Below, one piece after another: positions 1 through 64,000 of a stretch of DNA of 64,000 bases (position 1 is its first letter; the number at the start of each line of letters is the position of its first letter). A program made the position numbers and the translations under genes. The DNA comes from Lepidostoma basale. Taxonomy: Eukaryota > Arthropoda > Insecta > Trichoptera > Lepidostomatidae. The stretch lies in contig JAHDVF020000106.1 in NCBI GenBank assembly GCA_022606425.2, positions 1,550,001-1,614,000 on the forward strand, read 5' to 3'. The notes below the pieces were generated by a model, which searched no databases, was not told where the DNA came from, and saw only the letters and a program-made list of their open reading frames with translations.

Positions 1-82
1 GAAGAGTTTTTAAAGCAGTTTAAAGAAGTCATGGATTTCACATATCTGCACCTGCAGAATATGAGAGATAAATCCATAACCT
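1..82 (+). CDS. SMYD3-like lysine methyltransferase, internal exon (5' part outside window)
   Basis: Read from base 1 the exon gives KQFKEVMDFTYLHLQN and then RDKSIT. It ends at a GT donor at 83-84 in phase 1, which is exactly the phase needed by the exon that starts at 1773; the junction codon becomes TAC (Tyr). The peptide looks like one of the alpha helices after the SET domain in SMYD proteins. The SET and MYND domains would lie left of the window. The assignment rests on the two following exons; this piece alone is not diagnostic. Confidence 0.6.
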
Positions 83-892
83 GTATCCTTTTTAATAATT
101 GATTTAATATTTCTCCTTTCGGTGGTAAGCTAACAGGAGGAACATCCATTTGGGTATTCATTTTTCACAATTGATTATTATTTTACATTTCAAATGAGTT
201 TGATTTTGATATTAATAATTTTCTTAGATACAGATATAGTTTAAAAAAATGATATTGTGTCTGACTAAACCAAAGAAGATCAATCGATCTGTTGAGCAAT
301 GTCATTTGAGTTGGATATTTTTTCTTCTTCTTCAACTTGTTGCAGACTCTGTTGTAGCAGGATTCTCTTATTGTGGTTCTGAACTCCAGGTATCATTCCA
401 TCGTTTTGGGGGTCTTCCTGGTCGACACCGTCCGATGCTTTTAGTCTAATAAAACAATATAAATAAGCAAACTTCTTATACTAACTAGTCAACATAGACT
501 AATATTTATTATGTATTTTACTTAGTACTTATTAAAGACAGGAAATATTGAAAATTGATATTTCAAATAATTAAAATCCAGTCAATGTACTAATTATGAG
601 ATTTAAAATATCACCAGCTCAACAGCATGTGATTACTGCCATCTATTAATAAGAATTGTTAGTTAATGGGCAGTCACACAATACAAAAATATGCATTCTT
701 ATTAACGTATTAGTTAATTTATAGAACATAAACTAATGATCTATCTGAACCCTTGCCCCAAAGTATCTCTGCTGCAGTATTTTCTTTAAAGTTTTTCATT
801 CTTTATTTAATATTGATTAAAATGTCTAATACATAGTTTTTTTTTTAAATTTGATTGAAATGAAATGTTTCGCCTCACTATAAAATATAATC
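83..892. other. Intron sequence without recognised feature
   Basis: AT-rich intron between the first two SMYD3-like exons. A 66-codon open frame at 249-449 is not supported by any homology I recognise. I see nothing else here before the LINE-D remnant. Confidence 0.5.
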
Positions 893-1580
893 TTCTTCTT
901 TCGGTGCCGTGTCAGGTTCCCCCAACGTTGGCGATCACTACAGCAAAGGCATCTCTATCCTGCGCCACTTGGAACAGGTTCTGAAGTCTTGTTATTCCTG
1001 TCCACTCTTCGATGTTCCGCAGCCAGGACAGCTGCCTTCTACCAACTCCCCGACGTCCCTCCACTTTACCCATTAATATCAGTCGAAGGAGGTGGTATTT
1101 TTCTCCCCTTAGCACATGACCCAAATATGAGACCTTTCTAATTTTCACATTTGACAGCAGCTCTCTATTGGCTCTGGCTCTCTGCAGTACGTCTGCATTA
1201 CTGACCCTATCGGTCCACGGTATACGGAGGATTCTGCGGTATATCCACATATCGAACGCTTCTGAAGTGAACGGGTTCTGGAGTGGAGACCGCGTACAGG
1301 ATTCCGTAGAGTTGGACGTCCCCCTGCCCGCTGGACTGACGATCTGAAGAGGATTGCTGGACATGGATGGATGGGAGCGGCAATGGATAGGGGGCGGTGG
1401 AGGGCTTTGGGAGAGGCCTACATTCAGCAGTGGATGACAGACGGCTGATGATGATGATGATGATGATGAACGCTTCCAACCGGTTCATTACACTCACTTT
1501 CAGAGTCCAGGTTTCGCAGCCATATAGTAGGACAGACCATATATAACATGTAATCATTCTTTGTCGGAGTTTCAAGTTAA
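893..1580 (-). mobile_element. LINE-D ORF2 C-terminal remnant, split by a LINE-E insertion
   Basis: On the minus strand this encodes the LINE C-terminus: WSVLLYGCETWTLKV, then LRIPWTDRVSNADVLQRA, then WLRNIEEWTGI and VIANVGGT before the stop. A GAA-type 3' end lies at about 893-904. The frame is broken between residues EAF and DMW by a 205-bp foreign piece at 1263-1467. The same family recurs at 7755-8471 and 14585-15000. Only the end of the element is present, so it cannot move by itself. Confidence 0.8.
1263..1467 (+). mobile_element. LINE-E 3' end nested inside LINE-D
   Basis: Plus-strand fragment encoding the typical end RRVGRPPARWTDDLKRIAG followed by EAYIQQW and a GATGAT repeat tail at 1446-1467. 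It is flanked by a perfect 9-bp target-site duplication, GAACGCTTC, at 1254-1262 and 1468-1476, which shows one clean insertion into the older LINE-D copy. Confidence 0.8.
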
Positions 1581-1772
1581 GATGTTCAAGTTAAGAAAAT
1601 ATAATAAAACTTCTAAAAAACAGATTCATCATTCATTTTAAATATTTTATTTGATTATTAATATTTTATTTTATATTTTATTTAAATATTGGATAAATTC
1701 TTTGTATTTATTGTTGGAGTTATAATATCCACTGTGTGGTAGAGCTTAGTAGATTCCTTAACTTGGTGTCAG

Positions 1773-1935
1773 ACGTGGATGTATGCCGCTCGTGCCTGCA
1801 GAAGCAGGAAGGCATTCTACACCCGCTGTCTCTGTTCCACGTGCAGACCCTGGACCTGGCTATGGATGGCTGCCTGCAGTATGAGCTGTGGGGGCAGGCC
1901 ATGAGCTACGCCCGTCTGCTGCTGCCAGGCTTCAG
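1773..1935 (+). CDS. SMYD3-like lysine methyltransferase, internal exon
   Basis: The exon lies between an AG acceptor (1771-1772) and a CAG|GTATT donor (1936). It reads VDVCRSCLQKQEG, then HPLSLFHVQTLDLAMDG and ELWGQAMSYARLLLPGF. This matches the pattern of the SMYD C-terminal tetratricopeptide-like helices (leucines of HxxxLxxLxxAMD, then a PG turn) that close over the SET domain in SMYD3. It enters in phase 1 and leaves in phase 2; the last two bases AG join A at 3296 to give Arg. The base composition is clearly richer in GC than the flanking introns, as expected for a conserved exon. SMYD2 or another SMYD paralogue is possible, but the end of the protein fits SMYD3 best. Confidence 0.8.
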
Positions 1936-1984
1936 GTATTCTAGCTTCTCACAGCTCAAAACAACAACGCTACAATCACCTTCG

Positions 1985-2210
1985 TAGCAGAGTAATTACA
2001 GCTATGACTACCACACTGAACTTCCCGGATTCGATTCCTGGCGATGACAGCGTGATTCTCACACCGTCCTTGTTCTGGTGTAGAATTCACATGAATAAAA
2101 TGGCGATAGATTAGCTACCTATCACATGTCATGAGAATCAATATGATAGCTATACCCTTTACATGGATTTGGCTCACGCTGTAATGATCTAAACAGTTAT
2201 TCCATTATAT
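1985..2210 (+). mobile_element. tRNA-derived SINE, type 1 (LINE-H-like tail)
   Basis: The degraded tRNA-like head has a B-box-like GATTCGATTCCTGG at about 2029. The body includes TGGTGTAGAATTCAC and AAAATGGCGATAGATTAGC. The 3' end reads ACATGGATTTGGCTCACGC, the same end as LINE-H in this window (31616-31670 and 63300-63345). Lies in the second visible intron of the SMYD3-like gene. Related copies are at 17328-17470, 18703-18936 and 41143-41381. Confidence 0.75.
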
Positions 2211-2271
2211 ATTTAGTGCATGAAAAGAAATTTAAATATTGTATTGCTCTTATTACGAATACAAATAATAA

Positions 2272-2810
2272 CTAACTTACCATCACGCCGTCTCTCTGAA
2301 GGGGTAGGCAGAAAGAATGGACTGCCACACTTTTCTTTCCTGACACACTTTGCCAACATTCATACATTCTGTCATCCACCCATGTCGATTTCTCCGACTC
2401 CTCACGTGGCCAACATTCAATATTTGATCGTGCTGCGTTTTCCTTGGTCTTTCTCTATTTCTAGTTCCATTTACATCGTTAACATATACTTTTTTTTTAC
2501 CATTCTTTCTCATTCATTGTTTCCATGTGTCCAAACTGTTTTAATGATCCTTTTCATTTTGTTCATAAATTCGCACCGCATTCACTTCTTATATTTTCAT
2601 TCGACGCTCTATAATACACAGTTTTCCACACATTCGTCCAAGAGATCTCATTTCTACTGCATTTATTCTACTTTCATCCTTCTTTTGCCAGTTCCATGTT
2701 TCGCTTCCATACATAAAGGTCGATACATGAACACCATTGTGCACTGCCATTTTAGCTTTTTTGAATAGGCTTTTGTTTGCAATGACAACTTTAAGTGCAC
2801 CATTCTCTTT
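2272..2810 (-). mobile_element. LINE-A C-terminal remnant
   Basis: Minus-strand copy starting (3' end) with the family signature ACCATCACGCCGTCTC and the reverse complement of the codons for the terminal peptide SILSAYPF. Upstream parts (NRERPRKT, then FGHMER-like region) are frame-shifted. Intronic in the SMYD3-like gene. Confidence 0.8.
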
Positions 2811-2814
2811 TAAT

Positions 2815-3275
2815 AATTGAGTAATTTGGTCATGCCTCGGCTTCTTTTTCCATTCACAATGCCTGTATACAGTTTTGTTACCATTTTTCTCTCATTCACT
2901 CGTTCCATATGTCCTAACCATGTAAGTGATATTTTTATTTTATTTTATGTCATTTGGTATTCTATCATACATTGTATTCCTGCATATTCTTATCCGTGAT
3001 CTCATTTCTATTATGTTTAATGCTGCTCTAATCTTAATCTATCTGACTATTTGAGTCATAGATTAAGATAATTTACTAAGAACATAATTATCTGTTTTAC
3101 TTTTATTTCTAATTTCGTTCAGTTTTATATCATTTATCATTTTCCCGCACATTATTTTTGGTGATCTCATTTCTACAGCATTTATCCTACTTTTACCCTT
3201 CCTCTGCCAGCTCCATGCTTCACTTCCATACATAAATGTTGGCACTAGAACTCCATTATGTACTACCGCTGCTAT
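2815..3275 (-). mobile_element. Two further degenerate LINE-A fragments
   Basis: Minus-strand fragments of a LINE-A subfamily: 2815-3030 covers the GRPRKTW/FGHMERM region and 3085-3275 the MYGSEAWSWQ and INAVEMRS region. Both have stops and frameshifts. They end 20 bp before the acceptor of the last SMYD3-like exon. Confidence 0.7.
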
Positions 3276-3295
3276 AAAATATACTTATATTTCAG

Positions 3296-3506
3296 AAATT
3301 ACTATGGCCCCTCTCATCCCATGTACGGGCTGCTATTGGTCAAACTGGGCAAGTTGCAGCTGTTTGAGGGGCAGGCAGCGGGGGCACTAGAGTCCCTGCG
3401 GGAGGCGGAGAGGGTGCTGCGTCTCACTCACGGGGCCTCCCATCGCCTCTGCAGGGAGAGCCTGGCCCCCCTTATGGTACAGGCTGTGGCCGAAACTTCC
3501 CACTAG
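3296..3506 (+). CDS. SMYD3-like lysine methyltransferase, terminal exon with stop
   Basis: Follows the acceptor ATATTTCAG (ends 3295). It encodes YYGPSHPMYGLLLVKLGKLQ, then EGQAAGALESLREAERVL, LTHGASHRL and a stop TAG at 3504-3506. The HP..G....K.GKLQL..G...A...L..A...... THG..H pattern is the signature end of SMYD3-type proteins, where these helices form the C-terminal TPR-like domain. SMYD3 is a nuclear and cytoplasmic protein lysine methyltransferase using S-adenosylmethionine; the catalytic SET domain itself is not in this window. Phase agrees with the preceding exon. The gene runs left to right and ends here. Confidence 0.85.
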
Positions 3507-3679
3507 GATTGTTGAATCTCAAGTTCAAAGCATATATTTTTTCATAGATCCAAGAATCATTTTATATATATTTGCTTCTACAATCATAAACAATTCTGTT
3601 TGTATATCCTATCCACGCGTTTGTTCTTGAAAGTTACTTCCGACAGCGCCGTCATCATCAATTGTTCTTTGCTCTGTCA

Positions 3680-3829
3680 CGCAGAATCAACCTGCCTTTG
3701 GTGATGCCAGTAAGAAGAGCAATTCTGACGTTGAATGTAATCGTCTCGGATTTGGACATTTTTAGTGTCAGTGAGGCAGTGTTCCTTAAAAATATATTAC
3801 AAATTCTGGAAAGAGTACTGTCTCACTGA
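3680..3829 (+). mobile_element. Diverged LINE-B-like C-terminus
   Basis: An open 50-codon frame reads RINLPLVMPVRRAILTLN and ends with a TGA at 3827-3829. It aligns with the LINE-B end RTNLPLVTPVGRAINLLN, but with many substitutions. It lies 170 bp after the SMYD3-like stop, so it may be part of that gene's 3' UTR. Confidence 0.65.
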
Positions 3830-3856
3830 CGTTATCATATTTGGAATCCTTTTTTT

Positions 3857-3862
3857 AATAAA
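3857..3862 (+). terminator. Possible polyadenylation signal of the SMYD3-like gene
   Basis: AATAAA 350 bp after the stop codon, first canonical signal downstream. AATAAA-like sites are frequent in this AT-rich DNA, so this is only a candidate. Confidence 0.35.
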
Positions 3863-5936
3863 ATTCTAGCGAAATTTTCAGTGTAATAGTTTCATACAAT
3901 TCATTTTACTAGAAGCATTTTCAAAATATTTTCATTTTTTTATAAAATGTGAAGCCAAAAATGTCAGACTGTAATAACTCATATAATAATAGCACTTTGA
4001 TTTACACTTTGTTTATGGTTTTATCTGTGTTTGAAAAAAAATTGACTATGATCAAAGTATCTTTTAACAGTTGATTTAAAGTGAAAATTTCATCCTTTAT
4101 CCAAAGAGCTGGACTCTTGAGTATCCAGTTTAAAATGTGTGTTTTAAATTGATATAAGGCAAAGCTACAAGGTTAATCATTGTACTTAGCTATAAACATG
4201 GTTTTATCATGATTTTATCGTCTATAAACATGGTATATTATGAATTTAATGTCAAATAATAAAAAATAAGTACAAGGAATGGAAAAATGTTGAAAATGGA
4301 CCCATCTTGCCACGCAACAGAGTCCCTCTCAATGAACTTGTATATCATTGGTCAATCAGTATCCGTCACCTTGCGGCCAGTGCTAATGTGAGACCCCAAG
4401 ATTATGCTAATAATATAAAGCTTTTATAAAATGCATATTTGAATATAAGTACACGTTATGTATCCAAGGTAAAAAATATACAATTATTTACATACAGTAG
4501 AAGGAGCAGTTCATATATATTTTATAGAACCGTAAGAAGATGAAAAAAGTAGATGTTTTAATAAAATTATGGTTATCACTAGGGCTCGGATTTATATTTG
4601 CCAAAAAATGATTAAATAATGTATTATTTTTGTATGTGCCAAATATTATTTTATATTTTCCAACCTTATGTTTATTATTAACTATTATAGAAAAAATAAG
4701 ATATTCTCTATGACAAATGACTGATGTATTGTACAATTTCAAGTTTTTCCATATTTTCAAAGGAAAGACTCGCCAGTCAATCTTTTGCAAGAATCTTTTT
4801 TGATGGGAGTATGACCTCTCATCAATCAAAAAGAATTTGTAGATTGCGCAATCATAGATGGCGCCGTATATCCCTGATAACTAACTAACTATTAGTTAGT
4901 TATCAAAAATTATTCGCAAACTTGGGCTAAAGGGGGTCTGTAAATCCCAAAACACAAAAATGACATATTTTTTAATGCTAAACCCAGGAAAAAATATACT
5001 TTTATGTCAATTCTGAGCCCTAGTTTATCATGTTGTGTTGTAAACGTTTTCAGTGGCCAGAAACAATGGTAACATGTGTGAATAGCCTTTATAGTATTTC
5101 TTGTACATTGAATGAATTACGTCAAAAATATTGTGATCTTTTGCTTCGGTAAAATTTAGTAATCTTAGGGATACAACAAGTCGGGCGAGCTTTGTAAATA
5201 GTAGTAATAAGTTTTCTGAACCATCTATCTATAAAGTGTTTCGTCTATAATCTGTATTTATTATTAATATTGGGATGTTTGTATAAAGAAGTAGTTTTTT
5301 TTGTCTTTCTACGGTGCTCAAAACATGGAATTTTTAAATTATATTTAATTTTTAGTAATCAAGTCACTCTATTCTCTCTGCTGCCTACCCTTCAGGGAAA
5401 TGGCCTGATAGTTTGTTGTTATTGTTGTCTAAAGGCATTCAATATTTATATTTAGTGTCCTTCCACTTGTGTGTGATTTTACGATCTTCTTTTGGGGGTC
5501 TTGCGGCAAGGTATCGCGCAATGACATCTAAGATGTTCATTGTTAGATTCCTTCCAAAGCCGGTTGTTTTTGTCACTTAGTCTCATTGACAATTTGATGT
5601 TTGGTTTCTTTGAAGATTGTCCAATAATGTAATTATAGACACTCACCGGGATACTCGTCTCCGACGGTGTAGATATACCCTTATACCGTCTATACATAAT
5701 GGCATCGATAGGCCTTTCAAACGAAAAAAAAAATTCGATGATATCTCATACACGCTTTGTTTTATTTAAATTTAAAGATAGGAAGCACTTTGAAAGACCC
5801 TTTATGTGTTGATTGTCATGGTCGGCATAATTATGTTCTGGGTTCTTGGATATGTCCCTTGGGGTATCCTCGGCATCCACCCATCTTGAGCTACACTGGG
5901 AACTTGAGTATGTCTGTGTCGTGTGGTATCGTCTTT
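3863..5936. other. AT-rich intergenic sequence, no gene recognised
   Basis: Open frames up to 113 codons occur (4488-4829, minus) but are lysine/phenylalanine/isoleucine-rich chance frames. A 72-codon minus frame at 5479-5697 ends with RKTPKRRS next to a short CTT-rich stretch and might be an old LINE end; I cannot support it. Confidence 0.4.
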
Positions 5937-5975
5937 GACCAATGTTTCGAGGATCATTGCAGACTCCATTTTAAG
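5937..5975 (-). ncRNA. Eroded hammerhead-ribozyme-like motif
   Basis: The minus strand has GGAG/CTC stem II remnants around TCTGCAATGATC, then CGAAAC and ATTGGTC. This is a decayed copy of the motif at 23573-23611; its core is TTAAAA-like, not CTGAAGA. A second, inverted decayed copy may follow at about 5985-6020. Confidence 0.4.
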
Positions 5976-6817
5976 GATAATTGCTTTAGGATAGTCTGCA
6001 ACAGTTTCTGAAATGTCAAGGACATACTCAAGATACTAGAAAATTTGTAGGTATTAAACCTTATTGAATTATGTATTATTAAATGATATTTCTCTTCTAT
6101 CTGTATATATTTTTCTTGGTAACATGATAAATAAATACTCAATTGAGTAGTGCCAACAGTATTATGATTCGATAAAATTAATATTCAGAGTAAATGTTGT
6201 AAATGAATTGAGAGTAACCTTCCTTTTTTAAATTTCACCTACTATGCCCTAATTTTATTTTATTTTAATAGAAGAAATGTAAGAAAATTACTTGTTATTT
6301 ATTCTCAGATATGAAAATCATAATTTTTCTGGAACAATTTTTGTATGAATAAGAATCATTTAAAGATAAGATAAAAATGATATTAATCATTAAAGTACCT
6401 GCATAGGCAGCACTGAGATATCTTGTCTCTGGATTTGCACACACAAGAAACAACATGTATCGTCTGTGGCAGACAACTTTTGTGTTGTACGAGTAGATGC
6501 AACTCTTCTTTCCTTGAAATAAAACTAATCTTAAAATATTCTAGATTTATATTCAACTTTTTCCTAAACTGAGCTTAAACTTCAATAAAATATTGTGAAT
6601 TAAGGGAACAAATGCATCTTTTTAATTAGATTTTTGACCTTAATTAGAATTTAGAGTACCTGCTCATATATTAATGTAAAAAGTTCTCGGGGATTTATTA
6701 TTGCCCCAGTTGTATTCAGAAGTTTTGTGAATATGTTTTTTCAGCCATCTTGTTTTCGATGCTTAAACTATTCCATTTTGGATATTTGTGCCAATGAATA
6801 ATAGAAAATGTATATCC
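5976..6817. other. AT-rich intergenic sequence
   Basis: Apart from the possible second decayed hammerhead copy (5985-6020), I see no supported feature in this stretch. Confidence 0.4.
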
Positions 6818-7487
6818 AGTAGAACCTCGATTATCCGGACATTAACAACAGCGGATGTGCTAATTTGCATGTCCACTGTTTAAGTACGCGTTGGAATGCG
6901 TTTTATGCATTTGTTCCAACAATAAGTCCCAACAAGTAAAATATTGGTCAGTAGTCGTTGAAATTATCGTATTATATAATAAGGATGATCGTCTTTGTAT
7001 GTGGTTCATACAAAGACAATCATCTGGAGAGTCAATATCTGATCCATTATTGGGAAATTTCGAATGATGAGGAAATAATTAAAGAAATATCAGCCTCAGA
7101 GGAACACGATCAAGAAGACTAAGAAGAGATTTGCGAGGAGGGCGATATTGGTCCTACACATTCTGAAGCTTTTCAGTGTTTAGATGTCGCCATGAAGTGG
7201 TTTGAATGTTATGGAGAGTGTAATTCAGGACAACTTATATGTCTTAAAAGTATTCGCGATTTGGCAGCTTCAAAGAGAAAAGCTAGCTTTAAGCTCAAAT
7301 CGATAATTGATTTTTTTAATAAATAAAAATTTACAAGAAAGCTATTTATAAATCTAAATAAATAAAAACTATTCATACTGAATATACTTGTCTTTTCCTG
7401 GCAATTATGTATTTTTTCTATTATCCGGATTTGTCCTTATCCGAATTACCTGCATACCCAATTAGTCCGGATAATCGAGGTTCTACT
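6818..7487 (+). mobile_element. Internally deleted Tigger/pogo-like DNA transposon
   Basis: 23-bp perfect terminal inverted repeats are at 6818-6840 and 7465-7487 (AGTAGAACCTCGATTATCC outward). Inside is the C-terminal end of a Tigger-type transposase (7066-7326). The length (about 670 bp) is far below a full element, so most of the transposase is deleted. A TA duplication expected for this superfamily is not obvious. An 18-bp inverted repeat with one mismatch at 6984-7024 forms a hairpin inside the element. Confidence 0.85.
7066..7326 (+). pseudogene. Tigger/pogo transposase C-terminal remnant
   Basis: The frame reads HSEAFQCLDVAMKWFE, LICLKSIRDLAASKR and ends IIDFFNK-stop. The pattern of a paired-helix segment, an IRDLAA..KR stretch and a final ITDFF-like motif is typical for the end of Tigger/jerky-type transposases. 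One in-frame TAA follows DQED, and the DDE catalytic core is missing, so the protein cannot work. Confidence 0.8.
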
Positions 7488-7754
7488 AATATATGTTTTA
7501 TTCCTTATTGCAGATCCTTACGATTCGTGTTTTGATATATCATTTATTCAAAAGTTTTCTCTATCTCTAATATTACAGAAATATACTCAGGTGTCTCTTT
7601 AACGATGGTCTTTGGGCCGGTGTTGGCCACAACCAATGGATCAATGGACCTGGGATCCAAACTGCCATAATTTATTATGATGAGCTATCTAGGTCTTGGC
7701 CCTTGGAACTGAACGGATGAATCATTGTGGCCCTTGAGCTAGAAAGTTTAAAGA

Positions 7755-8471
7755 TCTTCTTCTTCTTCTTCAAGTGCCCTGTCGGGTCCCCCCAACGTTG
7801 GCGATCACCTCGGCGAACCTGTCCCTGTCCTGCGCCGCTCGGAACAGCTCCTCAACACTTCGGATGCCGGTCCACTCCCTCACGTTCCGCAGCCAGGACA
7901 TTTGTCTCCTTCCGGGCCCTCGGCGTCCCTCAATTTTTCCCTCCAATATCAGTTGGAGAAGGTGGTTCTTTTCCCCACGCAGTATATGACCCAGATATGA
8001 GATCTTTCGAACCTTGATAGTTGATAACAATTCCCTGTCAACTCTAGCTCGCCTCAGGACTTCGGTATTGGTAACCATGTCTGTCCAGGGAATTCTGAGC
8101 ATTCGGTGATGGAGCCACATTTCAAATGCTTCCAGTCTGTTCATTGAGTTAACTTTCAGGGTCCAAGTTTCACACCCGTACAATAAAACAGACCACACAT
8201 AGCATTTGATCATTCTCTGGCGGAGTTTCAAGTTTACGTTATCATTGCAGAAGAGTGATTTCATTTTATTAAACGTAGCTCTTGCTGCCTCGATTCTGCA
8301 TTTTATCTCTACATCTGGGTCAAGAGATTGCGTTAGTATGCTGCCGAGGTATTGAAATTTTTCCACCCTTTCAACATTACGGCCGTTCAAATGCAATACT
8401 GATCCACTGTAGTCAAGCCGTCCGAATGTCATCCAATGTTTAAAGATCTGCTCTAAATAAATGAAACTCAT
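7755..8471 (-). mobile_element. LINE-D ORF2 C-terminus, uninterrupted
   Basis: Minus-strand open frame of 233 codons, with WSVLLYGCETWTLKVNSMNR, LRIPWTDMVTNTEVLRRA, ISYLGHILRGEK and VIANVGGTRQGT. It continues the region after the reverse transcriptase palm (FNKMKSLFC, RQRMIKCY). The 3' end is a run of GAA units (minus) at about 7758-7770. It is the best preserved LINE-D copy here; catalytic RT motifs and the endonuclease are absent through 5' truncation. Confidence 0.85.
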
Positions 8472-9084
8472 TAAATTACCAAAACAAAAAAATATTTTAT
8501 TACTAAAAAAACAATATCAAATAATTAAATTATCTCAGAATATTAAAAAAAAATGTCTGTAGAATGATATACATATAATATTGGTGTATTCATAGTTACA
8601 TATTAAACATTTTTAGAGTTTTCTAATTGTCCATATTTCAAATATTTTATGAATGATTAGATGCATAAATAATAATTCTCTTTGCCTTTTCTTCTTATAT
8701 AAATATTACATATTTACTGTAGAATTGAATTTCATAATATTTATTCTATACATTGTAAAAAGATTTATGAACTTTAATACTATTTAATAAAAATTTAAGA
8801 ATCAGTTAAATGTTTTATTCTCACAAGACTATCCTCTCATAATTTGACAGTTCCTCGCTGTCGCTCAGCTCTAACCCAAAAACAATTTCCATTCCGTGCG
8901 GTGCCTATATTTTCAATCGTCTTCCTGAGAGTCTCAAATCTAACCAAATATATAAAGGGGTCAACCATAGATGTTGAAAATATTTCTTTCTACTACATAG
9001 AATTACAATAGATTTCCTAGTATATTAATTTCCTAGTATGTAAATTTAATAAGACAAATTTCCTAGTATACAAACAATTACTTA
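8472..9084. other. AT-rich intergenic sequence
   Basis: No gene or repeat that I can support; very AT-rich with poly(A/T) tracts. Confidence 0.4.
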
Positions 9085-9275
9085 CTTACAATTCTATTAC
9101 CATTCAATTTATTTAAAGAAACTCAATACTCGCCGACTGCATATTACAGATAGTCTTCCTGTTATTTTGAGTTCATTAAGGACTGAGTCGTTTGTTCTTT
9201 TTGCAATCCACGGTATCCTCAGCATGCGATGCCAACAATTTCAAAGCCGTCCATCCTGGCGCCGTCACGGGATTT
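9085..9275 (-). mobile_element. LINE remnant (LINE-I type)
   Basis: Minus strand reads WHRMLRIPWIAKRTNDSVL and NELKITGRLSVI, the LRIPW.AKRTN pattern that follows the RT domain in several insect LINEs. Related to but distinct from LINE-D. Stops and frameshifts upstream. Confidence 0.65.
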
Positions 9276-10254
9276 CATTATTCAAGTTTCAACAGCGTAA
9301 AGAAATATTGGGAATTGAGCGTGGCATAATTTTAATTTTGGTGGAATTGGAATTGGTGGTGGCTTTTTAACTACACCAAAAAACCAGTGGATTCTGTAAG
9401 GACCGATGATTTTAATAGTTATCTAAATCAAACTCCACAGAGTTGAATACATCTATATATAGTAAAAAATAATTCAAAAGTTTTACTGTTATTAGTATTG
9501 CTTAAAAGCCTAGGGACTAGAATTAACAGTGAATTATGGGAAAGGACTATAGAGGATAGACCTAGATGGAGAACATCAGAACATGAAGGCACGCAAGACT
9601 TCAAAGCACAACATAGAGACAATGCAGAAAGGAGAACCAAAGGAAAAGAGAGACCGTAGATATTACATTGCCAATGTCTTCCCCTGCTCTAGAAGCTCCA
9701 GACTTTGTGGATCCAGGATTGGACTCTTTAGCCATATGAGTACCATGGGACCAAGTACAGTATCCCACGGATACGAGGACAACCAATGATTGGTGACCGT
9801 TTACTGTAAATGGGATATCTAATCCGGAGCCAATTACCAAATTCAAATAATATTGAAATTGACATTTGCTATTCACTTTATTTATTATAATTTAAAAGTA
9901 CATTCCTAAAATAAATCCATTTACTTCATTAGTTCCATTACTGCTTGCATTAACCCATCTTCATCTCTTTCATTCCCAGGGTGCGACCTAAATTAATACT
10001 CCCCTTATCCCTGCCGTTAGTCCTATCAATAATGACCCCCCACGGACCACCAAGTTATCCACCTTCATCCAGCCCTTCACCTCTCTCTCTTTTAACTGAC
10101 GTGGATTTAAAAAAATACTCAACGCGTTCTCCACCACATAAGCCAGCTCTCCCTTTTCATCTCTACCCTTCTCCCCAGGTCCAATCAAGGTTGCGCTCAT
10201 CTCCATCGGCATCTAATAAATGATGATGTGAAAAATAGCAACTGACATCCGGAA
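9276..10254. other. Unassigned sequence, possibly old repeat
   Basis: No convincing coding region. Short open frames on both strands overlap one another (9583-9876, 9981-10223) without family features. Confidence 0.35.
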
Positions 10255-10500
10255 AGAAATAATAAATAATAACAGTTTTTATTGTTTCTTAAACAATGAT
10301 GTAAAACTCCATATAAAAAATTAATACAAATGGAAGCATCTGCTTTTCAGACGTTTAATTATAATATATTTTATGGAAAAACATATTTCGCATTGCTAAG
10401 GCATTATCAAAACATTTGAATTTGAATTCACTTAAAATATAATAAAACTTTTAGAAAAAAGACATCTCTTCATTCACATTAATGATTAAATAATATCAAT
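10255..10500 (-). repeat. Dispersed AT-rich repeat Y
   Basis: Contains TTATTGTTTCTTAAACAAT, ATGTAAAACTCCATAT and AAAATATAATAAAACTTTTAG. Similar blocks recur near 1590-1680, 45960-46110, 48870-49020 and 56080-56200. Nature unknown; probably a non-autonomous transposon. Confidence 0.5.
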
Positions 10501-12298
10501 CCTCCCCCCCTTCCACCCACCTGCAAAACAAAATAGCATTACGCAATATACTATCTCCCAACACCTCCCTATTCAGACACTGCTCATCTTCTCTTTCCCT
10601 CGGAAATAGCCTCCCATCTAAAATAATAAGAGTTATCATACTCTATAATGCCAACTTAACTGGCCTTCCATTAATGCAGCCCTGACTGAGAAAAAGTGGA
10701 AATTTAGCATAGACCCTATCCTCCCACGCCCTACAAAATAATACTCTGGGCCACTCAGATCTAGCCCCCTGGATAAACCAACTGTTAAATCAATCCAACA
10801 ATGATTCTAACAGAAAAAAAAATTCATTGATTCCAATAGACAAGAGAAATAGCTGAACCTCTGAATGACAGAAAATCCAAGTAAACAGAGTATAGTCTGC
10901 ATTCCAAGAAAATACTTATTTACCCATTTACTTCTTTGTAAGATTTGAAGTTTTTTTTAATGCATTGCTCCGGGCATCAACGGATTGAATCCTATCAATT
11001 CAAATAGTTTCTGAGATCTTCCGCTAGAGCGCCTATTTCATCCGTTGAAATTTGAATTGTTCGAAATATTATGTTGTTAAGTTGGCAGCCATTAAAAAAT
11101 ATTGCTGTTCGGTGGGGGTTGAAGTGAAATAAACTTTTCTTTGCATTTCACCAAAAACCCATAAATTTCTGAAACAATTATATTTAATCTTTCGCGATAA
11201 CAAATTGTGATAAAGAAACCGAAGCCATAAAAGTGTTCGTATACAGTGAAACCTCGCTAAGCCTCGTACAAATCGCACTCGCCTATGTCAAACATTCTGC
11301 TATGTCTGTCAAAAGTGTTCTTGCTTTCGAGGTGATAACATGTATATTTCACCATCGATTCGCAATAAAGACTCGCTAAAATAATATTTCTGTGATACCG
11401 GATACCTTCGTGTGTTTGAACATTGATTAATACTAATTTTGGCATAATATTGAGAACATTTTACGTCGACTTGACACAAGTGATTAGGTAAACAGTTTTG
11501 CCCAGAAATGACATTAAACAGTAGTATTGTCACAGCTGAACATGGAAATACACGCAAACATTGCGATCTAATGCAAATTCAATTAATTTGAATAGTTTAT
11601 CCGTTTTGCTGACACGCTTATCGTACATAATAATTTGTGTATTCATTCGAAAAGTTACAGTGAAATTTCTTGTCAAATGAACAATAATTATGCAATTTTC
11701 TCATAAAGTGAACAAAATAATTTACCCAAACTATTTCGCAAGTGTTTTATAGTTGCATTCAATAAAACTAAGCGATTTTTATAATCATAATCCTCTATTA
11801 AATATATTTTGGAATTCTAACCTTAAAATCAAACTACGTTAACTGGTTTGTTTGAAACAAAACACCACCAACGGTTTATAACTCCCACCGTTTAAAACGC
11901 TTTATAACTATTTATTTTATAATTAATTGATTTATATTTTTAATAATATATTACGACTAAAAGCAGTTTGGTCAAATCAAACAAAAATTAAAAAATGTGA
12001 TAAAAATAATATAAATTATAAGGCTACGTCAAGTGCTGATTATCTCTTATCATATAAATAAAATTTATTTAAAAAAATCCATCGAAATGTATATAAATTA
12101 AAGATAACCTATGAAAAGCATTGTCTTAATGGAGAAAATCACCCTTCCCGCGATAAATTAGAACTCTCTTCTGAATTCAAAATCTATTTGAGAAACTGAA
12201 CAAACTCACGAACTGCTGTGCAAAGACATTATAAGCCTATTATTCGGACATATTAATCAGGCAGGTGGTGTCTTCGTTGTGCTAAAGTGGGTGTAAAG
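10501..12298. other. Unassigned sequence
   Basis: No supported gene. At 10510-10800 a C-rich stretch could be a very old coding remnant of a transposon. ACAGTGAAACCTCGCTAAG at 11244-11262 resembles the terminal repeat of Tc1/pogo-type elements, but no partner repeat was found. Confidence 0.35.
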
Positions 12299-12451
12299 AC
12301 TCCAAAATGTTTCGTCCCAACTTCGAAAGCAGGCTGAGGAAGCAGTGCGGAACCGACAGGTCTCCGACGATAAGAGCCAGGAGCCCCATGCTGCCAGGAT
12401 TCGACAGATTTGTGCCATGCAGAATGAGCGACTGGCAAACAAGTTTCGCAT
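12299..12451 (+). CDS. Candidate coding exon of unknown gene
   Basis: One frame is open and charged like a coiled coil: SSQLRKQAEEAVRNRQVS, then HAARIRQICAMQNERLANKF. It ends at a strong donor GCAT|GTAAGT (12452). A stop lies just upstream, so an acceptor would have to be AAAG at 12295-12298, with a poor pyrimidine tract. Another frame of the same stretch is also open from an ATG at 12307 (MFRPNFESRLRKQCG). GC-rich compared with its surroundings and not seen elsewhere in the window. I do not recognise the family. Confidence 0.25.
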
Positions 12452-12935
12452 GTAAGTACCCACTCATTTTAAATTCAATAAAAACAAATGAACTTCGTCG
12501 AACCTACTTTTAAATGTATTTTGCATCTATGTATTGCAAGTTTTACGAGTTTTTTCTCAGTATTAGATACATTTAATTAATTGATTTATATAATTCTATA
12601 TCCACAAAATTGTTATGTATTGCTACAGTTTATATAATCAAATTTAATATATTTCAATAAGTTTATATACCTGTGAGGGGACTTGTCTTACCTCCAAAAA
12701 TACCATTTCACGGCAGAGGGAAATTATTTTCCGTCCAACTTATTTTATTATTCATTTATAAAAACAATATTCTTACATACTCTACATTAAATGTGCCTCA
12801 ATTTATACACATAATTCATTTTGTGAATTATTTAATATTTTAGATATTAATGGAGTTAAGTCTTTTTGGTTCTAACAGCTTTATGATATAACTGGATGCT
12901 AGTATGGAATTATGTCACATAATTAAATAAACACA
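12452..12935. other. AT-rich sequence, no feature seen
   Basis: Nothing supported; would be intron if the preceding exon is real. Confidence 0.3.
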
Positions 12936-13000
12936 TCATCACGTCGTTTCTCTTGAAGGATAGGCAGAGATGGACCACCACATTAATCTTTACTGACCAT
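12936..13000 (-). mobile_element. LINE-A 3' end fragment
   Basis: Minus-strand 3' terminus (ATCATCACGTCGTTTC with the downstream AGGCAGAGATGG) only, about 65 bp. Confidence 0.65.
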
Positions 13001-13224
13001 TATTATTTTTATAAATTATTTTGGCTTTCAGTCACAAATGATTTAAGATATTTAGGATGTATTTTATTATGTTGTTATAATACATTGCGAAGTATTAGTC
13101 CTAATCGAATGTTTAAGTATTTTTTTTCTTTCTTTCTTAAAATGGACTTGGACAAGTTGGAAGTTGGTAGAGATTTATTAATCATGATTAATACTCAGGA
13201 TGTCTAAGGGACACTGTCTGGGAC

Positions 13225-13650
13225 AATAAGCATATGCTAGTAGAAACCAAAGCTAGAATTTATAAAACATGCATCAGGCCCATAATGACATACGGAATCG
13301 AAACAAGAGCAGACACTGTCAGAACCAAACATCTCTTAAGAGTAGCAGAAATGAGAACATTACGACCTATTGTGGGGAGAACCCTTAGAGATAGGATAAC
13401 CAATGAAGAAAATCGCAAATCCTGCAAAATTGAAGACATAGTGAGATGGAGTAGACAGAGAAGACGATTCTGGAGGGACCACATCGAGAGAATGGATCCA
13501 GCAAGAATTTCTAATATCGTGATGTACGAGACTCCAGAGGGCCGTCGACCACCAAAGAGATGGAGAGAAGGCTGGTCGTCTTCATCACAGGAAGAAAGTC
13601 GATATCCTGCATAAACAGATCGCAAGATCTACAATCAGAAGAAGAAGAAG
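13225..13650 (+). mobile_element. LINE-C ORF2 C-terminus
   Basis: Open frame 13234-13614 with ARIYKTCIRPIMTYGIETRA, LRVAEMRTLRPIVGRTLRD, IEDIVRWSRQRRRFWRDHI and SNIVMYETPEGRRPPKRW. The 3' end is an (AGA/GAA)n run at 13636-13655. Same family at 32762, 34375, 35605, 49179, 52198 and 53490. Only the part after the RT palm is present. Confidence 0.8.
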
Positions 13651-14100
13651 AAGATTGTTAATTATTTGGGTTCGATAATAATTAATTAATGATTTAATGA
13701 GTCACGTACTAATGCCCTACCCGCATAAAGGAACAATTAAACTTTCAAATTTCAGGTACATTATTATTGTTGTTTAAGTCGCGTCACACGCATGCGTGAA
13801 TATATTTTCGTTTCATTAAACTTTCCATTGTAATATCATTCTTAGATCATTGCAATGGCGTCCTTATATGTATTAGCCGTGGTTGAGTCAGAAGATTGTA
13901 ATTTTTGACCCCCCCTTTTACGAATATCTAAATTACGTAAATATTTTGCATTCCCTAAAACGACGATTAGATAAACGAAAGTGTGTGAAAGGAACGAATG
14001 CGATGTCCTAATGGATGAGATAAGCAAAGGACTTTGGAATTACGCAGGACGTTAATTTTTTTTTTAAATAGATTGTATCCAAAAGAAATATATATTTGCA
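13651..14100. other. Intergenic sequence, no feature seen
   Basis: No gene supported. A CGTCACACGCATGCGTG stretch near 13782 is the only GC-rich part. Confidence 0.35.
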
Positions 14101-14460
14101 TATGATAGTGTCAAATACAAATATAAGAAGTGATTGCAGTGCGAATGAAAACGTTTTGAACAAAATAATGATTTAGACACGTGGAATGAACGAGTGAAGA
14201 AAGAATGATAAAGAAAGAAGTACCTATATGTTAATGATCTAAACAGAACCAAATATGGAGGAAGACCGAGGAAAACGTGGCACAATCAAATTTGAAATGA
14301 GAGACACGAGTGTAGTCGGAGAAATCAACGTGCGTGAATGACACGACTACGAATGTTGAGGAATTGAGAGAGGTATGTCAGAAAAGAACAGTATGGCAGT
14401 CCATTATTTCTGCTTATGCCTTCGGGGAGGCGCCGTGATGATTAGTTAGTTTGTTAGTTT
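14101..14460 (+). mobile_element. LINE-A C-terminal remnant
   Basis: Plus-strand copy, degenerate, with the codons for NRTKYGGRPRKTWHNQ and NVEELREVCQKRTVW, ending GCCGTGATGATTAGTTAG at 14429-14450, the family 3' terminus. Confidence 0.75.
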
Positions 14461-14584
14461 AGATTATTCCCATGAAATTTAGGACAACAACCGATAAACG
14501 CGAAAGAATACAATCCAAGGCGAAATATATGTCACAGATAATAAACGCACGATTATCTCGATTTGATAGAATTAATATATAATA

Positions 14585-15000
14585 TAAAGAATTAACGTAT
14601 ATGTTTTATTGTATGGATGTGAAACGTGGACCTTGAAAGTCAACTCAATGAACAGACTGGAAGCATTTGAAATGTGGCTCTATCGCCGAATGCTCAGAAT
14701 TCCCTGGACAGACATGGTTACCAATACCGAAGTCCTGAGGCGAGCTAGAGTTGACAGGGAACTGTTATCAACTATCAAGGTTCGGAAGATTTTACATCTG
14801 GGTCATTCCATTTCCACTTTCCATCCATCCACTTTCTCCAACTGATATTGGATGGGAAAATTGAGGGACGCGGGGGGTCTGGTAGGAGACAAATATCCTG
14901 GCTGCGAAACGTGAGGGAGTGGACCGGCATCCGAAGTGTGGAGGAGCTGTTCCGAGCGGCGCAGGACAGGTTCGCCGAGGTGATCGCCAACGTTGAGGAT
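14585..15000 (+). mobile_element. LINE-D C-terminal remnant
   Basis: Plus strand: MYGCETWTLKVNSMNR, LRIPWTDMVTNTEVLRRA, then after a short internal rearrangement near 14800-14850 WLRNVREWTGIRSVEELF and FAEVIANVE. Close in sequence to the copy at 7755-8471, so probably a recent insertion. Confidence 0.8.
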
Positions 15001-15199
15001 CGTTGCAGACTTCGCCTTCATTATCACAAATGATTACTACACATTTTAACATGATATGGATCAACAAACAAACCCCGCATTCATACAGCGAGTCATACAC
15101 GCGCGTCGATTATTCCGGTAACATAGCCAACCTTTAAAGTTTAATTAATTAATTTAGTGGATTAACGAAGTCCATATTTATCCAGGTATCTATCTCTAC

Positions 15200-15982
15200 G
15201 TGATGACCAACTTTCCGCAGCTTCGAAGAGATAGGCATCTCATAACCCATTTCGTTAGTATAATCAGGGGATATTCCGAGAACTCGTCCGTGCTGGAGAA
15301 TGTTGGTAATTTTGTTCCTGTTATATATCTCCGATAGCATAGATTGTTTTACCTACCGAACCAACCTACCTCTGGTGACACCGATTGGAAGAGCAATCAG
15401 TGTCTGCTGAACACAATCTCTTTGGAGATCGACGTCTTTCATATTAATGAAAGTACGTATAGAATACAAATATTCTTGACTTTAGAGTATATCTTGTCTT
15501 CCTAAAGTCCAACCATCTTTCATGCGTTCCTGGTATTATAATGTATACTAGTTGCAATCCGTGAAAACTTCAAGGAATTAAAGATTTTATACCTCTTATA
15601 AACTTGCTTCATTGTATTTACAATCGTAATCAGTAATACGTTTTAACTTTTAATCTAAATCAAAATTTTACAGTTAACAATTCCAATTCGTTCTCCTTTT
15701 GTTTTCTACATAATTGTCATAAAACAATAATCAGAACAAATTTCTAAATAATCCAGAAACGATCAGAGGGCATGCACATTGGGTGCATTTCGAATTACTT
15801 TCGGAGAGAATCGAAGCATTCCTCTCTCGCTCTCGTGTATAATATTCAAAATATTCTCGTACTCTTTCTTGATGACATCCGTTTTTGCCTATTTATATTA
15901 TTATTACATTTTATCTGTTCTCAATAGATGCTTTAAACTTATTTTGTTTGTAATATCTTTTGAGAAAATAAACTGATTTGAT
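15200..15982 (+). mobile_element. LINE-B 3' part with enlarged 3' UTR
   Basis: The coding end (region of SLRGYFENSAVLEG, then NLPLVTPIGRAI-like) is frameshifted. The usual 3' UTR (GTTCCTGGTATTAT, then TTCTCAATAGATGC, then AAATAAACTGATTTGAT) is interrupted by about 350 bp at 15549-15900 that other copies lack. A 65-codon frame at 15779-15976 is chance. Confidence 0.7.
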
Positions 15983-15997
15983 ATGATATTTATTTGT

Positions 15998-16300
15998 ATC
16001 TTCTTCTCCGGTCTCAATCTAATGATTGGTCTGCAGCACGGCGACGCATCTCCTCTTCCACTCCGCTCGGTCCTCGGCAACTCTCGTCAACTCCGCATAA
16101 GAGGTGCAGCCAATATCTCGGCAAATCTGGTCCAGGTATTCTTGGCGAGGTCGTCTTCTGCCAATCGATCCCTCGACCATTCCCTCCAACACATCATACA
16201 GGAAACATTCGTGTCGCAACACATGACCAATCCATCTTGCGCGCCTCTCCGCCATGGTGTTCAACACGTGCCTACTCTCTTCAACTCTGCTTTATTTGTA
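15998..16300 (-). mobile_element. LINE-F ORF2 C-terminus
   Basis: Minus strand: MAERRARWIGHVLRHE, VLEGMVEGSIGRRRPRQEYL, DQICRDIGCTSYAEL and a stop after LQTNH. The RARWIGHVLRH pattern is the end of an RTE-like endonuclease-reverse transcriptase. A GAGAAGAAGATA tail lies at 16000-16010. Single copy in this window. Confidence 0.75.
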
Positions 16301-16799
16301 TGGGCAAAACAATTACCCTATTAATAAAGTATCTAATCAATGAATGAATTGGTTCATTAATCTGATAATGCTGATTGGTCCAGTAGTATTGAACGCATTC
16401 TCGTCTCCCTTATACGATGTTAATTTATAATTACGCGCGGATTGCATGTAAATAGATGTAATTTAGCGCAATTACCCATCGCACACGTGAGTGGGCGAGC
16501 CGAGCGCGTTGCGTGGGGAAATGGTGTGCGAACCGAACCGGGCGCGTGCCGCCGTCCACGTGTTGTCACATTTGTTCCCCGCGGTCTTACATCTCACTTA
16601 ACCCTTTTATCTCTCATCTGCGATCCGTGACAGCATCTACACACGCTAATTGCCGGTTAGGGTACAAAACTGTTGCTCTGGCCGTACGTCCTGGTCCGTG
16701 ACGCGAACTCTTGCCTCCAGCACTAATGATATCCTTGCGTCTGCCCTTTGCTCGCTGCTCTTGCTAAAGAAATGTCCCTTTCGGACCCCAAGAACTAAT
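16301..16799. other. Non-repetitive sequence with a GC-rich block
   Basis: 16440-16780 is GC-rich and not repeated in the window. Open frames of about 60 codons overlap in several frames and lack family features. Could be conserved noncoding DNA or a diverged exon; I cannot tell. Confidence 0.3.
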
Positions 16800-16985
16800 T
16801 GACTAACAGTAGGCAGGCAGATAAAATGGACCTCTACATTTTTCTTTCCTGACATGCTTCAAATGCTCCTCAATATTTTGTGTCATACACGCAGGTCGAT
16901 TTCTTCTATTTCTCACGTGGCTGGCATTTAATATTTTATTGTTTTGATCGTGCCACGTTTTCCTCGTGCCACGTTTTCCTCGGTG
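16800..16985 (-). mobile_element. LINE-A 3' remnant
   Basis: Minus strand; codons for the VRNRRNRPACMTQNIEEH-like region and TCAGGAAAGAAAAATG. 3' tip altered. Confidence 0.7.
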
Positions 16986-17140
16986 ACCCTCTATTTCTTG
17001 TGTCTAAAACCGTCTTCTCTGATTTATTTTCTTTTTAGAAATTTCATGGTAGAAGTTCATATTAAACAATGATAATATAAATAAAATGTTATCATTTTTA
17101 TTAAATGTATATTTAGTTAAAATCCACTAATGTTTGTGTC

Positions 17141-17180
17141 CTTGGCCAGTTCCGGCAGCGAGCTGCCGAAACTGGCCAAG
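17141..17180. repeat. Near-perfect 19-bp hairpin
   Basis: Arms 17141-17159 and 17162-17180 are complementary except for one position, with a 2-base loop. The arm sequence is CTTGGCCAGTTCCGGCAGC. Followed at 17180-17272 by three imperfect copies of a unit containing CTATACC.TATAGTTTAATG. Confidence 0.8.
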
Positions 17181-17272
17181 CTATACCTTATAGTTTAATG
17201 ATATATAAGCTATACCCAATAGTTTAATGATATATATGGCTTCGCTATACCCTATAGTTTAATAATATATAT
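17180..17272 (+). repeat. Short tandem repeat, about 34-37 bp unit, three copies
   Basis: Three successive units share CTATACC, ATAGTTTAAT and GATATATA. Unknown origin. Confidence 0.75.
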
Positions 17273-17327
17273 CCCCCTCAAAGGTCATAATTTTATGATT
17301 ATCTTGTTGAATCCCCTTTTACCTACA

Positions 17328-17470
17328 CCATTACAGAGCAAGCCAAATCGATGTAAATGGTATAGCTATCATATTGATTCTCGTGACATGTTATAGGTAG
17401 CTAATCTATCGCCATTTTATTGTCACGTGAATTCTACACCAGACCAGAAAAAGCTGAATTTAATTAAGCT
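17328..17470 (-). mobile_element. SINE type 1, 3' half
   Basis: Minus strand. It shares TGGTGTAGAATTCACGTGA, ATGGCGATAGATTAGCTACC and the tail TTTACATCGATTTGGCTTGC with the copy at 1985-2210. The tRNA-like head is missing. Confidence 0.75.
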
Positions 17471-17532
17471 AATAAGCTAACACAACATTTATTGAATCTG
17501 AGGCCGTACGAAGTTCGCCGGGTCAGGTAGTT

Positions 17533-18215
17533 ATTATTAAAACATAATCCCTCAGACGATATAGTGTTAAGTGAAACATCCCCCCGCGCTGTAGTGTAAA
17601 GTGAAATGGATCCACGATAACGGCGCTATACAAATTAGCCTAATTATTACTATTAAAACATAATCCCTCAGACGATATAGTGTTAAGTGAAACATCACCC
17701 CGCGCTGTAGTGTAAAGTGAAATGGATCCACGATAACGGCGCTATACAAATTAGCCTAATTATTACTATTAAAACATAATCCCTCAGACGATATAGTGTT
17801 AAGTGAAACATCTCCCCGCGGTGTAGTGTTAAGTGAAATGGATTCACGATAACGGCGCTATACAAATTATCCTAATTATTACTATTAAAACAATCGCTCA
17901 GACGAAATAGTATTAAGTGAAACATCCCCCCGCGCTGTAGTTTAAAGTGAAATGGATTCACGAAAACGGGGCTATACAAATTAACATTATTATTACTATT
18001 AAAACATAATCCCTCAGACGATATAGTGTTAAGTGATACATCCCCCCACGCTGTAGTGTAAAGTGAAATGGATTCACGATAACGGCGCTATACAATTTAG
18101 CCTAATTATTACTATAAAAACATAATCCCTCAGACGATAGTGTTAAGTGAAACATCCCCCCGCGCTGTAGTGTTAAGTGAAATATCCCCTTTCAGACGGT
18201 ACAGCGGTAAGGTCG
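17533..18215 (+). repeat. 116-bp tandem array (satellite-like), five full units plus partial ends
   Basis: The marker CTCAGACG recurs at 17551, 17667, 17783, 17897, 18013 and 18129, so the period is 116, 116, 114, 116, 116. Each unit contains AAGTGAAACATC, CGCGCTGTAGTGTAAAGTG and the block AACGGCGCTATACAAATTAG. The last block is the 3' tail of the L2-like LINE at 25035-25078. Units differ by few substitutions, suggesting recent amplification. Confidence 0.9.
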
Positions 18216-18590
18216 CAATAAAGCACTGACCTGCTCAAACATCATCTGGAGCATTAACCGGCTCCACGAGGGACCCCGCAATTATCTCATGCATTCGGCA
18301 CAAAGCATTAAACCATCGGATCCTTCCCAATTAATAACGCCCATTACCATAACCGGTCTCCATTGCTGGGCGTTTAAATTAATTATGATAATTTTTTTAC
18401 GTGATTTTAAATGTTAATGATTGAAAAATGCGAGTGCCCCCCCAATGGGATTAGAGAAAAACGTGGTACTTAAATAGTAATGTGTTTGTTTCTTCCACCT
18501 GGTAACATTACCGTGTTTTGGGGTAGGCGTCCGGCCGAACGTCGAATTGTATTAATATTGAAAGTATCCAAATTTATATCTGCACCATTT
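18216..18590. other. Non-repetitive sequence
   Basis: No gene supported; moderately GC-rich at 18216-18370. Confidence 0.35.
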
Positions 18591-18645
18591 TGGGACATAT
18601 ATGCGAAACCGGTCGCTGACAAAATAAAGGCAAAAGTGGAAGTAC
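18591..18645 (+). repeat. Fragment of a hammerhead-bearing element
   Basis: Carries GAAACCGGTCGCTGAC at 18605-18620 and AGGCAAAAGTGGAAGTA, as in the copies at 25774 and 51046; the core and stem II are missing. Confidence 0.5.
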
Positions 18646-18702
18646 AAAAGGTCGCTAAGAAGAATGTGCGGAAAAACAATGTATGATAGAATATCTAATG
18701 AT

Positions 18703-18936
18703 TTTTTTTTGTATACAACAGGTGTATGAACCCAATTACTGTATACAATTTATTTTAGCTATTGTATTTATTCTCATTACATGTAATAGGTAGCCAATCT
18801 ATCGCCATTTTATTGTCACGTGAATTCTACACCAGACCAAAGACAGTGTGACAATCACTCCGCCATCGCCGGAAATCGAACCCGGGACCTTTAGTATGGA
18901 AGTCAGAGCTCTTACCACTCTGCCACGAAGGTCGTC
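18703..18936 (-). mobile_element. tRNA-derived SINE, type 2 (poly(A) tail), nested in LINE-A
   Basis: Minus strand. It has a tRNA-like head with A-box GTGGCAGAGTGGTAAGAGC and B-box GGGTTCGATTTCC, then the shared SINE body, then a 3' region with TTGTATACAGTAATTGGG and TTGTATAC before a poly(A). It is flanked by ATGAT at 18698-18702 and 18937-18941. Same structure as 41143-41381. Confidence 0.8.
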
Positions 18937-19127
18937 ATGATGAAGTAAGAAAGGAGTGTAAGGCGGATGAATGCGTCCGAAATAAAATTAAGAAAGGGTC
19001 ACTAAGATGGTTTTAACACATGAAACGAATGGATGAGAGAAGAATAGTTTAAAAGATATATACGAGTAGTGTGAATGGAAAAATATGACAAGGAAGGCCA
19101 AGGAAGACATGGCATGATTAATCAATT

Positions 19128-19330
19128 CGTCTTTCATGTTAGTGAAAGTACGTTCAAGGGACAAATACTCTTGACTTTGGAAAGTATCTTGTCTTCCTAA
19201 TGTCGAACCATCACTAATGCGTTCCTGGTATTATGTTGTATGTGTATAATATCTTACCTGTACTCAATAGATACCTTAAACATGTATGCTGTTTGTAATG
19301 TCTTTTGAGTAAATAAACTGATTTGATTTG
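19128..19330 (+). mobile_element. LINE-B 3' end nested in LINE-A
   Basis: 203-bp 5'-truncated copy: the end of the ORF (region of VFHVSESTFKGQILLTLESI), its 3' UTR and the tail AAATAAACTGATTTGATTTG. It is flanked by the direct repeat AATCAATT at 19120-19127 and 19331-19338. Confidence 0.85.
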
Positions 19331-19500
19331 AATCAATTACTGAAAGGCGGCCATGTTCGAAGTAGGAACAATCGACGAGCATGCATGTCATGATGTGTGA
19401 ATGTAAATGATCCGCGAGAGATATGTCAGGATAGTACAGTGTGGTGGTCCATCCTCCCTGCCTACCCCTGCAGAGAAACGGCGTGATGGTTAGTCAGATA

Positions 19501-19835
19501 GTTAAGTGGATTAAATAGGTTAACTTGTATATTTCGTAATTTTCCACTGTATTGAGATTAATTTAATTATTACGTAATACAAGTCTTGCATGATCACGTG
19601 TGCACGTGACCCTTGCAGCCATTCACGGTCCACCGTAGCTGGACAAGTGGCCGACCGTGTCCCTTGCAACTTTCCGGCTAGGTTACTGCGGTAGGTACTA
19701 TCGTAGCTTTCAGCACGATACAGTCACTAGTACCTACCCACCTCTTATTGACCGAATAATCTTAATCGGCGAAATCAAATGTTTTTTTTTTTTGCATCTT
19801 TCGGAACAAATGTTGCATTGTTACAACGTTGTTTT
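19501..19835. other. Non-repetitive sequence
   Basis: No gene supported. ATGATCACGTGTGCACGTGA at 19589-19608 is rich in CACGTG-like E-boxes. Confidence 0.3.
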
Positions 19836-20490
19836 AACTAACTAACCATCACGCCGTCTCACCGAAGGAGTAGGCAGAAAGAATGGACTGCCACACTTTT
19901 CTTTCCTGGCATATTTCTCTCGCTTCCTCAACATTCATACATCGTGTCATGCACGCGCATCGATTTCTCTGACTCCTCACGTGGCCGACATTCAATATTT
20001 GATTTATTTGATCGTGCCACGTTTTCCTCTATTTCTGGTTCCATTTACATCTACATTTACATATAATTTTTTTTACCATTCTTTCTTCATTCATTCTTTC
20101 CATATGTCCAAACCATCTTAATGATCCTTTCATTATTTTGTTCATGACACCATCATTCGCACCGCATTCACTTCTTATATTTTCATTCGACACTCTATCA
20201 TCACAGGGTATGAACACATTCGTCTAAGAGATCTCATTTCTACTGCATTTATTCTACTTTCATCCTTCTTTTGCCAGTTCCATGCTTCGCTTCCATACAT
20301 AAAGGTCGGTAGAAGAACACCATTGTGCACTGCCATTCTAGCTTTTTTGGATAGGATTTTGTTTGCGATGACAACTTTAAGTGCACCATTCACTTTGTTG
20401 CCTGCCCCAACCCTTCTTTCAATATCCCTCTCCACTCGCCCATCTCTTGTAAACATACAACCTAAACACACGAACTCATCTACTTGCTGT
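19836..20490 (-). mobile_element. LINE-A C-terminal copy
   Basis: Minus strand from the 3' terminus (ACTAACTAACCATCACGCCG) back to the end of the RT region: VDEFVCLGCMFTRDGRVERD, VHNGVLLPTFMYGSEAWNWQ, LRRMC and RWFGHMERMNEERMVKK. About 650 bp, one of the longest LINE-A copies; at least two frameshifts. Confidence 0.85.
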
Positions 20491-20599
20491 ATCATACATA
20501 TCTTAAGAGTAAGTTATTACAATGTTCTTCTCTTCTGATGCTAAAAGATTATTAAGATATCTCTACATGAGGACGTTATGTGGCTATCCGTGGTTTTAT

Positions 20600-20782
20600 T
20601 CCCTGCATCCATCTTGTGTTTTCTTCGTCAGCTTGTCTCCATCCACTGCTGGACGTAAGTCTCTCCACCCCCACGCCATCCCTCTCGGTCTCTCGCCAGT
20701 GTTTTCCAGGCCCTTCCCGCCGTCTGCACAGTATCATCGCTCCACCTGGTAGGCTGTCTCCCGACATTTCTCCGGCCGTTTG
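20600..20782 (-). mobile_element. LINE-E C-terminal remnant
   Basis: Minus strand: NGRRNVGRQPTRWSDDTVQT, ARDREGWRGGGETYVQQWM. The GRxPTRW.DD..........ARDR..W...E.YVQQW pattern is the family end. Confidence 0.75.
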
Positions 20783-20866
20783 TACTATCTTTTGAGAAAA
20801 TAAACTGATTTGATTTGAGACCTCTTCGGCGCACTAAGGGGTATTTCTGCTTATTAGGCGGCCATA
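20783..20866. mobile_element. LINE-B 3' tip plus a short dispersed repeat
   Basis: CTTTTGAGAAAATAAACTG followed by GATTTGATTTGAG is the last 36 bp of a LINE-B copy (+). At 20822-20866 (-) is a block with CCCCTTAGTGCGCCGAAG, similar to 22945-23000 (+). Confidence 0.6.
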
Positions 20867-20977
20867 ATTATATTCTTTGTATATTTATTTGAAATCATTT
20901 ATATCTTTAAATTGACGGTAGATTTAACCTTGGTAAACATATTTTATAGAAAAATACAATATAATAGAAGAGTCATT

Positions 20978-21165
20978 CAATCAAATAAATCAAATATTAA
21001 ATGTCGGCCACGTGAGGAGTCAGAGAAATCGACGCGCGTGCATGACATGATGTATGAATGTTGAGAAAGCGAGAGAAATATGTCAGGAAAGAAAGTGTGG
21101 CAGTCCATTCTTTCTGCCTACCCCTTCGGGGAGACGGCGTTATGGCTAGTTAGTTAGTTATTGTG
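20978..21165 (+). mobile_element. LINE-A 3' remnant
   Basis: Plus strand end of the ORF (NVGHVRSQRNRRAC, then WQSILSAYPFGETAL) and 3' terminus GTTATGGCTAGTTAGTTAG. Confidence 0.8.
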
Positions 21166-21448
21166 AGAACATACCTTATAGGTACATTTCGAAGTCATAA
21201 AAAATCTCTGGACTCATTACGATGACGAATTCCATCCTTCTTCACCCGAACTCCATTCAGTTGTGTCATGACCAAACTCATCCACAGCCAACTCCTCGTC
21301 AGAGGAACTATCATTTTTCGTGTGGGGCTCGGCAGAAATAAACATTTCCATTGTTTCATTACTATGCGGCATAGATTTGTTTTGTTTTGGTCTTATGCTA
21401 GATATTATATAAATGGATCGGAGCTAATCAATAATCTATTTATGATGT

Positions 21449-21724
21449 CTAAATTGCATTCCTATCTTGAGAATTTGTCGCAAAATTTAGCCGATACTTA
21501 CGGAAATGCTTGTTCCGCGCCTCATCTGCTTCTTCCGATAATAATCCAACAGGCAAAAGTGCATGTTCCAAGACAGTTGCTCCATGAATCAGTATTTTAT
21601 GCATGGTATGAGTCATAGGATTCCAGGCATATAAGTCTACATACATTTTTGCAGTTTCAAATCCGTATTCTGCGAATTTTTTCAAGTCGACTTTATGGAC
21701 ACTCGATATTATTTCCAATATCAC
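21449..21724 (-). pseudogene. Partner segment of the unrecognised 21769-22360 gene, frameshifted
   Basis: The minus frame reads KKFAEYGFETAKMYVDLYAW, MHKILIHGATVLEHALLPVG and SEEADEARNKHFRKYRLNF and then stops near 21449. Moving one frame, the sequence continues DIINRLLISSDPFI to about 21405, so a frameshift near 21470 is likely. The style (HKILIHG, LLPVGLLSEEA.EARNK) looks like a conserved arthropod repetitive gene family that I remember only by pattern. If the frameshift is real, this copy is dead. Confidence 0.45.
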
Positions 21725-21768
21725 TTTAAAACTTTTTATTGCTATTTATTACTACTTCATACTGTTAC

Positions 21769-22360
21769 CTTGAAAGGTCGGCTTCCACAAACATTGAAAC
21801 GGCAGCTGTTGGATCTAACTGTGATTGTTTTTCACAGTGTTTTGATGTATTATATGCTTTCTGATATGCCTGAGCTGTCTGAGGAGAATTGGAAATGTCT
21901 TTTAGGATATTAGACGCAATCCTTTCTCCAGATTTTTGAAATGATGTTTGAGTAGCATGTACTCGTATTAAGACTTCTTTTTCTATAGTATTGCGTACTT
22001 CTTGTGTTTTTCTTCGTTTGATCCTCACACTTGAGTCTTCAAATGACTTTATGGGTCGACCAGAAGAATTCCGTTTAGCCCTCGGTATTTCAAATGTTCC
22101 TTGTAGCCACGTTTCATTCTTTTGAAGAAAAAATTGTACATTTTTATACTCTTTTGTCCACTTTTTCTTAAATTGTGATGTCAATTGTGAAATTTTATGC
22201 TTCACTTCTTTCTTTTGCTCGTCTGAAAATTCATCTTGCGATAAAATATATCTCTTAAGATATATCAGCTTTTCGTCAAAACTTAGCAAGTCTTGTTGTT
22301 GAATTTTATCAAAAAGTACTCTACGCTTTACTGTTTGGGTTACTGAGTAACCTTCAAGTT
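21769..22360 (-). CDS. Exon of an unrecognised conserved protein family
   Basis: Uninterrupted about 197-codon minus-strand frame between a good acceptor (TATATTTCAG, ends 22361) and a donor AAG|GTAACA (21768). It reads YSVTQTVKRRVLFDKIQQQD, then KWTKEYKNVQFFLQKNETWL, then SSGRPIKSFEDSSVRIKRRK. It is lysine/glutamine-rich and probably helical, with a basic GRPxKxFxxxSxRxKRRK patch that could bind nucleic acid or be a nuclear localisation signal. No membrane segment or signal peptide. Earlier exons would lie to the right of 22360; none is evident. Such genes are often multi-copy in insects, so a transposon origin is possible. Confidence 0.5.
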
Positions 22361-23424
22361 CTGAAATATAATATAAACTCATTAAAAAGAAAAATTAATT
22401 AATCTTGATATAAGGGGGTTTTGCACTCGTATGATTCATTGACCCTAAAAATATTGAATTCGAGGGAATTCACAGCCAATTTTGATGCGTTTATTAAGCA
22501 CAAACCCTCTATTTTTAGTTACAATCAAAAAAACTTTGCCAAAACACGTGGAAATACAACAAAAACCATTTTGAATTCAAAAAACAATAAATTATCTACA
22601 AAAAAATTGATCATGACTTTCATCCTACTAAAATATATTAATTTATCAATATATTTTAATATAACCTATCAGTATATTTGTATGATAACCTGTAATTGCA
22701 GAATCCATCACAAAATTTTCGTAAACGAACACCAAATTAAAAATATTCACTTTTTAAATAAATGATTTTTCAAGAATGCACTAAAACGATACGGACAGTT
22801 AGAACGACAGTCGAATACAAACTGACATCCTCCAGCCCACACTTTGAATTAGATGACGGAAAGGGTTGCTCGTTATTTGGTGTCTATTCAAGATTCCCAG
22901 AAACTGTTTATTTCTTATCGGGGACAAATTCTACGAATTCGATTTATGGCCGGCTAATAACAGGAAATACCCCTTAGTGCGGCGGTGCGGGCTGCGGAGA
23001 ACAGATAGGATTCTAGGCGTTTTGCGTTTTGTTTTAGCTACGGGCAGTTCCATGGATCACGACCCTCAGTAATGAAGATACGAAGAAAAAAGAATAATAA
23101 TTACTCTATAAAATGTTTTTAGATGTATTTTTAGTACTATACAATAATGTTGTAAACACCTTGTAGTTGGTGTCAGAGTGCGCGCTCGGCGACAAAAAGA
23201 CACCCCGCGTTGGCCTCTCGGAATTATTAGAATATTGCATTCATAAATACGCTGTAGGCAGGAGAGATGAGCGAACCGCAGCCACACTTCCCTCCTACAT
23301 ATTATATTAATCCTATATCAAAATATAGGCGAGACATTCCTTCGTAACTAATTCGTACATAAACAAAGCGAATTCACAAATACACCTATGAAACTGGCCG
23401 AAGATTAATGAAAGTAGAATAAAA
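22361..23424. other. Unassigned sequence
   Basis: AT-rich to 22760, then GC-richer at 22770-23080 with a 71-codon plus frame (22762-22977) of no recognisable family. 22945-23000 repeats (inverted) the block near 20822-20866. Confidence 0.35.
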
Positions 23425-23495
23425 CTAACTAAACATCACGCCGTTTCACCTAAGGGGTAGGCAGAAGGAATGATCCGCTACACCCTTCTTTCGAA
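23425..23495 (-). mobile_element. LINE-A 3' end fragment
   Basis: ACTAACTAAACATCACGCC with the following AGGGGTAGGCAGAAGGAATG, then cut off by the palindromic element. Confidence 0.7.
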
Positions 23496-23572
23496 TAATT
23501 GCGTAGATTTTCACGGTTGGCAGCAATATGTTTTGTGTGATTTTGGGTAACATCTTGTGATTTCTCGTTCAC

Positions 23573-23611
23573 GACCGAAGTTTCGGAGATCGTTGCAGTC
23601 TCCATCTTCAG
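23573..23611 (-). ncRNA. Hammerhead-ribozyme-like motif
   Basis: Minus strand order: CTGAAGA core, one extra T, stem II GGAG/CTCC with an 11-base loop, GAA, stem III AC-TTCG-GT, cleavage base C. The core agrees with the CUGANGA consensus. Stem I pairing is weak here. Confidence 0.55.
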
Positions 23612-23722
23612 GGTAATGTGGTGGTGGTAATAAGTGTGGTATGAGTTGTGTCTGCTAAGGTAACTCTCTGGTGTACCATGTCGCCGGCAGTGTGTCACAC
23701 TTATTACCACCACCACATTACC

Positions 23723-23761
23723 TTGAAGATGGAGTCTGCAGCGAATTCCGAAACTTCGGTC
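23723..23761 (+). ncRNA. Hammerhead-ribozyme-like motif (inverted partner)
   Basis: TTGAAGA core (C3 changed to T), extra T, stem II GGA/TCC, GAA, AC-TTCG-GT, C at 23761. Confidence 0.5.
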
Positions 23762-23885
23762 GAGAAGGAGAAATCACACGTTGTTACCCAAAATCACACA
23801 AAACATACTTCTTTCGCTTCCTCAACATTCATACAATCGATTTCTTCGACTCCTCACGTGTCGGCGGTTTTTCCACGGCTTCTCT

Positions 23886-24370
23886 TTCCACCCCCAACAC
23901 CCTTATGTATGGAAGCGAAGCATGGAACTGGCAGAAGAAGGATGAGAGCAGAATAAATGCGGTAGAGATGAGGTCCCTAAGACGTATGTGTGGTAGAACG
24001 ATGTACGACAGAATCTCAAATGCTGATATTAGGAAGGAGTGTAGAGCGAAAGAAGGTATTATGAACAAAATTATGAAAGGTTCGCTTCGTTGGTTCGGAC
24101 ATATGGAGCGCATGGGTGAAGAAAGAATGGTTAAAAAAGTATACGTTAACAATGTAAATGGAGTAAGGAATCGAGGTAGACCGAGGAAAACATGGCATGA
24201 CCAAATCAATCAAATATTAAAAGTTGGTCATGTCAGAAGCCGGAAGAATCGACGTGCGTGTATGACTCGATGTATGAATGTGGAGGAGGCTAGAGAGGTG
24301 TGCCAGGATAGAGTAGTGTGGCGGTCCATTCTCTCTGCCTACCCCTGCGGGGAAACGACGTGATGGTTTG
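23886..24370 (+). mobile_element. LINE-A C-terminus, best preserved copy
   Basis: Open frame from about 23886 to the stop at 24361: TLMYGSEAWNWQKKDESRIN, VEMRSLRRMCGRTMYDRIS, LRWFGHMERMGEERMVKKVY, GRPRKTWHDQINQILK, CMNVEEAREVCQDRVVW, RSILSAYPCGETT-stop, then the 3' end CGTGATGGTTTGTTG. The region corresponds to the end of an RTE/BovB-like endonuclease-reverse transcriptase; the RT palm and endonuclease are truncated away. The start of the 230-codon frame (23671) lies in the palindromic repeat and is not part of the element. Confidence 0.9.
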
Positions 24371-24374
24371 TTGT

Positions 24375-24632
24375 TGTTCTCTTTCCACTCAACATTTTAA
24401 CCATTCTTATCTCATCGTTCCATATGATCAAATCATCTTAGGGATCTTTTTTTTTATTTTACTTATAATGCAATTATCTGCCTTACATTTCTTCCTTATT
24501 TCCCATACATTATTCTTAGAGATCTCATTTCTACAGCATTTATCCTACTTTCATCATTCTTTTGCCAGCTCCAAGCTTCACTTCGATACATAAGGGTTGG
24601 CAATAGAACCCTATTATGTACTGCCATCTTTT
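24375..24632 (-). mobile_element. LINE-A fragment, left of an L2-like insertion
   Basis: Minus strand; corresponds to the MYGSEAWSWQ / VEMRSLRIMC region. Continues at 25080-25300 after the L2-like LINE. Confidence 0.75.
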
Positions 24633-25079
24633 TAAAGGGTCAGATGGACTGACGTGCCAGGCAGTTTTTAAAGCGCTTCACGGAATGGCACCAGCCTATA
24701 TATCTGAACTTTGTGTTGCTATATATATATAGCCCTAACTTGCGGCAATCTACGCTTCGATCAGCAAACTCCTCGGCAATAGGCAGATTAGTTGAGCCAA
24801 AGCGCAACCCCCGGACAAATGTCGGAGATCGGGCTTTCGCAGTGGCAGGTCCGTCCGCCTGGAATATGCTTCCTGCACGCCTCAGATGCATTGACAATCC
24901 GACATTTTAAATCTCACCTAAAAACCCACCCTTTCGAAATTTCGCTTAAAATGTAAATAACGGTTATCTGATTGCTGGTGTCACATGCAGCTCTCGTGAC
25001 TAAAAACATTGTCAAAGCGCCCTTGAGGTGAGCTATACACGAAAACGGCGCTATACAAATTAGCCTAATTATTATTATT
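24633..25079 (+). mobile_element. L2/CR1-like LINE C-terminus and 3' UTR
   Basis: Plus strand codons give QAVFKALHGMAPAYISELC, then NVGDRAFAVAGPSAWNMLPA, RLRCIDNPTF and the region of FKSHLKTHPFEISLKM. GDRAFxVAGPxxWNxLPxxLR followed by FKxxLKTHLF is the classic end of L2/CR1-type LINEs. The 3' UTR includes CAAAGCGCCCTTGAGGTGA and AACGGCGCTATACAAATTAG and ends in (TTA)n. Inserted within a LINE-A copy. Its 3' end is also in the 116-bp tandem array and in short copies at 27480-27556 (+) and 30507-30575 (-). Confidence 0.8.
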
Positions 25080-25300
25080 ATGTTTGCTTCAGTGGATATG
25101 TTTCTATTTGCAATGATGACTTTGATAGCGCCATTTATTTTGTTTCCAGCACCAACCTTTCTTTCAATGTCTTTTTCCATTTTTCCATCTGTTGTAAACA
25201 TGCTTCCCAAAATAATAAAATTCGGTAACTTGCTCCAATTTCTCACCATTCGCATTTCTGTCACTATTTGTCATACATTGTTCCTTCTCAAACACCATCA
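25080..25300 (-). mobile_element. LINE-A fragment, right of the L2-like insertion
   Basis: Minus strand: FIILGSMFTTDGKMEKDIER, KVGAGNKINGAIKVIIA. Continues the LINE-A copy of 24375-24632 upstream. Confidence 0.75.
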
Positions 25301-25675
25301 CTTTAGATTCACTTACGTACAAGTATCATATACTGTTTTTGATTATATGATTGATTCGATTGTTTACGTTTTATCCTCGATCTATACACCTTTATCGTCA
25401 CACGTGATGGTATGCAGAATGCCTATTAAGGTAAACCGTTCATAATGACGCTTCCATATTACAGATGTGTCATTCAATTGTTAGAGGATTATTCACAGAT
25501 GACGTTTGCACATTCCAATCATTTTAAATATCGACTGTGCTAAATAGCACAATAGAGTTCTTGTGCTAACCCTTACGCACGAAATTGCAGTATGGAGCTA
25601 GAGAGGATGAATAACGAGAATATGACATGCTAGAGAATTTAAATCACTATGGATAACTTACTAACTAACTAACAT

Positions 25676-25837
25676 AATCAAATGATTTTACTGAAATCTC
25701 TTGATGGAAGTTCATTTTAAATAATAATTAAATAAAACGATGTTTTTTAACTCTCGATGCCAGCGAGCCTGGCGAAACCGGTCGCTGTCTAAATAAAGAC
25801 AAAAGTGTTAAAAAACATCGTTTTATTTAATTATTAT

Positions 25838-25845
<8 letters not shown>
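25676..25845. repeat. Foldback element with a central hammerhead-like motif
   Basis: Inverted arms at 25727-25751 and 25807-25836 (TTAAATAAAACGATGTTTTT outward). The arm sequence recurs at 33951-34055, 51080-51105 and 52830-52860. The outer part ACTGAAATCTCTTGATGGAAG is shared with 34073-34095 in inverted orientation. Confidence 0.75.
25751..25783 (+). ncRNA. Hammerhead-like motif, core mutated
   Basis: CTCTCGA (consensus CTGANGA broken), extra T, perfect 5-bp stem II GCCAG/CTGGC (25759-63 and 25769-73), GAA, palindromic stem III ACCGGT, cleavage base C. Confidence 0.5.
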
Positions 25846-26470
<625 letters not shown>

Positions 26471-26487
26471 ACAAAAGACACAGTATA

Positions 26488-26542
26488 TTTTGCAACCATG
26501 ACGAAGCTCCGACGGGAACGAAACCGGTTGGTTTTAACAAAA
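26488..26542 (+). ncRNA. Hammerhead-ribozyme-like motif with internal-loop stem I
   Basis: Stem I: TTTTG (26488-92) with CAAAA (26538-42), an internal loop C versus TTAA, then AACC (26494-97) with GGTT (26530-33). Core ATGACGA (C3 changed to A), extra A, stem II GCTCC/GGAAC (one mismatch) with loop GACG, GAA, palindromic stem III ACCGGT, cleavage base T at 26529. A stem I with an internal loop beside the core is the known layout of type I hammerheads. Confidence 0.6.
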
Positions 26543-26559
26543 TAAATTGGTGTAAAAAC

Positions 26560-27020
26560 TAATAAAAGTGTATTAATATTATTTTGTTTTTTCTCTCACC
26601 GTATCGTTTCTGACTCTGTCTCTTAGGCTTATTCCTAACATGGCTCTTTGGGTCACTCGTATTGGACAATGTTACAGTTTCAAGACCATAAGTACCAACT
26701 GGCAGAACATGGGCACAGAGAGAAAAAACAAAAGTCACCGACATCATCCACCGGGTGGATACTCTAAAATGGCAATGGGCAGGTCACGTGGCCAAAAGCT
26801 CAGTTGAAAAATGGCCAAGAAGACTGCTAACTCGGAGACCGTGGACGGCATAGAGAAGTGCAGGGCGACCGCAACTACGGTGGAAGGATGATCTGAACAG
26901 ACACGTGGGAATAACCTGGATGCAGTCTGCATAAGACAAAGTGACATGGAAGCGAATGAAGGAGACCTTTGTCCAGGAGTGGACGGGAATAGGCTGAGGA
27001 AGATGAAGAAGAGAAGAATA
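26560..27020. mobile_element. LINE-E remnant, two inverted parts
   Basis: 26575-26700 is minus (TTAGGCTTATTCCTAACATG, as at 62300). From about 26715 it is plus: VDTLKWQWAGHVAKSS, PRRLLTRRPWTA, SAGRPQLRWKDDLNRHVG, ITWMQSA, ETFVQEWTGIG. An inversion or two independent insertions explains the switch. Confidence 0.75.
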
Positions 27021-27479
27021 AATTAAGTAAATAAAATCCAGTATTCGTCTACAAGTATTTGTATACATTCAAAATGTTGTATAAAATAAAAAATGGTCCA
27101 AGTTAGCATATAAATTGGAGTGACATCTCCAGGCGTTATCTAGCAGTGCGTTAATGGCGGTAGCCTTTCACATTGTGTTAATAAAAATATCTTCTGCTTA
27201 ATGCTTAAATCTAGTCTTCACAGATGGCGCTAGTGTGTAGATTGAAACAAACATGTGAAGTTTGGTGTTACATATTAACATATATACAACTTCCAAAAAT
27301 TTGTCAGACATGGTGGTCGTAAGAAGGGTGGGATGGGGAATGTTGTATTACATAAAGCGTGCGCTTAACCCAACCAATGACAGGTCATAAGTCCTGTAAA
27401 CACCTCGATCACCATATTCGTAAATACTTTTAAACCGATCGTTTTTTAAGCGGTCACATTTAAACTTTTAGATTTAAAA
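27021..27479. other. Non-repetitive sequence
   Basis: No gene supported. Confidence 0.35.
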
Positions 27480-27556
27480 CACGTCTTAATGCGCCCTTGA
27501 GATGATTACATCACAAAAACGGCGTTTTAAAAGTTAGCATATTATTATTATTATTA
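27480..27556 (+). mobile_element. L2-like LINE 3' tip
   Basis: AATGCGCCCTTGAGATGAT, AACGGCGTTTTAAAAGTTAG and (ATT)n tail; diverged copy of the 25000-25078 end. Confidence 0.7.
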
Positions 27557-27624
27557 TTCTGTTTCCAATTTGCATCTTCGTCTCTATTGAGATGCAATTT
27601 ATCCTTGAATTAATTAAGTGCTTT

Positions 27625-27690
27625 ATATGAAAGAGTTTGTACTCTCTGCCTACCCCTTCGGTAGTGCGGTGTTATTGTTAGTTGATTTAA
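27625..27690 (+). mobile_element. LINE-A 3' tip
   Basis: TCTCTGCCTACCCCTTCGGT followed by GTGTTATTGTTAGTTG. Confidence 0.6.
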
Positions 27691-28129
27691 GAATCAGAAG
27701 CAGTTCTTTATGTTCTAATTGAACTCTTCCAAAGTAAAGTCTATTGTGTTTGTGCATCTGCAGACGGCATTTAGCATCTGTTATGTTCGTTTACTTATAA
27801 ATTTAGGAACGTGACGCAATTCGAGTCTGTCGCTAGGTTCAATAGCGAGTATTGAAATCATTTCTTGAGAAAATTCACTAAAATTCGTAGTCAGCTTTAT
27901 GTGTATATTTTATACGAGAAATGTGAAGCGAAATGTGATACGAATGAGAGAATTTACTACCTATCTAACATTCACGCTATTTCCGCAATTGGATAAGGTG
28001 TATTTATACAGAATTGAAGCAAGAGCAGACCCTGTCCGAACCAAACATATCCTAAAGCGAATCCTACACCATCAATATAATTGATAATAACAGTATTGTT
28101 CAAATCGTTTACTCCTTGAGGATTTTGAG
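27691..28129. other. Intergenic with a LINE-C trace
   Basis: 28012-28070 reads IEARADPVRTKHILKR, a short LINE-C piece (+). Nothing else supported. Confidence 0.45.
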
Positions 28130-28184
28130 CAAATCAGTTTATTTTCTCAAAAGATATTACAAACAACAATTATAATTTAAGCCA
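28130..28184 (-). mobile_element. LINE-B 3' tip
   Basis: AATCAGTTTATTTTCTC and AGCCATCTATTGAGAACATG: the last 55 bp of a minus-strand LINE-B. Confidence 0.7.
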
Positions 28185-28915
28185 TCTATTGAGAACATGA
28201 AAATGAAAATATAAGAAGTGAATGCGGTGCGAATGATGGTGTTGGTCTTTTTGTCCCTGATAGATTTCTCCGACAGCGACAGCACAGATTGTTTTACCAA
28301 CCGGCCACCAGAACCAATCTGCCTCTGGTGACACCGGTGGGAAGAGCAATTAGTCTGCTGAACGCGGTCTCCTCGGAGATCGACGTCTTTTATATTAGTG
28401 AAGGTACGTTCAGGGGACAAATACTCTTGACTTTAGAAAGTATCTTGTCTTCTTAATGTCGGACCATCTCTAATGCGTTCCTGGTACTTTGTTGTATTTT
28501 TATAATATTTTACCTGTACTTAATAGATGCCTTTAACATTTTGTTTGTAATGACTTTTGAGTTAATTAACTGATTTGATTTGATTTGTTATCAACAAAAT
28601 AATGAAAGGATCATTAAGATGGTTTGGACATATGGAAATAATGAATGTAGAAAGAATGGTAAAAAAAATATATGGGAACGATGTAAATGGAACCAGAAAT
28701 AGAGGAAGACCGAGGAAAACGTGGCACGATCAAAGAAATAAAATATTGAATGTCGGCCATGTGAGGAGTCAGAGAAATCGACGCGCGTGCATGACACGAT
28801 ATATGTATGTTGAGGAAACGAGAGAAATATGTCAGGAAAGAAAAGTGTGGCAGTCTTTTATTTCTGCCTATCCCTTCGGCGAGACGGCGTGATGGTTAGT
28901 TAGTTAGTTAGTTAT
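28185..28915 (+). mobile_element. LINE-A copy interrupted by LINE-B
   Basis: LINE-A at 28185-28241 and 28590-28915: SLRWFGHMEIMNVERMVKKI, GRPRKTWHDQRNKILNVGHV, QSFISAYPFGETA-stop, then GTGATGGTTAGTTAGTTAG. Fairly intact. Confidence 0.85.
28242..28589 (+). mobile_element. LINE-B 3' part nested in LINE-A
   Basis: 5'-truncated copy from the LFVPDRFLRQRQHRLFYQ region to the AATTAACTGATTTGATTTG tail. The 5' junction shares GTGTTGGTC-like bases with the target, so truncation at microhomology is likely. Confidence 0.8.
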
Positions 28916-29171
28916 TGGGAACATGTAAAATATAATAAATATGTAATACCAGTAACGCATGAGAGATGGTTCGACATTAGGAATACAAGATACTCTCCAT
29001 AGTCGAGAGTATTTTTTGTCTTCTGAACGAATATGAAAGACGTCGATCTCCGATGCGATCATGTTCAGCAGTTTGATTGCTCTCCCCACCGGCATCACCA
29101 GAGGTAGGTTGTTCTGCATGAAGGGAGATAAAACAGTCTGTGCTGACGCTGTCGAAGATAACCAGCCGGAA
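28916..29171 (-). mobile_element. LINE-B remnant, tail missing
   Basis: Minus strand; frameshifted end of the ORF with AEQPTSGDAGGESNQTAEHD-like reading, as at 60600-60690 and 61740-61860. These three copies form a subfamily with a shared frameshift. Confidence 0.7.
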
Positions 29172-29447
29172 CATAATGGAGTTCTAGTGCCAACCCTTAT
29201 GTATGGAAGTGAAGCTTGGAACTGGCAAAATAAGGATTAAAGTAGGATAAATGCCGTAGATATGAGATCACTGAGAATAATGTGCGGGAAAACTAAGTAT
29301 GATAGAATACCGAACGACGAAATTAGGAAGAAATGTAAGGCAGATGATTACATCGTAAGTAAAAATTATACGATCCCTAAGATGGTTTGGAAGTATGGAA
29401 CGAATGGATGAGAGAAGAATGCTTAAAATGCTGCAAACAAGTTGTGC
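29172..29447 (+). mobile_element. LINE-A fragment
   Basis: Plus strand: GVLVPTLMYGSEAWNWQ, SLRIMCGKTKYDRIPNDEI, RWFGSMERMDERRMLKML. Cut by LINE-G at 29448. Confidence 0.8.
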
Positions 29448-29985
29448 TAGTTCTTCTTCTTCTTCTCCGGCGCTACAACCCTTGGTGGGTCTTGGCCTTC
29501 TCCAAGAAACGTCTCCATCCCGTCCTGTTTCTGGCCGCCACCTCCAAGTCTTGCTGCTCCAGGACCCGACAATCTGCCACGGCACCATCTAGCCATTGCA
29601 GTCTCGGCCTACCGATGCTTCTTCGCCCTGCTGCATTGTCATACAACACTCTTGGGGGGCTCCAGATCTCCCATGCGGTGCACGTGCCCTAGCCAGCGCA
29701 GTCTGTTAATCTTTATACACTTGACCACGCTGACGTCCTGGTATAGATCGTAGAGCTCTGGGTTGTATCTCCGTCTGCACGTCTGACCATCCTTAACGGG
29801 TCCGAAGATTCTGCGGAGGATCTTCCTTTCGAAGCAGTTTATTTTGTTTTCATCCCGTTTAGTGAGCGTCCAAGTCTCCGAGGCATATGTTAGGACTGCT
29901 CTAATCAGCGTTTTATACAGTGTGGTCTTTGTCTTTCGAGACAGTAAACGCGACGCAAGTTGTGTGAGTAGAAATAGCAATTCCT
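29448..29985 (-). mobile_element. LINE-G ORF2 C-terminus
   Basis: Minus strand: LLSRKTKTTLYKTLIRAVLT, YASETWTLTKRDENKINCFE, RKILRRIFGPVKD, INRLRWLGHVHRMGD. The 3' end is GAAGAAGAAG(AACT) at 29448-29465. After the RT domain only. Confidence 0.8.
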
Positions 29986-30264
29986 ACTGGCATGACTAAA
30001 GAAGGTTAGCCTGAAAACGTTTTATTAACATTTGAAAATATAAAAAATATACATCGTGTCACATTCCCAACATCGCAACATCTCTCAATTATCCTCTGAT
30101 CCCTGTGAGCTGCACGCTTATATAATATTATATTCTCATTGAGTTTTTAGTCGGATCTAACAATATAAGAATTAATATTGTTAACGTGACGAACTTACCA
30201 GCTTAATCAGTGATTCCCAAACTCTGTAACCGCTTCAGTCCTGGTAAAAAATAAAAATTACTTC
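29986..30264. other. Non-repetitive sequence
   Basis: No feature supported. Confidence 0.3.
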
Positions 30265-31020
30265 ATTACTTAATGGAACGCCATACCGTTCTGTCCTGAC
30301 ATATCTCTCTAGTTCCTCCACATTCATACATCGTAATATGCACGTTCGTCGATTTTTCCGACTTCGAATGTGGACGCCTTTCAGTATTTGATTAATTTGG
30401 TCATGCCATGCTTTCCTTGGTCTTCCACGACTTCTCTTCCCACTCACACTGCTTGTATACAATATTTTAACCATTTTTCTCTCGTCTATACGTTCCATAT
30501 ACTAATAATAATAAATTGGATGATTTATAGAGCGCCATTTTTACGAATGAATCATCTCAAGGGCGCTGTAGCTCCATTTTATGAACTAGTTGAAGGTAAA
30601 CAATTTAGTTCAAATAAACATTTTGGTTCAGAATAAACATTTTGTTAAAAATAAACATTTTGTTAAAAACATAAGAATTGTTTAAAATGAACATTTTGTC
30701 AAAAGACCAAACCATCTGAGATATCCTTTTTTAATTTTACTTATGATGCAATCATCTGCCTTACATTTCTTCCTTATTTCGTCGTTCGGTATTCTATCAT
30801 ATATCGTTTTCCCGCACAGTGATCTCATTTCTACGGTCTACTTTTATCATTTTTTGCCAGCTCCAAATAAACTTCCATACATAATAATAATAATAAAATA
30901 AATAACCATCACGCGTCTCCGCGGGTGCGAAAGAGAAGGATGGAGTGCCGCATCGGTTAAAGTGTGGCAATACATCCTTTCTGCCTACCCCTTCGGTAAG
31001 ACGGCGTGATAGTTAGTTAG
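30265..31020. mobile_element. Three LINE-A fragments and an L2-like tip
   Basis: 30265-30505 minus ([37 protein letters not shown]). 30507-30575 minus L2-like 3' tip with GGGCGCTGTAGC and ATAATAATAA. 30700-30890 minus (VEMRSLCG-like). 30903-30957 minus tip directly joined to 30957-31020 plus tip ending GACGGCGTGATAGTTAG. Confidence 0.7.
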
Positions 31021-31174
31021 TTAGTATAATATAAAAAGGATGAAATATTTCATATCAATCCATTGGTTCTTTCCTGAAACACAGATTACTTTGTAAATAG
31101 GTAGTTTATAGGTATCTGAGGACATAAAGGACCTTTACGTAAATGTATATATTTTTAAATGTGCAAAATGGTGG

Positions 31175-31590
31175 TCTTCTAGCGACCCTTATGTATGGAA
31201 GCGAAGCATGGAACTGGCAAAAGAAGGATGAAAGTAGAATAAATGTAGAAATGAGATCTCTTAGACGAATGTGTGAATACTCTGTGTATGATAGAGTGTC
31301 GAATGAAAATATAAGAAGTGAATGCGAAAGAAAGAATGTTAAAAAAAATCTGTGTTGACGATGTAAATGGACCCAGAAATAGAGGAAGACCGTGGAAAAC
31401 GTGGCACGATCAAATAAATCAAATATTAAATGTCGGCCATGTGAGGAGTCAGAGAAATCGATGCGCGTGCGTGGCACGATGTATGAATGTTGAGGAATCA
31501 AGAGAAATATGGCAGGAAAGAAAAGTGTGGCAGTCCATTCTTTCTGCCTACTGAGACGGCGTGGTGGTTAGTTAGTTTAGTTAGTTATAT
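31175..31590 (+). mobile_element. LINE-A C-terminus
   Basis: ATLMYGSEAWNWQKKDESRI, LRRMCEYSVYDRVSNENIRS, GRPWKTWHDQINQILNVGHV, MNVEESREIWQERKVWQSIL; an internal deletion at about 31320 removes the GHMERM part. Ends GGCGTGGTGGTTAGTTAG. Confidence 0.85.
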
Positions 31591-31615
31591 CTTTTTGAAA
31601 ATTATTATTATTTTT

Positions 31616-31985
31616 TGTTGAAAAAACTCCTTACATCATTACAGCGCGAGCCAAATCGATGTAAGGGTGAAAAAAAAGATTTCAAATGAAATATACATAG
31701 AACCTTATGAATAGGAATATGCCAGTTATTTCCTCACTGCCCTTATCGTAAGGGTATTCACGAATTCGCCATAATTGCATCCAAAGAGGTCCATCTCTTT
31801 TGCAACCTCATTTAAAAGACGAATCGCTTTCTTCAATACATGAGAATTTCGAAGGGCCTTTGTGCGGCAATTTGGGGCAATAAATAATATAATAGGGAGA
31901 AAGGAAAAATATATTGGAGAAGCTGCGAATGAAATCGTCTCGAGTAACAGAAAATAAATACCCCGATAGCCATCATTTGGCACGG
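31616..31985 (-). mobile_element. LINE-H C-terminus and 3' UTR
   Basis: Minus strand frame: RTKALRNSHVLKKAIRLLNE, VAKEMDLFGCNYGEFVNTL and stop. Its form (RLLNEVAKEMDLF) parallels the LINE-B end (NLLNAVSSEIDVF), so it is a Jockey/CR1-like relative. The 3' UTR includes AAGGTTCTATGTATATTTC and finishes TTACATCGATTTGGCTCGCG, then CTGTAATGATGTAA. A second copy is at 63167-63345. Confidence 0.75.
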
Positions 31986-32257
31986 AGCACTTGGCCGGTG
32001 TAAAAAATCAATCGATATCCGAAACACAATGCGATAACACTACGTGAACGATGTCTTGCATGGATGGGCCAGGACTGCTGCAGGCTCCCCCGAGGGGCCC
32101 CCGTCCAACGGTTTCGGCGGGTTAAAAAAAACGCATTGTCAGACCGCCGCATTCAGGAAGGGCAATGCACCCCGACAGAGCATCGCGACCACCTCGCCCG
32201 TCCTTGTTTATTACCTCTGCTGTAATGCATTTCATACGTTTCATACATTAACCTGAC
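31986..32257. other. Non-repetitive GC-rich sequence
   Basis: 32040-32220 is GC-rich (CCCCCGAGGGGCCCCCGTCC) and occurs once. No convincing gene. Confidence 0.3.
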
Positions 32258-32762
32258 CTAAGCTTGGACCTGGCAAAAAATGATAAATGCCGTAGAAATT
32301 AGATCTCTGAAAAGAATGTGCTAAAATACGATATATGATAGAATGCTATAATGAGCATTCTGGTATGAATACCGAATTCGGTATGATAGAATACCGAAAG
32401 ATGAAGCAAGAAAGAAATGTAAGGCAGATGACTGCATCATGGATAATATTAAAAAAAGGATCCCTGAGATGGTTTGGACATATGGAACGAATGGATGAGA
32501 GTAGAATGGTTAAAATGTTGTACACAAGCAACGTGAGTGGAAAAAGAAGCCGAGGACGACCGAGGAAAACATGACATGATCAAATTAATCAATTACTAAA
32601 AGGCGGTCACATTCGAAGTCGGAATAATCGACGTGCGTGCATGGTACGATGTATGTATGTAGAGGAAGCCCGAGACGTATGCCAGGACACAGCATTGTGG
32701 CGATCCATCCTCTCTGCCTACCCCTCCGGGGAAATGGCGTGATGGTTAGGTAGATAGGTAGG
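32258..32762 (+). mobile_element. LINE-A C-terminus
   Basis: Contains a local duplication (GAATTCGGTATGATAGAAT area at 32330-32395), then [39 protein letters not shown] with a TGA replacing Trp, and the 3' end GGCGTGATGGTTAGG. Confidence 0.8.
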
Positions 32763-33178
32763 TACTATAATGACATATGGAATAGAAAGTCATATAATGA
32801 CATATGGAATAGAAAGTCCTATAGTGACATATGGAATAGAAACGAGAGCTGACACCATCAGGACAAAAAGTCTCCTAAGAACCACAGAAATGAAGACTCT
32901 CCGATCCGTTGCGGGAACAACACTCCGAGACAGAATAAGAAATTATGAAATAAGAAAGATCTGCAATGTAGAAGATGTCGTGCGATGGGGAAGACTGGGA
33001 AGACGCTACTGGAGAGATCATGTGGAAAGAGCATGTTCTGAAAGAGTGATAAATATAGCCGCAAATAAAGTACCAACAGGATATCGACCTGCAGGAAGAC
33101 CACCTAAAATATGGCTAGACAGTTGGACATCTGCATCCCAGGAATAACAGGAAACAGTCCTAAATAAAGCGGAAGAAG
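32763..33178 (+). mobile_element. LINE-C C-terminus with a 27-bp in-frame triplication
   Basis: Frame: TYGIETRADTIRTKSLLRTT, LRSVAGTTLRDRIRNYEIRK, VVRWGRLGRRYWRDHVERAC, PTGYRPAGRPPKIWLDSW. At 32771-32850 the codons for MTYGIESxI are present three times with a 27-bp period. GAAGAAGAAG tail at 33170-33180. Confidence 0.8.
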
Positions 33179-33530
33179 AAGATAGAATACTTAACGACGA
33201 AATAAGGAAGAAATGTAAGGCAGATGATTGCATCGTAAGTCAAATTAAAAAAGGATCCCTCAGATGGTTTGGACATATGAAACAAATAGACGAGAGAGGA
33301 ATGGTCAAAATGTTGTATACAAGCAGTGTGAGTGGGAAGAGAAGTCGTGGAAGGCCAAGTAAAGCGTGGCACGACCAAATTTATCAAATACTGAAAGGCG
33401 GCCACATTCGAAGTCGGAAGAATCGACGATCATGCATGTTACATGATGTATGAATGTGGAGGAAGCTAGAGACGTATGTCAGGACAGAACGGTTTGGCGG
33501 TCCATCCTCTCTGCCTACCTGGCTAGGATG
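33179..33530 (+). mobile_element. LINE-A C-terminus
   Basis: DRILNDEIRKKCKADDCIVS, SLRWFGHMKQIDERGMVKML, GKRSRGRPSKAWHDQIYQIL; ends after SILSAY without its 3' tip. Confidence 0.8.
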
Positions 33531-33544
33531 GGCTATCCATATAA

Positions 33545-33605
33545 TTATGTTCCGACATTCGCCTCACAACTGAGGAAACCATGGAAAACCTCAACTGGAA
33601 CATTG
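33545..33605 (-). repeat. Fragment shared with the 3' UTR of the R1/I-like LINE
   Basis: The inverse of AGGTTTTCCATGG-TTCCTCAG seen at 38995-39030; CGACATTCGCCTCACAACTG and AAACCATGGAAAACCTC lie here in opposite orientation. Confidence 0.65.
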
Positions 33606-33950
33606 TAAGGGAACAAAAATGTTCATACAAAAATAAATATATCTTGTCATAACATCACACTTAGTAATGAGGGGATAAATGGTCTCTCGTGTTCTACCTG
33701 GAACTTTCCAAACATTATGATACTTTGTTTGTTTCCACAGATTATCGTGTTTATGTGTAATTTTAGACCTTCGCCTATTAGCAGTGCTGCTAATGACCCG
33801 AGCACTATGGAAAAGGTGACTATTGGTGCCCAGAGCCATTATCGCACAGGATGTGAAATTAACAATGATTTGTTTACTAAACAAAAGTAGTCTTACTAAT
33901 GAACTAGGATATTATACTGCATAAGATTGGAATTCGTTTTCCCTTCTATA
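33606..33950. other. Non-repetitive sequence
   Basis: No feature supported; a 97-codon minus frame (33591-33884) has no family features. Confidence 0.3.
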
Positions 33951-34115
33951 GTTAAATAAAACGATGTTTTTTAACTACTTCCACTTTTGTGTTTATTTAG
34001 CTGTCTAAATAAAGACAAAAGTGGAAGTAGTTAAAAAACATCGTTTTATTTAATTATTATTTAAAATGAACTTCAATCAAGAGATTTCAGTAAAATCATT
34101 TGATTACCTTCTATA
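33951..34115. repeat. Foldback element, centre deleted
   Basis: Arms 33951-33990 and 34015-34055 (TAAATAAAACGATGTTTTTT, then CTACTTCCACTTTTGT) are nearly perfect inverted copies with a short GCTGTCTAAATAAAGAC centre. Same family as 25676-25845, but the hammerhead core is gone. Confidence 0.8.
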
Positions 34116-34159
34116 GTGTGTATTAAAATATAATACATTATCAAATTGCTCAAGAAACA

Positions 34160-34300
34160 ATTAATCATCAACCCATCTTTTCTGGGGTCGACCGATGCCT
34201 CTTTTTCCTTCCCAAGGTCTCCAGGCCAAGACTCAAGTGCCCATCTATCCGTTCCCTGTCTGGCGACATACCCTGCCCATTTTTATTTGATTACACTTTA
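34160..34300 (-). mobile_element. LINE-E fragment
   Basis: Minus strand: traces of WAGYVARQGTD, RPWEGKRGIGRPQKRWVDD. Frameshifted. Confidence 0.55.
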
Positions 34301-34374
34301 GTTTAGCAATACATCACAGAGTCAAGCTTGGCTTTGTCCCTCGGACTTATGCCAACATCACCTTAGAACAGCAG

Positions 34375-34625
34375 CAATGAAAACATTACGACCTATCGCG
34401 GGTAGAACGCGGGTCTGCAATTTTAATGGCATAAATAAAGTTGGCATTTAGGCGATTCTGGAGGGACCACTTCGAGAGATCCAGCGACTCTAGATGGTCG
34501 TTGACCACCAGGGCGTCCACCAGAGGTGTGAAGAGAAAGTTGGACGTCTACAACACATGATCAAAAATAATATCCTGATTAAACAGATAGGAAGATACAC
34601 AGAAAGAAAAAGAAGGATTTATTGT
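34375..34625 (+). mobile_element. LINE-C fragment, internally deleted
   Basis: AAMKTLRPIAGRT, then RFWRDHFERSSDSR and a tail near AGAAAGAAAAAGAAGG. Frameshifted. Confidence 0.65.
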
Positions 34626-34959
34626 ATGAATCATATCGGCGGGATTTTTAATCTGTTGGTGACCTCCCGTTGTCCTGTAATGTTAGTACGCGTGTCACGG
34701 AGAGTACTCCGTGAAGTCATGGCCCAAATAGTATTGTCATGAGGAGAAGAAACTCAGTGCGGGGGTAATTATCACCTTTGTTCGCCTTGCACGCGCTTAG
34801 TTACACGATTCGGGAGAAGTTGTTCGGCCGGCGAACGGCAGCCGCGGGTAATGTTTTGTTCACACAATGGACGTTACCGACTACATTACAGCGTAAATAT
34901 ACTGAATTACATCGATCGTGGCTCTATCCTGCCGCATTTCGTCCCAGCCGATCGTATGC
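34626..34959. other. Non-repetitive GC-rich sequence
   Basis: Single-copy in the window, moderately GC-rich, no gene recognised. Confidence 0.3.
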
Positions 34960-35390
34960 TGCTTCTTCTTCTTCTTTGCCAGCCTTCTTCCCTCCACTGC
35001 TGGATATAGGCCTCTTCCAATTTCCTCCACTCGTCTCTATCCTGCCCCGTTTGTATCCAAGATTTTCCAACCCTTTTGACAATATCATCGGTCCATCTCA
35101 TCGGTGGCCTTCCGACACTTCGCCTATTTGGCCATGGTCTCCAACTGAGTATCCTGGGTGCCCATCTGTTGCCACCCTGTCTACCCAAGTGTCCAGCCCA
35201 TTGCCATTTCAATTTTGCCACTCGGTCCATGACGTCAGCAACCCTGGTGCGGCATCTGATTTCTTCATTCCTTATGCGGTCACGCAAGCTCACACCAAGT
35301 ATCTGTCTTTCCATGGACCTCTGTGTACACTTGAGCCTGCTTACAATGAATGTGTGTTTACACGTGGAAGTGCGGGACACAGAAAGAAAT
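34960..35390 (-). mobile_element. LINE-E C-terminus, open
   Basis: Minus strand, 157-codon frame: MERQILGVSLRDRIRNEEIR, VAKLKWQWAGHLGRQG, RSVGRPPMRWTDDIVKRVG, EWRKLEEAYIQQWREEGW. The LKWQWAGHxxRxxxxRW pattern marks an RTE-like LINE. GAAGAAGAAG tail at 34962-34976. Confidence 0.85.
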
Positions 35391-35434
35391 ACAAAGTAGA
35401 GTGAGTGTGGCCTGGCATCCCATTGTGTTTGCGT

Positions 35435-35555
35435 AAATTAAATGTATGTCCCGGATGGACGGGGACAGGCCTAGAAAGTGTACGAGCGAGGCTGACGAAA
35501 GGGTGCCGCTGCGCCCTATAACAGCCTCGGGTATGTGGTGGGAACCCTTCTGTGT
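35435..35555 (+). repeat. Dispersed repeat X
   Basis: GTCCCGGATGGACGGGGACA, GCTGACGAAAGGG and CTATAACAGCCTCGGGT. Also at 58965-59070 (+) and, in part, 61240-61285 (-). Probably a short non-autonomous element. Confidence 0.6.
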
Positions 35556-35604
35556 TCCTCTCTTTTCTTTGCTTACAATGAACGAATTAATTTTAGGAGA
35601 TTGT

Positions 35605-35925
35605 TCTGGACCGAAAGGCCTCTTGGAATGTCTCAGACGGGAGGACTCTCAGAGACAGGGTTAGAAACTCTGAAATACGAAGGACCTATCCGACGGAAGA
35701 CAGCTTGAGATGGGGTAGGAAAAGAAGGCAAAACTGGAAAGACCACGTAGATAGGATGGACAATGCTAGAATACTCGTACTGCATATGGTTGCCCACAAT
35801 TTTCCTATGGGAGGTCGCGTGCCAGGAAGATCGCCAAATAGATGGATAGATAGCTGGTCTTCCATAGCCCAAAAGAAAACTCCCCGTTCAAGAACAGATC
35901 ACAGATTAATATTAAGATGAACAAA
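35605..35925 (+). mobile_element. LINE-C fragment
   Basis: Plus: region of RDRVRNSEIRRTYPTEDSLR, WGRKRRQNWKDHVDRMDNAR, VAHNFPMGGRVPGRSPNRW, IDSWSSIAQ. Frameshifted in two places. Confidence 0.75.
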
Positions 35926-35949
35926 TATAAGCGATTTTTCTGCATTGAA

Positions 35950-36246
35950 CCAGGTTACCATTGCGCCGTCTCCTAGAAGGAACAGGCAGATATAATGGAC
36001 CGTCACACTGTTCTTTCCTGACATACTTCTCTCACTTCCATTCAACATTCTCCAATTTCTCCGACTCCTCACGTGGCCGATATTTAATATTGATTGATTT
36101 GATCGTGCCACGTTTTCCTCGGTCTTCCCCTATTTCTACTTCCGTTTACGTCGTTTTCATATACTTTCTTTACCCTTCTTTCTTCCTTCATTCTTTCCAC
36201 GTGTCCAAACCACCTTAATGGTCCTTTCATTATTTTCTTCGTAACA
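35950..36246 (-). mobile_element. LINE-A remnant, interrupted by the R1/I-like LINE
   Basis: Minus strand codons for RSRRNWRMLN, DQSILNIGHV, GRPRKTWHDQ and a FGHVERM-like part; stops abruptly at the 5' end of the large LINE. Confidence 0.75.
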
Positions 36247-36258
36247 ATATTTACATTT

Positions 36259-38973
36259 GACTTTCAACCCCAGAGGGAGGTCGTCCGGGCCAGAAGGAAA
36301 CTCGCCAGTTCCGGCCCAGTCCGCAAGGAGCTCGTGACGTTGCCCGCCTATCTGGAAATAAAGCAAAAATATAAAGACGCGATCAGACACGCGAAGATTA
36401 ACAGCTGGAAAGAGTTCTGCTGCATTCAAAATAAAGAGACGGTCTGGTCGTCTGTACAGAGGATCATGAAGAGCGCCCGGCGTCCGCCTCCCGCCACCCT
36501 CAAATTCGGGAATAACACCACCGACTCCGCGCTTGAGACGGCGACCGCACTTCTGGAACATTTTTTCCCCGCAGACGTAACTTCACGCGAAACGCCCGAG
36601 CAGCTCTGCATTCGCCGAAACGACTACGAGTCACTGCTCGCGGAGGACGACGTCCCATTCGCGGCTGAGGAGATCTCTAGAGTGCTGAATAACATGGATC
36701 CGACCAGAGCGCCGGGACGAGACCATCTCACCTCGGACATCTGCTCGAGAGCTTTCGCGACCGCCCCCGAGGTGCTGACCGGCATCTTCAATGCCTGTCT
36801 GCGTTTGGGGACCTTTCCGATTCTGTGGAAAATAGCGAGAGTCAAAGTCATTCCGAAGCCCAATAAGGACGACTACGGAGAAGTCGCCTCCTACAGACCC
36901 CTGGGACTGCTTCCTGTGCTGGGAAGGACGCTGGAAAAGCTCCTGATCAACCGCATCTCCTGGAGATTCGGAGGACGGGGAGCGCTCAGCGTCCGCCAGT
37001 ACGGATTCACCCGGCAGATGGGCACTGAGGACGCGATGGTATCTGCGGTCGGCCTTATCAAGAAAGCAAACAGCGAGGGGTGTCACGCTTGTGTGATATC
37101 CCTAGACATCAAAGGGGCGTTCGACAACGCCTGGTGGCCCCATCTGCTGTCGCAGCTCGCCCGACATGACTGTCCGAGAAACGTCTACGGCGTCTTCAAA
37201 GACTACCTCTCGGACAGGACTGTGGAGATACGACACGCAGGGGCCTACTCGAGCAGGTCGACGAGCAAGGGCTGCATCCAGAGATCAGCCTGCGGACCGG
37301 TTCTCTGGAACGTAGCGCTGGACGAGCTTCTGCAGCTGCCGTATCGCGAGGAAGTCCACATCCAGGCTTTCGCCGACGACGTGCTACTGATCGTGAGGCA
37401 CCGAGACGTCGGAGCCGTGGAAGCGATAGTCAACGAAACACTCGAACAGATCACCTCCTGGGGGGAACGAGTCAAATTGCAATTCTCAGAGGAGAAAACT
37501 AAGGCTTTGTTCATCACGAGAAGAAAGGCGTCAGCCCCTAACCTCGTGATGAACGGGAAGCCTCTCCCGCTGTCCAAGGACTGCAAGGTTCTGGGGATTG
37601 TATTAGACGACACTCTCAACTGGAGTAAACACGTGGACATGGCGTGCAAAAAGGCCGTCAATTACACCAAGAAGCTGACGTGCATGGCGAAGGCCACATG
37701 GGGACTCAGCCCGGAGGTACTGCGGGCCCTTTATATCGGCGTGGTGGAGCCGACCATCACCTATGCGGCGAGCGTCTGGGCAGAAGCGGCATGCAGGAAT
37801 AACATCCAGCTGAAGCTGAACAGGGTGCAGAGAACGATAGGCATTAGAATTTGTAAGGCCTATAGGACCGTCTCTCTGACCTCTGTTCAAGCGATAGCAG
37901 ACCTGATGCCGCTGGACCTGAGGCTCAAGGAGCTCAAAATGATAGGTGATGTCAAACGAAACGGCTCGATCGAACTCTTACCGGGGGACCGCGGGTACCA
38001 GGGTGTCGTTAAGTGGACGGAGCTGCCGCATCCTGTCGAGCAGACCGGGGAATTGACGGCCCACCCTGAGACATACAGAAGAGATGCATTCCCCTCTGAC
38101 GAAATTGATATTTACACAGATGGAAGCAAGACCGAAGGAAAGGTTGGCGCGGCGTTCGCAGTGTTTGGCGCAGCCGGAGAGTTAAAGTGTAGGAAGCTGC
38201 CCATGGCGGATTACTGCACGGTATTCCAGGCCGAACTCTTCGCCATCGCAGAGGCCCTGAGATGGGTCGTCGCCGACACCTCGTGGAGGAAAGTCAACGT
38301 GTTGACCGACTGCATGAGCGCGACGAAGGCTCTGAGCGACGGCGCGCCCACCAATCCGATGGTCTTTCAGATTCAAAAGTCTTCCAAAATCCTTAGAGAC
38401 CGAGGTACCGAGTGCAGCTTCTTGTGGATCAGAGGTCACAACGGGCTGGAAGGGAACGAAAGAGCAGATGAGCTGGCTAAAGCGGCCGCCCTTAGGGTCA
38501 AAACTGCCAAGCTCTACTCTGAGTTTCCTCTCAGCTACGCAAAGCGCACTATCAGAGAACACACGAATCAGCTGTGGGAAGAGAGATACGAGAACAGCGC
38601 CACCGGAAGCGGGACCAAGAATTTTCTCCCCTCCATAAGAGATGCGAAAGAGCTGAGGAAGAGAATAGCACCTTCGTTCCAGCTCTCGCAAATTCTCACT
38701 GGGCATGGTGCCACACTCTCGTATCTACACAGATTCAAGATCAAAGATTCACCTCACTGTCCCTGTGACTCACAAACAGACCAAACAATCGAACACGTTA
38801 TCATCCATTGCCCCATCTACACGCGAGAGAGATGGAAACTGGAGAAGGAGTGTCAAAGAAGAGACATCCACATCACAGATCTCCCGGCCATCCTCCGCAA
38901 CAAAGATACACTATGCAGTTTCGTGGACTTCGCAACCACGGTGGTGGATCGGTTGCGGGTCAGTAATAAATAA
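36259..38973 (+). CDS. R1/I-like LINE ORF2: reverse transcriptase, RNase H and C-terminal CCHC (5'-truncated)
   Basis: About 900 codons stay open; the first in-frame ATG-like start is a GTG (36334), and the frame is open upstream to about 36259, where the element begins, so no native start exists. Order: RT fingers with SYRPLGLLPVLGRTLEKL (36895-36950); QYGFTRQMGTEDA; CVISLDIKGAFDNAWW; a region C-IQ-RS at 37273-37287; palm FADD (37369-37380); thumb with LGIVLDDTLNWSKHV; RNase H with Asp 38119, Glu 38233, Asp 38308 and Asp 38467, the complete D-E-D-D set; then a CxC...H...C zinc knuckle (38758-38820) and SNK-stop. The endonuclease domain is missing, so this copy cannot complete target-primed integration by itself. 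In RT motif B' the usual Gly of QGS is Arg (AGA, 37282-37284), which would probably impair polymerase function. Much GC-richer than the surroundings, as in young LINE insertions. Confidence 0.9.
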   Translation, partial: DFQPQREVVRARRKLASSGPVRKELVTLPAYLEIKQKYKDAIRHAKINSWKEFCCIQNKETVWSSVQRIMKSARRPPPATLKFGNNTTDSALETATALLEHFFPADVTSRETPEQLCIRRNDYESLLAEDDVPFAAEEISRVLNNMDPTRAPGRDHLTSDICSRAFATAPEVLTGIFNACLRLGTFPILWKIARVKVIPKPNKDDYGEVASYRPLGLLPVLGRTLEKLLINRISWRFGGRGALSVRQYGFTRQMGTEDAMVSAVGLIKKANSEGCHACVISLDIKGAFDNAWWPHLLSQLARHDCPRNVYGVFKDYLSDRTVEIRHAGAYSSRSTSKGCIQRSACGPVLWNVALDELLQLPYREEVHIQAFADDVLLIVRHRDVGAVEAIVNETLEQITSWGERVKLQFSEEKTKALFITRRKASAPNLVMNGKPLPLSKDCKVLGIVLDDTLNWSKHVDMACKKAVNYTKKLTCMAKATWGLSPEVLRALYIGVVEPTITYAASVWAEAACRNNIQLKLNRVQRTIGIRICKAYRTVSLTSVQAIADLMPLDLRLKELKMIGDVKRNGSIELLPGDRGYQGVVKWTELPHPVEQTGELTAHPETYRRDAFPSDEIDIYTDGSKTEGKVGAAFAVFGAAGELKCRKLPMADYCTVFQAELFAIAEALRWVVADTSWRKVNVLTDCMSATKALSDGAPTNPMVFQIQKSSKILRDRGTECSFLWIRGHNGLEGNERADELAKAAALRVKTAKLYSEFPLSYAKRTIREHTNQLWEERYENSATGSGTKNFLPSIRDAKELRKRIAPSFQLSQILTGHGATLSYLHRFKIKDSPHCPCDSQTDQTIEHVIIHCPIYTRERWKLEKECQRRDIHITDLPAILRNKDTLCSFVDFATTVVDRLRVSNK

Positions 38974-39259
38974 CAATTGTATTTTTTTTTTTTGAGGTTT
39001 TCCATGGTTCCCTCAGTTGTAAGGCAAATGTCGGGATGCTTATTAGCTAGTCCATGGAATCCCATAGATAGGAACTCCACTTCTTTAATTTTTCTTCTCT
39101 CCCCTCTAAACTCTTTCTTTCTTTTTCTCGGCAAATCTCTGCCACCCCAAAGATACACTTCTTCGCTGAAATGCCAATTAAACAAGTCCACACCGCCCTG
39201 ACAAATAAAATGCAGGGCAACAAAAATAGAAACAACCCAAGTAAAAAAAAAAAAAAAAA
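38974..39259 (+). mobile_element. 3' UTR and poly(A) of the R1/I-like LINE
   Basis: About 270 bp after the stop, with T12 at 38982-38993, AATAAA at 39204-39209 and a 17-base A run at 39243-39259. The first part (TTTCCATGGTTCCCTCAG) occurs inverted at 33545-33605. No target-site duplication could be matched to the 5' end. Confidence 0.75.
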
Positions 39260-39704
39260 CCCAGTAATTCATTTATTATATCATTGAAAGGGCAGTATAC
39301 ATATATACCACCAGACACTGGTTTTCTGACATATCTCTCATAATTCCCAAACTTTTTTGCCACCTAGACCACTTGCTGATTTTTTTTGACTGCCAAATAT
39401 CGAATTTTCCTAATCTTTCTAATGTCAAATGAATTTTTCTCAGCTGATATAAAACTACTTACTGAATTAATTCGTATGACCTTCTGTCTGTACAACTCTG
39501 GACATGTTTTATTCACTGCGTATTTTTACGAGATGCATTGCTACTGATACGAACTCTTGTAATTGCATATTAGCATAAAACACCAAAAATCAGGAACATT
39601 CATATTTTTTGGAATATTATTAAATAATTTCTATATATACTCGTATATAGGTATGATAAATGTTACGTACACACAATCTGTGTTGGGTGTATTATGTCAT
39701 AATG
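39260..39704. other. AT-rich sequence, no feature seen
   Basis: No gene supported. Confidence 0.35.
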
Positions 39705-39930
39705 AAGTTCTAGTGCCAACACTTATGTATGGAAGTGAAGTTTGGAGCTGGCAGAAGAAGGATGAACGTAGAATAAATGACGTAGAAATAAGTAAAGATA
39801 TAAGGTGTACGATCGCATCCCGAGTAAAATAAAAAAAAGAAACCCTGAGATTGTTTGGATCTATGTAACAACGAATGGATGAGAGAAGAGTGGTTAAAAA
39901 ATTGTATACAACCATGTGTGAATGAAAAAT
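39705..39930 (+). mobile_element. LINE-A fragment
   Basis: VLVPTLMYGSEVWSWQKKDE, RRINDVEIS, then frameshifted RLFGSM-like part; ends NHV before the LINE-B copy. Confidence 0.75.
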
Positions 39931-39934
39931 GAAG

Positions 39935-40460
39935 TTTAATCAAATCAAATCAAATCAATTTATTAACTCAAAAGACATTACAAACAGGAAAATGTTTAAG
40001 GCATCTATTGAGTACAGGTAAAATATTATAAAAATACAACAAAGTACCAGGAACGCATTAGAGATGGTTAGACATTAGAAAGACAACATACTTTCTAAAG
40101 TCAAGAGTATTTGTCCCCTGAACGTACCTTCACTAATATAAAAGACGTCGATCTCCGAGGAGACCGCGTTCAGCAGACTAATTGCTCTTCCCACCGGTGT
40201 CACCAGAGGCAGATTGGTTCTGGCGGCCGGTTGGTAAAACAATCTGTGCTGTCGCTGTCGGAGAAATCTATCAGGGACAAAAAGACCAACACCCTCTAGC
40301 ACGGCCGAGTTCTCGAAATATCCCCTGATTAATATAAAGAAATGGGTTATGAGATGCCCATCTCTTCGAAGCTGTAAAGAATTGGTTCTGAGCATTCCTA
40401 AAAGAAATGCCGTGGGATAGAGCCACGGATAACTACCATTTAGTACCATTTTTGTGCATA
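39935..40460 (-). mobile_element. LINE-B C-terminus
   Basis: Minus strand: YPWLYPTAFLLGMLRTNSLQ, HLITHFFILIRGYFENSAVL, GLFVPDRFLRQRQHRLFYQP, ARTNLPLVTPVGRAISLLNA, VFYISEGTFRGQILLTLESM. The 3' UTR and ATCAAATCAAATCAAATCA tail are at 39942-39960. Frame intact for about 120 codons. Confidence 0.85.
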
Positions 40461-41142
40461 ACTCCGGAAAAACTACATCAATTTTAAAAAAATAACTGTT
40501 TCTATTCAATATCTTACATTCGGAGCCTAATTTTCCCAGTATTTTTCTATAAAGAACGTCCATTTTTTTTAAGTCTTACGAACTCGATTTTTAATTCGAC
40601 TTACATAATGTAATTAATTAAACACGTACACCCATATTACGCATGTAAAATTTTACTATTCCGACATCCTGTATGAATTAAAAATATATATAAAAAAATA
40701 ACAAAAACTGAATTACGATTTGACAGTAATGAATTTAATGTATGTGGCTCTGGCGAGGAATCCGAGATCGCCTCCGATCAGCGAGGCGTTTTCAAATCAA
40801 AGTGATACGATTGTATGATACGTTCGGGATGGGGCCTCATATTATTAACTGGGTGAGTGGAACGGTGGATAAAAATATGCAATTATAAAGAAAGATTTGG
40901 GCCTTGAGCCCAGGCCGTCCCCGTGAGGAGCCCCCTTGGGTTAACGCTCGCGGTACCCCCTTTCAGCGCGGGGCCGAGCCCATTAACAATGCAGTTTTTT
41001 TTCATTACACCCGACATTTATAGACGGCGCTGCTTAGAATACGTCTTATGCTAATGCGTGAGTCTGCCAGGACTCGCGGGGCCCACTCGGGGAAAGGGTA
41101 AGAGTTTGACTATCGGCTTTCGCAGGATTATGACACCCGCCC
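40461..41142. other. Non-repetitive sequence with a GC-rich block
   Basis: 40900-41130 is GC-rich (GGCCGTCCCCGTGAGGAGCC) and unique in the window. No gene recognised; could be a conserved noncoding element. Confidence 0.3.
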
Positions 41143-41381
41143 CATTTCGTGGCAGAGTGGTAAGAGCTCTGACTTCCATACAGAAGGTCCCGGGTTCGAT
41201 TCCCGGCGATGGCAGTGTGATTGTCACACTATCTTTGGTCTGGTGTAGAATTCACGTTACAATAAAATGGCGATAGATTTGCTACCTATCACATGTCACG
41301 AGAATCAATATAATAGGTATAAAATAAAATTGTATACAGTAATTGGGTTCAAACGACCTGTTGTATACGTAAAAAAAAATA
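41143..41381 (+). mobile_element. tRNA-derived SINE, type 2, best preserved
   Basis: A-box TGGCAGAGTGGTAAGAGC, B-box GGTTCGATTCCCGG (Pol III internal promoter), then body GGTGTAGAATTCACG, AAAATGGCGATAGATTTGC, then 3' part TTGTATACAGTAATTGGGTT, CCTGTTGTATACG and A9 (41371-41379). The head folds like a tRNA but lies within a repeat, so it is not a functional tRNA gene. Transcribed, if at all, by RNA polymerase III; mobilised by LINE enzymes. Confidence 0.85.
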
Positions 41382-41544
41382 ATGAAAACAATCTAATATT
41401 ACACACAGACTTGCATACCTCATTCATTCTCGACACCAAGATTTGTAATTCGTCCGCACTATCCGCAACGAGAACGGCATCGTCCGCGTAAAGCAGACAG
41501 TTTACAGATAAATCACTCATCTTAGCACCAGCATTTATACCTTT

Positions 41545-42050
41545 AAGTTCTTTAAACACTCTATCATATACAGATATACCACACATTCGTCTTAGAGATA
41601 TCATTTCTACTGCAATATTTTACTTTCATCCTTCTTTAGCCAGTTCCGATTGATGTCAATAAGTATATTGCTAAGCATTACTCAGTATTACTTTGTATAT
41701 CTTAGTATAACTAATCATCACGCCGTCTCTACGAATGGACAGGCTGAAATAATGGACTAATGGTGTTATGAACAAAATAATGAAAATATCATTAAATACG
41801 GTTTTGACATATGGAAAGAATGAATAAAGAAAGTATATGTAAACAGCGTAAACGGAACTAGAAATATAGGAAGACCGACACGTGACACGATAAAATCAAT
41901 CAAATATTAAATGCGGGCAACGTAAAGAGTCAAAGAAATCGACGTGCATGCATGACACGGTGTGTGTGTTGAAACGAGAGAAGTGTGCCGGGAAATAAAT
42001 GTGTGGAAGTTCATTCTAGGGGAGACAGCGTGATGGTTTGTTAGTTAGTT
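41545..42050. mobile_element. LINE-A fragments in both orientations
   Basis: 41545-41665 minus (MISLRRMCGISVYDRVFKEL). 41705-41757 minus 3' tip joined to 41762-42050 plus part (GVMNKIMK, then a frameshifted RPTRDTIKSIKY-like region), ending CAGCGTGATGGTTTGTTAG. Confidence 0.7.
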
Positions 42051-42344
42051 TATGAATTAGACATTATAATATACGTATTATGTATTATTATCTCGTGGTT
42101 GGAGTAGACACAGTTACAATACGTATGTTTTTATTTTATTTATTAAATTACAAGGGAAAACCCGGAATCGATTTTCTGTAATGAGAACTCGTATTGGAAC
42201 CCGACACGTGTAACGTTTTTCGAAGAATACATCGCACTCTGCCGTAATGTAATTCTAGTAGTCCGCGCCAATCGGCTCGGTTATTCCCTTTCTTGAGAAA
42301 ATGAGTTCTGCTAAAATTCCATCGAAACCTTTTAAAAAAAATCA
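42051..42344. other. Non-repetitive sequence
   Basis: No gene supported. Confidence 0.3.
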
Positions 42345-42500
42345 TCATCATCATTAGACATTAGTCGTCCAGTGTTGGACATAGGCCTCCTTTCACGACT
42401 TCCACAACTATCTATCCCTCGCTACTCTGTGCCACTGACCTCCTGCCACTCTTTTAATGTCATCAGACCATCTTGCTCGGGTTTCTGTGCTAGTCGATTT
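42345..42500 (-). mobile_element. LINE-E-like 3' end
   Basis: ATCATCATCATCATTAG at the left is a GAT repeat tail on the minus strand. Codons for a W..VA..R and AYVQHWT-like end precede it. Degenerate. Confidence 0.5.
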
Positions 42501-42519
42501 TTTCAAGTTATCACTTCGC

Positions 42520-42605
42520 CATCATTTAACATTTGATTGATTTGATTGTGCCGCGTTTTCCTCTGCCTTCTTCTTTTTCTAGTTTCGTTTACGTCGTTTA
42601 CATAT
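42520..42605 (-). mobile_element. LINE-A fragment (target of a compound insertion)
   Basis: Minus strand GRPRKT / NVNDVNET-like region ending GTTTACATATACG; the LINE-A sequence resumes at 43343 (TTTACCATTCTTATTTC). Confidence 0.65.
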
Positions 42606-42625
42606 ACGTGTAGGTTGATACACGT

Positions 42626-42683
42626 TTACACAAACACCAGAAGATGGTAACAAGCTATCGAAACCGGTCGACGTTAAAGTGGA
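42626..42683 (+). ncRNA. Hammerhead-ribozyme-like motif
   Basis: Core CAGAAGA (42638-44; U4 changed), extra T, stem II GGTA/TATC, GAA, palindromic ACCGGT, cleavage base C (42669). Stem I: C37-G70, internal loop, AAC with GTT (42673-75). Confidence 0.5.
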
Positions 42684-42715
42684 AGCCCACTAAATATATA
42701 AGAATGTTTATTTTT

Positions 42716-42932
42716 TTATATACTTTGTATACAACACTCACATTTATTTAAAAACTAAAAATTAAATATCAAACATGTTTTGGATTTACCAGCCCTTCAT
42801 CAATGATATTATATAAATATTTAAATATTATAAAATTGTTTACAAATATGGTCAGTTTTGACGGATGTTATTTTTATTAATTTATTATTGTTATTTTTAA
42901 AATAAATGTGAGTGTTGTATACAAAGTATATA
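42716..42932. repeat. Element with inverted ends
   Basis: TATACTTTGTATACAACACT (42719-) is inverted at 42911-42932. It holds the minus-strand hammerhead-like motif at 42765-42810. Confidence 0.75.
42765..42810 (-). ncRNA. Hammerhead-ribozyme-like motif with perfect 7-bp stem I
   Basis: Minus strand: stem I AATATCA (42804-10) pairs fully with TGATATT (42765-71). Core TTGATGA (C3 to T), extra A, weak stem II GGG...TCC, AAA instead of GAA, palindromic ACATGT, cleavage base T. Confidence 0.55.
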
Positions 42933-43064
42933 AAAGGAAACATTAAACATCTACAACACAAAGTTATGGCGAACATAGAAGAAAATATATAATAATATAG
43001 AAATTTTGTATAAATTTTTTTTACTTCATTATTTACGTGTATATAAAAATTTTACGCATTCGGG

Positions 43065-43331
43065 GTAGTGTGAGAGTTACTGATATAAATAGTATGCTTG
43101 AAGGAAGTCAGATTAAATGGTACGGGCGTATAAAACGTAGACCACCAGACCACACAGTGAACAGAGCTGTCTGTGAATCTTCCTCACGTGGATGATTCAG
43201 TGCAATAGCATCTTGCAGAGGAATGGCTTGAGTGAAGGCGATACTCAGAACCGTAAGAAGTACAGCCTGAGATCGACCCCAACAGTCAACACAGACAATG
43301 AGTTGGGATGGCGCCAGGAAGAAGAAGATTT
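43065..43331 (+). mobile_element. LINE 3' end of uncertain family with GAA tail
   Basis: Frame RVTDINSMLEGSQIKWYGRI and KRRPPDHTVNRAV, later a W.......RR-like end, GAAGAAGAAG at 43319-43328. Together with 42617-43064 it forms a block flanked by the 11-bp repeat ACGTGTAGGTT (42606-42616 and 43332-43342). Confidence 0.6.
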
Positions 43332-43423
43332 ACGTGTAGGTTCTTTCTTTACCATTCTTATTTCAAACTGTTAAATTTAAAAAAATATATTTTGTGCATC
43401 CCAATTGTATTTTTATTTTAGGC

Positions 43424-43459
43424 GACAGCTGTTTCGTCAACCTATGTTGACATCATCAG
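43424..43459 (-). ncRNA. Hammerhead-ribozyme-like motif
   Basis: Minus strand: canonical core CTGATGA, extra T, perfect 6-bp stem II GTCAAC/GTTGAC with loop ATAG, GAA, 8-base palindrome ACAGCTGT as stem III, cleavage base C. Stem I is poor. Confidence 0.6.
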
Positions 43460-43556
43460 GTGTTACAATAATATATCAAATTAAAATTTTCAAAATTGAC
43501 ATAGGAACAAATACACATAAAGGTTTGAAAAATCACGAAAATTTGACATTTGATAT

Positions 43557-43592
43557 ATGATGATGTCAACATAGGTTGACGAAACAGCTGTC
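43557..43592 (+). ncRNA. Hammerhead-ribozyme-like motif (inverted partner)
   Basis: ATGATGA core (C3 to A), extra T, perfect GTCAAC/GTTGAC, GAA, ACAGCTGT, C. Confidence 0.55.
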
Positions 43593-43674
43593 GCCTTAAA
43601 TAAATATACAATTGTGATACATAAAATAACGATTTTTTTTAATTTAACAAAACAATGGACTATTCTTATTTCAT

Positions 43675-43825
43675 TCATTCGTACTGGATTCACTTCTTAT
43701 ATTTGCATTTGACATTCGTCTAAGAGATCTCATTTCTACTGAATTAATTCTACTTTCATCCTTCATTCACCATTTCCTTGCTTCACTTCTATACATAAGG
43801 GTCGGCACAAACACACCATATTGTG
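43675..43825 (-). mobile_element. LINE-A fragment
   Basis: Minus strand, region of MRSLRRMSNANIRSE and LMYRSEARKW. Confidence 0.65.
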
Positions 43826-44189
43826 TCACAATCACAACTATGTTCTCTGGATCCAGAAATCGTGATTTTTGACCCCTGAACTCACTCACGGATAAGAGAA
43901 TTAGTTGACTTTATGAATTATTGTTTGAAAATATTTTTTCTTCGATATCTCGAGCGGTATCGGTAGGAGACGATGTTTTCCCGCTAATTGCACCTCCGAT
44001 AGTGTGCACGCGGCCGTCTGTGAGCTATATACATACGTTATCGATGACCATTAAGGAAATTGTATTAGCTCCTGCCGCTTGCGTTGTATGTTACATCCTG
44101 TCAAGTATGTATATATGGTCGGAAAACTTTGCTTTCATTTTGCAGCAGTCTACTTACCAAGCGCCATCGAAATACTTGGCCTATTTTAA
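43826..44189. other. Non-repetitive sequence
   Basis: No gene recognised; a 90-codon plus frame (43921-44193) shows no family features. Confidence 0.3.
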
Positions 44190-44700
44190 CTAACTAACTT
44201 ACCATCACGCCGTCTCCACAGAGGGGTAGGCAGAAAGAATGGAACGCCACACTGTTTTGTCCTGACATACTTCTCTCGCTTCCTCTGCACGCGCGTCGAT
44301 TTCTCGACTCCTCACATGGCTGACATTCGATATTTGATTTATTTGATCGTGCCACGTTTTCCTCGGCCTTCCTCTATTTCTAGTTCCATTTTCATCGTTA
44401 ACATATATTTTTTTACCGTTCTTTAATTATTATTCAAGAAACAATAAATTATTTGAGAATGGTTTCCATGTGTCCAAACCATTTTGATGGCCCTTTTATT
44501 ATTTTGTTCATAACACTTATTTACACCGCATTCATTCTTATATTTTCATTCGACACTCTATCATACACAGTTTTCCCTCACTTTCATCTAAGAGATCTCA
44601 TCTTTCTTTTGCCAGTTGCTTCGCTTCCATTCATAAGAGTCGGTATGAGAACATCATTGTTCACCAGGACTTGTAGTTCATAAACAATAAGACGTAACTA
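44190..44700 (-). mobile_element. LINE-A C-terminal copy
   Basis: Minus strand from the tip CCATCACGCCGTCTCC through GRPRKTWHDQINQIS, FGHMET to EANDEHSY-like region. Several indels. Confidence 0.75.
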
Positions 44701-45490
44701 ACTGACAGGATGGACCGCCATTCTGCTATGTCCTGACATATCTCCCAAGCTTCATCTTCTTTCATACACCATAACACGAATGCTCGCTCGATTTTTCCCA
44801 CTTCGAATGTGGCCACTTTTCAATATTTGATATATTTGGTCATGCCACGCATTCCTTCCTTTCTTTTTCCACTCACACTGCTCGTATACATCGTTTTAAC
44901 CATTCTCTCATCCATTCGTTCCATATGTCCAAACCGTCTCAGGATTCCTCTTTTAATTTTTATTTATTTATTTCATTTATTTATTTAAATACAAATATCC
45001 AAGATTTTTTTTATGAATTATAACACCTTTTTCCTTTGTCGAAAATAATTATAAGTATTATATTTAATATAATATTTTTACTTATGATGCAATCTTCTGC
45101 CTTACATTTCTTCCTTATTTCGTCATTCGTTATACCTATACCGTATTTTATTTTACGCGACAGCTGTTTCATCAACCAATGTTGACATCATCAGGGGTTA
45201 CAATAATATATCAAATGTCAAATTTTCGTGATTTTTCGAAAATTTATATGTATTTGTCAAAACAATCTACTATCATATATCGTTTTCCCGCACATTGTTC
45301 TCAGTGATTTCATTTCTACGGCATTTATCCAACTTTCATCCTTTTTTCTCAACTCCAAGCTTCACTTTCATACATATGGGTTGACACTATAACTCGATTG
45401 TGTACTGCCATCGTTGCTTCAGTGGATATATTTCTATTTGCAGTGATGACTTTGAGAGCGTCATTTATTTTGTTCCCAATAAAACGTGCG
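44701..45490 (-). mobile_element. LINE-A copy with two interruptions
   Basis: Minus strand parts 44701-44960, 45075-45138 and 45272-45490, in order ([32 protein letters not shown]; then VEMKSLRTMCGKTIYD; then NKINDALKVITANRNISTEA). 44960-45075 is an AT-rich insert and 45139-45271 a hammerhead-bearing element. Confidence 0.75.
45159..45194 (-). ncRNA. Hammerhead-ribozyme-like motif
   Basis: Minus strand: canonical CTGATGA, extra T, stem II GTCAAC/GTTGAT with loop ATTG, GAA, ACAGCTGT, C. Single copy without inverted partner. Confidence 0.55.
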
Positions 45491-45837
45491 AATAAATTAA
45501 TTTCCGATATGCTTCGTTATGGCACCGCTAATGTATGCGAAGGAATGGGAGTGGATGACTTACACCCGTGTTTCTGTGATTCGATCCAATTTGCGAGGCA
45601 GGTACTATGTAGTTTTGAGCAGTTATCTTGTTCTTCGGGCAATTAGTTTCGCCTAAACCTGCATAATGTGGGAACCTTACCTCTGCCCAGGTCCGCCCAG
45701 GATTGCACCAGCCGCGGTTAGCTGACTGCTGCTATATTTTGAGATCATTTTATTTTACCGAAGGGCGTACCGCGTTCTTCTAACCTGAGTTAAATGATTA
45801 ATTTGAATGAAAACGTCTGTCTTCTAGGAGTTTTACT
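45491..45837. other. Non-repetitive sequence
   Basis: Unique, moderately GC-rich, no gene recognised. Confidence 0.3.
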
Positions 45838-47178
45838 AACTAACCATCACGCCGACTCCCCGAAAGGGTAGGCAGAAAGAATGAACTGTCACACTTTTAC
45901 TGATGCGGCACTCCATCCTTCTCTTTTCGCCCATACACTCAAGATACAAGTTACTATATTTTATAATACCTCAGAATGGTGAAACATGTAATTCCTTCTA
46001 AAATATAATAATGCTTCTGGAAGACAGACGTTTTCATTCATATTAAGTAATTAATATGGAGTTTTACATCATTATTCAAGAAACAATAAAACACAGTCGA
46101 ACTTGGTTATTATGAATTTACTCGCTATATCAGAGAATAGGCATTTTTAAATGCTTACAAAAATACCCATCACAACAAACTAACTAACCATCACGCCGTC
46201 TCGCCGGAGGGGTAGGCAGAATGAATGGACTATGATATATCATACATGATGTCATGCACGCATGTCGATTTCTCTGACTCCTCGCATGGCCGACATTCAG
46301 TATTTGATTTATTTGATCGTGCTACTTTCTTCTTGGTTTTTCTCTATTTCTAGTTCCATTTACATCGTTAACATAAACCTCTCTTACCATTCCTTCCTCA
46401 TTCACTCCTTCCATGTGTCCAAACCATTCCAACGTTCAACAACACTCTCATACACTTCTTATATTTTCATTTGACACTCTTATCAGATTTTCCCCATATT
46501 AATCTAAGAGAATTATTTTTTACTTTCATCCTTCTTTTGCCAGTTCCATGCTCCGCTTCCATACATAAGGGTCGGTTCAAGAACACCATTGTGCACCGGC
46601 AATTTAGATTTTTTGGATAAGCTTTTGTTTGCGATGTCGAATGAAAAGATAATAAATGAATGCAGTGCGATTGAATGTGTTATGAACTAAATATTGAAAG
46701 GATCATTAAGGTGGTTTGGACCACATGGAAAGAAAAATGGCAATGAACGTAGGTATCTATTAACGAAGTACACGGAACTACAAATACATCAACAACAAAC
46801 CATCGAGTAGAGAGAATGGACCGCCACACTACTCTATTCTGGCACACCTCTCTAGATTCCTCCACATTCATACAGCGAGTCATACACGCACGTCGATTCG
46901 TCCGACTTCTAACATGACCAACCTTTAAAATTGGATTGATTTTGTCATGCCGTGTTTTCCTCGGTCTGTCTCGACTCCGTACTCCCTTTACATATTATTT
47001 TTTTCAAATACATCAAATATTGAATGTCGACCACGTAAGGAGTCGGAGAAATCGACGTGCGTGCATGACACTATATGTATGAATGTTGAGGAACTGGGAG
47101 AAGTATGTCAGGAAAGAACAGTGTGGCGGTTCATTCTTTCTGCCTTTGCATTCGGAGAGACGGCGTGATGATTAGTTT
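45838..47178. mobile_element. Cluster of LINE-A fragments and repeat Y
   Basis: 45838-45900 minus tip; 45960-46110 repeat Y; 46190-46640 minus copy (TSSIT-like end to VHNGVLEPTLMYGSGAWNWQ); 46640-46785 plus (RWFGPHGKKN-like); 46795-46985 minus ([29 protein letters not shown]); 47000-47178 plus (NVDHVRSRRNRRACMTL, ILSAFAFGETA) ending GACGGCGTGATGATTAG. Confidence 0.75.
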
Positions 47179-47554
47179 TATGATATTTGAACGTTTGTAG
47201 ATGTCTGTCCACGCTTCACTTCCTCGCATGAGGAAACCTTTTTAATTATTAAAAAAGTATTGTTATTCGTTTTGCTTTTGCTACATGACTTAATAATAAT
47301 AATAATAATGATGATGGCCATCATAATTATTAGTAATATATTAGTGATAATATATTTTACGACGTTTTTACGATTCCCCTTTTTGAGTTAAACGAACCAA
47401 GAAACCATAAAGAACACGCGGACTTGACGCCCTGCCAGCGCCATACGCCACCGTCTCCACCTTTTATTGCACCGCCATGCCATGTCTGCACAGCCCACTC
47501 TACACTTTACAGTAAACCATTTCATTATTATTTTAATTTTGTTGAATGCTGTTT
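47179..47554. other. Non-repetitive with a short ATA/ATG repeat
   Basis: (AAT)5 and (GAT)2 at 47291-47317. No gene supported. Confidence 0.4.
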
Positions 47555-47958
47555 ACGAACGCGAACAGTAGTGACCTATGGATGTGAGACGTGGACAATT
47601 ACAGCGAAATCCGCAGGGTGCTGCGCAGAATTCTGGAACCTGTGAAGGCTGGAGAGTACGGCATAATGACGAGCTGTACCCTATTCACAAAGCTCCCAGT
47701 CTCTCCACACAGGTCAGACTGAATAGACTGAGATGGGCCGGTCACGTGCAGAGGATGCCGTCATCGCGAACCCCAAAAAGATTGCTAGAGTGGCACCCAG
47801 GTGGTAGAAGACCAAGGCTGCGATGGGAGGATGAAATTGGGAGAGATGGGGCAAGATTGTTACGGGTCGAAGCGAAGGACAGGAGGAGTTGGAGGCGAAG
47901 AATACTGGAGGCTAAGGTTCGATATGGGCTGTAGGGCCATCGAAGAAGAAGAAGAATG
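47555..47958 (+). mobile_element. LINE-G C-terminus
   Basis: RTVVTYGCETWTITAKSAG, then in a shifted frame LNRLRWAGHVQRMPSSRTPK, RLLEWHPGGRRPRLRWEDE, DRRSWRRRILEAKV. (GAA)n tail at 47943-47953. Confidence 0.8.
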
Positions 47959-48010
47959 CTGTTTACATCATTATAGCATGAGCTAGATCGATGTAGAGGG
48001 TGGAAAATAT
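47959..48010 (-). mobile_element. LINE-H or SINE type 1 tail fragment
   Basis: TTTACATCATTATAGCATG and CTAGATCGATGTAGAGGG: the inverse of the shared LINE-H/SINE tail. Confidence 0.6.
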
Positions 48011-48014
48011 ATCT

Positions 48015-48285
48015 TAGACAGCGCCAGCGTAGATTGTTCAGCAAGAACCAATTTGCCTCTGGTAATACCGATGGGAAGAGCAATCAGTCTGCTGAACACG
48101 ATAACATCGGAAATCGACATCTTTCATATTAGTGAATATAGGTTCAGAAGACAAATACTCTTGACTTTAGAGAGTATCTCGTAACCATATCTCATGCTTC
48201 CTGGTATTATATTTTACCTGTTCTCAATGAACCTTCATTTTATTTGCAATATCTTATGAGAAAATAAACTGATTTGTTATGATGA
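48015..48285 (+). mobile_element. LINE-B 3' part
   Basis: RQRQRRLFSKNQFASGNTD-like frameshifted end, ISEYRFRRQILLTLESI, 3' UTR and AAATAAACTGATTTG. Confidence 0.75.
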
Positions 48286-48315
48286 TTTTTATTTCAAAAC
48301 TGCTTTACCGGCAAC

Positions 48316-48822
48316 CAAGGTATATAGAATAATATGGTAAGATATTGCGCACGTAGCATGCTATCCCTTTCTAATAATTTGCTGTCAAGTGACGTCATGT
48401 GGTGAACTCGAAATCGAAACGAAACTATAAACAAACCTAAATAACTATAAACAAGCTAAATCAAATGGAGTTGATTTGCCATATCCAGTTAAAAATCTTT
48501 TTTATCGATGTAAAATGTTTTTCAAAATAAGAACAATGAACTTAAAGCTCATTGAAGATGCTAACTCTAAAAAAAGAAAAATAAAAAAAACAATAACTTA
48601 AATAAAGAAAACGATTTGTCATAATTTATTTCATACAATTACAAAAACTTCTTTTAATTAGACGTAATAAATAAACAAAGAAAAATTCCATACCCAATGT
48701 ATAAATATATACTCAACTCATACTACACAACCTAATGCTTGGGTCTCCACGTGACGTAGCTGCGCAGTAGATGTCAAAAATAAAACGCGGAATATCTTAC
48801 CATATTTATTCTATATACCTTG
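48316..48822. mobile_element. 507-bp MITE with about 35-bp TIRs
   Basis: Ends CAAGGTATATAGAATA, then ATATGGTAAGATATT and CGC, are inverted at the right end (48786-48822) with one indel and one mismatch. Flanked by a perfect 9-bp duplication ACCGGCAAC at 48307-48315 and 48823-48831. No coding capacity. A 9-bp duplication fits Mutator-like or Merlin-like transposition better than hAT (8 bp). Confidence 0.85.
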
Positions 48823-48831
48823 ACCGGCAAC

Positions 48832-49044
48832 CTGTAAAATATAATATATAGGTACAATAAACAAAATTTTATTTGCACTATTTTCAATTAAATTCTCCAT
48901 TAAATTTCAAATAACAACATTAATATCATATTTATTGTTTCTTGAACAATAATATAAAAGTCCACATTAAATCATTCGTACGAATAAAAACATCTGTTTT
49001 CTGAAAGTTTTATTATGTTTAAAAATAAAATGAAACACCTTTTC
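48832..49044. repeat. Repeat Y copy
   Basis: TTTATTGTTTCTTGAACAAT, AAAGTCCACATTAAATCATT and ACATCTGTTTTCTGAAAG, as at 10255-10500 and 45960-46110. Confidence 0.5.
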
Positions 49045-49073
49045 ACTAAGTATAAACCACTTTATTTGAATTA

Positions 49074-49121
49074 GTAGAGCCAATCGGTTTCACTCTGTAG
49101 CGAGCTTCCTCAGGGCTATAC
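49074..49121 (-). ncRNA. Hammerhead-ribozyme-like motif with 8-bp stem I
   Basis: Minus strand: stem I GTATAGCC pairs with GGCTCTAC (one T-C mismatch in eight). Core CTGAGGA fits CUGANGA exactly; extra A; stem II GCTC/GAGT with loop GCTACA; GAA; stem III ACCGAT (one base from a palindrome); cleavage base T. Confidence 0.65.
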
Positions 49122-49128
49122 AGTTTGT

Positions 49129-49160
49129 CTGAGGAAGTTCGCTACAGAGTGAAACCGATT
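49129..49160 (+). ncRNA. Hammerhead-ribozyme-like motif (inverted partner)
   Basis: Canonical CTGAGGA, extra A, GTTC/GAGT stem II with the same GCTACA loop, GAA, ACCGAT, T. Upstream stem I strand is shared with the partner's and cannot pair in both at once. Confidence 0.55.
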
Positions 49161-49178
49161 GGCCCTACTAATTCAAAT

Positions 49179-49588
49179 CTTCTTCTTCTTCTGTTTGTAG
49201 ATCTTGCGATCTGTTTATGTAGGATATCAACTTTCTTCCTGTGACGAAGACGACCAGCCTTCTCTCCATCTCTTTGGTGGTCTTCCTGGTGGTCGGTGGC
49301 CCTCTGGAGTCTCGTGCATCACGATATTAGGAATTCTTGCTGGATCCATTCTCTATATGTGTTCCCTCCAGAATCGTCTTCTCTGCCTACTCCATCTCAC
49401 TATGACTTCAATTTTGCAGGATTTGCGAATTTCTTCATTGGGTATCCTATCTCTAACTCTTAAGGGTTCTCCCCACAACAGGTCGCAATGTTCTCATATC
49501 TGCTACTCTTAAGAGATGTTTGGTTCTGACAGTGTCTGCTCTTGCTTCGATTCCGTATGTCATTATGGGCCTCTAATTCATTATTAAT
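49179..49588 (-). mobile_element. LINE-C C-terminus nested in the palindromic element
   Basis: Minus strand: RPIMTYGIEARADTV-like start, LRTCCGENP-like frameshift, EDIVRWSRQRRRF-like and PRWPPTTRKTTKEMERRL. (GAA)n tail at 49179-49192 (minus). 9-bp target duplication as given above. Confidence 0.8.
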
Positions 49589-49620
49589 AATTCAAATAAA
49601 GTGGTTTATACTGAGTGAAA

Positions 49621-50364
49621 GTGTATTTAATTTTTAAGTACGAGTATTGCAAACCACCAAATAATGGCTTCGTATCAAAATTTATTATATTTTACGAGAT
49701 TGACATGTTTCACTTTACTACAAAATTCAATAATCAATGCCTTAGTAAGGCGAAATATATTATTCTCATAAAATATAGCTTCTTTCCTTCGTATTGTTTA
49801 AAATATAAGGTAGTCAGTATCAGCCTCTAATGGCGATGTGCCTTGACCGTACCTGTATTGGAGGATACACGTAGCATTGTTGAACCTAGAAAGTTACAGT
49901 TGGCTGATATCGCGTTGGAGATGCCTCCGTGCGCAGCCCGCCGTCATCCAATGAATGGGTTCATACGTCCGGGGGGGATTTTTTTCCGCCCTTCTAGCCC
50001 GCTGGTCCACGGGGCAAGTAAGCGGCGATTTCCGCAGGCGATGCAATCATTAATCCTGCAGGAGTGTGATCTGCGCACGCGACGGTCTATACTCTTGGTA
50101 GAGACTGTTCTTTGTTTAAACTTTCAACCATAGACATTTTTTTTGTAATATATTCCGCAGGTCGTTTGAACCCTATTTTTTTTATTGATCATTTACCAAG
50201 TACCTACATGGTTTTAATACCTCCCAACTGGGGTAACCCGTTCTAGGGGGGCATTCCTAGCATTCTATATAATTTACAAATTTAGGGAACAATTAATGAA
50301 CAAGGGATCAACACATATCCTAAAGTGTAAAACTTAAAATTAATTGTATTATATATTATAATAT
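49621..50364. other. Unassigned sequence
   Basis: Repeat-Y-like piece near 49735-49800; GC-rich single-copy block at 49840-50110 with a 96-codon plus frame of no recognised family. Confidence 0.35.
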
Positions 50365-50665
50365 ATTAACTAACTAACTAACCATCACGCCATTTCCCCG
50401 GAGGGGTAGGCAGAGAGGATGGATCGCCACAATGGCCTGTCCTGGCATACCTCTCGGGATTCCTCTACTTTCATACATCGTACCATGCACGCACGTCGAT
50501 TATTCCGACTTCGAATGTGGCTGCCTTTTAGTAATTGATTAATTTGGACATGCCATGTTTTCTTCGGTCGTCCTCGGCTTCTTTTCCCACTCACGCTGCT
50601 TGTGTACAACTTTTTAACCATTCTACTCTCATTCATTCGTTCCATATGTCCAAACCATCTCAGGG
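50365..50665 (-). mobile_element. LINE-A C-terminus, open 86 codons
   Basis: Minus strand: [64 protein letters not shown]-stop, 3' tip with (GTTA)n at 50369-50380. Confidence 0.85.
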
Positions 50666-50864
50666 CATAATATATTATAGCACTATTTAAACACTATTTA
50701 AACTGTTTACTTATTTTTAACAATTATACTACATTCAAGCCGCCCTTTTTTGCAATGTATCCGTAGTTACATTTTTTTTTTTGGAATTGTGCATTGTCAT
50801 TTTTTGTGGGTCGTTTATAGTTTTATTTATTTATTTAATCACGTATACAATTTTATTTTTAACT

Positions 50865-50980
50865 ACTCTGTCCTGACATACCTCTCGAGACACCTCTACA
50901 TTCATGCATCGTAACATGCACGCTTCCTTGGTCTTCCACGGTTTCGCTTTCCACTCACACTGCTTGTATATTTTTATTTT
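50865..50980 (-). mobile_element. LINE-A fragment
   Basis: Minus strand, internal deletion between the CMNVEVSREVCQD-like end and [15 protein letters not shown]. Confidence 0.65.
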
Positions 50981-50999
50981 CTATCGCAAAATATTAAAT

Positions 51000-51110
51000 T
51001 TTAATAGACTGGTCTGTCGATGCCAGCCCACCTGGCAAATCGGTCGCTGTCGGATAAAAAGACAAAAGTGGAAGTAGTTTTTAAAAACATCGTTATATTT
51101 CATTAACATT
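51000..51110 (+). repeat. Hammerhead-bearing element, one arm, eroded
   Basis: CTGTCGA core (51014-51020; A6 to T), T, GCCAG/CTGGC stem II, then a one-base deletion in GAAACCGGTC, then GACAAAAGTGGAAGTAG and AAAAACATCG, as in the 25676 family. Confidence 0.5.
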
Positions 51111-51724
51111 AAAAACCTTCGAAGAAGCATAGTGGAACTATAGAACGCATTCGAATATATTATATAACGCTAAGAGGTCATTTTGCATTCCCACAATACA
51201 AGAAGAGTGCGCTCGTTTAAAATGGTTATCGATTATATCAAATGCGATCGTGTAGATTTGTGCTCCTCGCGTGGCGCGGTCAGTTCGCCTCGAGCCGGCT
51301 CTGGTGCTATGGTGGTTTCCCTGTGAAATTTCCCTGTTCCGCTAAAAAAGTAATTGTTTCGAATGCACGTCTCTGGTCGGGCTTTTGTGGCCAAGGCTTC
51401 GGGTTGAATAGCCGCCGGCTCCTTTACTGTTTAGTGCACTATTCAGGTTTTTATATATTCCCCGCAGGAAGACGCCTCGGCTTTGATAAGCGGACATTAT
51501 GGCGTGTCTGCCGCGCTATCGGCTTAGGCCATCAGCTGTTTTTAATTCTTCCTTATTTCCACTATAGAAAATGATACATTACGTAATTACACACCCATGG
51601 GGCTACTGCCTGCACAATTCGCTATTCCAATTTTCGCAGCTTTTTGAAAATTATACATGTGAAATATTCCATCTATTTTTAAATGTGTGGAAAATCTATG
51701 GAAGATTGAGTGTCGAATGAAAAT
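51111..51724. other. Non-repetitive GC-rich sequence
   Basis: 51240-51560 is GC-rich and occurs once. A 110-codon plus frame (51242-51574) is cysteine/leucine-rich with no known domain; I do not call a gene. Confidence 0.3.
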
Positions 51725-52111
51725 ATAAATCAAATCAAATCATTACAAACAGGAAAATGTTTAAAGCATTTATTGAGTACAGATAAAATATTATAAAAAT
51801 ACAACATAGTACCAGGAACGCATTATAAATGGTTCGACATTAGGAAGACAAGATACTTTCTAAAGTCAAGAGTATTTGTCTCCTGGACGTACCTTCACTA
51901 ATATGAAAGACGTCGATCTCCGAGGAGACCGCGTTCAGCAGACTAATTGCTCTGCCCACTGGTGTCACCAGGTAGGTACCAGAGGTAGATTGGTTCTGGT
52001 GGCCGGTAGGTAAAACAATATGTACTGTCGCTGTCGGAGAAATCTATCAGGGACAAAAATACCAACATCCTCTAGCACGGCCGAGTTCTCGAAATATCCC
52101 CTGATTAATTT
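51725..52111 (-). mobile_element. LINE-B C-terminus nested in LINE-A
   Basis: Minus strand: FRGYFENSAVLEDVGIFVPD, RFLRQRQYILFYLPATRTNL, then duplicated GTACC near 51973 breaks the frame, NAVSSEIDVFHISEGTSRRQ. The LINE-A sequence AATATAA continues on both sides (51715-51725 and 52112). Confidence 0.8.
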
Positions 52112-52195
52112 AAATTATAAGAAGTGAATGCGGTGCAAATAAATGTTTTATGAACAAAATAATGAAAGAAAGAATGGTAAAGAAAGTAAATGGTA
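52112..52195 (+). mobile_element. LINE-A fragment
   Basis: IRSECGANKCFMNKIMKERM: plus strand. Continues at 52545 after LINE-C. Confidence 0.7.
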
Positions 52196-52553
52196 AAAAA
52201 AAACAGCAGATACCACAAGAACGAAGGTTAAAGTGCGGGTGGCAGAGATGCGGACGCTGAAGATGATAGCAGGAAAGACTCTTCGAGATAGGGCGAGGAA
52301 CGCGGCTATCCGCGAAATCTGCAAGGTGGAAGATGTCGTGAGATGGGGCAGACAACGCAGAAGATACTGGAATGCGCACGTGCAGAGGATGGATCCCACC
52401 AAAATCCCACACGCTGTGGCGCATCAGATTCCTGCCGGCTACCGTCCCCCCGGAAGGCCACCAAAGAGATGGAGGGATAGCTGGGAGTCGACCTCCCCAG
52501 AGAGGCCATCCTGATTTCAGGAACAAACCAAAGGTCTAAAAGAAGAAGAAGTA
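52196..52553 (+). mobile_element. LINE-C C-terminus, intact frame
   Basis: VRVAEMRTLKMIAGKTLRDR, REICKVEDVVRWGRQRRRYW, NAHVQRMDPTKIPHAVAHQI, PAGYRPPGRPPKRWRDSW, then AAGAAGAAGAAG. Located inside LINE-A sequence. Confidence 0.85.
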
Positions 52554-52730
52554 GGCAAAATAAGTGTATGTTAACAATCTAACTAGAAATAGAAATAGAG
52601 GAAGACCGAAGAAAACGTAGCACGATCAAATAAATAATAAATTGAATGTCGGCCACGTGATTGGTCGGAGAATTCGACGTGCGTGCTTGACACGATGTAT
52701 GAATGTTGAAACGATAGAGAGAAAAAAAAA
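52545..52730 (+). mobile_element. LINE-A fragment
   Basis: NRNRGRPKKT, then VGHVIGRRIRRACL and TRCMNVE, cut at 52725. Confidence 0.75.
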
Positions 52731-52925
52731 TTCCACTTTTGTCTTATTTCGATAGTGAACGGTTTCGCCGGGCTAGCTGACATTGACTGACTGGTCGCTA
52801 TCGGAAATAAGGCCAAAGTGGAAGTAGTTATTTAAAAACATCGTTTTATTTAATTATTGTTTAAAATGAACTTTCTTCGAGAGATTTCAGTCTCATTAAA
52901 TTTTACATTATTGTTCAAGAAATGA
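52731..52925. repeat. Foldback element, hammerhead core lost
   Basis: Left arm TTCCACTTTTGTCTTATTTC (52731-) and right arm GAAATAAGGCCAAAGTGGAA. The centre keeps CGGTTTCGCCGGGC (minus GAAACCG) but not the CTGANGA core. Continues to AAACATCGTTTTATTTAATT. Confidence 0.7.
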
Positions 52926-53489
52926 TAAATCCTGTTGTGGATATGGTAAAAGTGCCTGTTTTGCATTTATATGTAATTAAAACTTTATGCGTTATTTCGT
53001 ATTATTGCTTTTTTTTCTCTTAGCTTCAGTGCAGTAAGCATGCTCTATGTAATGTTCTCGCGTGATTTAGACCCTCGAATGAATAAATAACCGCAAACCC
53101 TATCAATTATACTATTTTTTGTAATATAATGTTTTCTTATAAATAAACGTGTGGATTCATATTTATAATAGCCCCTTAGTTGCTAGCTGATTAATCATCA
53201 ATGTATCTAATGTTTCAAGGGAGGTTGTTCCAAGTTGATGGGCCAGCTCCCGCTAAGACTAGATAACTGAAATCTGTACTAGGGCAACTCTTCGGCAGAT
53301 CTAATCTATTATACCTATTTCCGAGGAATGCGCTGAGAGTAGTGTGTTTATTTCTTTGAATTTATACTGTCGATTATACAGAACTCGGATGTGTAACTCG
53401 GAGCCATTTCATATAACCCTCAAAGCTGTCGAGCAGAGTTTAAATATCGTATTCTTGTAATAGATATGTGACACAGAAATCATGTCTCC
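52926..53489. other. Unassigned sequence
   Basis: 53160-53480 may be an old LINE 3' region on the minus strand but gives no clean frame. No gene supported. Confidence 0.35.
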
Positions 53490-53870
53490 TCTGATGATGT
53501 GGACCAGCTGTCCCTCCATCTCTTAGGTGGTCTACCAGATGGACGGTGTCCGGAGGGGGTTTCATGGGCGGTTGCATATACGAGTCTGTCACTATCTATT
53601 CTGGCTACATGGTCCCTTCAGTATCTTCTCTTGGATCTATTCCACCGTACGATATCCTCATTTTCACAAGTTTTTCGTACGTCTGCGCTACGGACACGAT
53701 CTCGGAGAGTTTTTTTTCTTCTAGTAATTGATCTTAGGACCTTCATTTCAGATGTTCTAAGCAGACCCTTGGTTCGTACAGTATCGGCCCGCGTCTCTAC
53801 AGCATACGCTATGATAGGTCGCACGCATGTCTTATAGATTCGTACCTTGCTGTCAAAACGCAGCATATAT
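53490..53870 (-). mobile_element. LINE-C C-terminus, diverged
   Basis: Minus: SKVRIYKTCVRPIIAYAVET, GLLRTSEMKVLRSITRRKKT, LRDRVRSADVRKTCENEDIV, RWNRSKRRYWRDHVA-like, then PPDGRPPKRWRDSW-like. An insertion RRKKT is unusual for the family. Confidence 0.8.
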
Positions 53871-54067
53871 TTTTAATAATCGTTAGTTACACCTATTTCG
53901 GTTTTATCGTATTAACCCTCTAGATTAGGAGTGGCCATATTTTTTGACAAGTTTTTAAAATTGGTAAATTAAAGTGACATTAAATGAATTATCCAAAGAG
54001 CTAGGGCTAATAAGAGAAAAGGCAATGTTGGTAATCAGAATAGCAGACAGGGTGAGAAACACCACTA

Positions 54068-54453
54068 TAAAGATCCATTTACACTGGACAGTCATCAGCC
54101 GATACCGACACGTCACGAAAAAAATAACCTTGAATCTCACCGACTCGTTCGGCGTGATCGCCGTCGGGGGTTGCCGAAGAAAGCACCTACCTACATAAAA
54201 TTGACACTTAATAAAAATGATCAATATTGATATATAGGATGTGTTTCCTACAGTATATAATTCTTTTTTACTACCATTTAAATTCGCCGTGGAGAAGGTG
54301 ATTATCTCGGGTATTTAAATATAATATGAACGGAATCGGCATTAATTAAAAGTAACAAGACGCCATCAAAACAAACAAAACGATTATTTGCTCAACGCAA
54401 ACGCGTGACGTGTCGGTATCGGCTGATAACTGTCCAGTATAAATGGACCTTTA
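54068..54453. mobile_element. 386-bp MITE with long TIRs
   Basis: Ends TAAAGATCCATTTACACTGG and the following CAGCCGATACCGACACGTCA are inverted at 54404-54453 with few mismatches (about 48-bp arms). No coding region. Target duplication not clear. Confidence 0.8.
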
Positions 54454-54464
54454 GAGCCCGAACA

Positions 54465-54755
54465 TCATGGAGTGTCGGACATCATCGGAAGAGTGGCAGC
54501 GCTGAAATGGCGCTGGGCAGGCCATGTTGCTCGCACCTCTGACCATGGATGGACAAAACGCCTCCTTTGCTAGTGTCCTAGAACTGCGACCCGACCCTAA
54601 GATGTATCCAACTACGATGGAGGGACGACATTGAGACCGCCGGTACGACATGGACGCGTGTTGCCTAGGATCGACAGACATGGAAGCAGATGGAGGAGGC
54701 CTACGTCCAGGAGTGGACGGATTTAGGCTGATGATGATGAAGAAAGCAACATATC
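54465..54755 (+). mobile_element. LINE-E C-terminus, degenerate
   Basis: VAALKWRWAGHVARTSD-like (frameshifted), RTATRP-like, LQLRWRDDIETAG, TWKQMEEAYVQEWTDLG-stop, then GATGATGATG. Confidence 0.75.
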
Positions 54756-55599
54756 TAGGGTTGGTGACACACAGTGCGGTTATTCCTGTTACAACCCCTT
54801 CTACCCCTACCCTCGCCCACACACATACTCGTATATTTTGCAGGTAAATCTTGTATCGGAATATTGGTGCCATACAAAATGTTCTTGAAATTGCGACTTA
54901 TTAGCCGCACAGCGATTTTTTTTTAATTTCATTTTTATCAATGCATAAAATTTTATTAATTACTATTAAGTATCAATTAATATTAAGTATCGTTATTTTC
55001 TGTTACTCTCCTTATGTAAAAAAGTTACTTGTGTTAAGAAGAGGAGCATACTGAAACTAAATTCATCAAAGCGAATTAAATGCGAACGATTTTGTTTTCT
55101 TGTTGCCGCCCTCTTAATGTAAGTATTTTTTTTAATGTGTGTTTTTTTTTAATTACGTGTCTTTTAAAATACTCCCGATGGAGTTTCACCGCAGGTCAGC
55201 ACTAGATTGCATAATTGAGGTAGTGAATAAATGAGTAATGTGATCTGCAGAGGTTCCTGGTCATCGCATGGAATGGCAACAAAAAAACGGCACAATGCTC
55301 ACGGTATGCGGTACCACCCCGTCCATTATACCTGTGGAGTACATATTTAGCGGTAGTCCACGCGCCGGCGCTGACCTTTCGTGACCACAACACCGATACG
55401 GGTCAAGTTCAGCGCTGCGGGGGTCACTCGGTGTCCGGATCCAGTTTTTTTTTTGTGTGTGCTTGTTTTCGGTTTCACGAGCCGCCAATGTAGGCGTGGA
55501 TTGATTCACACGTCCATTCAATGAGAAATAATCGAAATATTTTTTATCTTCGTTATTAATTTTGTAATCAAAATTATCTTTATTAGGGGCAGAATAAAT
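54756..55599. other. Intergenic sequence
   Basis: AT-rich to 55150, GC-richer at 55180-55520; an 86-codon minus frame there has no family features. Confidence 0.35.
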
Positions 55600-55960
55600 A
55601 GCTAACTAACAAACCATCACGCCGTCTCCCTGAAGGGGTACTGATATACTTCTTTCCTTTCCTCAACATTCATACATCGTGTCATACACGCACGTCGATT
55701 TCTTCGACTCCTCACGTGGCCGAAATTCAATAATTTTGTGCCACGTTTTCCTCATTTTTGTAAAATTTAATTTCGTTTATTTAATTCGAGTTCTAGTTCC
55801 TTTTACATCGTTAACCATTACCATTCTTTCTTCATTCATTATTTGCGTGTGATCCTTTCATTCGCTCTGCATATTCACTTCTTACATTTTCATTCGACAC
55901 TATCATACACAGATTTTTTCACGCACTTGTCTAAGAGGTCTCTTTTTTATGCATTTATTC
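55600..55960 (-). mobile_element. LINE-A remnant
   Basis: Minus, from CTAACAAACCATCACGCCG; short insertions break it at 55755-55800. Confidence 0.75.
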
Positions 55961-56215
55961 TGCTTTTGATTTTATTTATAATATCCAAATGCTACATCTG
56001 GGCCCATAAAAACTTTTCAAATATTAAAGCGGAAGGAAGCATTATGAACAAATATATTATAATATATAATTAATACATATGAAAACGTATGTTTTCATAT
56101 GCTTCTAATGCCTTAGAAGGCCGAAAGATGTCATTCCCATAAAATATAATAAAACTTCTAGAAAACGGACTTTTCTTTCGTATTAATTTTATTATTCACT
56201 TTTTGGGAGGGTTGC

Positions 56216-56251
56216 GACAGCTGTTTCGCCAACCAATGTTGACATCATTAG
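56216..56251 (-). ncRNA. Hammerhead-ribozyme-like motif
   Basis: Minus: core CTAATGA (G5 to A), extra T, stem II GTCAAC/GTTGGC, GAA, ACAGCTGT, C. Confidence 0.5.
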
Positions 56252-56280
56252 GTGTTACAGACAGCTCGTTGTTGTAACAT

Positions 56281-56316
56281 CTGATGATGCCAACATCGGT
56301 TGTCGAAACAGCTGTC
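56281..56316 (+). ncRNA. Hammerhead-ribozyme-like motif (inverted partner)
   Basis: Canonical CTGATGA, extra T, GCCAAC/GTTGTC (one mismatch), GAA, ACAGCTGT, C. CAAC after the cleavage base can pair with GTTG upstream across a bulge. Confidence 0.55.
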
Positions 56317-56490
56317 GCAACACACTAAAAAAGTGCATAAAAAAGGTGATATTATAACAGCGTTATAAATTTTAACAGTTAACAATATATAAAAGTATTT
56401 TGAATAATTTTAGATAAACTTAAGGCTTTAATTCCATAATGACGAATTTTTATGAATTAAAACACTGTTTTTCCACTTTTGAGTTTATTT

Positions 56491-56534
56491 TTCTCGACAT
56501 GTTTCGAAGGCTTACACCTTCATCATCGGGAGAA
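56491..56534 (-). ncRNA. Hammerhead-ribozyme-like motif, all three stems
   Basis: Minus: stem I TTCTC/GAGAA (5 bp, perfect); core CCGATGA (U4 to C); extra T; stem II GAAGG/CCTTC (5 bp, perfect) with loop TGTAAG; GAA; stem III palindrome ACATGT; cleavage base C. The most complete architecture in the window. Confidence 0.65.
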
Positions 56535-56555
56535 CGATATAAACTGTTTATATCG

Positions 56556-56599
56556 TTCTCCCGATGATGAAGGTGTTAGCCTTCGAAACACGTCGAGAA
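56556..56599 (+). ncRNA. Hammerhead-ribozyme-like motif, all three stems (inverted partner)
   Basis: TTCTC/GAGAA stem I, CCGATGA, T, GAAGG/CCTTC with loop TGTTAG, GAA, ACACGT (2-bp stem III with AC loop), C. Confidence 0.6.
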
Positions 56600-56650
56600 A
56601 AATAAACTCAAAAGTGGAAAGAACAGTGTTTTAATTCATGAAAATTCGTA

Positions 56651-57224
56651 TTTTTAATAATGTAATTTAATTCTCCACAAATTCGTTGCTTCATACGAAA
56701 GTAATACATTTTTATTTAATTTTTGCTGAATAAAGTTCGCTGAAAGAATTTGATTAATGCAAGCGTATTCATTTGACATAATAACACTTTCATATTCCTC
56801 GCGTAGCGAAAAAAAATCACAATAAAACTGCGGGTCATCGGATATTATTCAAATGTTCACCCATATTCTATGATATGGCCGGGATGCAAATGGGCTCGCC
56901 ATTGTACCATCTGAAAAGTAAACTAGGGCAGTCCGTCTAGGGGTCAGGCGCTGTTATCATTCCACTACGTCTGGCGTACTTTATTTTCGTTCGTCTTCAC
57001 TGCCGCCTATGATGCATAGGAACGTTTATATAATACTCTGTGACGTAACGCTGCCGTATCGATTGTTGTAGATTCTCACGGCTCGCACGTGAACAGACGT
57101 GCGTTTAATTCTACTTTATTCATATTAACAGGTTGACTGCCGATCACGCGTTTGTGCGGGATGAGTGCGCAGCGTGTCGATAACGCAATTACGCGTGATT
57201 TATATTTTTGATTTATCTAAATAA
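56651..57224. other. Non-repetitive sequence
   Basis: No gene supported; 56880-57180 moderately GC-rich and unique. Confidence 0.3.
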
Positions 57225-57595
57225 CTAACTGACCATCACGCCGTCTCCCCGAAGGGGTAGGCAGAAAGAATGGACTACCACACTTTTATTTCCTGACATG
57301 TTTCTCTCGCTTCCTTCGCTATCTCGCTTCGCCGACATTCAATATTTGATTTATTTGATCGTACCACGTTTTCCTCGGTCTTCCTCTATTTCTGGTTCCA
57401 TTTAATCGTTAACATATAATTTTTTTACCATTCTTTCTTCATTCAATTCTTTCCATATGTCCAAACCATCTTAATGATCCTTTCATTATTTTGTTCATGA
57501 CACCATCATTCGCACCGCATTCACTTCTTATATTTTCATTCGACACCCTATCATACACAGAGTATCCACACATTTGTCTAAGAGATCTCTTTCTT
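57225..57595 (-). mobile_element. LINE-A C-terminal remnant
   Basis: Minus from ACCATCACGCCGTCTCCCC; RGRPRKTWYDQINQILNVG, SLRWFGHME, then SNENIRSECGANDGVMN and RLRYSVYDRVSNE. Confidence 0.8.
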
Positions 57596-57676
57596 TGGTT
57601 TATCTATTTATATTTTTTTCCTTTCTTTGTAACAACACTCTAATTTTACATACACATAAAATTAAATTAAATTAAA

Positions 57677-57719
57677 TTACAAACACGTTTCATAACACAG
57701 AAGTCCTTCATTAGTGTAA
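57677..57719 (-). ncRNA. Hammerhead-ribozyme-like motif with 5-bp stem I
   Basis: Minus: stem I TTACA/TGTAA perfect; core CTAATGA (G5 to A); extra A; stem II eroded; GAA; ACGTGT; T. Confidence 0.5.
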
Positions 57720-57851
57720 ATAAAAATATAATATATACAAAATAAATATTTTTTTTTATTATTATCAATGTGGTTAGTTTAACATTTTAACATCTGTCAA
57801 AACAGATCACATTTATGATAAAAAATTATTTATATATTTGTTTTATATAAT

Positions 57852-57897
57852 TTACCCTGATGAAGGGCTTCTATGTCCCGAAACATGTTTGTAATTT
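57852..57897 (+). ncRNA. Hammerhead-ribozyme-like motif
   Basis: Canonical CTGATGA, extra A, stem II GGG/CCC with loop CTTCTATGT, GAA, palindrome ACATGT, T. Stem I TTAC with GTAA after one C-T mismatch next to the core. Confidence 0.6.
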
Positions 57898-57964
57898 TTA
57901 TTTATTTTATTTGTATAAAAATAAAGTGTTTTTATAAAGAAAGAAAAAAATATAATAATGAATA

Positions 57965-58540
57965 AGTAATGGTGAGGCGAGATATTCCGTGATGCTGGAG
58001 AGGGTTCAGAAAAAAATTCTGAGGTATCCCTACATGAAGGAGTATGGTAGCTATCCGTGGCTCTATCCCACAGCATTTTATTTGGGAATGCTTGGGGCCA
58101 ACTCTCTGCAGCTTCGAAAAGATGGGCATCTCATAACCCATTTCTTTAGATCACTCAGGGGATATTTCGAGAACTCGGCCGTGCTGGAGGGTGTTCGGCT
58201 TTTTATCCCTGATGGATATCTCCGACAGCGACAGCATAGATTGTTTTACCTACCGGGCGCCAGAACCAACCTGCCTCTGGTGACACCGGTGGGAAGAGCA
58301 ATTAATCTGCTGAACGCGGTCTCCTCGGAGATCGACGTATTTCATATTAGTGAAAGTACGTTCAGAAGGCAAATTCTGGAGAGTATCCTGTCTTTCTAAT
58401 GTTGAACCATCTCTCATTCGTTTTTGTAGTATACTATACACAATATATTATTTTACCTGTTCTCAATAGATGCCTTAAAAAATAATTTTGTAATTTCTGT
58501 TGATGAAATAAACTGATTTGATTGGATTTGATTTGATCAT
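57965..58540 (+). mobile_element. LINE-B C-terminus, best preserved
   Basis: Open 136-codon frame: MLERVQKKILRYPYMKEYGS, YPWLYPTAFYLGMLGANSLQ, HLITHFFRSLRGYFENSAVL, RLFIPDGYLRQRQHRLFYLP, ARTNLPLVTPVGRAINLLNA, ISESTFRRQILESILSF-stop. 3' UTR about 125 bp and tail ATAAACTGATTTGATTGG. The ERVQKK(I/F)LRY start is the thumb/after-RT region of Jockey/CR1-type LINEs. Confidence 0.9.
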
Positions 58541-58690
58541 CATGAGCAAAGTGGAGGGAAGGCTACCACAAAGACGACCACCGAGCCGCTGGTCCGATGA
58601 AATCAGGGATCTGACTGGACTCTCATTAGCTGCAGCCTGGAGACTGACAATAGTTTACAGGGAAGGCAACTATGCTGACCATTACTTAAC
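58541..58690 (+). mobile_element. LINE-E-like C-terminal piece
   Basis: KVEGRLPQRRPPSRWSDEIR and LTGLSLAAAWRLTIVYREGN: a GRRPPxRWxDE pattern from another LINE. Confidence 0.6.
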
Positions 58691-59664
58691 ATTTTCCCGC
58701 CTCCCTCATACACTATCTTCTTCCTGTTTTAAAATTTAGTTTGTTATATATTTGTCTTATTGTGTATTAATGTGTGTTTTATATAATTTTAATGTGTTTT
58801 TTACTAATTCAAGGTGTGCTTTATATTATATAATATTTACTTCTGATTTTATTTCATAATAAAGAGATGTGAGGCCGCGCGGGAGATATATAAGGTTAAA
58901 AGAATAGATTAAATGTGGTCTGTCACCCTTTTGATTGATGACAAGAAAAGGCTAAATTAAATTAACGTTAGTCCCGGATGGACAAGGAACAGGCCTAGAT
59001 AGTGCAGCGAGACTGACGAAAGGGCGTCGCTGCGTCCTATAACAGTCTCGGGTGGTGGTGGGAACCTTATATAATAGTTTACAGGATGGACACGACCCTC
59101 AATTATGAGGAATACGACTGAGAAGAAGATATTATGATTTTTTTTTAAAAAGCCTTTCGTTCGGCTTCCAGATTCCAGTTAATTCGATGATTGCAGATAA
59201 AATGTGCTATTAGTTAGTTATTAGTACCGGGGCGTGATAAACTGCGTTTCGAATGAATGTTCCCCATATTTCACGACGAGGTTCACTTCACACGACGCCT
59301 GGTCCCGGACTGTAATATTGTATTAATATTACATCGTCCCGACGCGGCGGTGGCGTGACGGCGAGCTTGGAACGATACCACGAAGAATTCTTCAACGCAT
59401 GGACAAATGCGAAACCTGATTGCGCTTCGTGTTAGACGTCTTTTTCCAGGGGCGCAGTTCTTGAACAACCATCTTACCATACATATATAACAATTAATGT
59501 TCTATATTCGCCCTCACTTTGTGATGTGGATTCACATTTGAATTAATAGAAACGCACTTAGTATTATCACAACGCTTCATTATTATTTTTAATTGCTAAC
59601 ATGTTTCGATCCTTCTTCTGTGCAAAATTTTTAACAATAAATTAACATAGAATTGTTACTATAA
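58691..59664. other. Intergenic with repeat X
   Basis: 58965-59070 is repeat X (GTCCCGGATGGACAAGGAAC). Otherwise no feature; GC-rich 59270-59460 is unique. Confidence 0.4.
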
Positions 59665-60170
59665 CTAACTAACTAACCATCACGCCGTCGCCCCGAAAGG
59701 GTACGCAGAAATAATGGACTGCCACACTTTTCTTTTCTGACATATTTTTCTCGCTTCCTCAACATTCATAGATCGTGTCATCGATTTCTCTGACTCCTCA
59801 CGTGGCCGACGCTCAATATTTGATTTATTTGATCGTGACACGTTTTCCTCGGTCTTTCTCTATTTCTAGTTACGTTTACATCGTTAACCTATACTTTTTT
59901 TACCATTCTTTCCATGTGTCCAAACCATCTTAATCATCCTTTGATTCTCTCTCTCTGGTTTCAATCCTGGGATTGGTTTGCAGCAATGTTCATAACACTT
60001 TCATTCGCACCGCATTCACTTCCTATACTTGCATTTGACACTCTATCATATATAGATTTACCACACATTCGTCTTAGAGATCTCATTACTACTGCATTTT
60101 TTCTAGTTTCATCCTTCTTTTGCCAGTTCCTTGCTTCGCTTCCATACATATGGGTTAGCACAAGAACACC
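59665..60170 (-). mobile_element. LINE-A C-terminal copy
   Basis: Minus, from AACTAACCATCACGCCGTCG; GRPRKTCHDQINQILSVGHV-like, then LTHMYGSEARNWQKKDETRK and VMRSLRRMCGKSIYDRVSNA. A short insertion near 59950-59985 (GGTTTCAATCCTGGGATTGG). Confidence 0.8.
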
Positions 60171-60264
60171 ACATGGGAATTGTGTTGGAAATTGAAATTT
60201 CGAACATGGGAATTGTATTGGAAAATGAATTTCCTTTCTTTTTTTTCATTTTTAATAACAAGTA

Positions 60265-60765
60265 AAATGTGCCACGATCAAATCAATCAAACTTTATATA
60301 TCGGCCACGTGAGAACTCGAAAAAATCAACGTGCGTGCTTGAGACGATTTTTTGATAATTAAGTCGGCGATAGAATCAAATCAAATCAAATCAAATCAGT
60401 TTATTTTCTCAAAAGACATTACAAACATTTTTTATAGTTTAAGGCATCTATTGAGAACAGGTAAAACATAAGGAATATATAATACCAGGAACGCATGAGA
60501 GATGGTTCGACATTAGGAATACAAAATACTCTCCAAAGTCAAGAGTATTTGTCTTCTGAATGTACTTTCACGAATATGAAAGACATCGATCTCCGAAGCG
60601 ATCATGTTCAGCAGTTTGATTGCTCTCCCCACCGGCATCACCAGAGGCAGGTTGGTTCTGCATGCTGGGAGATAAAACAGTCTGTGCTGACGCTGTCGAA
60701 GAATAAGTACGAGTATGTCGGGAAAGAACAGGGTGGCGATCCATTATTTCTTCCTACCCCCGTCA
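60265..60765. mobile_element. LINE-A pieces around a LINE-B
   Basis: 60265-60350 plus LINE-A (CHDQINQTLYIGHV). 60370-60710 minus LINE-B (tail ATCAAATCAAATCAAATC at 60375-60396; ISEST/NQTAEHDRFG subfamily as at 28916 and 61690). 60712-60765 plus LINE-A (VCRERTGWRSIISSYP-like). Confidence 0.75.
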
Positions 60766-61689
60766 AATGGTTAACAGTGAGAATACGGTATTTTACAAGA
60801 AGGAGGTGGAAGGCTACATCAGTTTGGGAGCCTGTGGACTTGAAGTGATTCCCCAAATACTATCGAAACACAAAACACCTCGCCCGATGTGTGTAAAAAT
60901 AATAAATTGGCCATGCTGGAGCGAATAATAATTGTGATCAGGCCTGGAGCACTTAGAATGTTAGCGTTTATTATTATTTTATTTCCATTTTCCCCGCTCG
61001 GTTGGCCACCATGCCGGCGGCTCCGTAGACCATAAGCCCGAGGTGATTTACTATATGTTCTACAGTCTGCGGTTTATATAGAATTATAATAAATACCTTT
61101 TCGCTACGATGCCCTTTGAATTCTAATCCAATTTGATTTTTATAATATCTCCACGCGTTCTGTTTCATTTCTTTTGTGACCCTCATTCACCTTTGACATA
61201 TCTATAGGGTATAGAAGATAACACACCGCTTACGCTTACCTGAAGCTGTTATAGGACGCAGAGGCGCCCTTTCTCCAGCTTGGCTCATGCAATATCTAGG
61301 CCCGCCCCCTGTCCATGCGGGACACACGTTAACTGGGGAATGCAACATTCCAACAAAAGCATTCTTAATTTAATTTCTTTACACTTCTCTATGTCCCAAT
61401 CTCACAAAACAGAGCAAAACACGGTACATGATTTTATGGCCAACCATAAAATTCCTTATTCCCTCTGGTTTCCCATTTAGGGCAAGGTATGGTCATCTTT
61501 GAGTGCCCATTCTTTGCACATGGTTCCTCTGATGGTCGTGTTTCTCATTCTGTCGCGTATTCTTTGCATCCTGTTATTATTCTGGGGGTTTTCATCTTTG
61601 TGGTTCTTGATTCAATGCCATATGTCATTATCAGTCTGACACTTCTTCTTCAGCCTATTCCCATTCACTTCTGGCTGGGATGCTTCCAT
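60766..61689. other. Unassigned sequence
   Basis: 61240-61285 contains the inverse of part of repeat X. 61490-61680 may be a LINE end on the minus strand; no clean frame. Confidence 0.35.
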
Positions 61690-62025
61690 CTTTATGCTCC
61701 GGATGGTTATCTTCGACAGCGTCAGCACAGACTGTTTTATCTCCCAGCATGCTGAACCAACCTGCCTCTGGTGATGCCGGTGGAGAGAGTAATCAAACTG
61801 CTGAACATGATCGCTTCGGAGATCGATGTTTTCATATTCGTGAAAGTACGTTCAGAAGACAAATACTCTTGACTTTGGAGAGTATCTTGTATTCCTAATG
61901 TCGAACCATCTCTCATGCGTTCCTGGTATTATATATTTATTATGTTTTACCTGTTCTCAATAGATGCCTTAAACTATAAAAAATGTTTGTAATGCCTTTT
62001 GAGAAAATAAACTGATTTGATTCTG
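61690..62025 (+). mobile_element. LINE-B 3' part
   Basis: GYLRQRQHRLFYLPAC-stop, then SGDAGGESNQTAEHDRFG in another frame, 3' UTR, tail AAATAAACTGATTTGATTC. Confidence 0.75.
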
Positions 62026-62029
62026 GACA

Positions 62030-62400
62030 AAGACCTCCTCCATTCGCTTCGACGCTACTGTGTCTTATGCAGAATGCATCCAGGTTATTCCGGCATTTCT
62101 GTTCAGGTCATCATTCCACCGTAGCTGCGGTTGCCCTACACTTCTCTTTGCCGTCCACGATCTCCAAGTCAGCAGTCTTCTTGTCCATTTTTCGTCCGAG
62201 CTTCTGGCTACGTGACCTGCCCATAGAGTCGCCACCCGGTGATTGATGCCAGTGACTATTGTTTTTTCTTTCACCGTATCTTTTCTGACTCTGTCTCTTA
62301 GGCTTATTCCTAACATGGCTATTTCCATGGCTCTTTGGGTCACTCATAGTTTCTCGGCACTTTTTTGGACAATATTACAGTTTCGAGGCCATAAGAAGCA
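62030..62400 (-). mobile_element. LINE-E C-terminus
   Basis: Minus: AMEIAMLGISLRDRVRKDTV, INHRVATLWAGHVARSSDEK, WTRRLLTWRSWTAKRSVGQP, QLRWNDDLNRNAGITWMHSA-stop. Beyond 62400 the minus strand may continue a related piece to about 62600. Confidence 0.8.
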
Positions 62401-63112
62401 ACTGAGGGCACACACGCTTCAGCTTCTCTTCAGGTTGATTGGTATTTTCCTCTTCTTTCCCTTTGCCATTTCCCATCATCTGGGGTCGGCCCTCCTCGTA
62501 CTAAAACGCCAAACTTTCCTATTTTGACTCATCTCCACTGTCAGGTTCTGGCGTTGGAGCTCCTTTTCCATGTTGGCCGTTGGTATTTTCCGTTTTTTTT
62601 ATTAATATAACTCATTTTTCCAAAAGCTGCGCAGCTTAGCTAGTCTGACACAAGTTTTGTAGATTCGGAAAAATTAAGAAAATTACACGAAATATAATAA
62701 TATTACAGACTTGCGTGATTATTGTTTAGTTAAGTGTTGGCAAGTCGTTTAAGCTTTAAATTATTCATCGTAAAATGGTTTTCCGCGCGCTCGAGGCGGG
62801 CGCGTATAATAAAATAATGGCGGCCTCATAATTGCGATATAATTGCGAGAATACAATGGTCCGCCCTGACGGGGCGCAGCCTCCCGTGGTCTGGTTTGTT
62901 AGTCCACTAACCCGGAGATGGATCTTGAGAGCGAAAGTACGTGATTTAATAACCATAACACTATCAGCGAGAGTACGTTTTTATGTGGGCCGATCTCGTT
63001 TGTATTCTCGTATGCTATAACAACGCTTGGAACACATTATAGTGTACAATCCCTTGATAACCAATTAATAAAACTTGTTTTGTACTGTGGACAAACGACA
63101 ACAAACCATCGT
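62401..63112. other. Unassigned sequence
   Basis: GC-rich unique block 62765-63000; no gene recognised. Confidence 0.3.
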
Positions 63113-63170
63113 GAAAAACAAACAAAAAACAAACAAAACAAACAAACAAAAAACAAACAACAACAAACCA
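63113..63170 (+). repeat. AAAC/AAC-rich simple repeat
   Basis: Irregular CAAA/CAAAAA units; low complexity. Confidence 0.9.
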
Positions 63171-63345
63171 TCATTTTAAATGAGGTTGCAAAAGAGATGG
63201 ACCTCTTTGGATTCAATTACGGCGAATTCGTAAATACCCTTACTATAAATGCTGCAAGCAAATAACTGGCTTTTCCTATCCATAAGGTTCTATGTATATT
63301 TCCTTTTTTTTCACCCTTTACATCGATTTGGCTCGCGCTGTAATC
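63171..63345 (+). mobile_element. LINE-H C-terminus and 3' end
   Basis: LNEVAKEMDLFGFNYGEFVN then stop, then TAAGGTTCTATGTATATTTC and CATCGATTTGGCTCGCGCTG. Plus-strand partner of 31616-31985. Confidence 0.8.
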
Positions 63346-63715
63346 ATCATTCATACATCGTGTCAAACACGAACGTCGATTTCTCAGACTCCTCACGTGA
63401 CCGACATTTAATATTTGATTGATTTGATCGTACCACGTTTTCCCCGACCTTTCTCTTTACGTCGTTTACATATACCTTCTTCACCATTCTGTCTTCATTC
63501 ATCCTTTCCATGTGTCCAAATCATCTTAACACGACCCTTTCATCATTTTGTTCATAACACTTTCATTCGCACCGCATTCACTTCTTATACTTGCATTTGA
63601 CACTCTATCGTATACAGATTTACCACACGTAGAGATCTCATTTCTACTGCATTTACCTTATTTTGCAAGTTCCATGCTTCACTTCCGTACACAAAGGTCG
63701 ACACAATAAAATATC
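63346..63715 (-). mobile_element. LINE-A remnant
   Basis: Minus; VGHVRSLRNRRSC, GRGKRGTIKSIKY-like, VNDVKRK, MERMNEDRMVKK, SNASIRSECGANESVMNKMM. Internal deletion near 63630. Confidence 0.75.
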
Positions 63716-63754
63716 ACTCTTTCCCAATAGGATTATTTTAACGACGATTTTTTA

Positions 63755-63870
63755 TGAATTGTTTTTCCACTTTTGAGTTTATATTTCTCGACATGTTTCG
63801 AAGGCTTTACACTTTTACACGTTGAGAAAAATAAACTCTAAAGTGAAAAAAAAAACAGTGTTTGAATTCA
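63755..63870. repeat. Decayed copy of the 56450-56650 palindrome
   Basis: TTTTTCCACTTTTGAGTTTA and the inverse arm; centre deleted so that no complete hammerhead core remains. Confidence 0.7.
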
Positions 63871-63929
63871 TGAAAAATTTGTCACCATGGAATTCCACAG
63901 TAGTTAACTAGGATTATTTTATTTTCAAA

Positions 63930-64000
63930 CGTTTGCCTTCGTTTATTCGTTTCGCATGTGTAAACCATCTTAGTGATGCTCTATTAATTTTATTATAGAC
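63930..64000 (-). mobile_element. LINE-A fragment running off the window
   Basis: TGTAAACCATCTTAGTGATG: region of SLRWFTHAKRINEGKRL-like on the minus strand. Confidence 0.55.

Follow-up and report, generated by a model that had tools for sequence, protein, structure and literature searches.

The window analysed here is the whole 64,000-nucleotide stretch of Lepidostoma basale DNA. Along it lie 19 hammerhead-like motifs, all inspected and grouped by eye into eight families (F1 to F8). The six same-family pairs all have their left motif on the minus strand and their right motif on the plus strand. The first-pass annotation had described at least sixteen motifs, mostly in inverted pairs, with at least five families of unrelated stem II sequence, and the observation was confirmed. 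The features are listed below by position, with strand where one applies and the evidence in brackets (TSD, target-site duplication; model, our own covariance model).

5937..5975, minus: decayed F1-like motif, core CTTAAAA (inspection; model E 0.005)
23485..23493: TSD CTTCTTTCG, left copy, F1 pair (9-nt exact repeat)
23494..23807: F1 head-to-head insertion, with 33-nt tail 23494-23526, left arm 23527-23638 and right arm 23696-23807 (arm comparison, flank repeat)
23573..23611, minus: F1 motif, left arm (pattern, stem, model E 4e-9)
23723..23761, plus: F1 motif, right arm; C3 = T (pattern, stem, model)
23808..23816: TSD CTTCTTTCG, right copy (exact repeat)
25663-25673 and 25838-25848: F2 flank repeat AACTAACTAAC (by eye; a simple repeat, weak)
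25674..25837: F2 insertion holding a single motif; the left arm (25674-25750) consists solely of inverted tail, of which 25674-25720 is the 47-nt long tail, and the right arm (25751-25837) is motif plus short end (identity to an arm of locus L096)
25751..25783, plus: F2 motif, the family of the parent-type Penelope-like loci L096 and L097 (inspection; model E 0.43)
26498..26529, plus: F3 motif; C3 = A, stem I 4 bp (pattern, inspection; missed by model)
42638..42669, plus: F4 motif; U4 = A (pattern, stem, model E 0.16)
42772..42803, minus: F5 motif, decayed (inspection; missed by model)
43354..43365: TSD ATTCTTATTTCA, left copy (12-nt exact repeat)
43366..43661: F6 head-to-head insertion with short left arm (arm comparison, flank repeat)
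43424..43459, minus: F6 motif, left arm (pattern, stem, model E 2e-7)
43557..43592, plus: F6 motif, right arm; C3 = A (pattern, stem, model)
43662..43673: TSD ATTCTTATTTCA, right copy (exact repeat)
45159..45194, minus: F6 motif, no partner arm seen (pattern, stem, model)
49077..49113, minus: F7 motif, left arm; stem I 4 bp (pattern, stem, model E 1.6)
49129..49160, plus: F7 motif, right arm (pattern, arm comparison; missed by model)
51014..51045, plus: F2 motif; A6 = T as in the Penelope-like loci, GAA altered (missed by model)
56188..56344: F6-related head-to-head pair, arms 56188-56263 and 56270-56344 (no clear duplication)
56216..56251, minus: F6-related motif, left arm; G5 = A (pattern, stem, model)
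56281..56316, plus: F6-related motif, right arm; one stem II mismatch (pattern, model)
56438..56652: F8 head-to-head pair, 107-nt arms, no spacer (only an 8-nt flank repeat)
56496..56529, minus: F8 motif, left arm; U4 = C, stem I 5 bp (pattern, stem, model)
56561..56594, plus: F8 motif, right arm; U4 = C (pattern, stem, model)
57608..57955: F5 head-to-head pair, arms 57608-57780 and 57800-57955 (no duplication found)
57682..57714, minus: F5 motif, left arm, decayed (inspection; missed by model)
57857..57889, plus: F5 motif, right arm (pattern, model E 0.03)

The left TSD copy of the F1 pair lies 33 nt outside the left arm end, and the right one abuts the right arm with no gap. By eye, the right arm of the F6 insertion at 43366..43661 finishes in what resembles the terminal 12 nt of the long tail, as if an internal deletion had removed the part before them, and the F5 element at 42772..42803 has inverted tails with a motif in one arm only. 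At 45159, 25751 and 42765, one motif appears to have been kept of a former or asymmetric pair. Among the 121 window ORFs scanned there was no GIY-YIG match and one weak RVT_1 match (E 0.001); a pattern search of the window for protein motifs of Penelope-like elements (PLEs) found none, and no convincing PLE ORF is present.

Core, stems and recovery of the motifs

A sequence-only pattern (at most one core mismatch, W after A9, and GAAAC, with no stem demanded) matched the window 22 times, against a shuffle mean of 3.1 (maximum 11). These matches comprise 15 of the motifs in the first-pass annotation, two shifted readings of two of these, and five that represent a 116-bp tandem repeat unrelated to the motifs. 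When a stem of at least 4 bp was also required, there were 11 matches in the window and 0.08 in shuffles (at most one in 60 shuffles). A separate window scan for both spacings gave 13 matches with an extra base after A9 (shuffle mean 2.5) and seven without it (mean 2.8), none of the seven having GAAAC. A covariance model built from motif copies of this genome outside the window recovered 14 of the 19 motifs at E ≤ 5, 11 of them at E < 0.05, together with three further matches at E 0.29-2.2; it missed those at 26498, 42803, 49129, 51014 and 57714. The Rfam hammerhead models, a search that the first-pass annotation had proposed, gave no window match at the gathering threshold or even at E ≤ 10, a result that the tiny stem III and the additional A/U behind A9 may explain. 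The refuting condition set in the first-pass annotation, missing covariance-model support, thus applies to the letter with Rfam, whereas the model built from this genome does support the motifs. Several of the inverted repeats drew microRNA-like Rfam matches, which score below gathering and fit hairpins.

Copies were aligned with MAFFT, with loops padded with N. Stem II pairing was tested on two lists. Over eight family representatives, a list selected by motif, 30 of 32 pairs form, and 2 of 40,320 permutations do as well. In an unselected test on the first 100 genome matches among those listed, 276 of 300 pattern-free pairs form, and when 35 stem types among the listed matches were permuted, none of 20,000 permutations reached the observed pairing. 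Stem II covaries between genomic copies, and this compensatory change, the other test named in the first-pass annotation, clearly favours the predicted structure. At the level of sequence, the repeated window motifs are confirmed as real hammerhead-ribozyme-like RNA structures, with self-cleavage putative.

The proposed core of CTGANGA, or one change from it, described the motifs in part: it is exact in only seven of the 19, and the other 12 carry one or more changes. The proposed architecture stood as regards core order and stem III, whose tips are mostly palindromic and whose stem is near-absent, and needs amending for one extra A/T (A/U in RNA) between A9 and stem II in all eight window families. 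The core CUGANGA...GAA with an N-U-H site fits the genome families, though the genome pattern itself demands the core. Some core changes are family-wide, namely A6 to U in F2, also present in both ORF-bearing loci L096 and L097, and U4 to C in F8. Contiguous stem I has 4-5 bp in F2, F3, F7 and F8 and 0-1 in F1, F4, F5 and F6. The core ATG might open a conserved short peptide, but this was rejected as a general feature: frames differ among families, several of them reach a stop within 4-13 codons, and wherever a family has A in place of T the ATG is missing.

Penelope-like parent-type loci

Across the 769-Mb genome the motif architecture was matched about 25,600 times and the backwards pattern once. 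The genome has at least 62 GIY-YIG matches, and two loci, L096 and L097, each have a single 757-residue open frame that encodes both a reverse transcriptase (RT) and GIY-YIG (RVT_1 E ~1e-13; GIY-YIG E ~5e-5 to 7e-5) and has no evident start. In both, the frame is flanked by 456-nt inverted arms (pseudo-LTRs), each containing the F2 unit. The left arm of the window F2 insertion (25674-25750) agrees with the 3' arm of L096 at all 77 nt, and its right arm is identical to the L096 arm over 87 nt except for one base and a 7-nt gap. Among 30 loci, four carry, in the orientation of the GIY-YIG match and 567-632 nt beyond its start, a motif of a further family, F9, and one more has an F6-like motif beyond that start in the same orientation; the F6 parent ORF was not recovered. 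A Penelope RT with GIY-YIG beside the motif, which the first-pass annotation had suggested seeking, is found in this genome at L096 and L097 (F2), and a GIY-YIG match beside the motif at the F9 loci. Pseudo-LTRs, often head-to-head, with an optional tail and TSD, are a further PLE feature seen here. L096 and L097 share one inner junction, so some inverted structures have been copied onward as units or duplicated.

These data support assignment of the window motifs, on their sequence features, to minimal type-I-hammerhead-like motifs belonging to PLEs. Minimal type I hammerhead motifs have reportedly been described in PLEs by Cervera & de la Pena 2014 and by Lunse, Weinberg & Breaker 2017. Core order, near-absent stem III, location in PLE pseudo-LTRs and thousands of dispersed copies are common to our motifs and the published ones, as far as these are described in PMC7761336 and PMC6155905. 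The core substitutions in F2 and F8 differ from the published set, which was compared by description only, and the extra A/U before stem II in all eight window families may do so. In IMG/VR the exact F6 pattern had no match and a generic pattern matched 17 stretches, mostly without a stem; among the papers listed for hammerhead and Lepidoptera, none was relevant by title.

Arm ends and the origin of the inverted pairs

F6 was used to study how the pairs are built. Of 88 copies, 30 had no left arm found and seven more were unscorable, leaving 51 scored pairs. Arm ends fall at two sharp positions, ~94 nt (short) or ~138 nt (long) past C3, the long end lying ~44 nt further out. One long and one short arm are combined in 42 of the 51 pairs, where independence predicts 50% (p 1.5e-6). 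Direct repeats of at least 9 nt (9-15 nt long) flank the outer ends in 20 of the 51, against 2.2% in mismatched flanks; all 20 are one-long-one-short, and none of the nine long-long or short-short pairs has a flank repeat of even 8 nt. Of 48 F6 copies scoring at least 60, a cut-off chosen after the table was seen, 27 have a head-to-head partner within 700 nt, while a partner in any one of the three other arrangements occurs for only 3; for neighbouring motifs of any family at the loci examined, 13 of 36 pairs are not head-to-head. The one-sided tail recurs in F1, in F2 and, with a 12-nt repeat and a 43-nt tail on one side only, at L056 of another family. Each inverted pair in the window looks like one insertion event, with the same end of the element copied onto both ends of the cut DNA, and the scored F6 pairs look, from their sequences, like separate PLE-made insertions with their own centres.

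Our preferred reading, to which we assign a probability of about 0.8, is that the motifs are hammerhead-like structures of PLEs copied in short protein-less insertions by two-ended PLE integration. The PLE protein would cut both target strands with a stagger. Close to its 5' end the PLE RNA would offer two adjacent start sites for reverse transcription, one primed by the first cut strand and one by the second. The cDNAs would extend across the motif towards the 5' end of the RNA, often stopping within ~26 nt upstream of it, and joining of their ends would leave a head-to-head inverted pair; the ribozyme motif would be carried along, with arm ends not defined by its cleavage. Five arms start at or no more than 3 nt after GAAA, possibly where RT stops at stem II. 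Support for this reading comes from the covarying stem II, the contiguous stem I of four of the eight families, the one-long-one-short arms, the flank repeats, the head-to-head bias, the loci with RT and GIY-YIG, the near-identity of the window F2 copy to the L096 arm, the like layout in F1, F2 and at L056, and the published activity of the Anolis PLE protein. We count against it the F6 copies with no left arm found or otherwise unscorable, the nine equal-arm pairs, the junction shared by L096 and L097, the pairs that are not head-to-head, the missing F6 parent ORF and the L096 and L097 frames with no evident start, together with the Anolis in vitro work, for which PMC11167929 reports no difference in start site between top and bottom strands.

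A single cDNA might instead fold back and copy itself, as inferred for bdelloid Penelope from palindromic head-to-head junctions in the part of PMC3846280 considered. Arms are less diverged within the pair than the between-loci mean in 30 of 40 pairs (0.096 within pairs, 0.111 between loci; a weak test of a shared template), and 5' extents agree within 5 nt in 18 of 51. Self-priming nevertheless predicts matching arms, yet in 27 of the 51 pairs the extents lie more than 15 nt apart, and 42 use two different outer sites within one insertion; some differences could stem from later deletions, and we consider this origin improbable. Transcription of the whole inverted pair, possibly circularised by its hammerheads and moving as a unit like a foldback element or retrozyme, would suit the huge copy number and the identical head-to-head junction in L096 and L097. 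F6 centres differ by eye, however, spacers and arm lengths vary, and the arrangement is inverted, unlike the short tandem repeats described in PMC7229834, so far as that account goes. Moreover, all 58 left arms start more than 2 nt away from the ribozyme cut, though three do so 3-4 nt past it, and on this count ribozyme-cleaved templates were rejected as the main source of arms. Such a unit is quite improbable; of the first-pass proposal of non-autonomous hammerhead retroelements, the Penelope-like class stands, and a self-propagating retrozyme-like family is not supported by these inverted arms, whose ends do not coincide with the cut. A cut-and-paste DNA transposon (MITE) with terminal inverted repeats is hardly credible: short inverted repeats and flanking duplications look similar, but ends are unequal, duplication lengths and centres vary, and the F2 parent-type loci encode RT and GIY-YIG. 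In our view, a MITE, which would have symmetric terminal repeats and a fixed TSD length, is refuted for F2 and F6.

A doubtful but more serious alternative concerns the motif itself, which could be a conserved protein- or RT-binding hairpin of the PLE RNA rather than a catalytic ribozyme. F6 folds alternatively into a single long imperfect hairpin, the core has its extra nucleotide and the F2 and F8 changes (the former in both ORF-bearing loci), and the Anolis hammerhead, according to the portion of PMC11167929 considered, cleaves only when protein is present and can be dispensed with for in vitro insertion. On the other hand, CTGANGA, GAAA and the N-U-H site are retained together across families with unrelated stem II, and the same source describes PLE hammerhead cleavage that is lost with C3G or G8C.

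Two-ended integration can be set beside known systems as far as the available accounts describe them. The Anolis PLE protein cuts and extends both strands and starts internally at two sites (PMC11167929), and Poseidon PAc of Anolis carolinensis resembles our elements in its two neighbouring RT start sites, its tail, and a motif whose C3 and G8 precede the start codon (PMC11167929); in our A9-U families, A9-U-G likewise reads ATG. The ends here lie ~88 and ~132 nt past this ATG, against an RT start at 111-118 nt in PAc, and our pairs mostly use each site once per insertion, which the available text of PMC11167929 does not report for PAc. Bdelloid Penelope shares head-to-head inverted pseudo-LTRs, one with a 31-nt tail, and 8-10-bp TSDs, at low copy number in contrast to the large ORF-less pair population here, and the arm asymmetry here speaks against the self-priming model (as presented in PMC3846280). 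Animal non-LTR retrozymes are alike in their type I hammerheads, non-coding nature and the dimer idea, as outlined in PMC7229834, whereas our repeats are inverted, mostly head-to-head rather than tandem.

Implications for Penelope-like elements

Published accounts (PMC3846280, PMC7761336, PMC11167929), in the parts considered, leave open the mechanism of PLE integration, the origin of head-to-head repeats with a one-sided 'tail' and the role of the hammerhead, and the present findings bear on how these elements integrate. Tens of thousands of compact copies in one genome make statistical tests of these questions possible, and the rule of one arm per start site with a target duplication is a sharp prediction for the reaction that argues against self-priming. 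In a bolder form, to which we would give even odds, PLE integration would be two-ended by design, with both adjacent start sites used once each, so that every target strand, and perhaps every subunit of a dimeric enzyme, takes one of them; the hammerhead would here be a passenger and the thousands of pairs a fossil record. If so, head-to-head pseudo-LTR pairs would be the normal product of PLEs, not an aberration. The rule of one arm per start site also suggests that integration by-products, rather than selected ribozymes, may account for many of the hammerhead motifs of this type in genomes.

Motif architecture and stem pairing

All 19 coordinates flagged in the first-pass annotation were inspected, and each shows the order of core, hairpin, GAAA and short tip. 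In full, a window motif reads CTGANGA, an additional base that is A or T, the stem II hairpin, GAAA and then a tip of the form A-C..G-T, often palindromic (ACAGCTGT, ACATGT or ACCGGT), followed by C or T. The annotated core CTGANGA is exact in 7 of the 19 and carries at least one change in the other 12; the "at least five families" became eight when sorted by eye; and the additional base, a single A/U 5' of stem II in 8/8 families, was absent from the original description.

Motif families of the window (sorted by eye) and other features
F1: motifs at 5975, 23611, 23723
F2: motifs at 25751, 51014
F3: motif at 26498
F4: motif at 42638
F5: motifs at 42803, 57714, 57857
F6: motifs at 43459, 43557, 45194, 56251, 56281
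F7: motifs at 49113, 49129
F8: motifs at 56529, 56561
AAAGTG boxes: 25802, 26565, 42676, 49063, 51065, 56202, 56330, 56479, 56611, 57923
41142-41213, + strand: tRNA-Gly (TCC)

Judged from sequence, the architecture and core point to a minimal hammerhead of the Penelope-like element (PLE) type, with two traits that would be unusual: the extra A/U, and a substituted core base in F2 (A6 to U, also in both ORF-bearing loci L096 and L097) and F8 (U4 to C). The core of the U-type families reads CTGANG-ATG, which fits the Poseidon PLE of Anolis carolinensis, where C3 and G8 of the motif are reported to come before the start codon (PMC11167929). An AAAGTG box lies within 80 nt downstream of 10/19 window motifs (0.9 expected), in every family but F1 (7/8) and amid unrelated surrounding sequence; it is possibly an RT start or a protein signal.

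A sequence-only pattern allowing at most one core mismatch matched the window 22 times, against 3.1 in shuffles: 15 first-reader motifs, two shifted readings of two such motifs, and five matches in a minisatellite. A stem of at least 4 bp, which the pattern did not demand, accompanied 11 matches in the window against 0.08 in shuffles. An initial scan that did require a stem gave 13 matches with the additional base present (mean 2.5 over 12 shuffles) and 7 with it absent (shuffle mean 2.8), GAAAC occurring in 0/7 of the latter. The minisatellite (17531-18183; 116-bp unit, 5.7 copies) yields CAGACGA(T/A)..GAAAC with no stem, and its five matches were rejected as false.

When a single motif stands for each family, stem II is paired in 30 of 32 cases, a result equalled by 2 of 40,320 permutations; because these eight had been selected by motif, the test was redone on unselected genome copies. 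The pattern CTGANGAWGN{8,18}CGAAACN{2,6}GTC matches the genome 12,875 + 12,728 times, and its backwards control 0 + 1 times. Among the first 100 matches listed, all from two contigs, three further stem II pairs outside the pattern requirement were paired in 276/300 cells. Over 35 distinct stem types the figure is 81/105, whereas 20,000 permutations averaged 44.9 and never exceeded 64. An alignment with N-padded loops comprised 16 representatives, among them relatives of F5 and F7 along with F1 and F6 themselves. In it 91.3% of stem II is paired, two-sided changes over the whole structure occupy 31 cells where shuffles give 10.4, and no slid version has more than 47% of its cells paired. Contiguous stem I of 4-5 bp occurs in F2, F3, F7 and F8 and was not found in F1, F4, F5 or F6.

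The Rfam models suggested as a check gave no hammerhead match in the window at either threshold (gathering or E<=10), whereas the covariance model built from the 16 representatives recovers 14/19 motifs at E<=5, of which 11 reach E<0.05, along with three additional window places at E 0.29-2.2. Three viral-collection contigs, picked by pattern, carry motifs of CTGATGAT, stem and GAAAC. Rfam at E<=5 makes no call at these three places; L002 has a weak Rfam type II hammerhead elsewhere.

Viral-collection motifs scored with the model (26-33 bits)
L008: 2498-2535
L002: 3684-3722
L010: 704-739

Penelope-like loci and the motifs

The genome (768.8 Mb, 1,572 contigs) contains at least 62 GIY-YIG matches. 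At L096 and at L097 a 757-residue open frame, start not evident, matches RT with E about 1e-13 and GIY-YIG with E about 5e-5 to 7e-5. On either side of it lies a 456-nt inverted arm, the two arms being 99% complementary. Each of the four arms contains an 89-nt F2 unit, at 98.9-100% identity to a query assembled from the window motif and L097, and the 47-nt F2 tail is on the 3' arm at each locus. Aligned with L096, window 25751-25837 (87 nt) shows a single base difference and a 7-nt gap; 25674-25750 reads in the opposite direction and is identical to L096 over 77 nt, including the 47-nt tail. At the inner junction, where the inverted arm meets the ORF, L096 and L097 are identical, and the composite structure was therefore copied or duplicated as a unit. 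A perfect (AT)106 lies at 25960-26172, about 120 bp from the window F2 insertion; AT repeats also adjoin L096 and L097.

Among 30 GIY-YIG loci, a motif lies downstream in 5, elsewhere in 6, and is lacking in 19. The five comprise L069, L079, L081 and L083, with a motif of F9 (a family found elsewhere in the genome) 567-632 nt past the GIY-YIG match start on the same strand, and L070, where an F6-like motif follows at about 1,060 nt. Penelope RT and GIY-YIG thus do occur together with the motif, as the first-pass annotation had anticipated, and F2 and F9 motifs are parts of PLE pseudo-LTRs; those of the remaining families probably are as well. The window copies themselves are protein-less: the 121 ORFs scanned gave no GIY-YIG and one weak RT match (E 0.001).

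A LINE at 36334-38973 (+ strand), R1-like from its relatives' names, encodes RT and RNase H in a single frame of 879 aa; its best unnamed relatives are 63-74% identical, and the named ones come from moths and butterflies, from which the host was read as probably lepidopteran. Fragments of a single LINE-like reading, MCGRTMYDRISN / MCGYSVYDRVSN, at 23900-24360 and around 57480-57600, adjoin two hammerhead pairs and are perhaps preferred or nested targets.

Inverted pairs and their proposed origin

F6, with 15,850 copies at <=3 mismatches, was the one family followed in depth, in this one genome; 48 and later 88 copies were sampled from the first 100 listed, a perfect 37-nt motif being demanded in one arm and arms being called by BLAST against one reference. 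An upstream inverted (head-to-head) partner lies within 700 nt of 27/48 copies, against 3/48 for each of the other three arrangements at equal score (cut-off 60, chosen after the table was seen). Across all families at the loci examined, neighbouring motifs at most 1 kb apart formed 36 pairs, of which 23 were head-to-head, 6 tail-to-tail and 7 on the same strand.

The F6 arms have two sharp outer ends, a short one (...AATTTAACAGTTTA) and a long one about 44 nt further out (...CCAAAACAATGGACTAT). The left arm was absent in 30 of the 88 copies and unscorable in 7. One long and one short arm occur in 42 of the 51 scored pairs (25 long-short, 17 short-long; binomial p 1.5e-6 against 50% under independence), the equal pairs being 6 short-short and 3 long-long. 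Exact flanking repeats of at least 9 nt bound 20/51 pairs, against 2.2% of mismatched flanks (at least 10 nt, 16/51 against 1.0%), and all 20 are one-long-one-short pairs; a looser earlier version gave 11/24 against 14.5%. Inspected by eye, the pair centres are unlike one another, and the arms are of varying length. Left-arm starts (n=58) fall 0-26 nt upstream of C3 in 24 cases, further upstream in 7, up to 6 nt inside the motif in 5, and further inside or past it in 22; none lies within 2 nt of the predicted ribozyme cut, and 3/58 lie 3-4 nt past it.

The same layout recurs outside this sample. L056, a locus of another family, has arms identical over 86 nt, a 43-nt tail on one side and a 12-nt repeat; the window F1 pair has a 9-nt repeat and a 33-nt tail, and the F6 pair at 43366-43661 a 12-nt repeat. 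Such single window repeats are moderate evidence only, because 23/400 random window positions reach 9 nt or more in the same search. No convincing flank repeat was found for the pairs at 56188-56344, 56438-56652, 49064-49178 and 57608-57955.

The pairs thus have two discrete outer ends, mostly unlike on the two arms, with flanking repeats and variable centres. We propose that the two ends of a staggered cut would each prime cDNA at neighbouring sites on a PLE RNA, the far ends of the two cDNAs then being joined. For the related Anolis element, PMC11167929 reports that the protein cuts and extends both strands, that reverse transcription begins at two internal sites, alike on both strands, with the tail being the stretch between them, and that mutating the hammerhead leaves insertion in vitro normal. 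The published alternative, proposed for bdelloid Penelope (PMC3846280), is self-priming from an antisense template; it would accord with the 18/51 F6 pairs whose 5' extents agree within 5 nt; the unequal outer ends, and 5' extents more than 15 nt apart in 27/51 pairs, speak against it. Arm divergence, at 0.096 within pairs and 0.111 between loci (30/40 pairs below), is so barely under the between-locus value that one and two templates are indistinguishable by it.

In place of the non-autonomous hammerhead-bearing retroelements of the first-pass annotation, the proposed PLE insertion would account for the protein-less F6 pairs with their varying centres and arm lengths. With reverse transcription starting close to the 5' end of the RNA, short products would hold no more than the leader, the hammerhead motif and about 90-130 nt, and two-ended priming there would give rise to inverted pairs by the thousand, all lacking proteins, with no need for a family that propagates itself.
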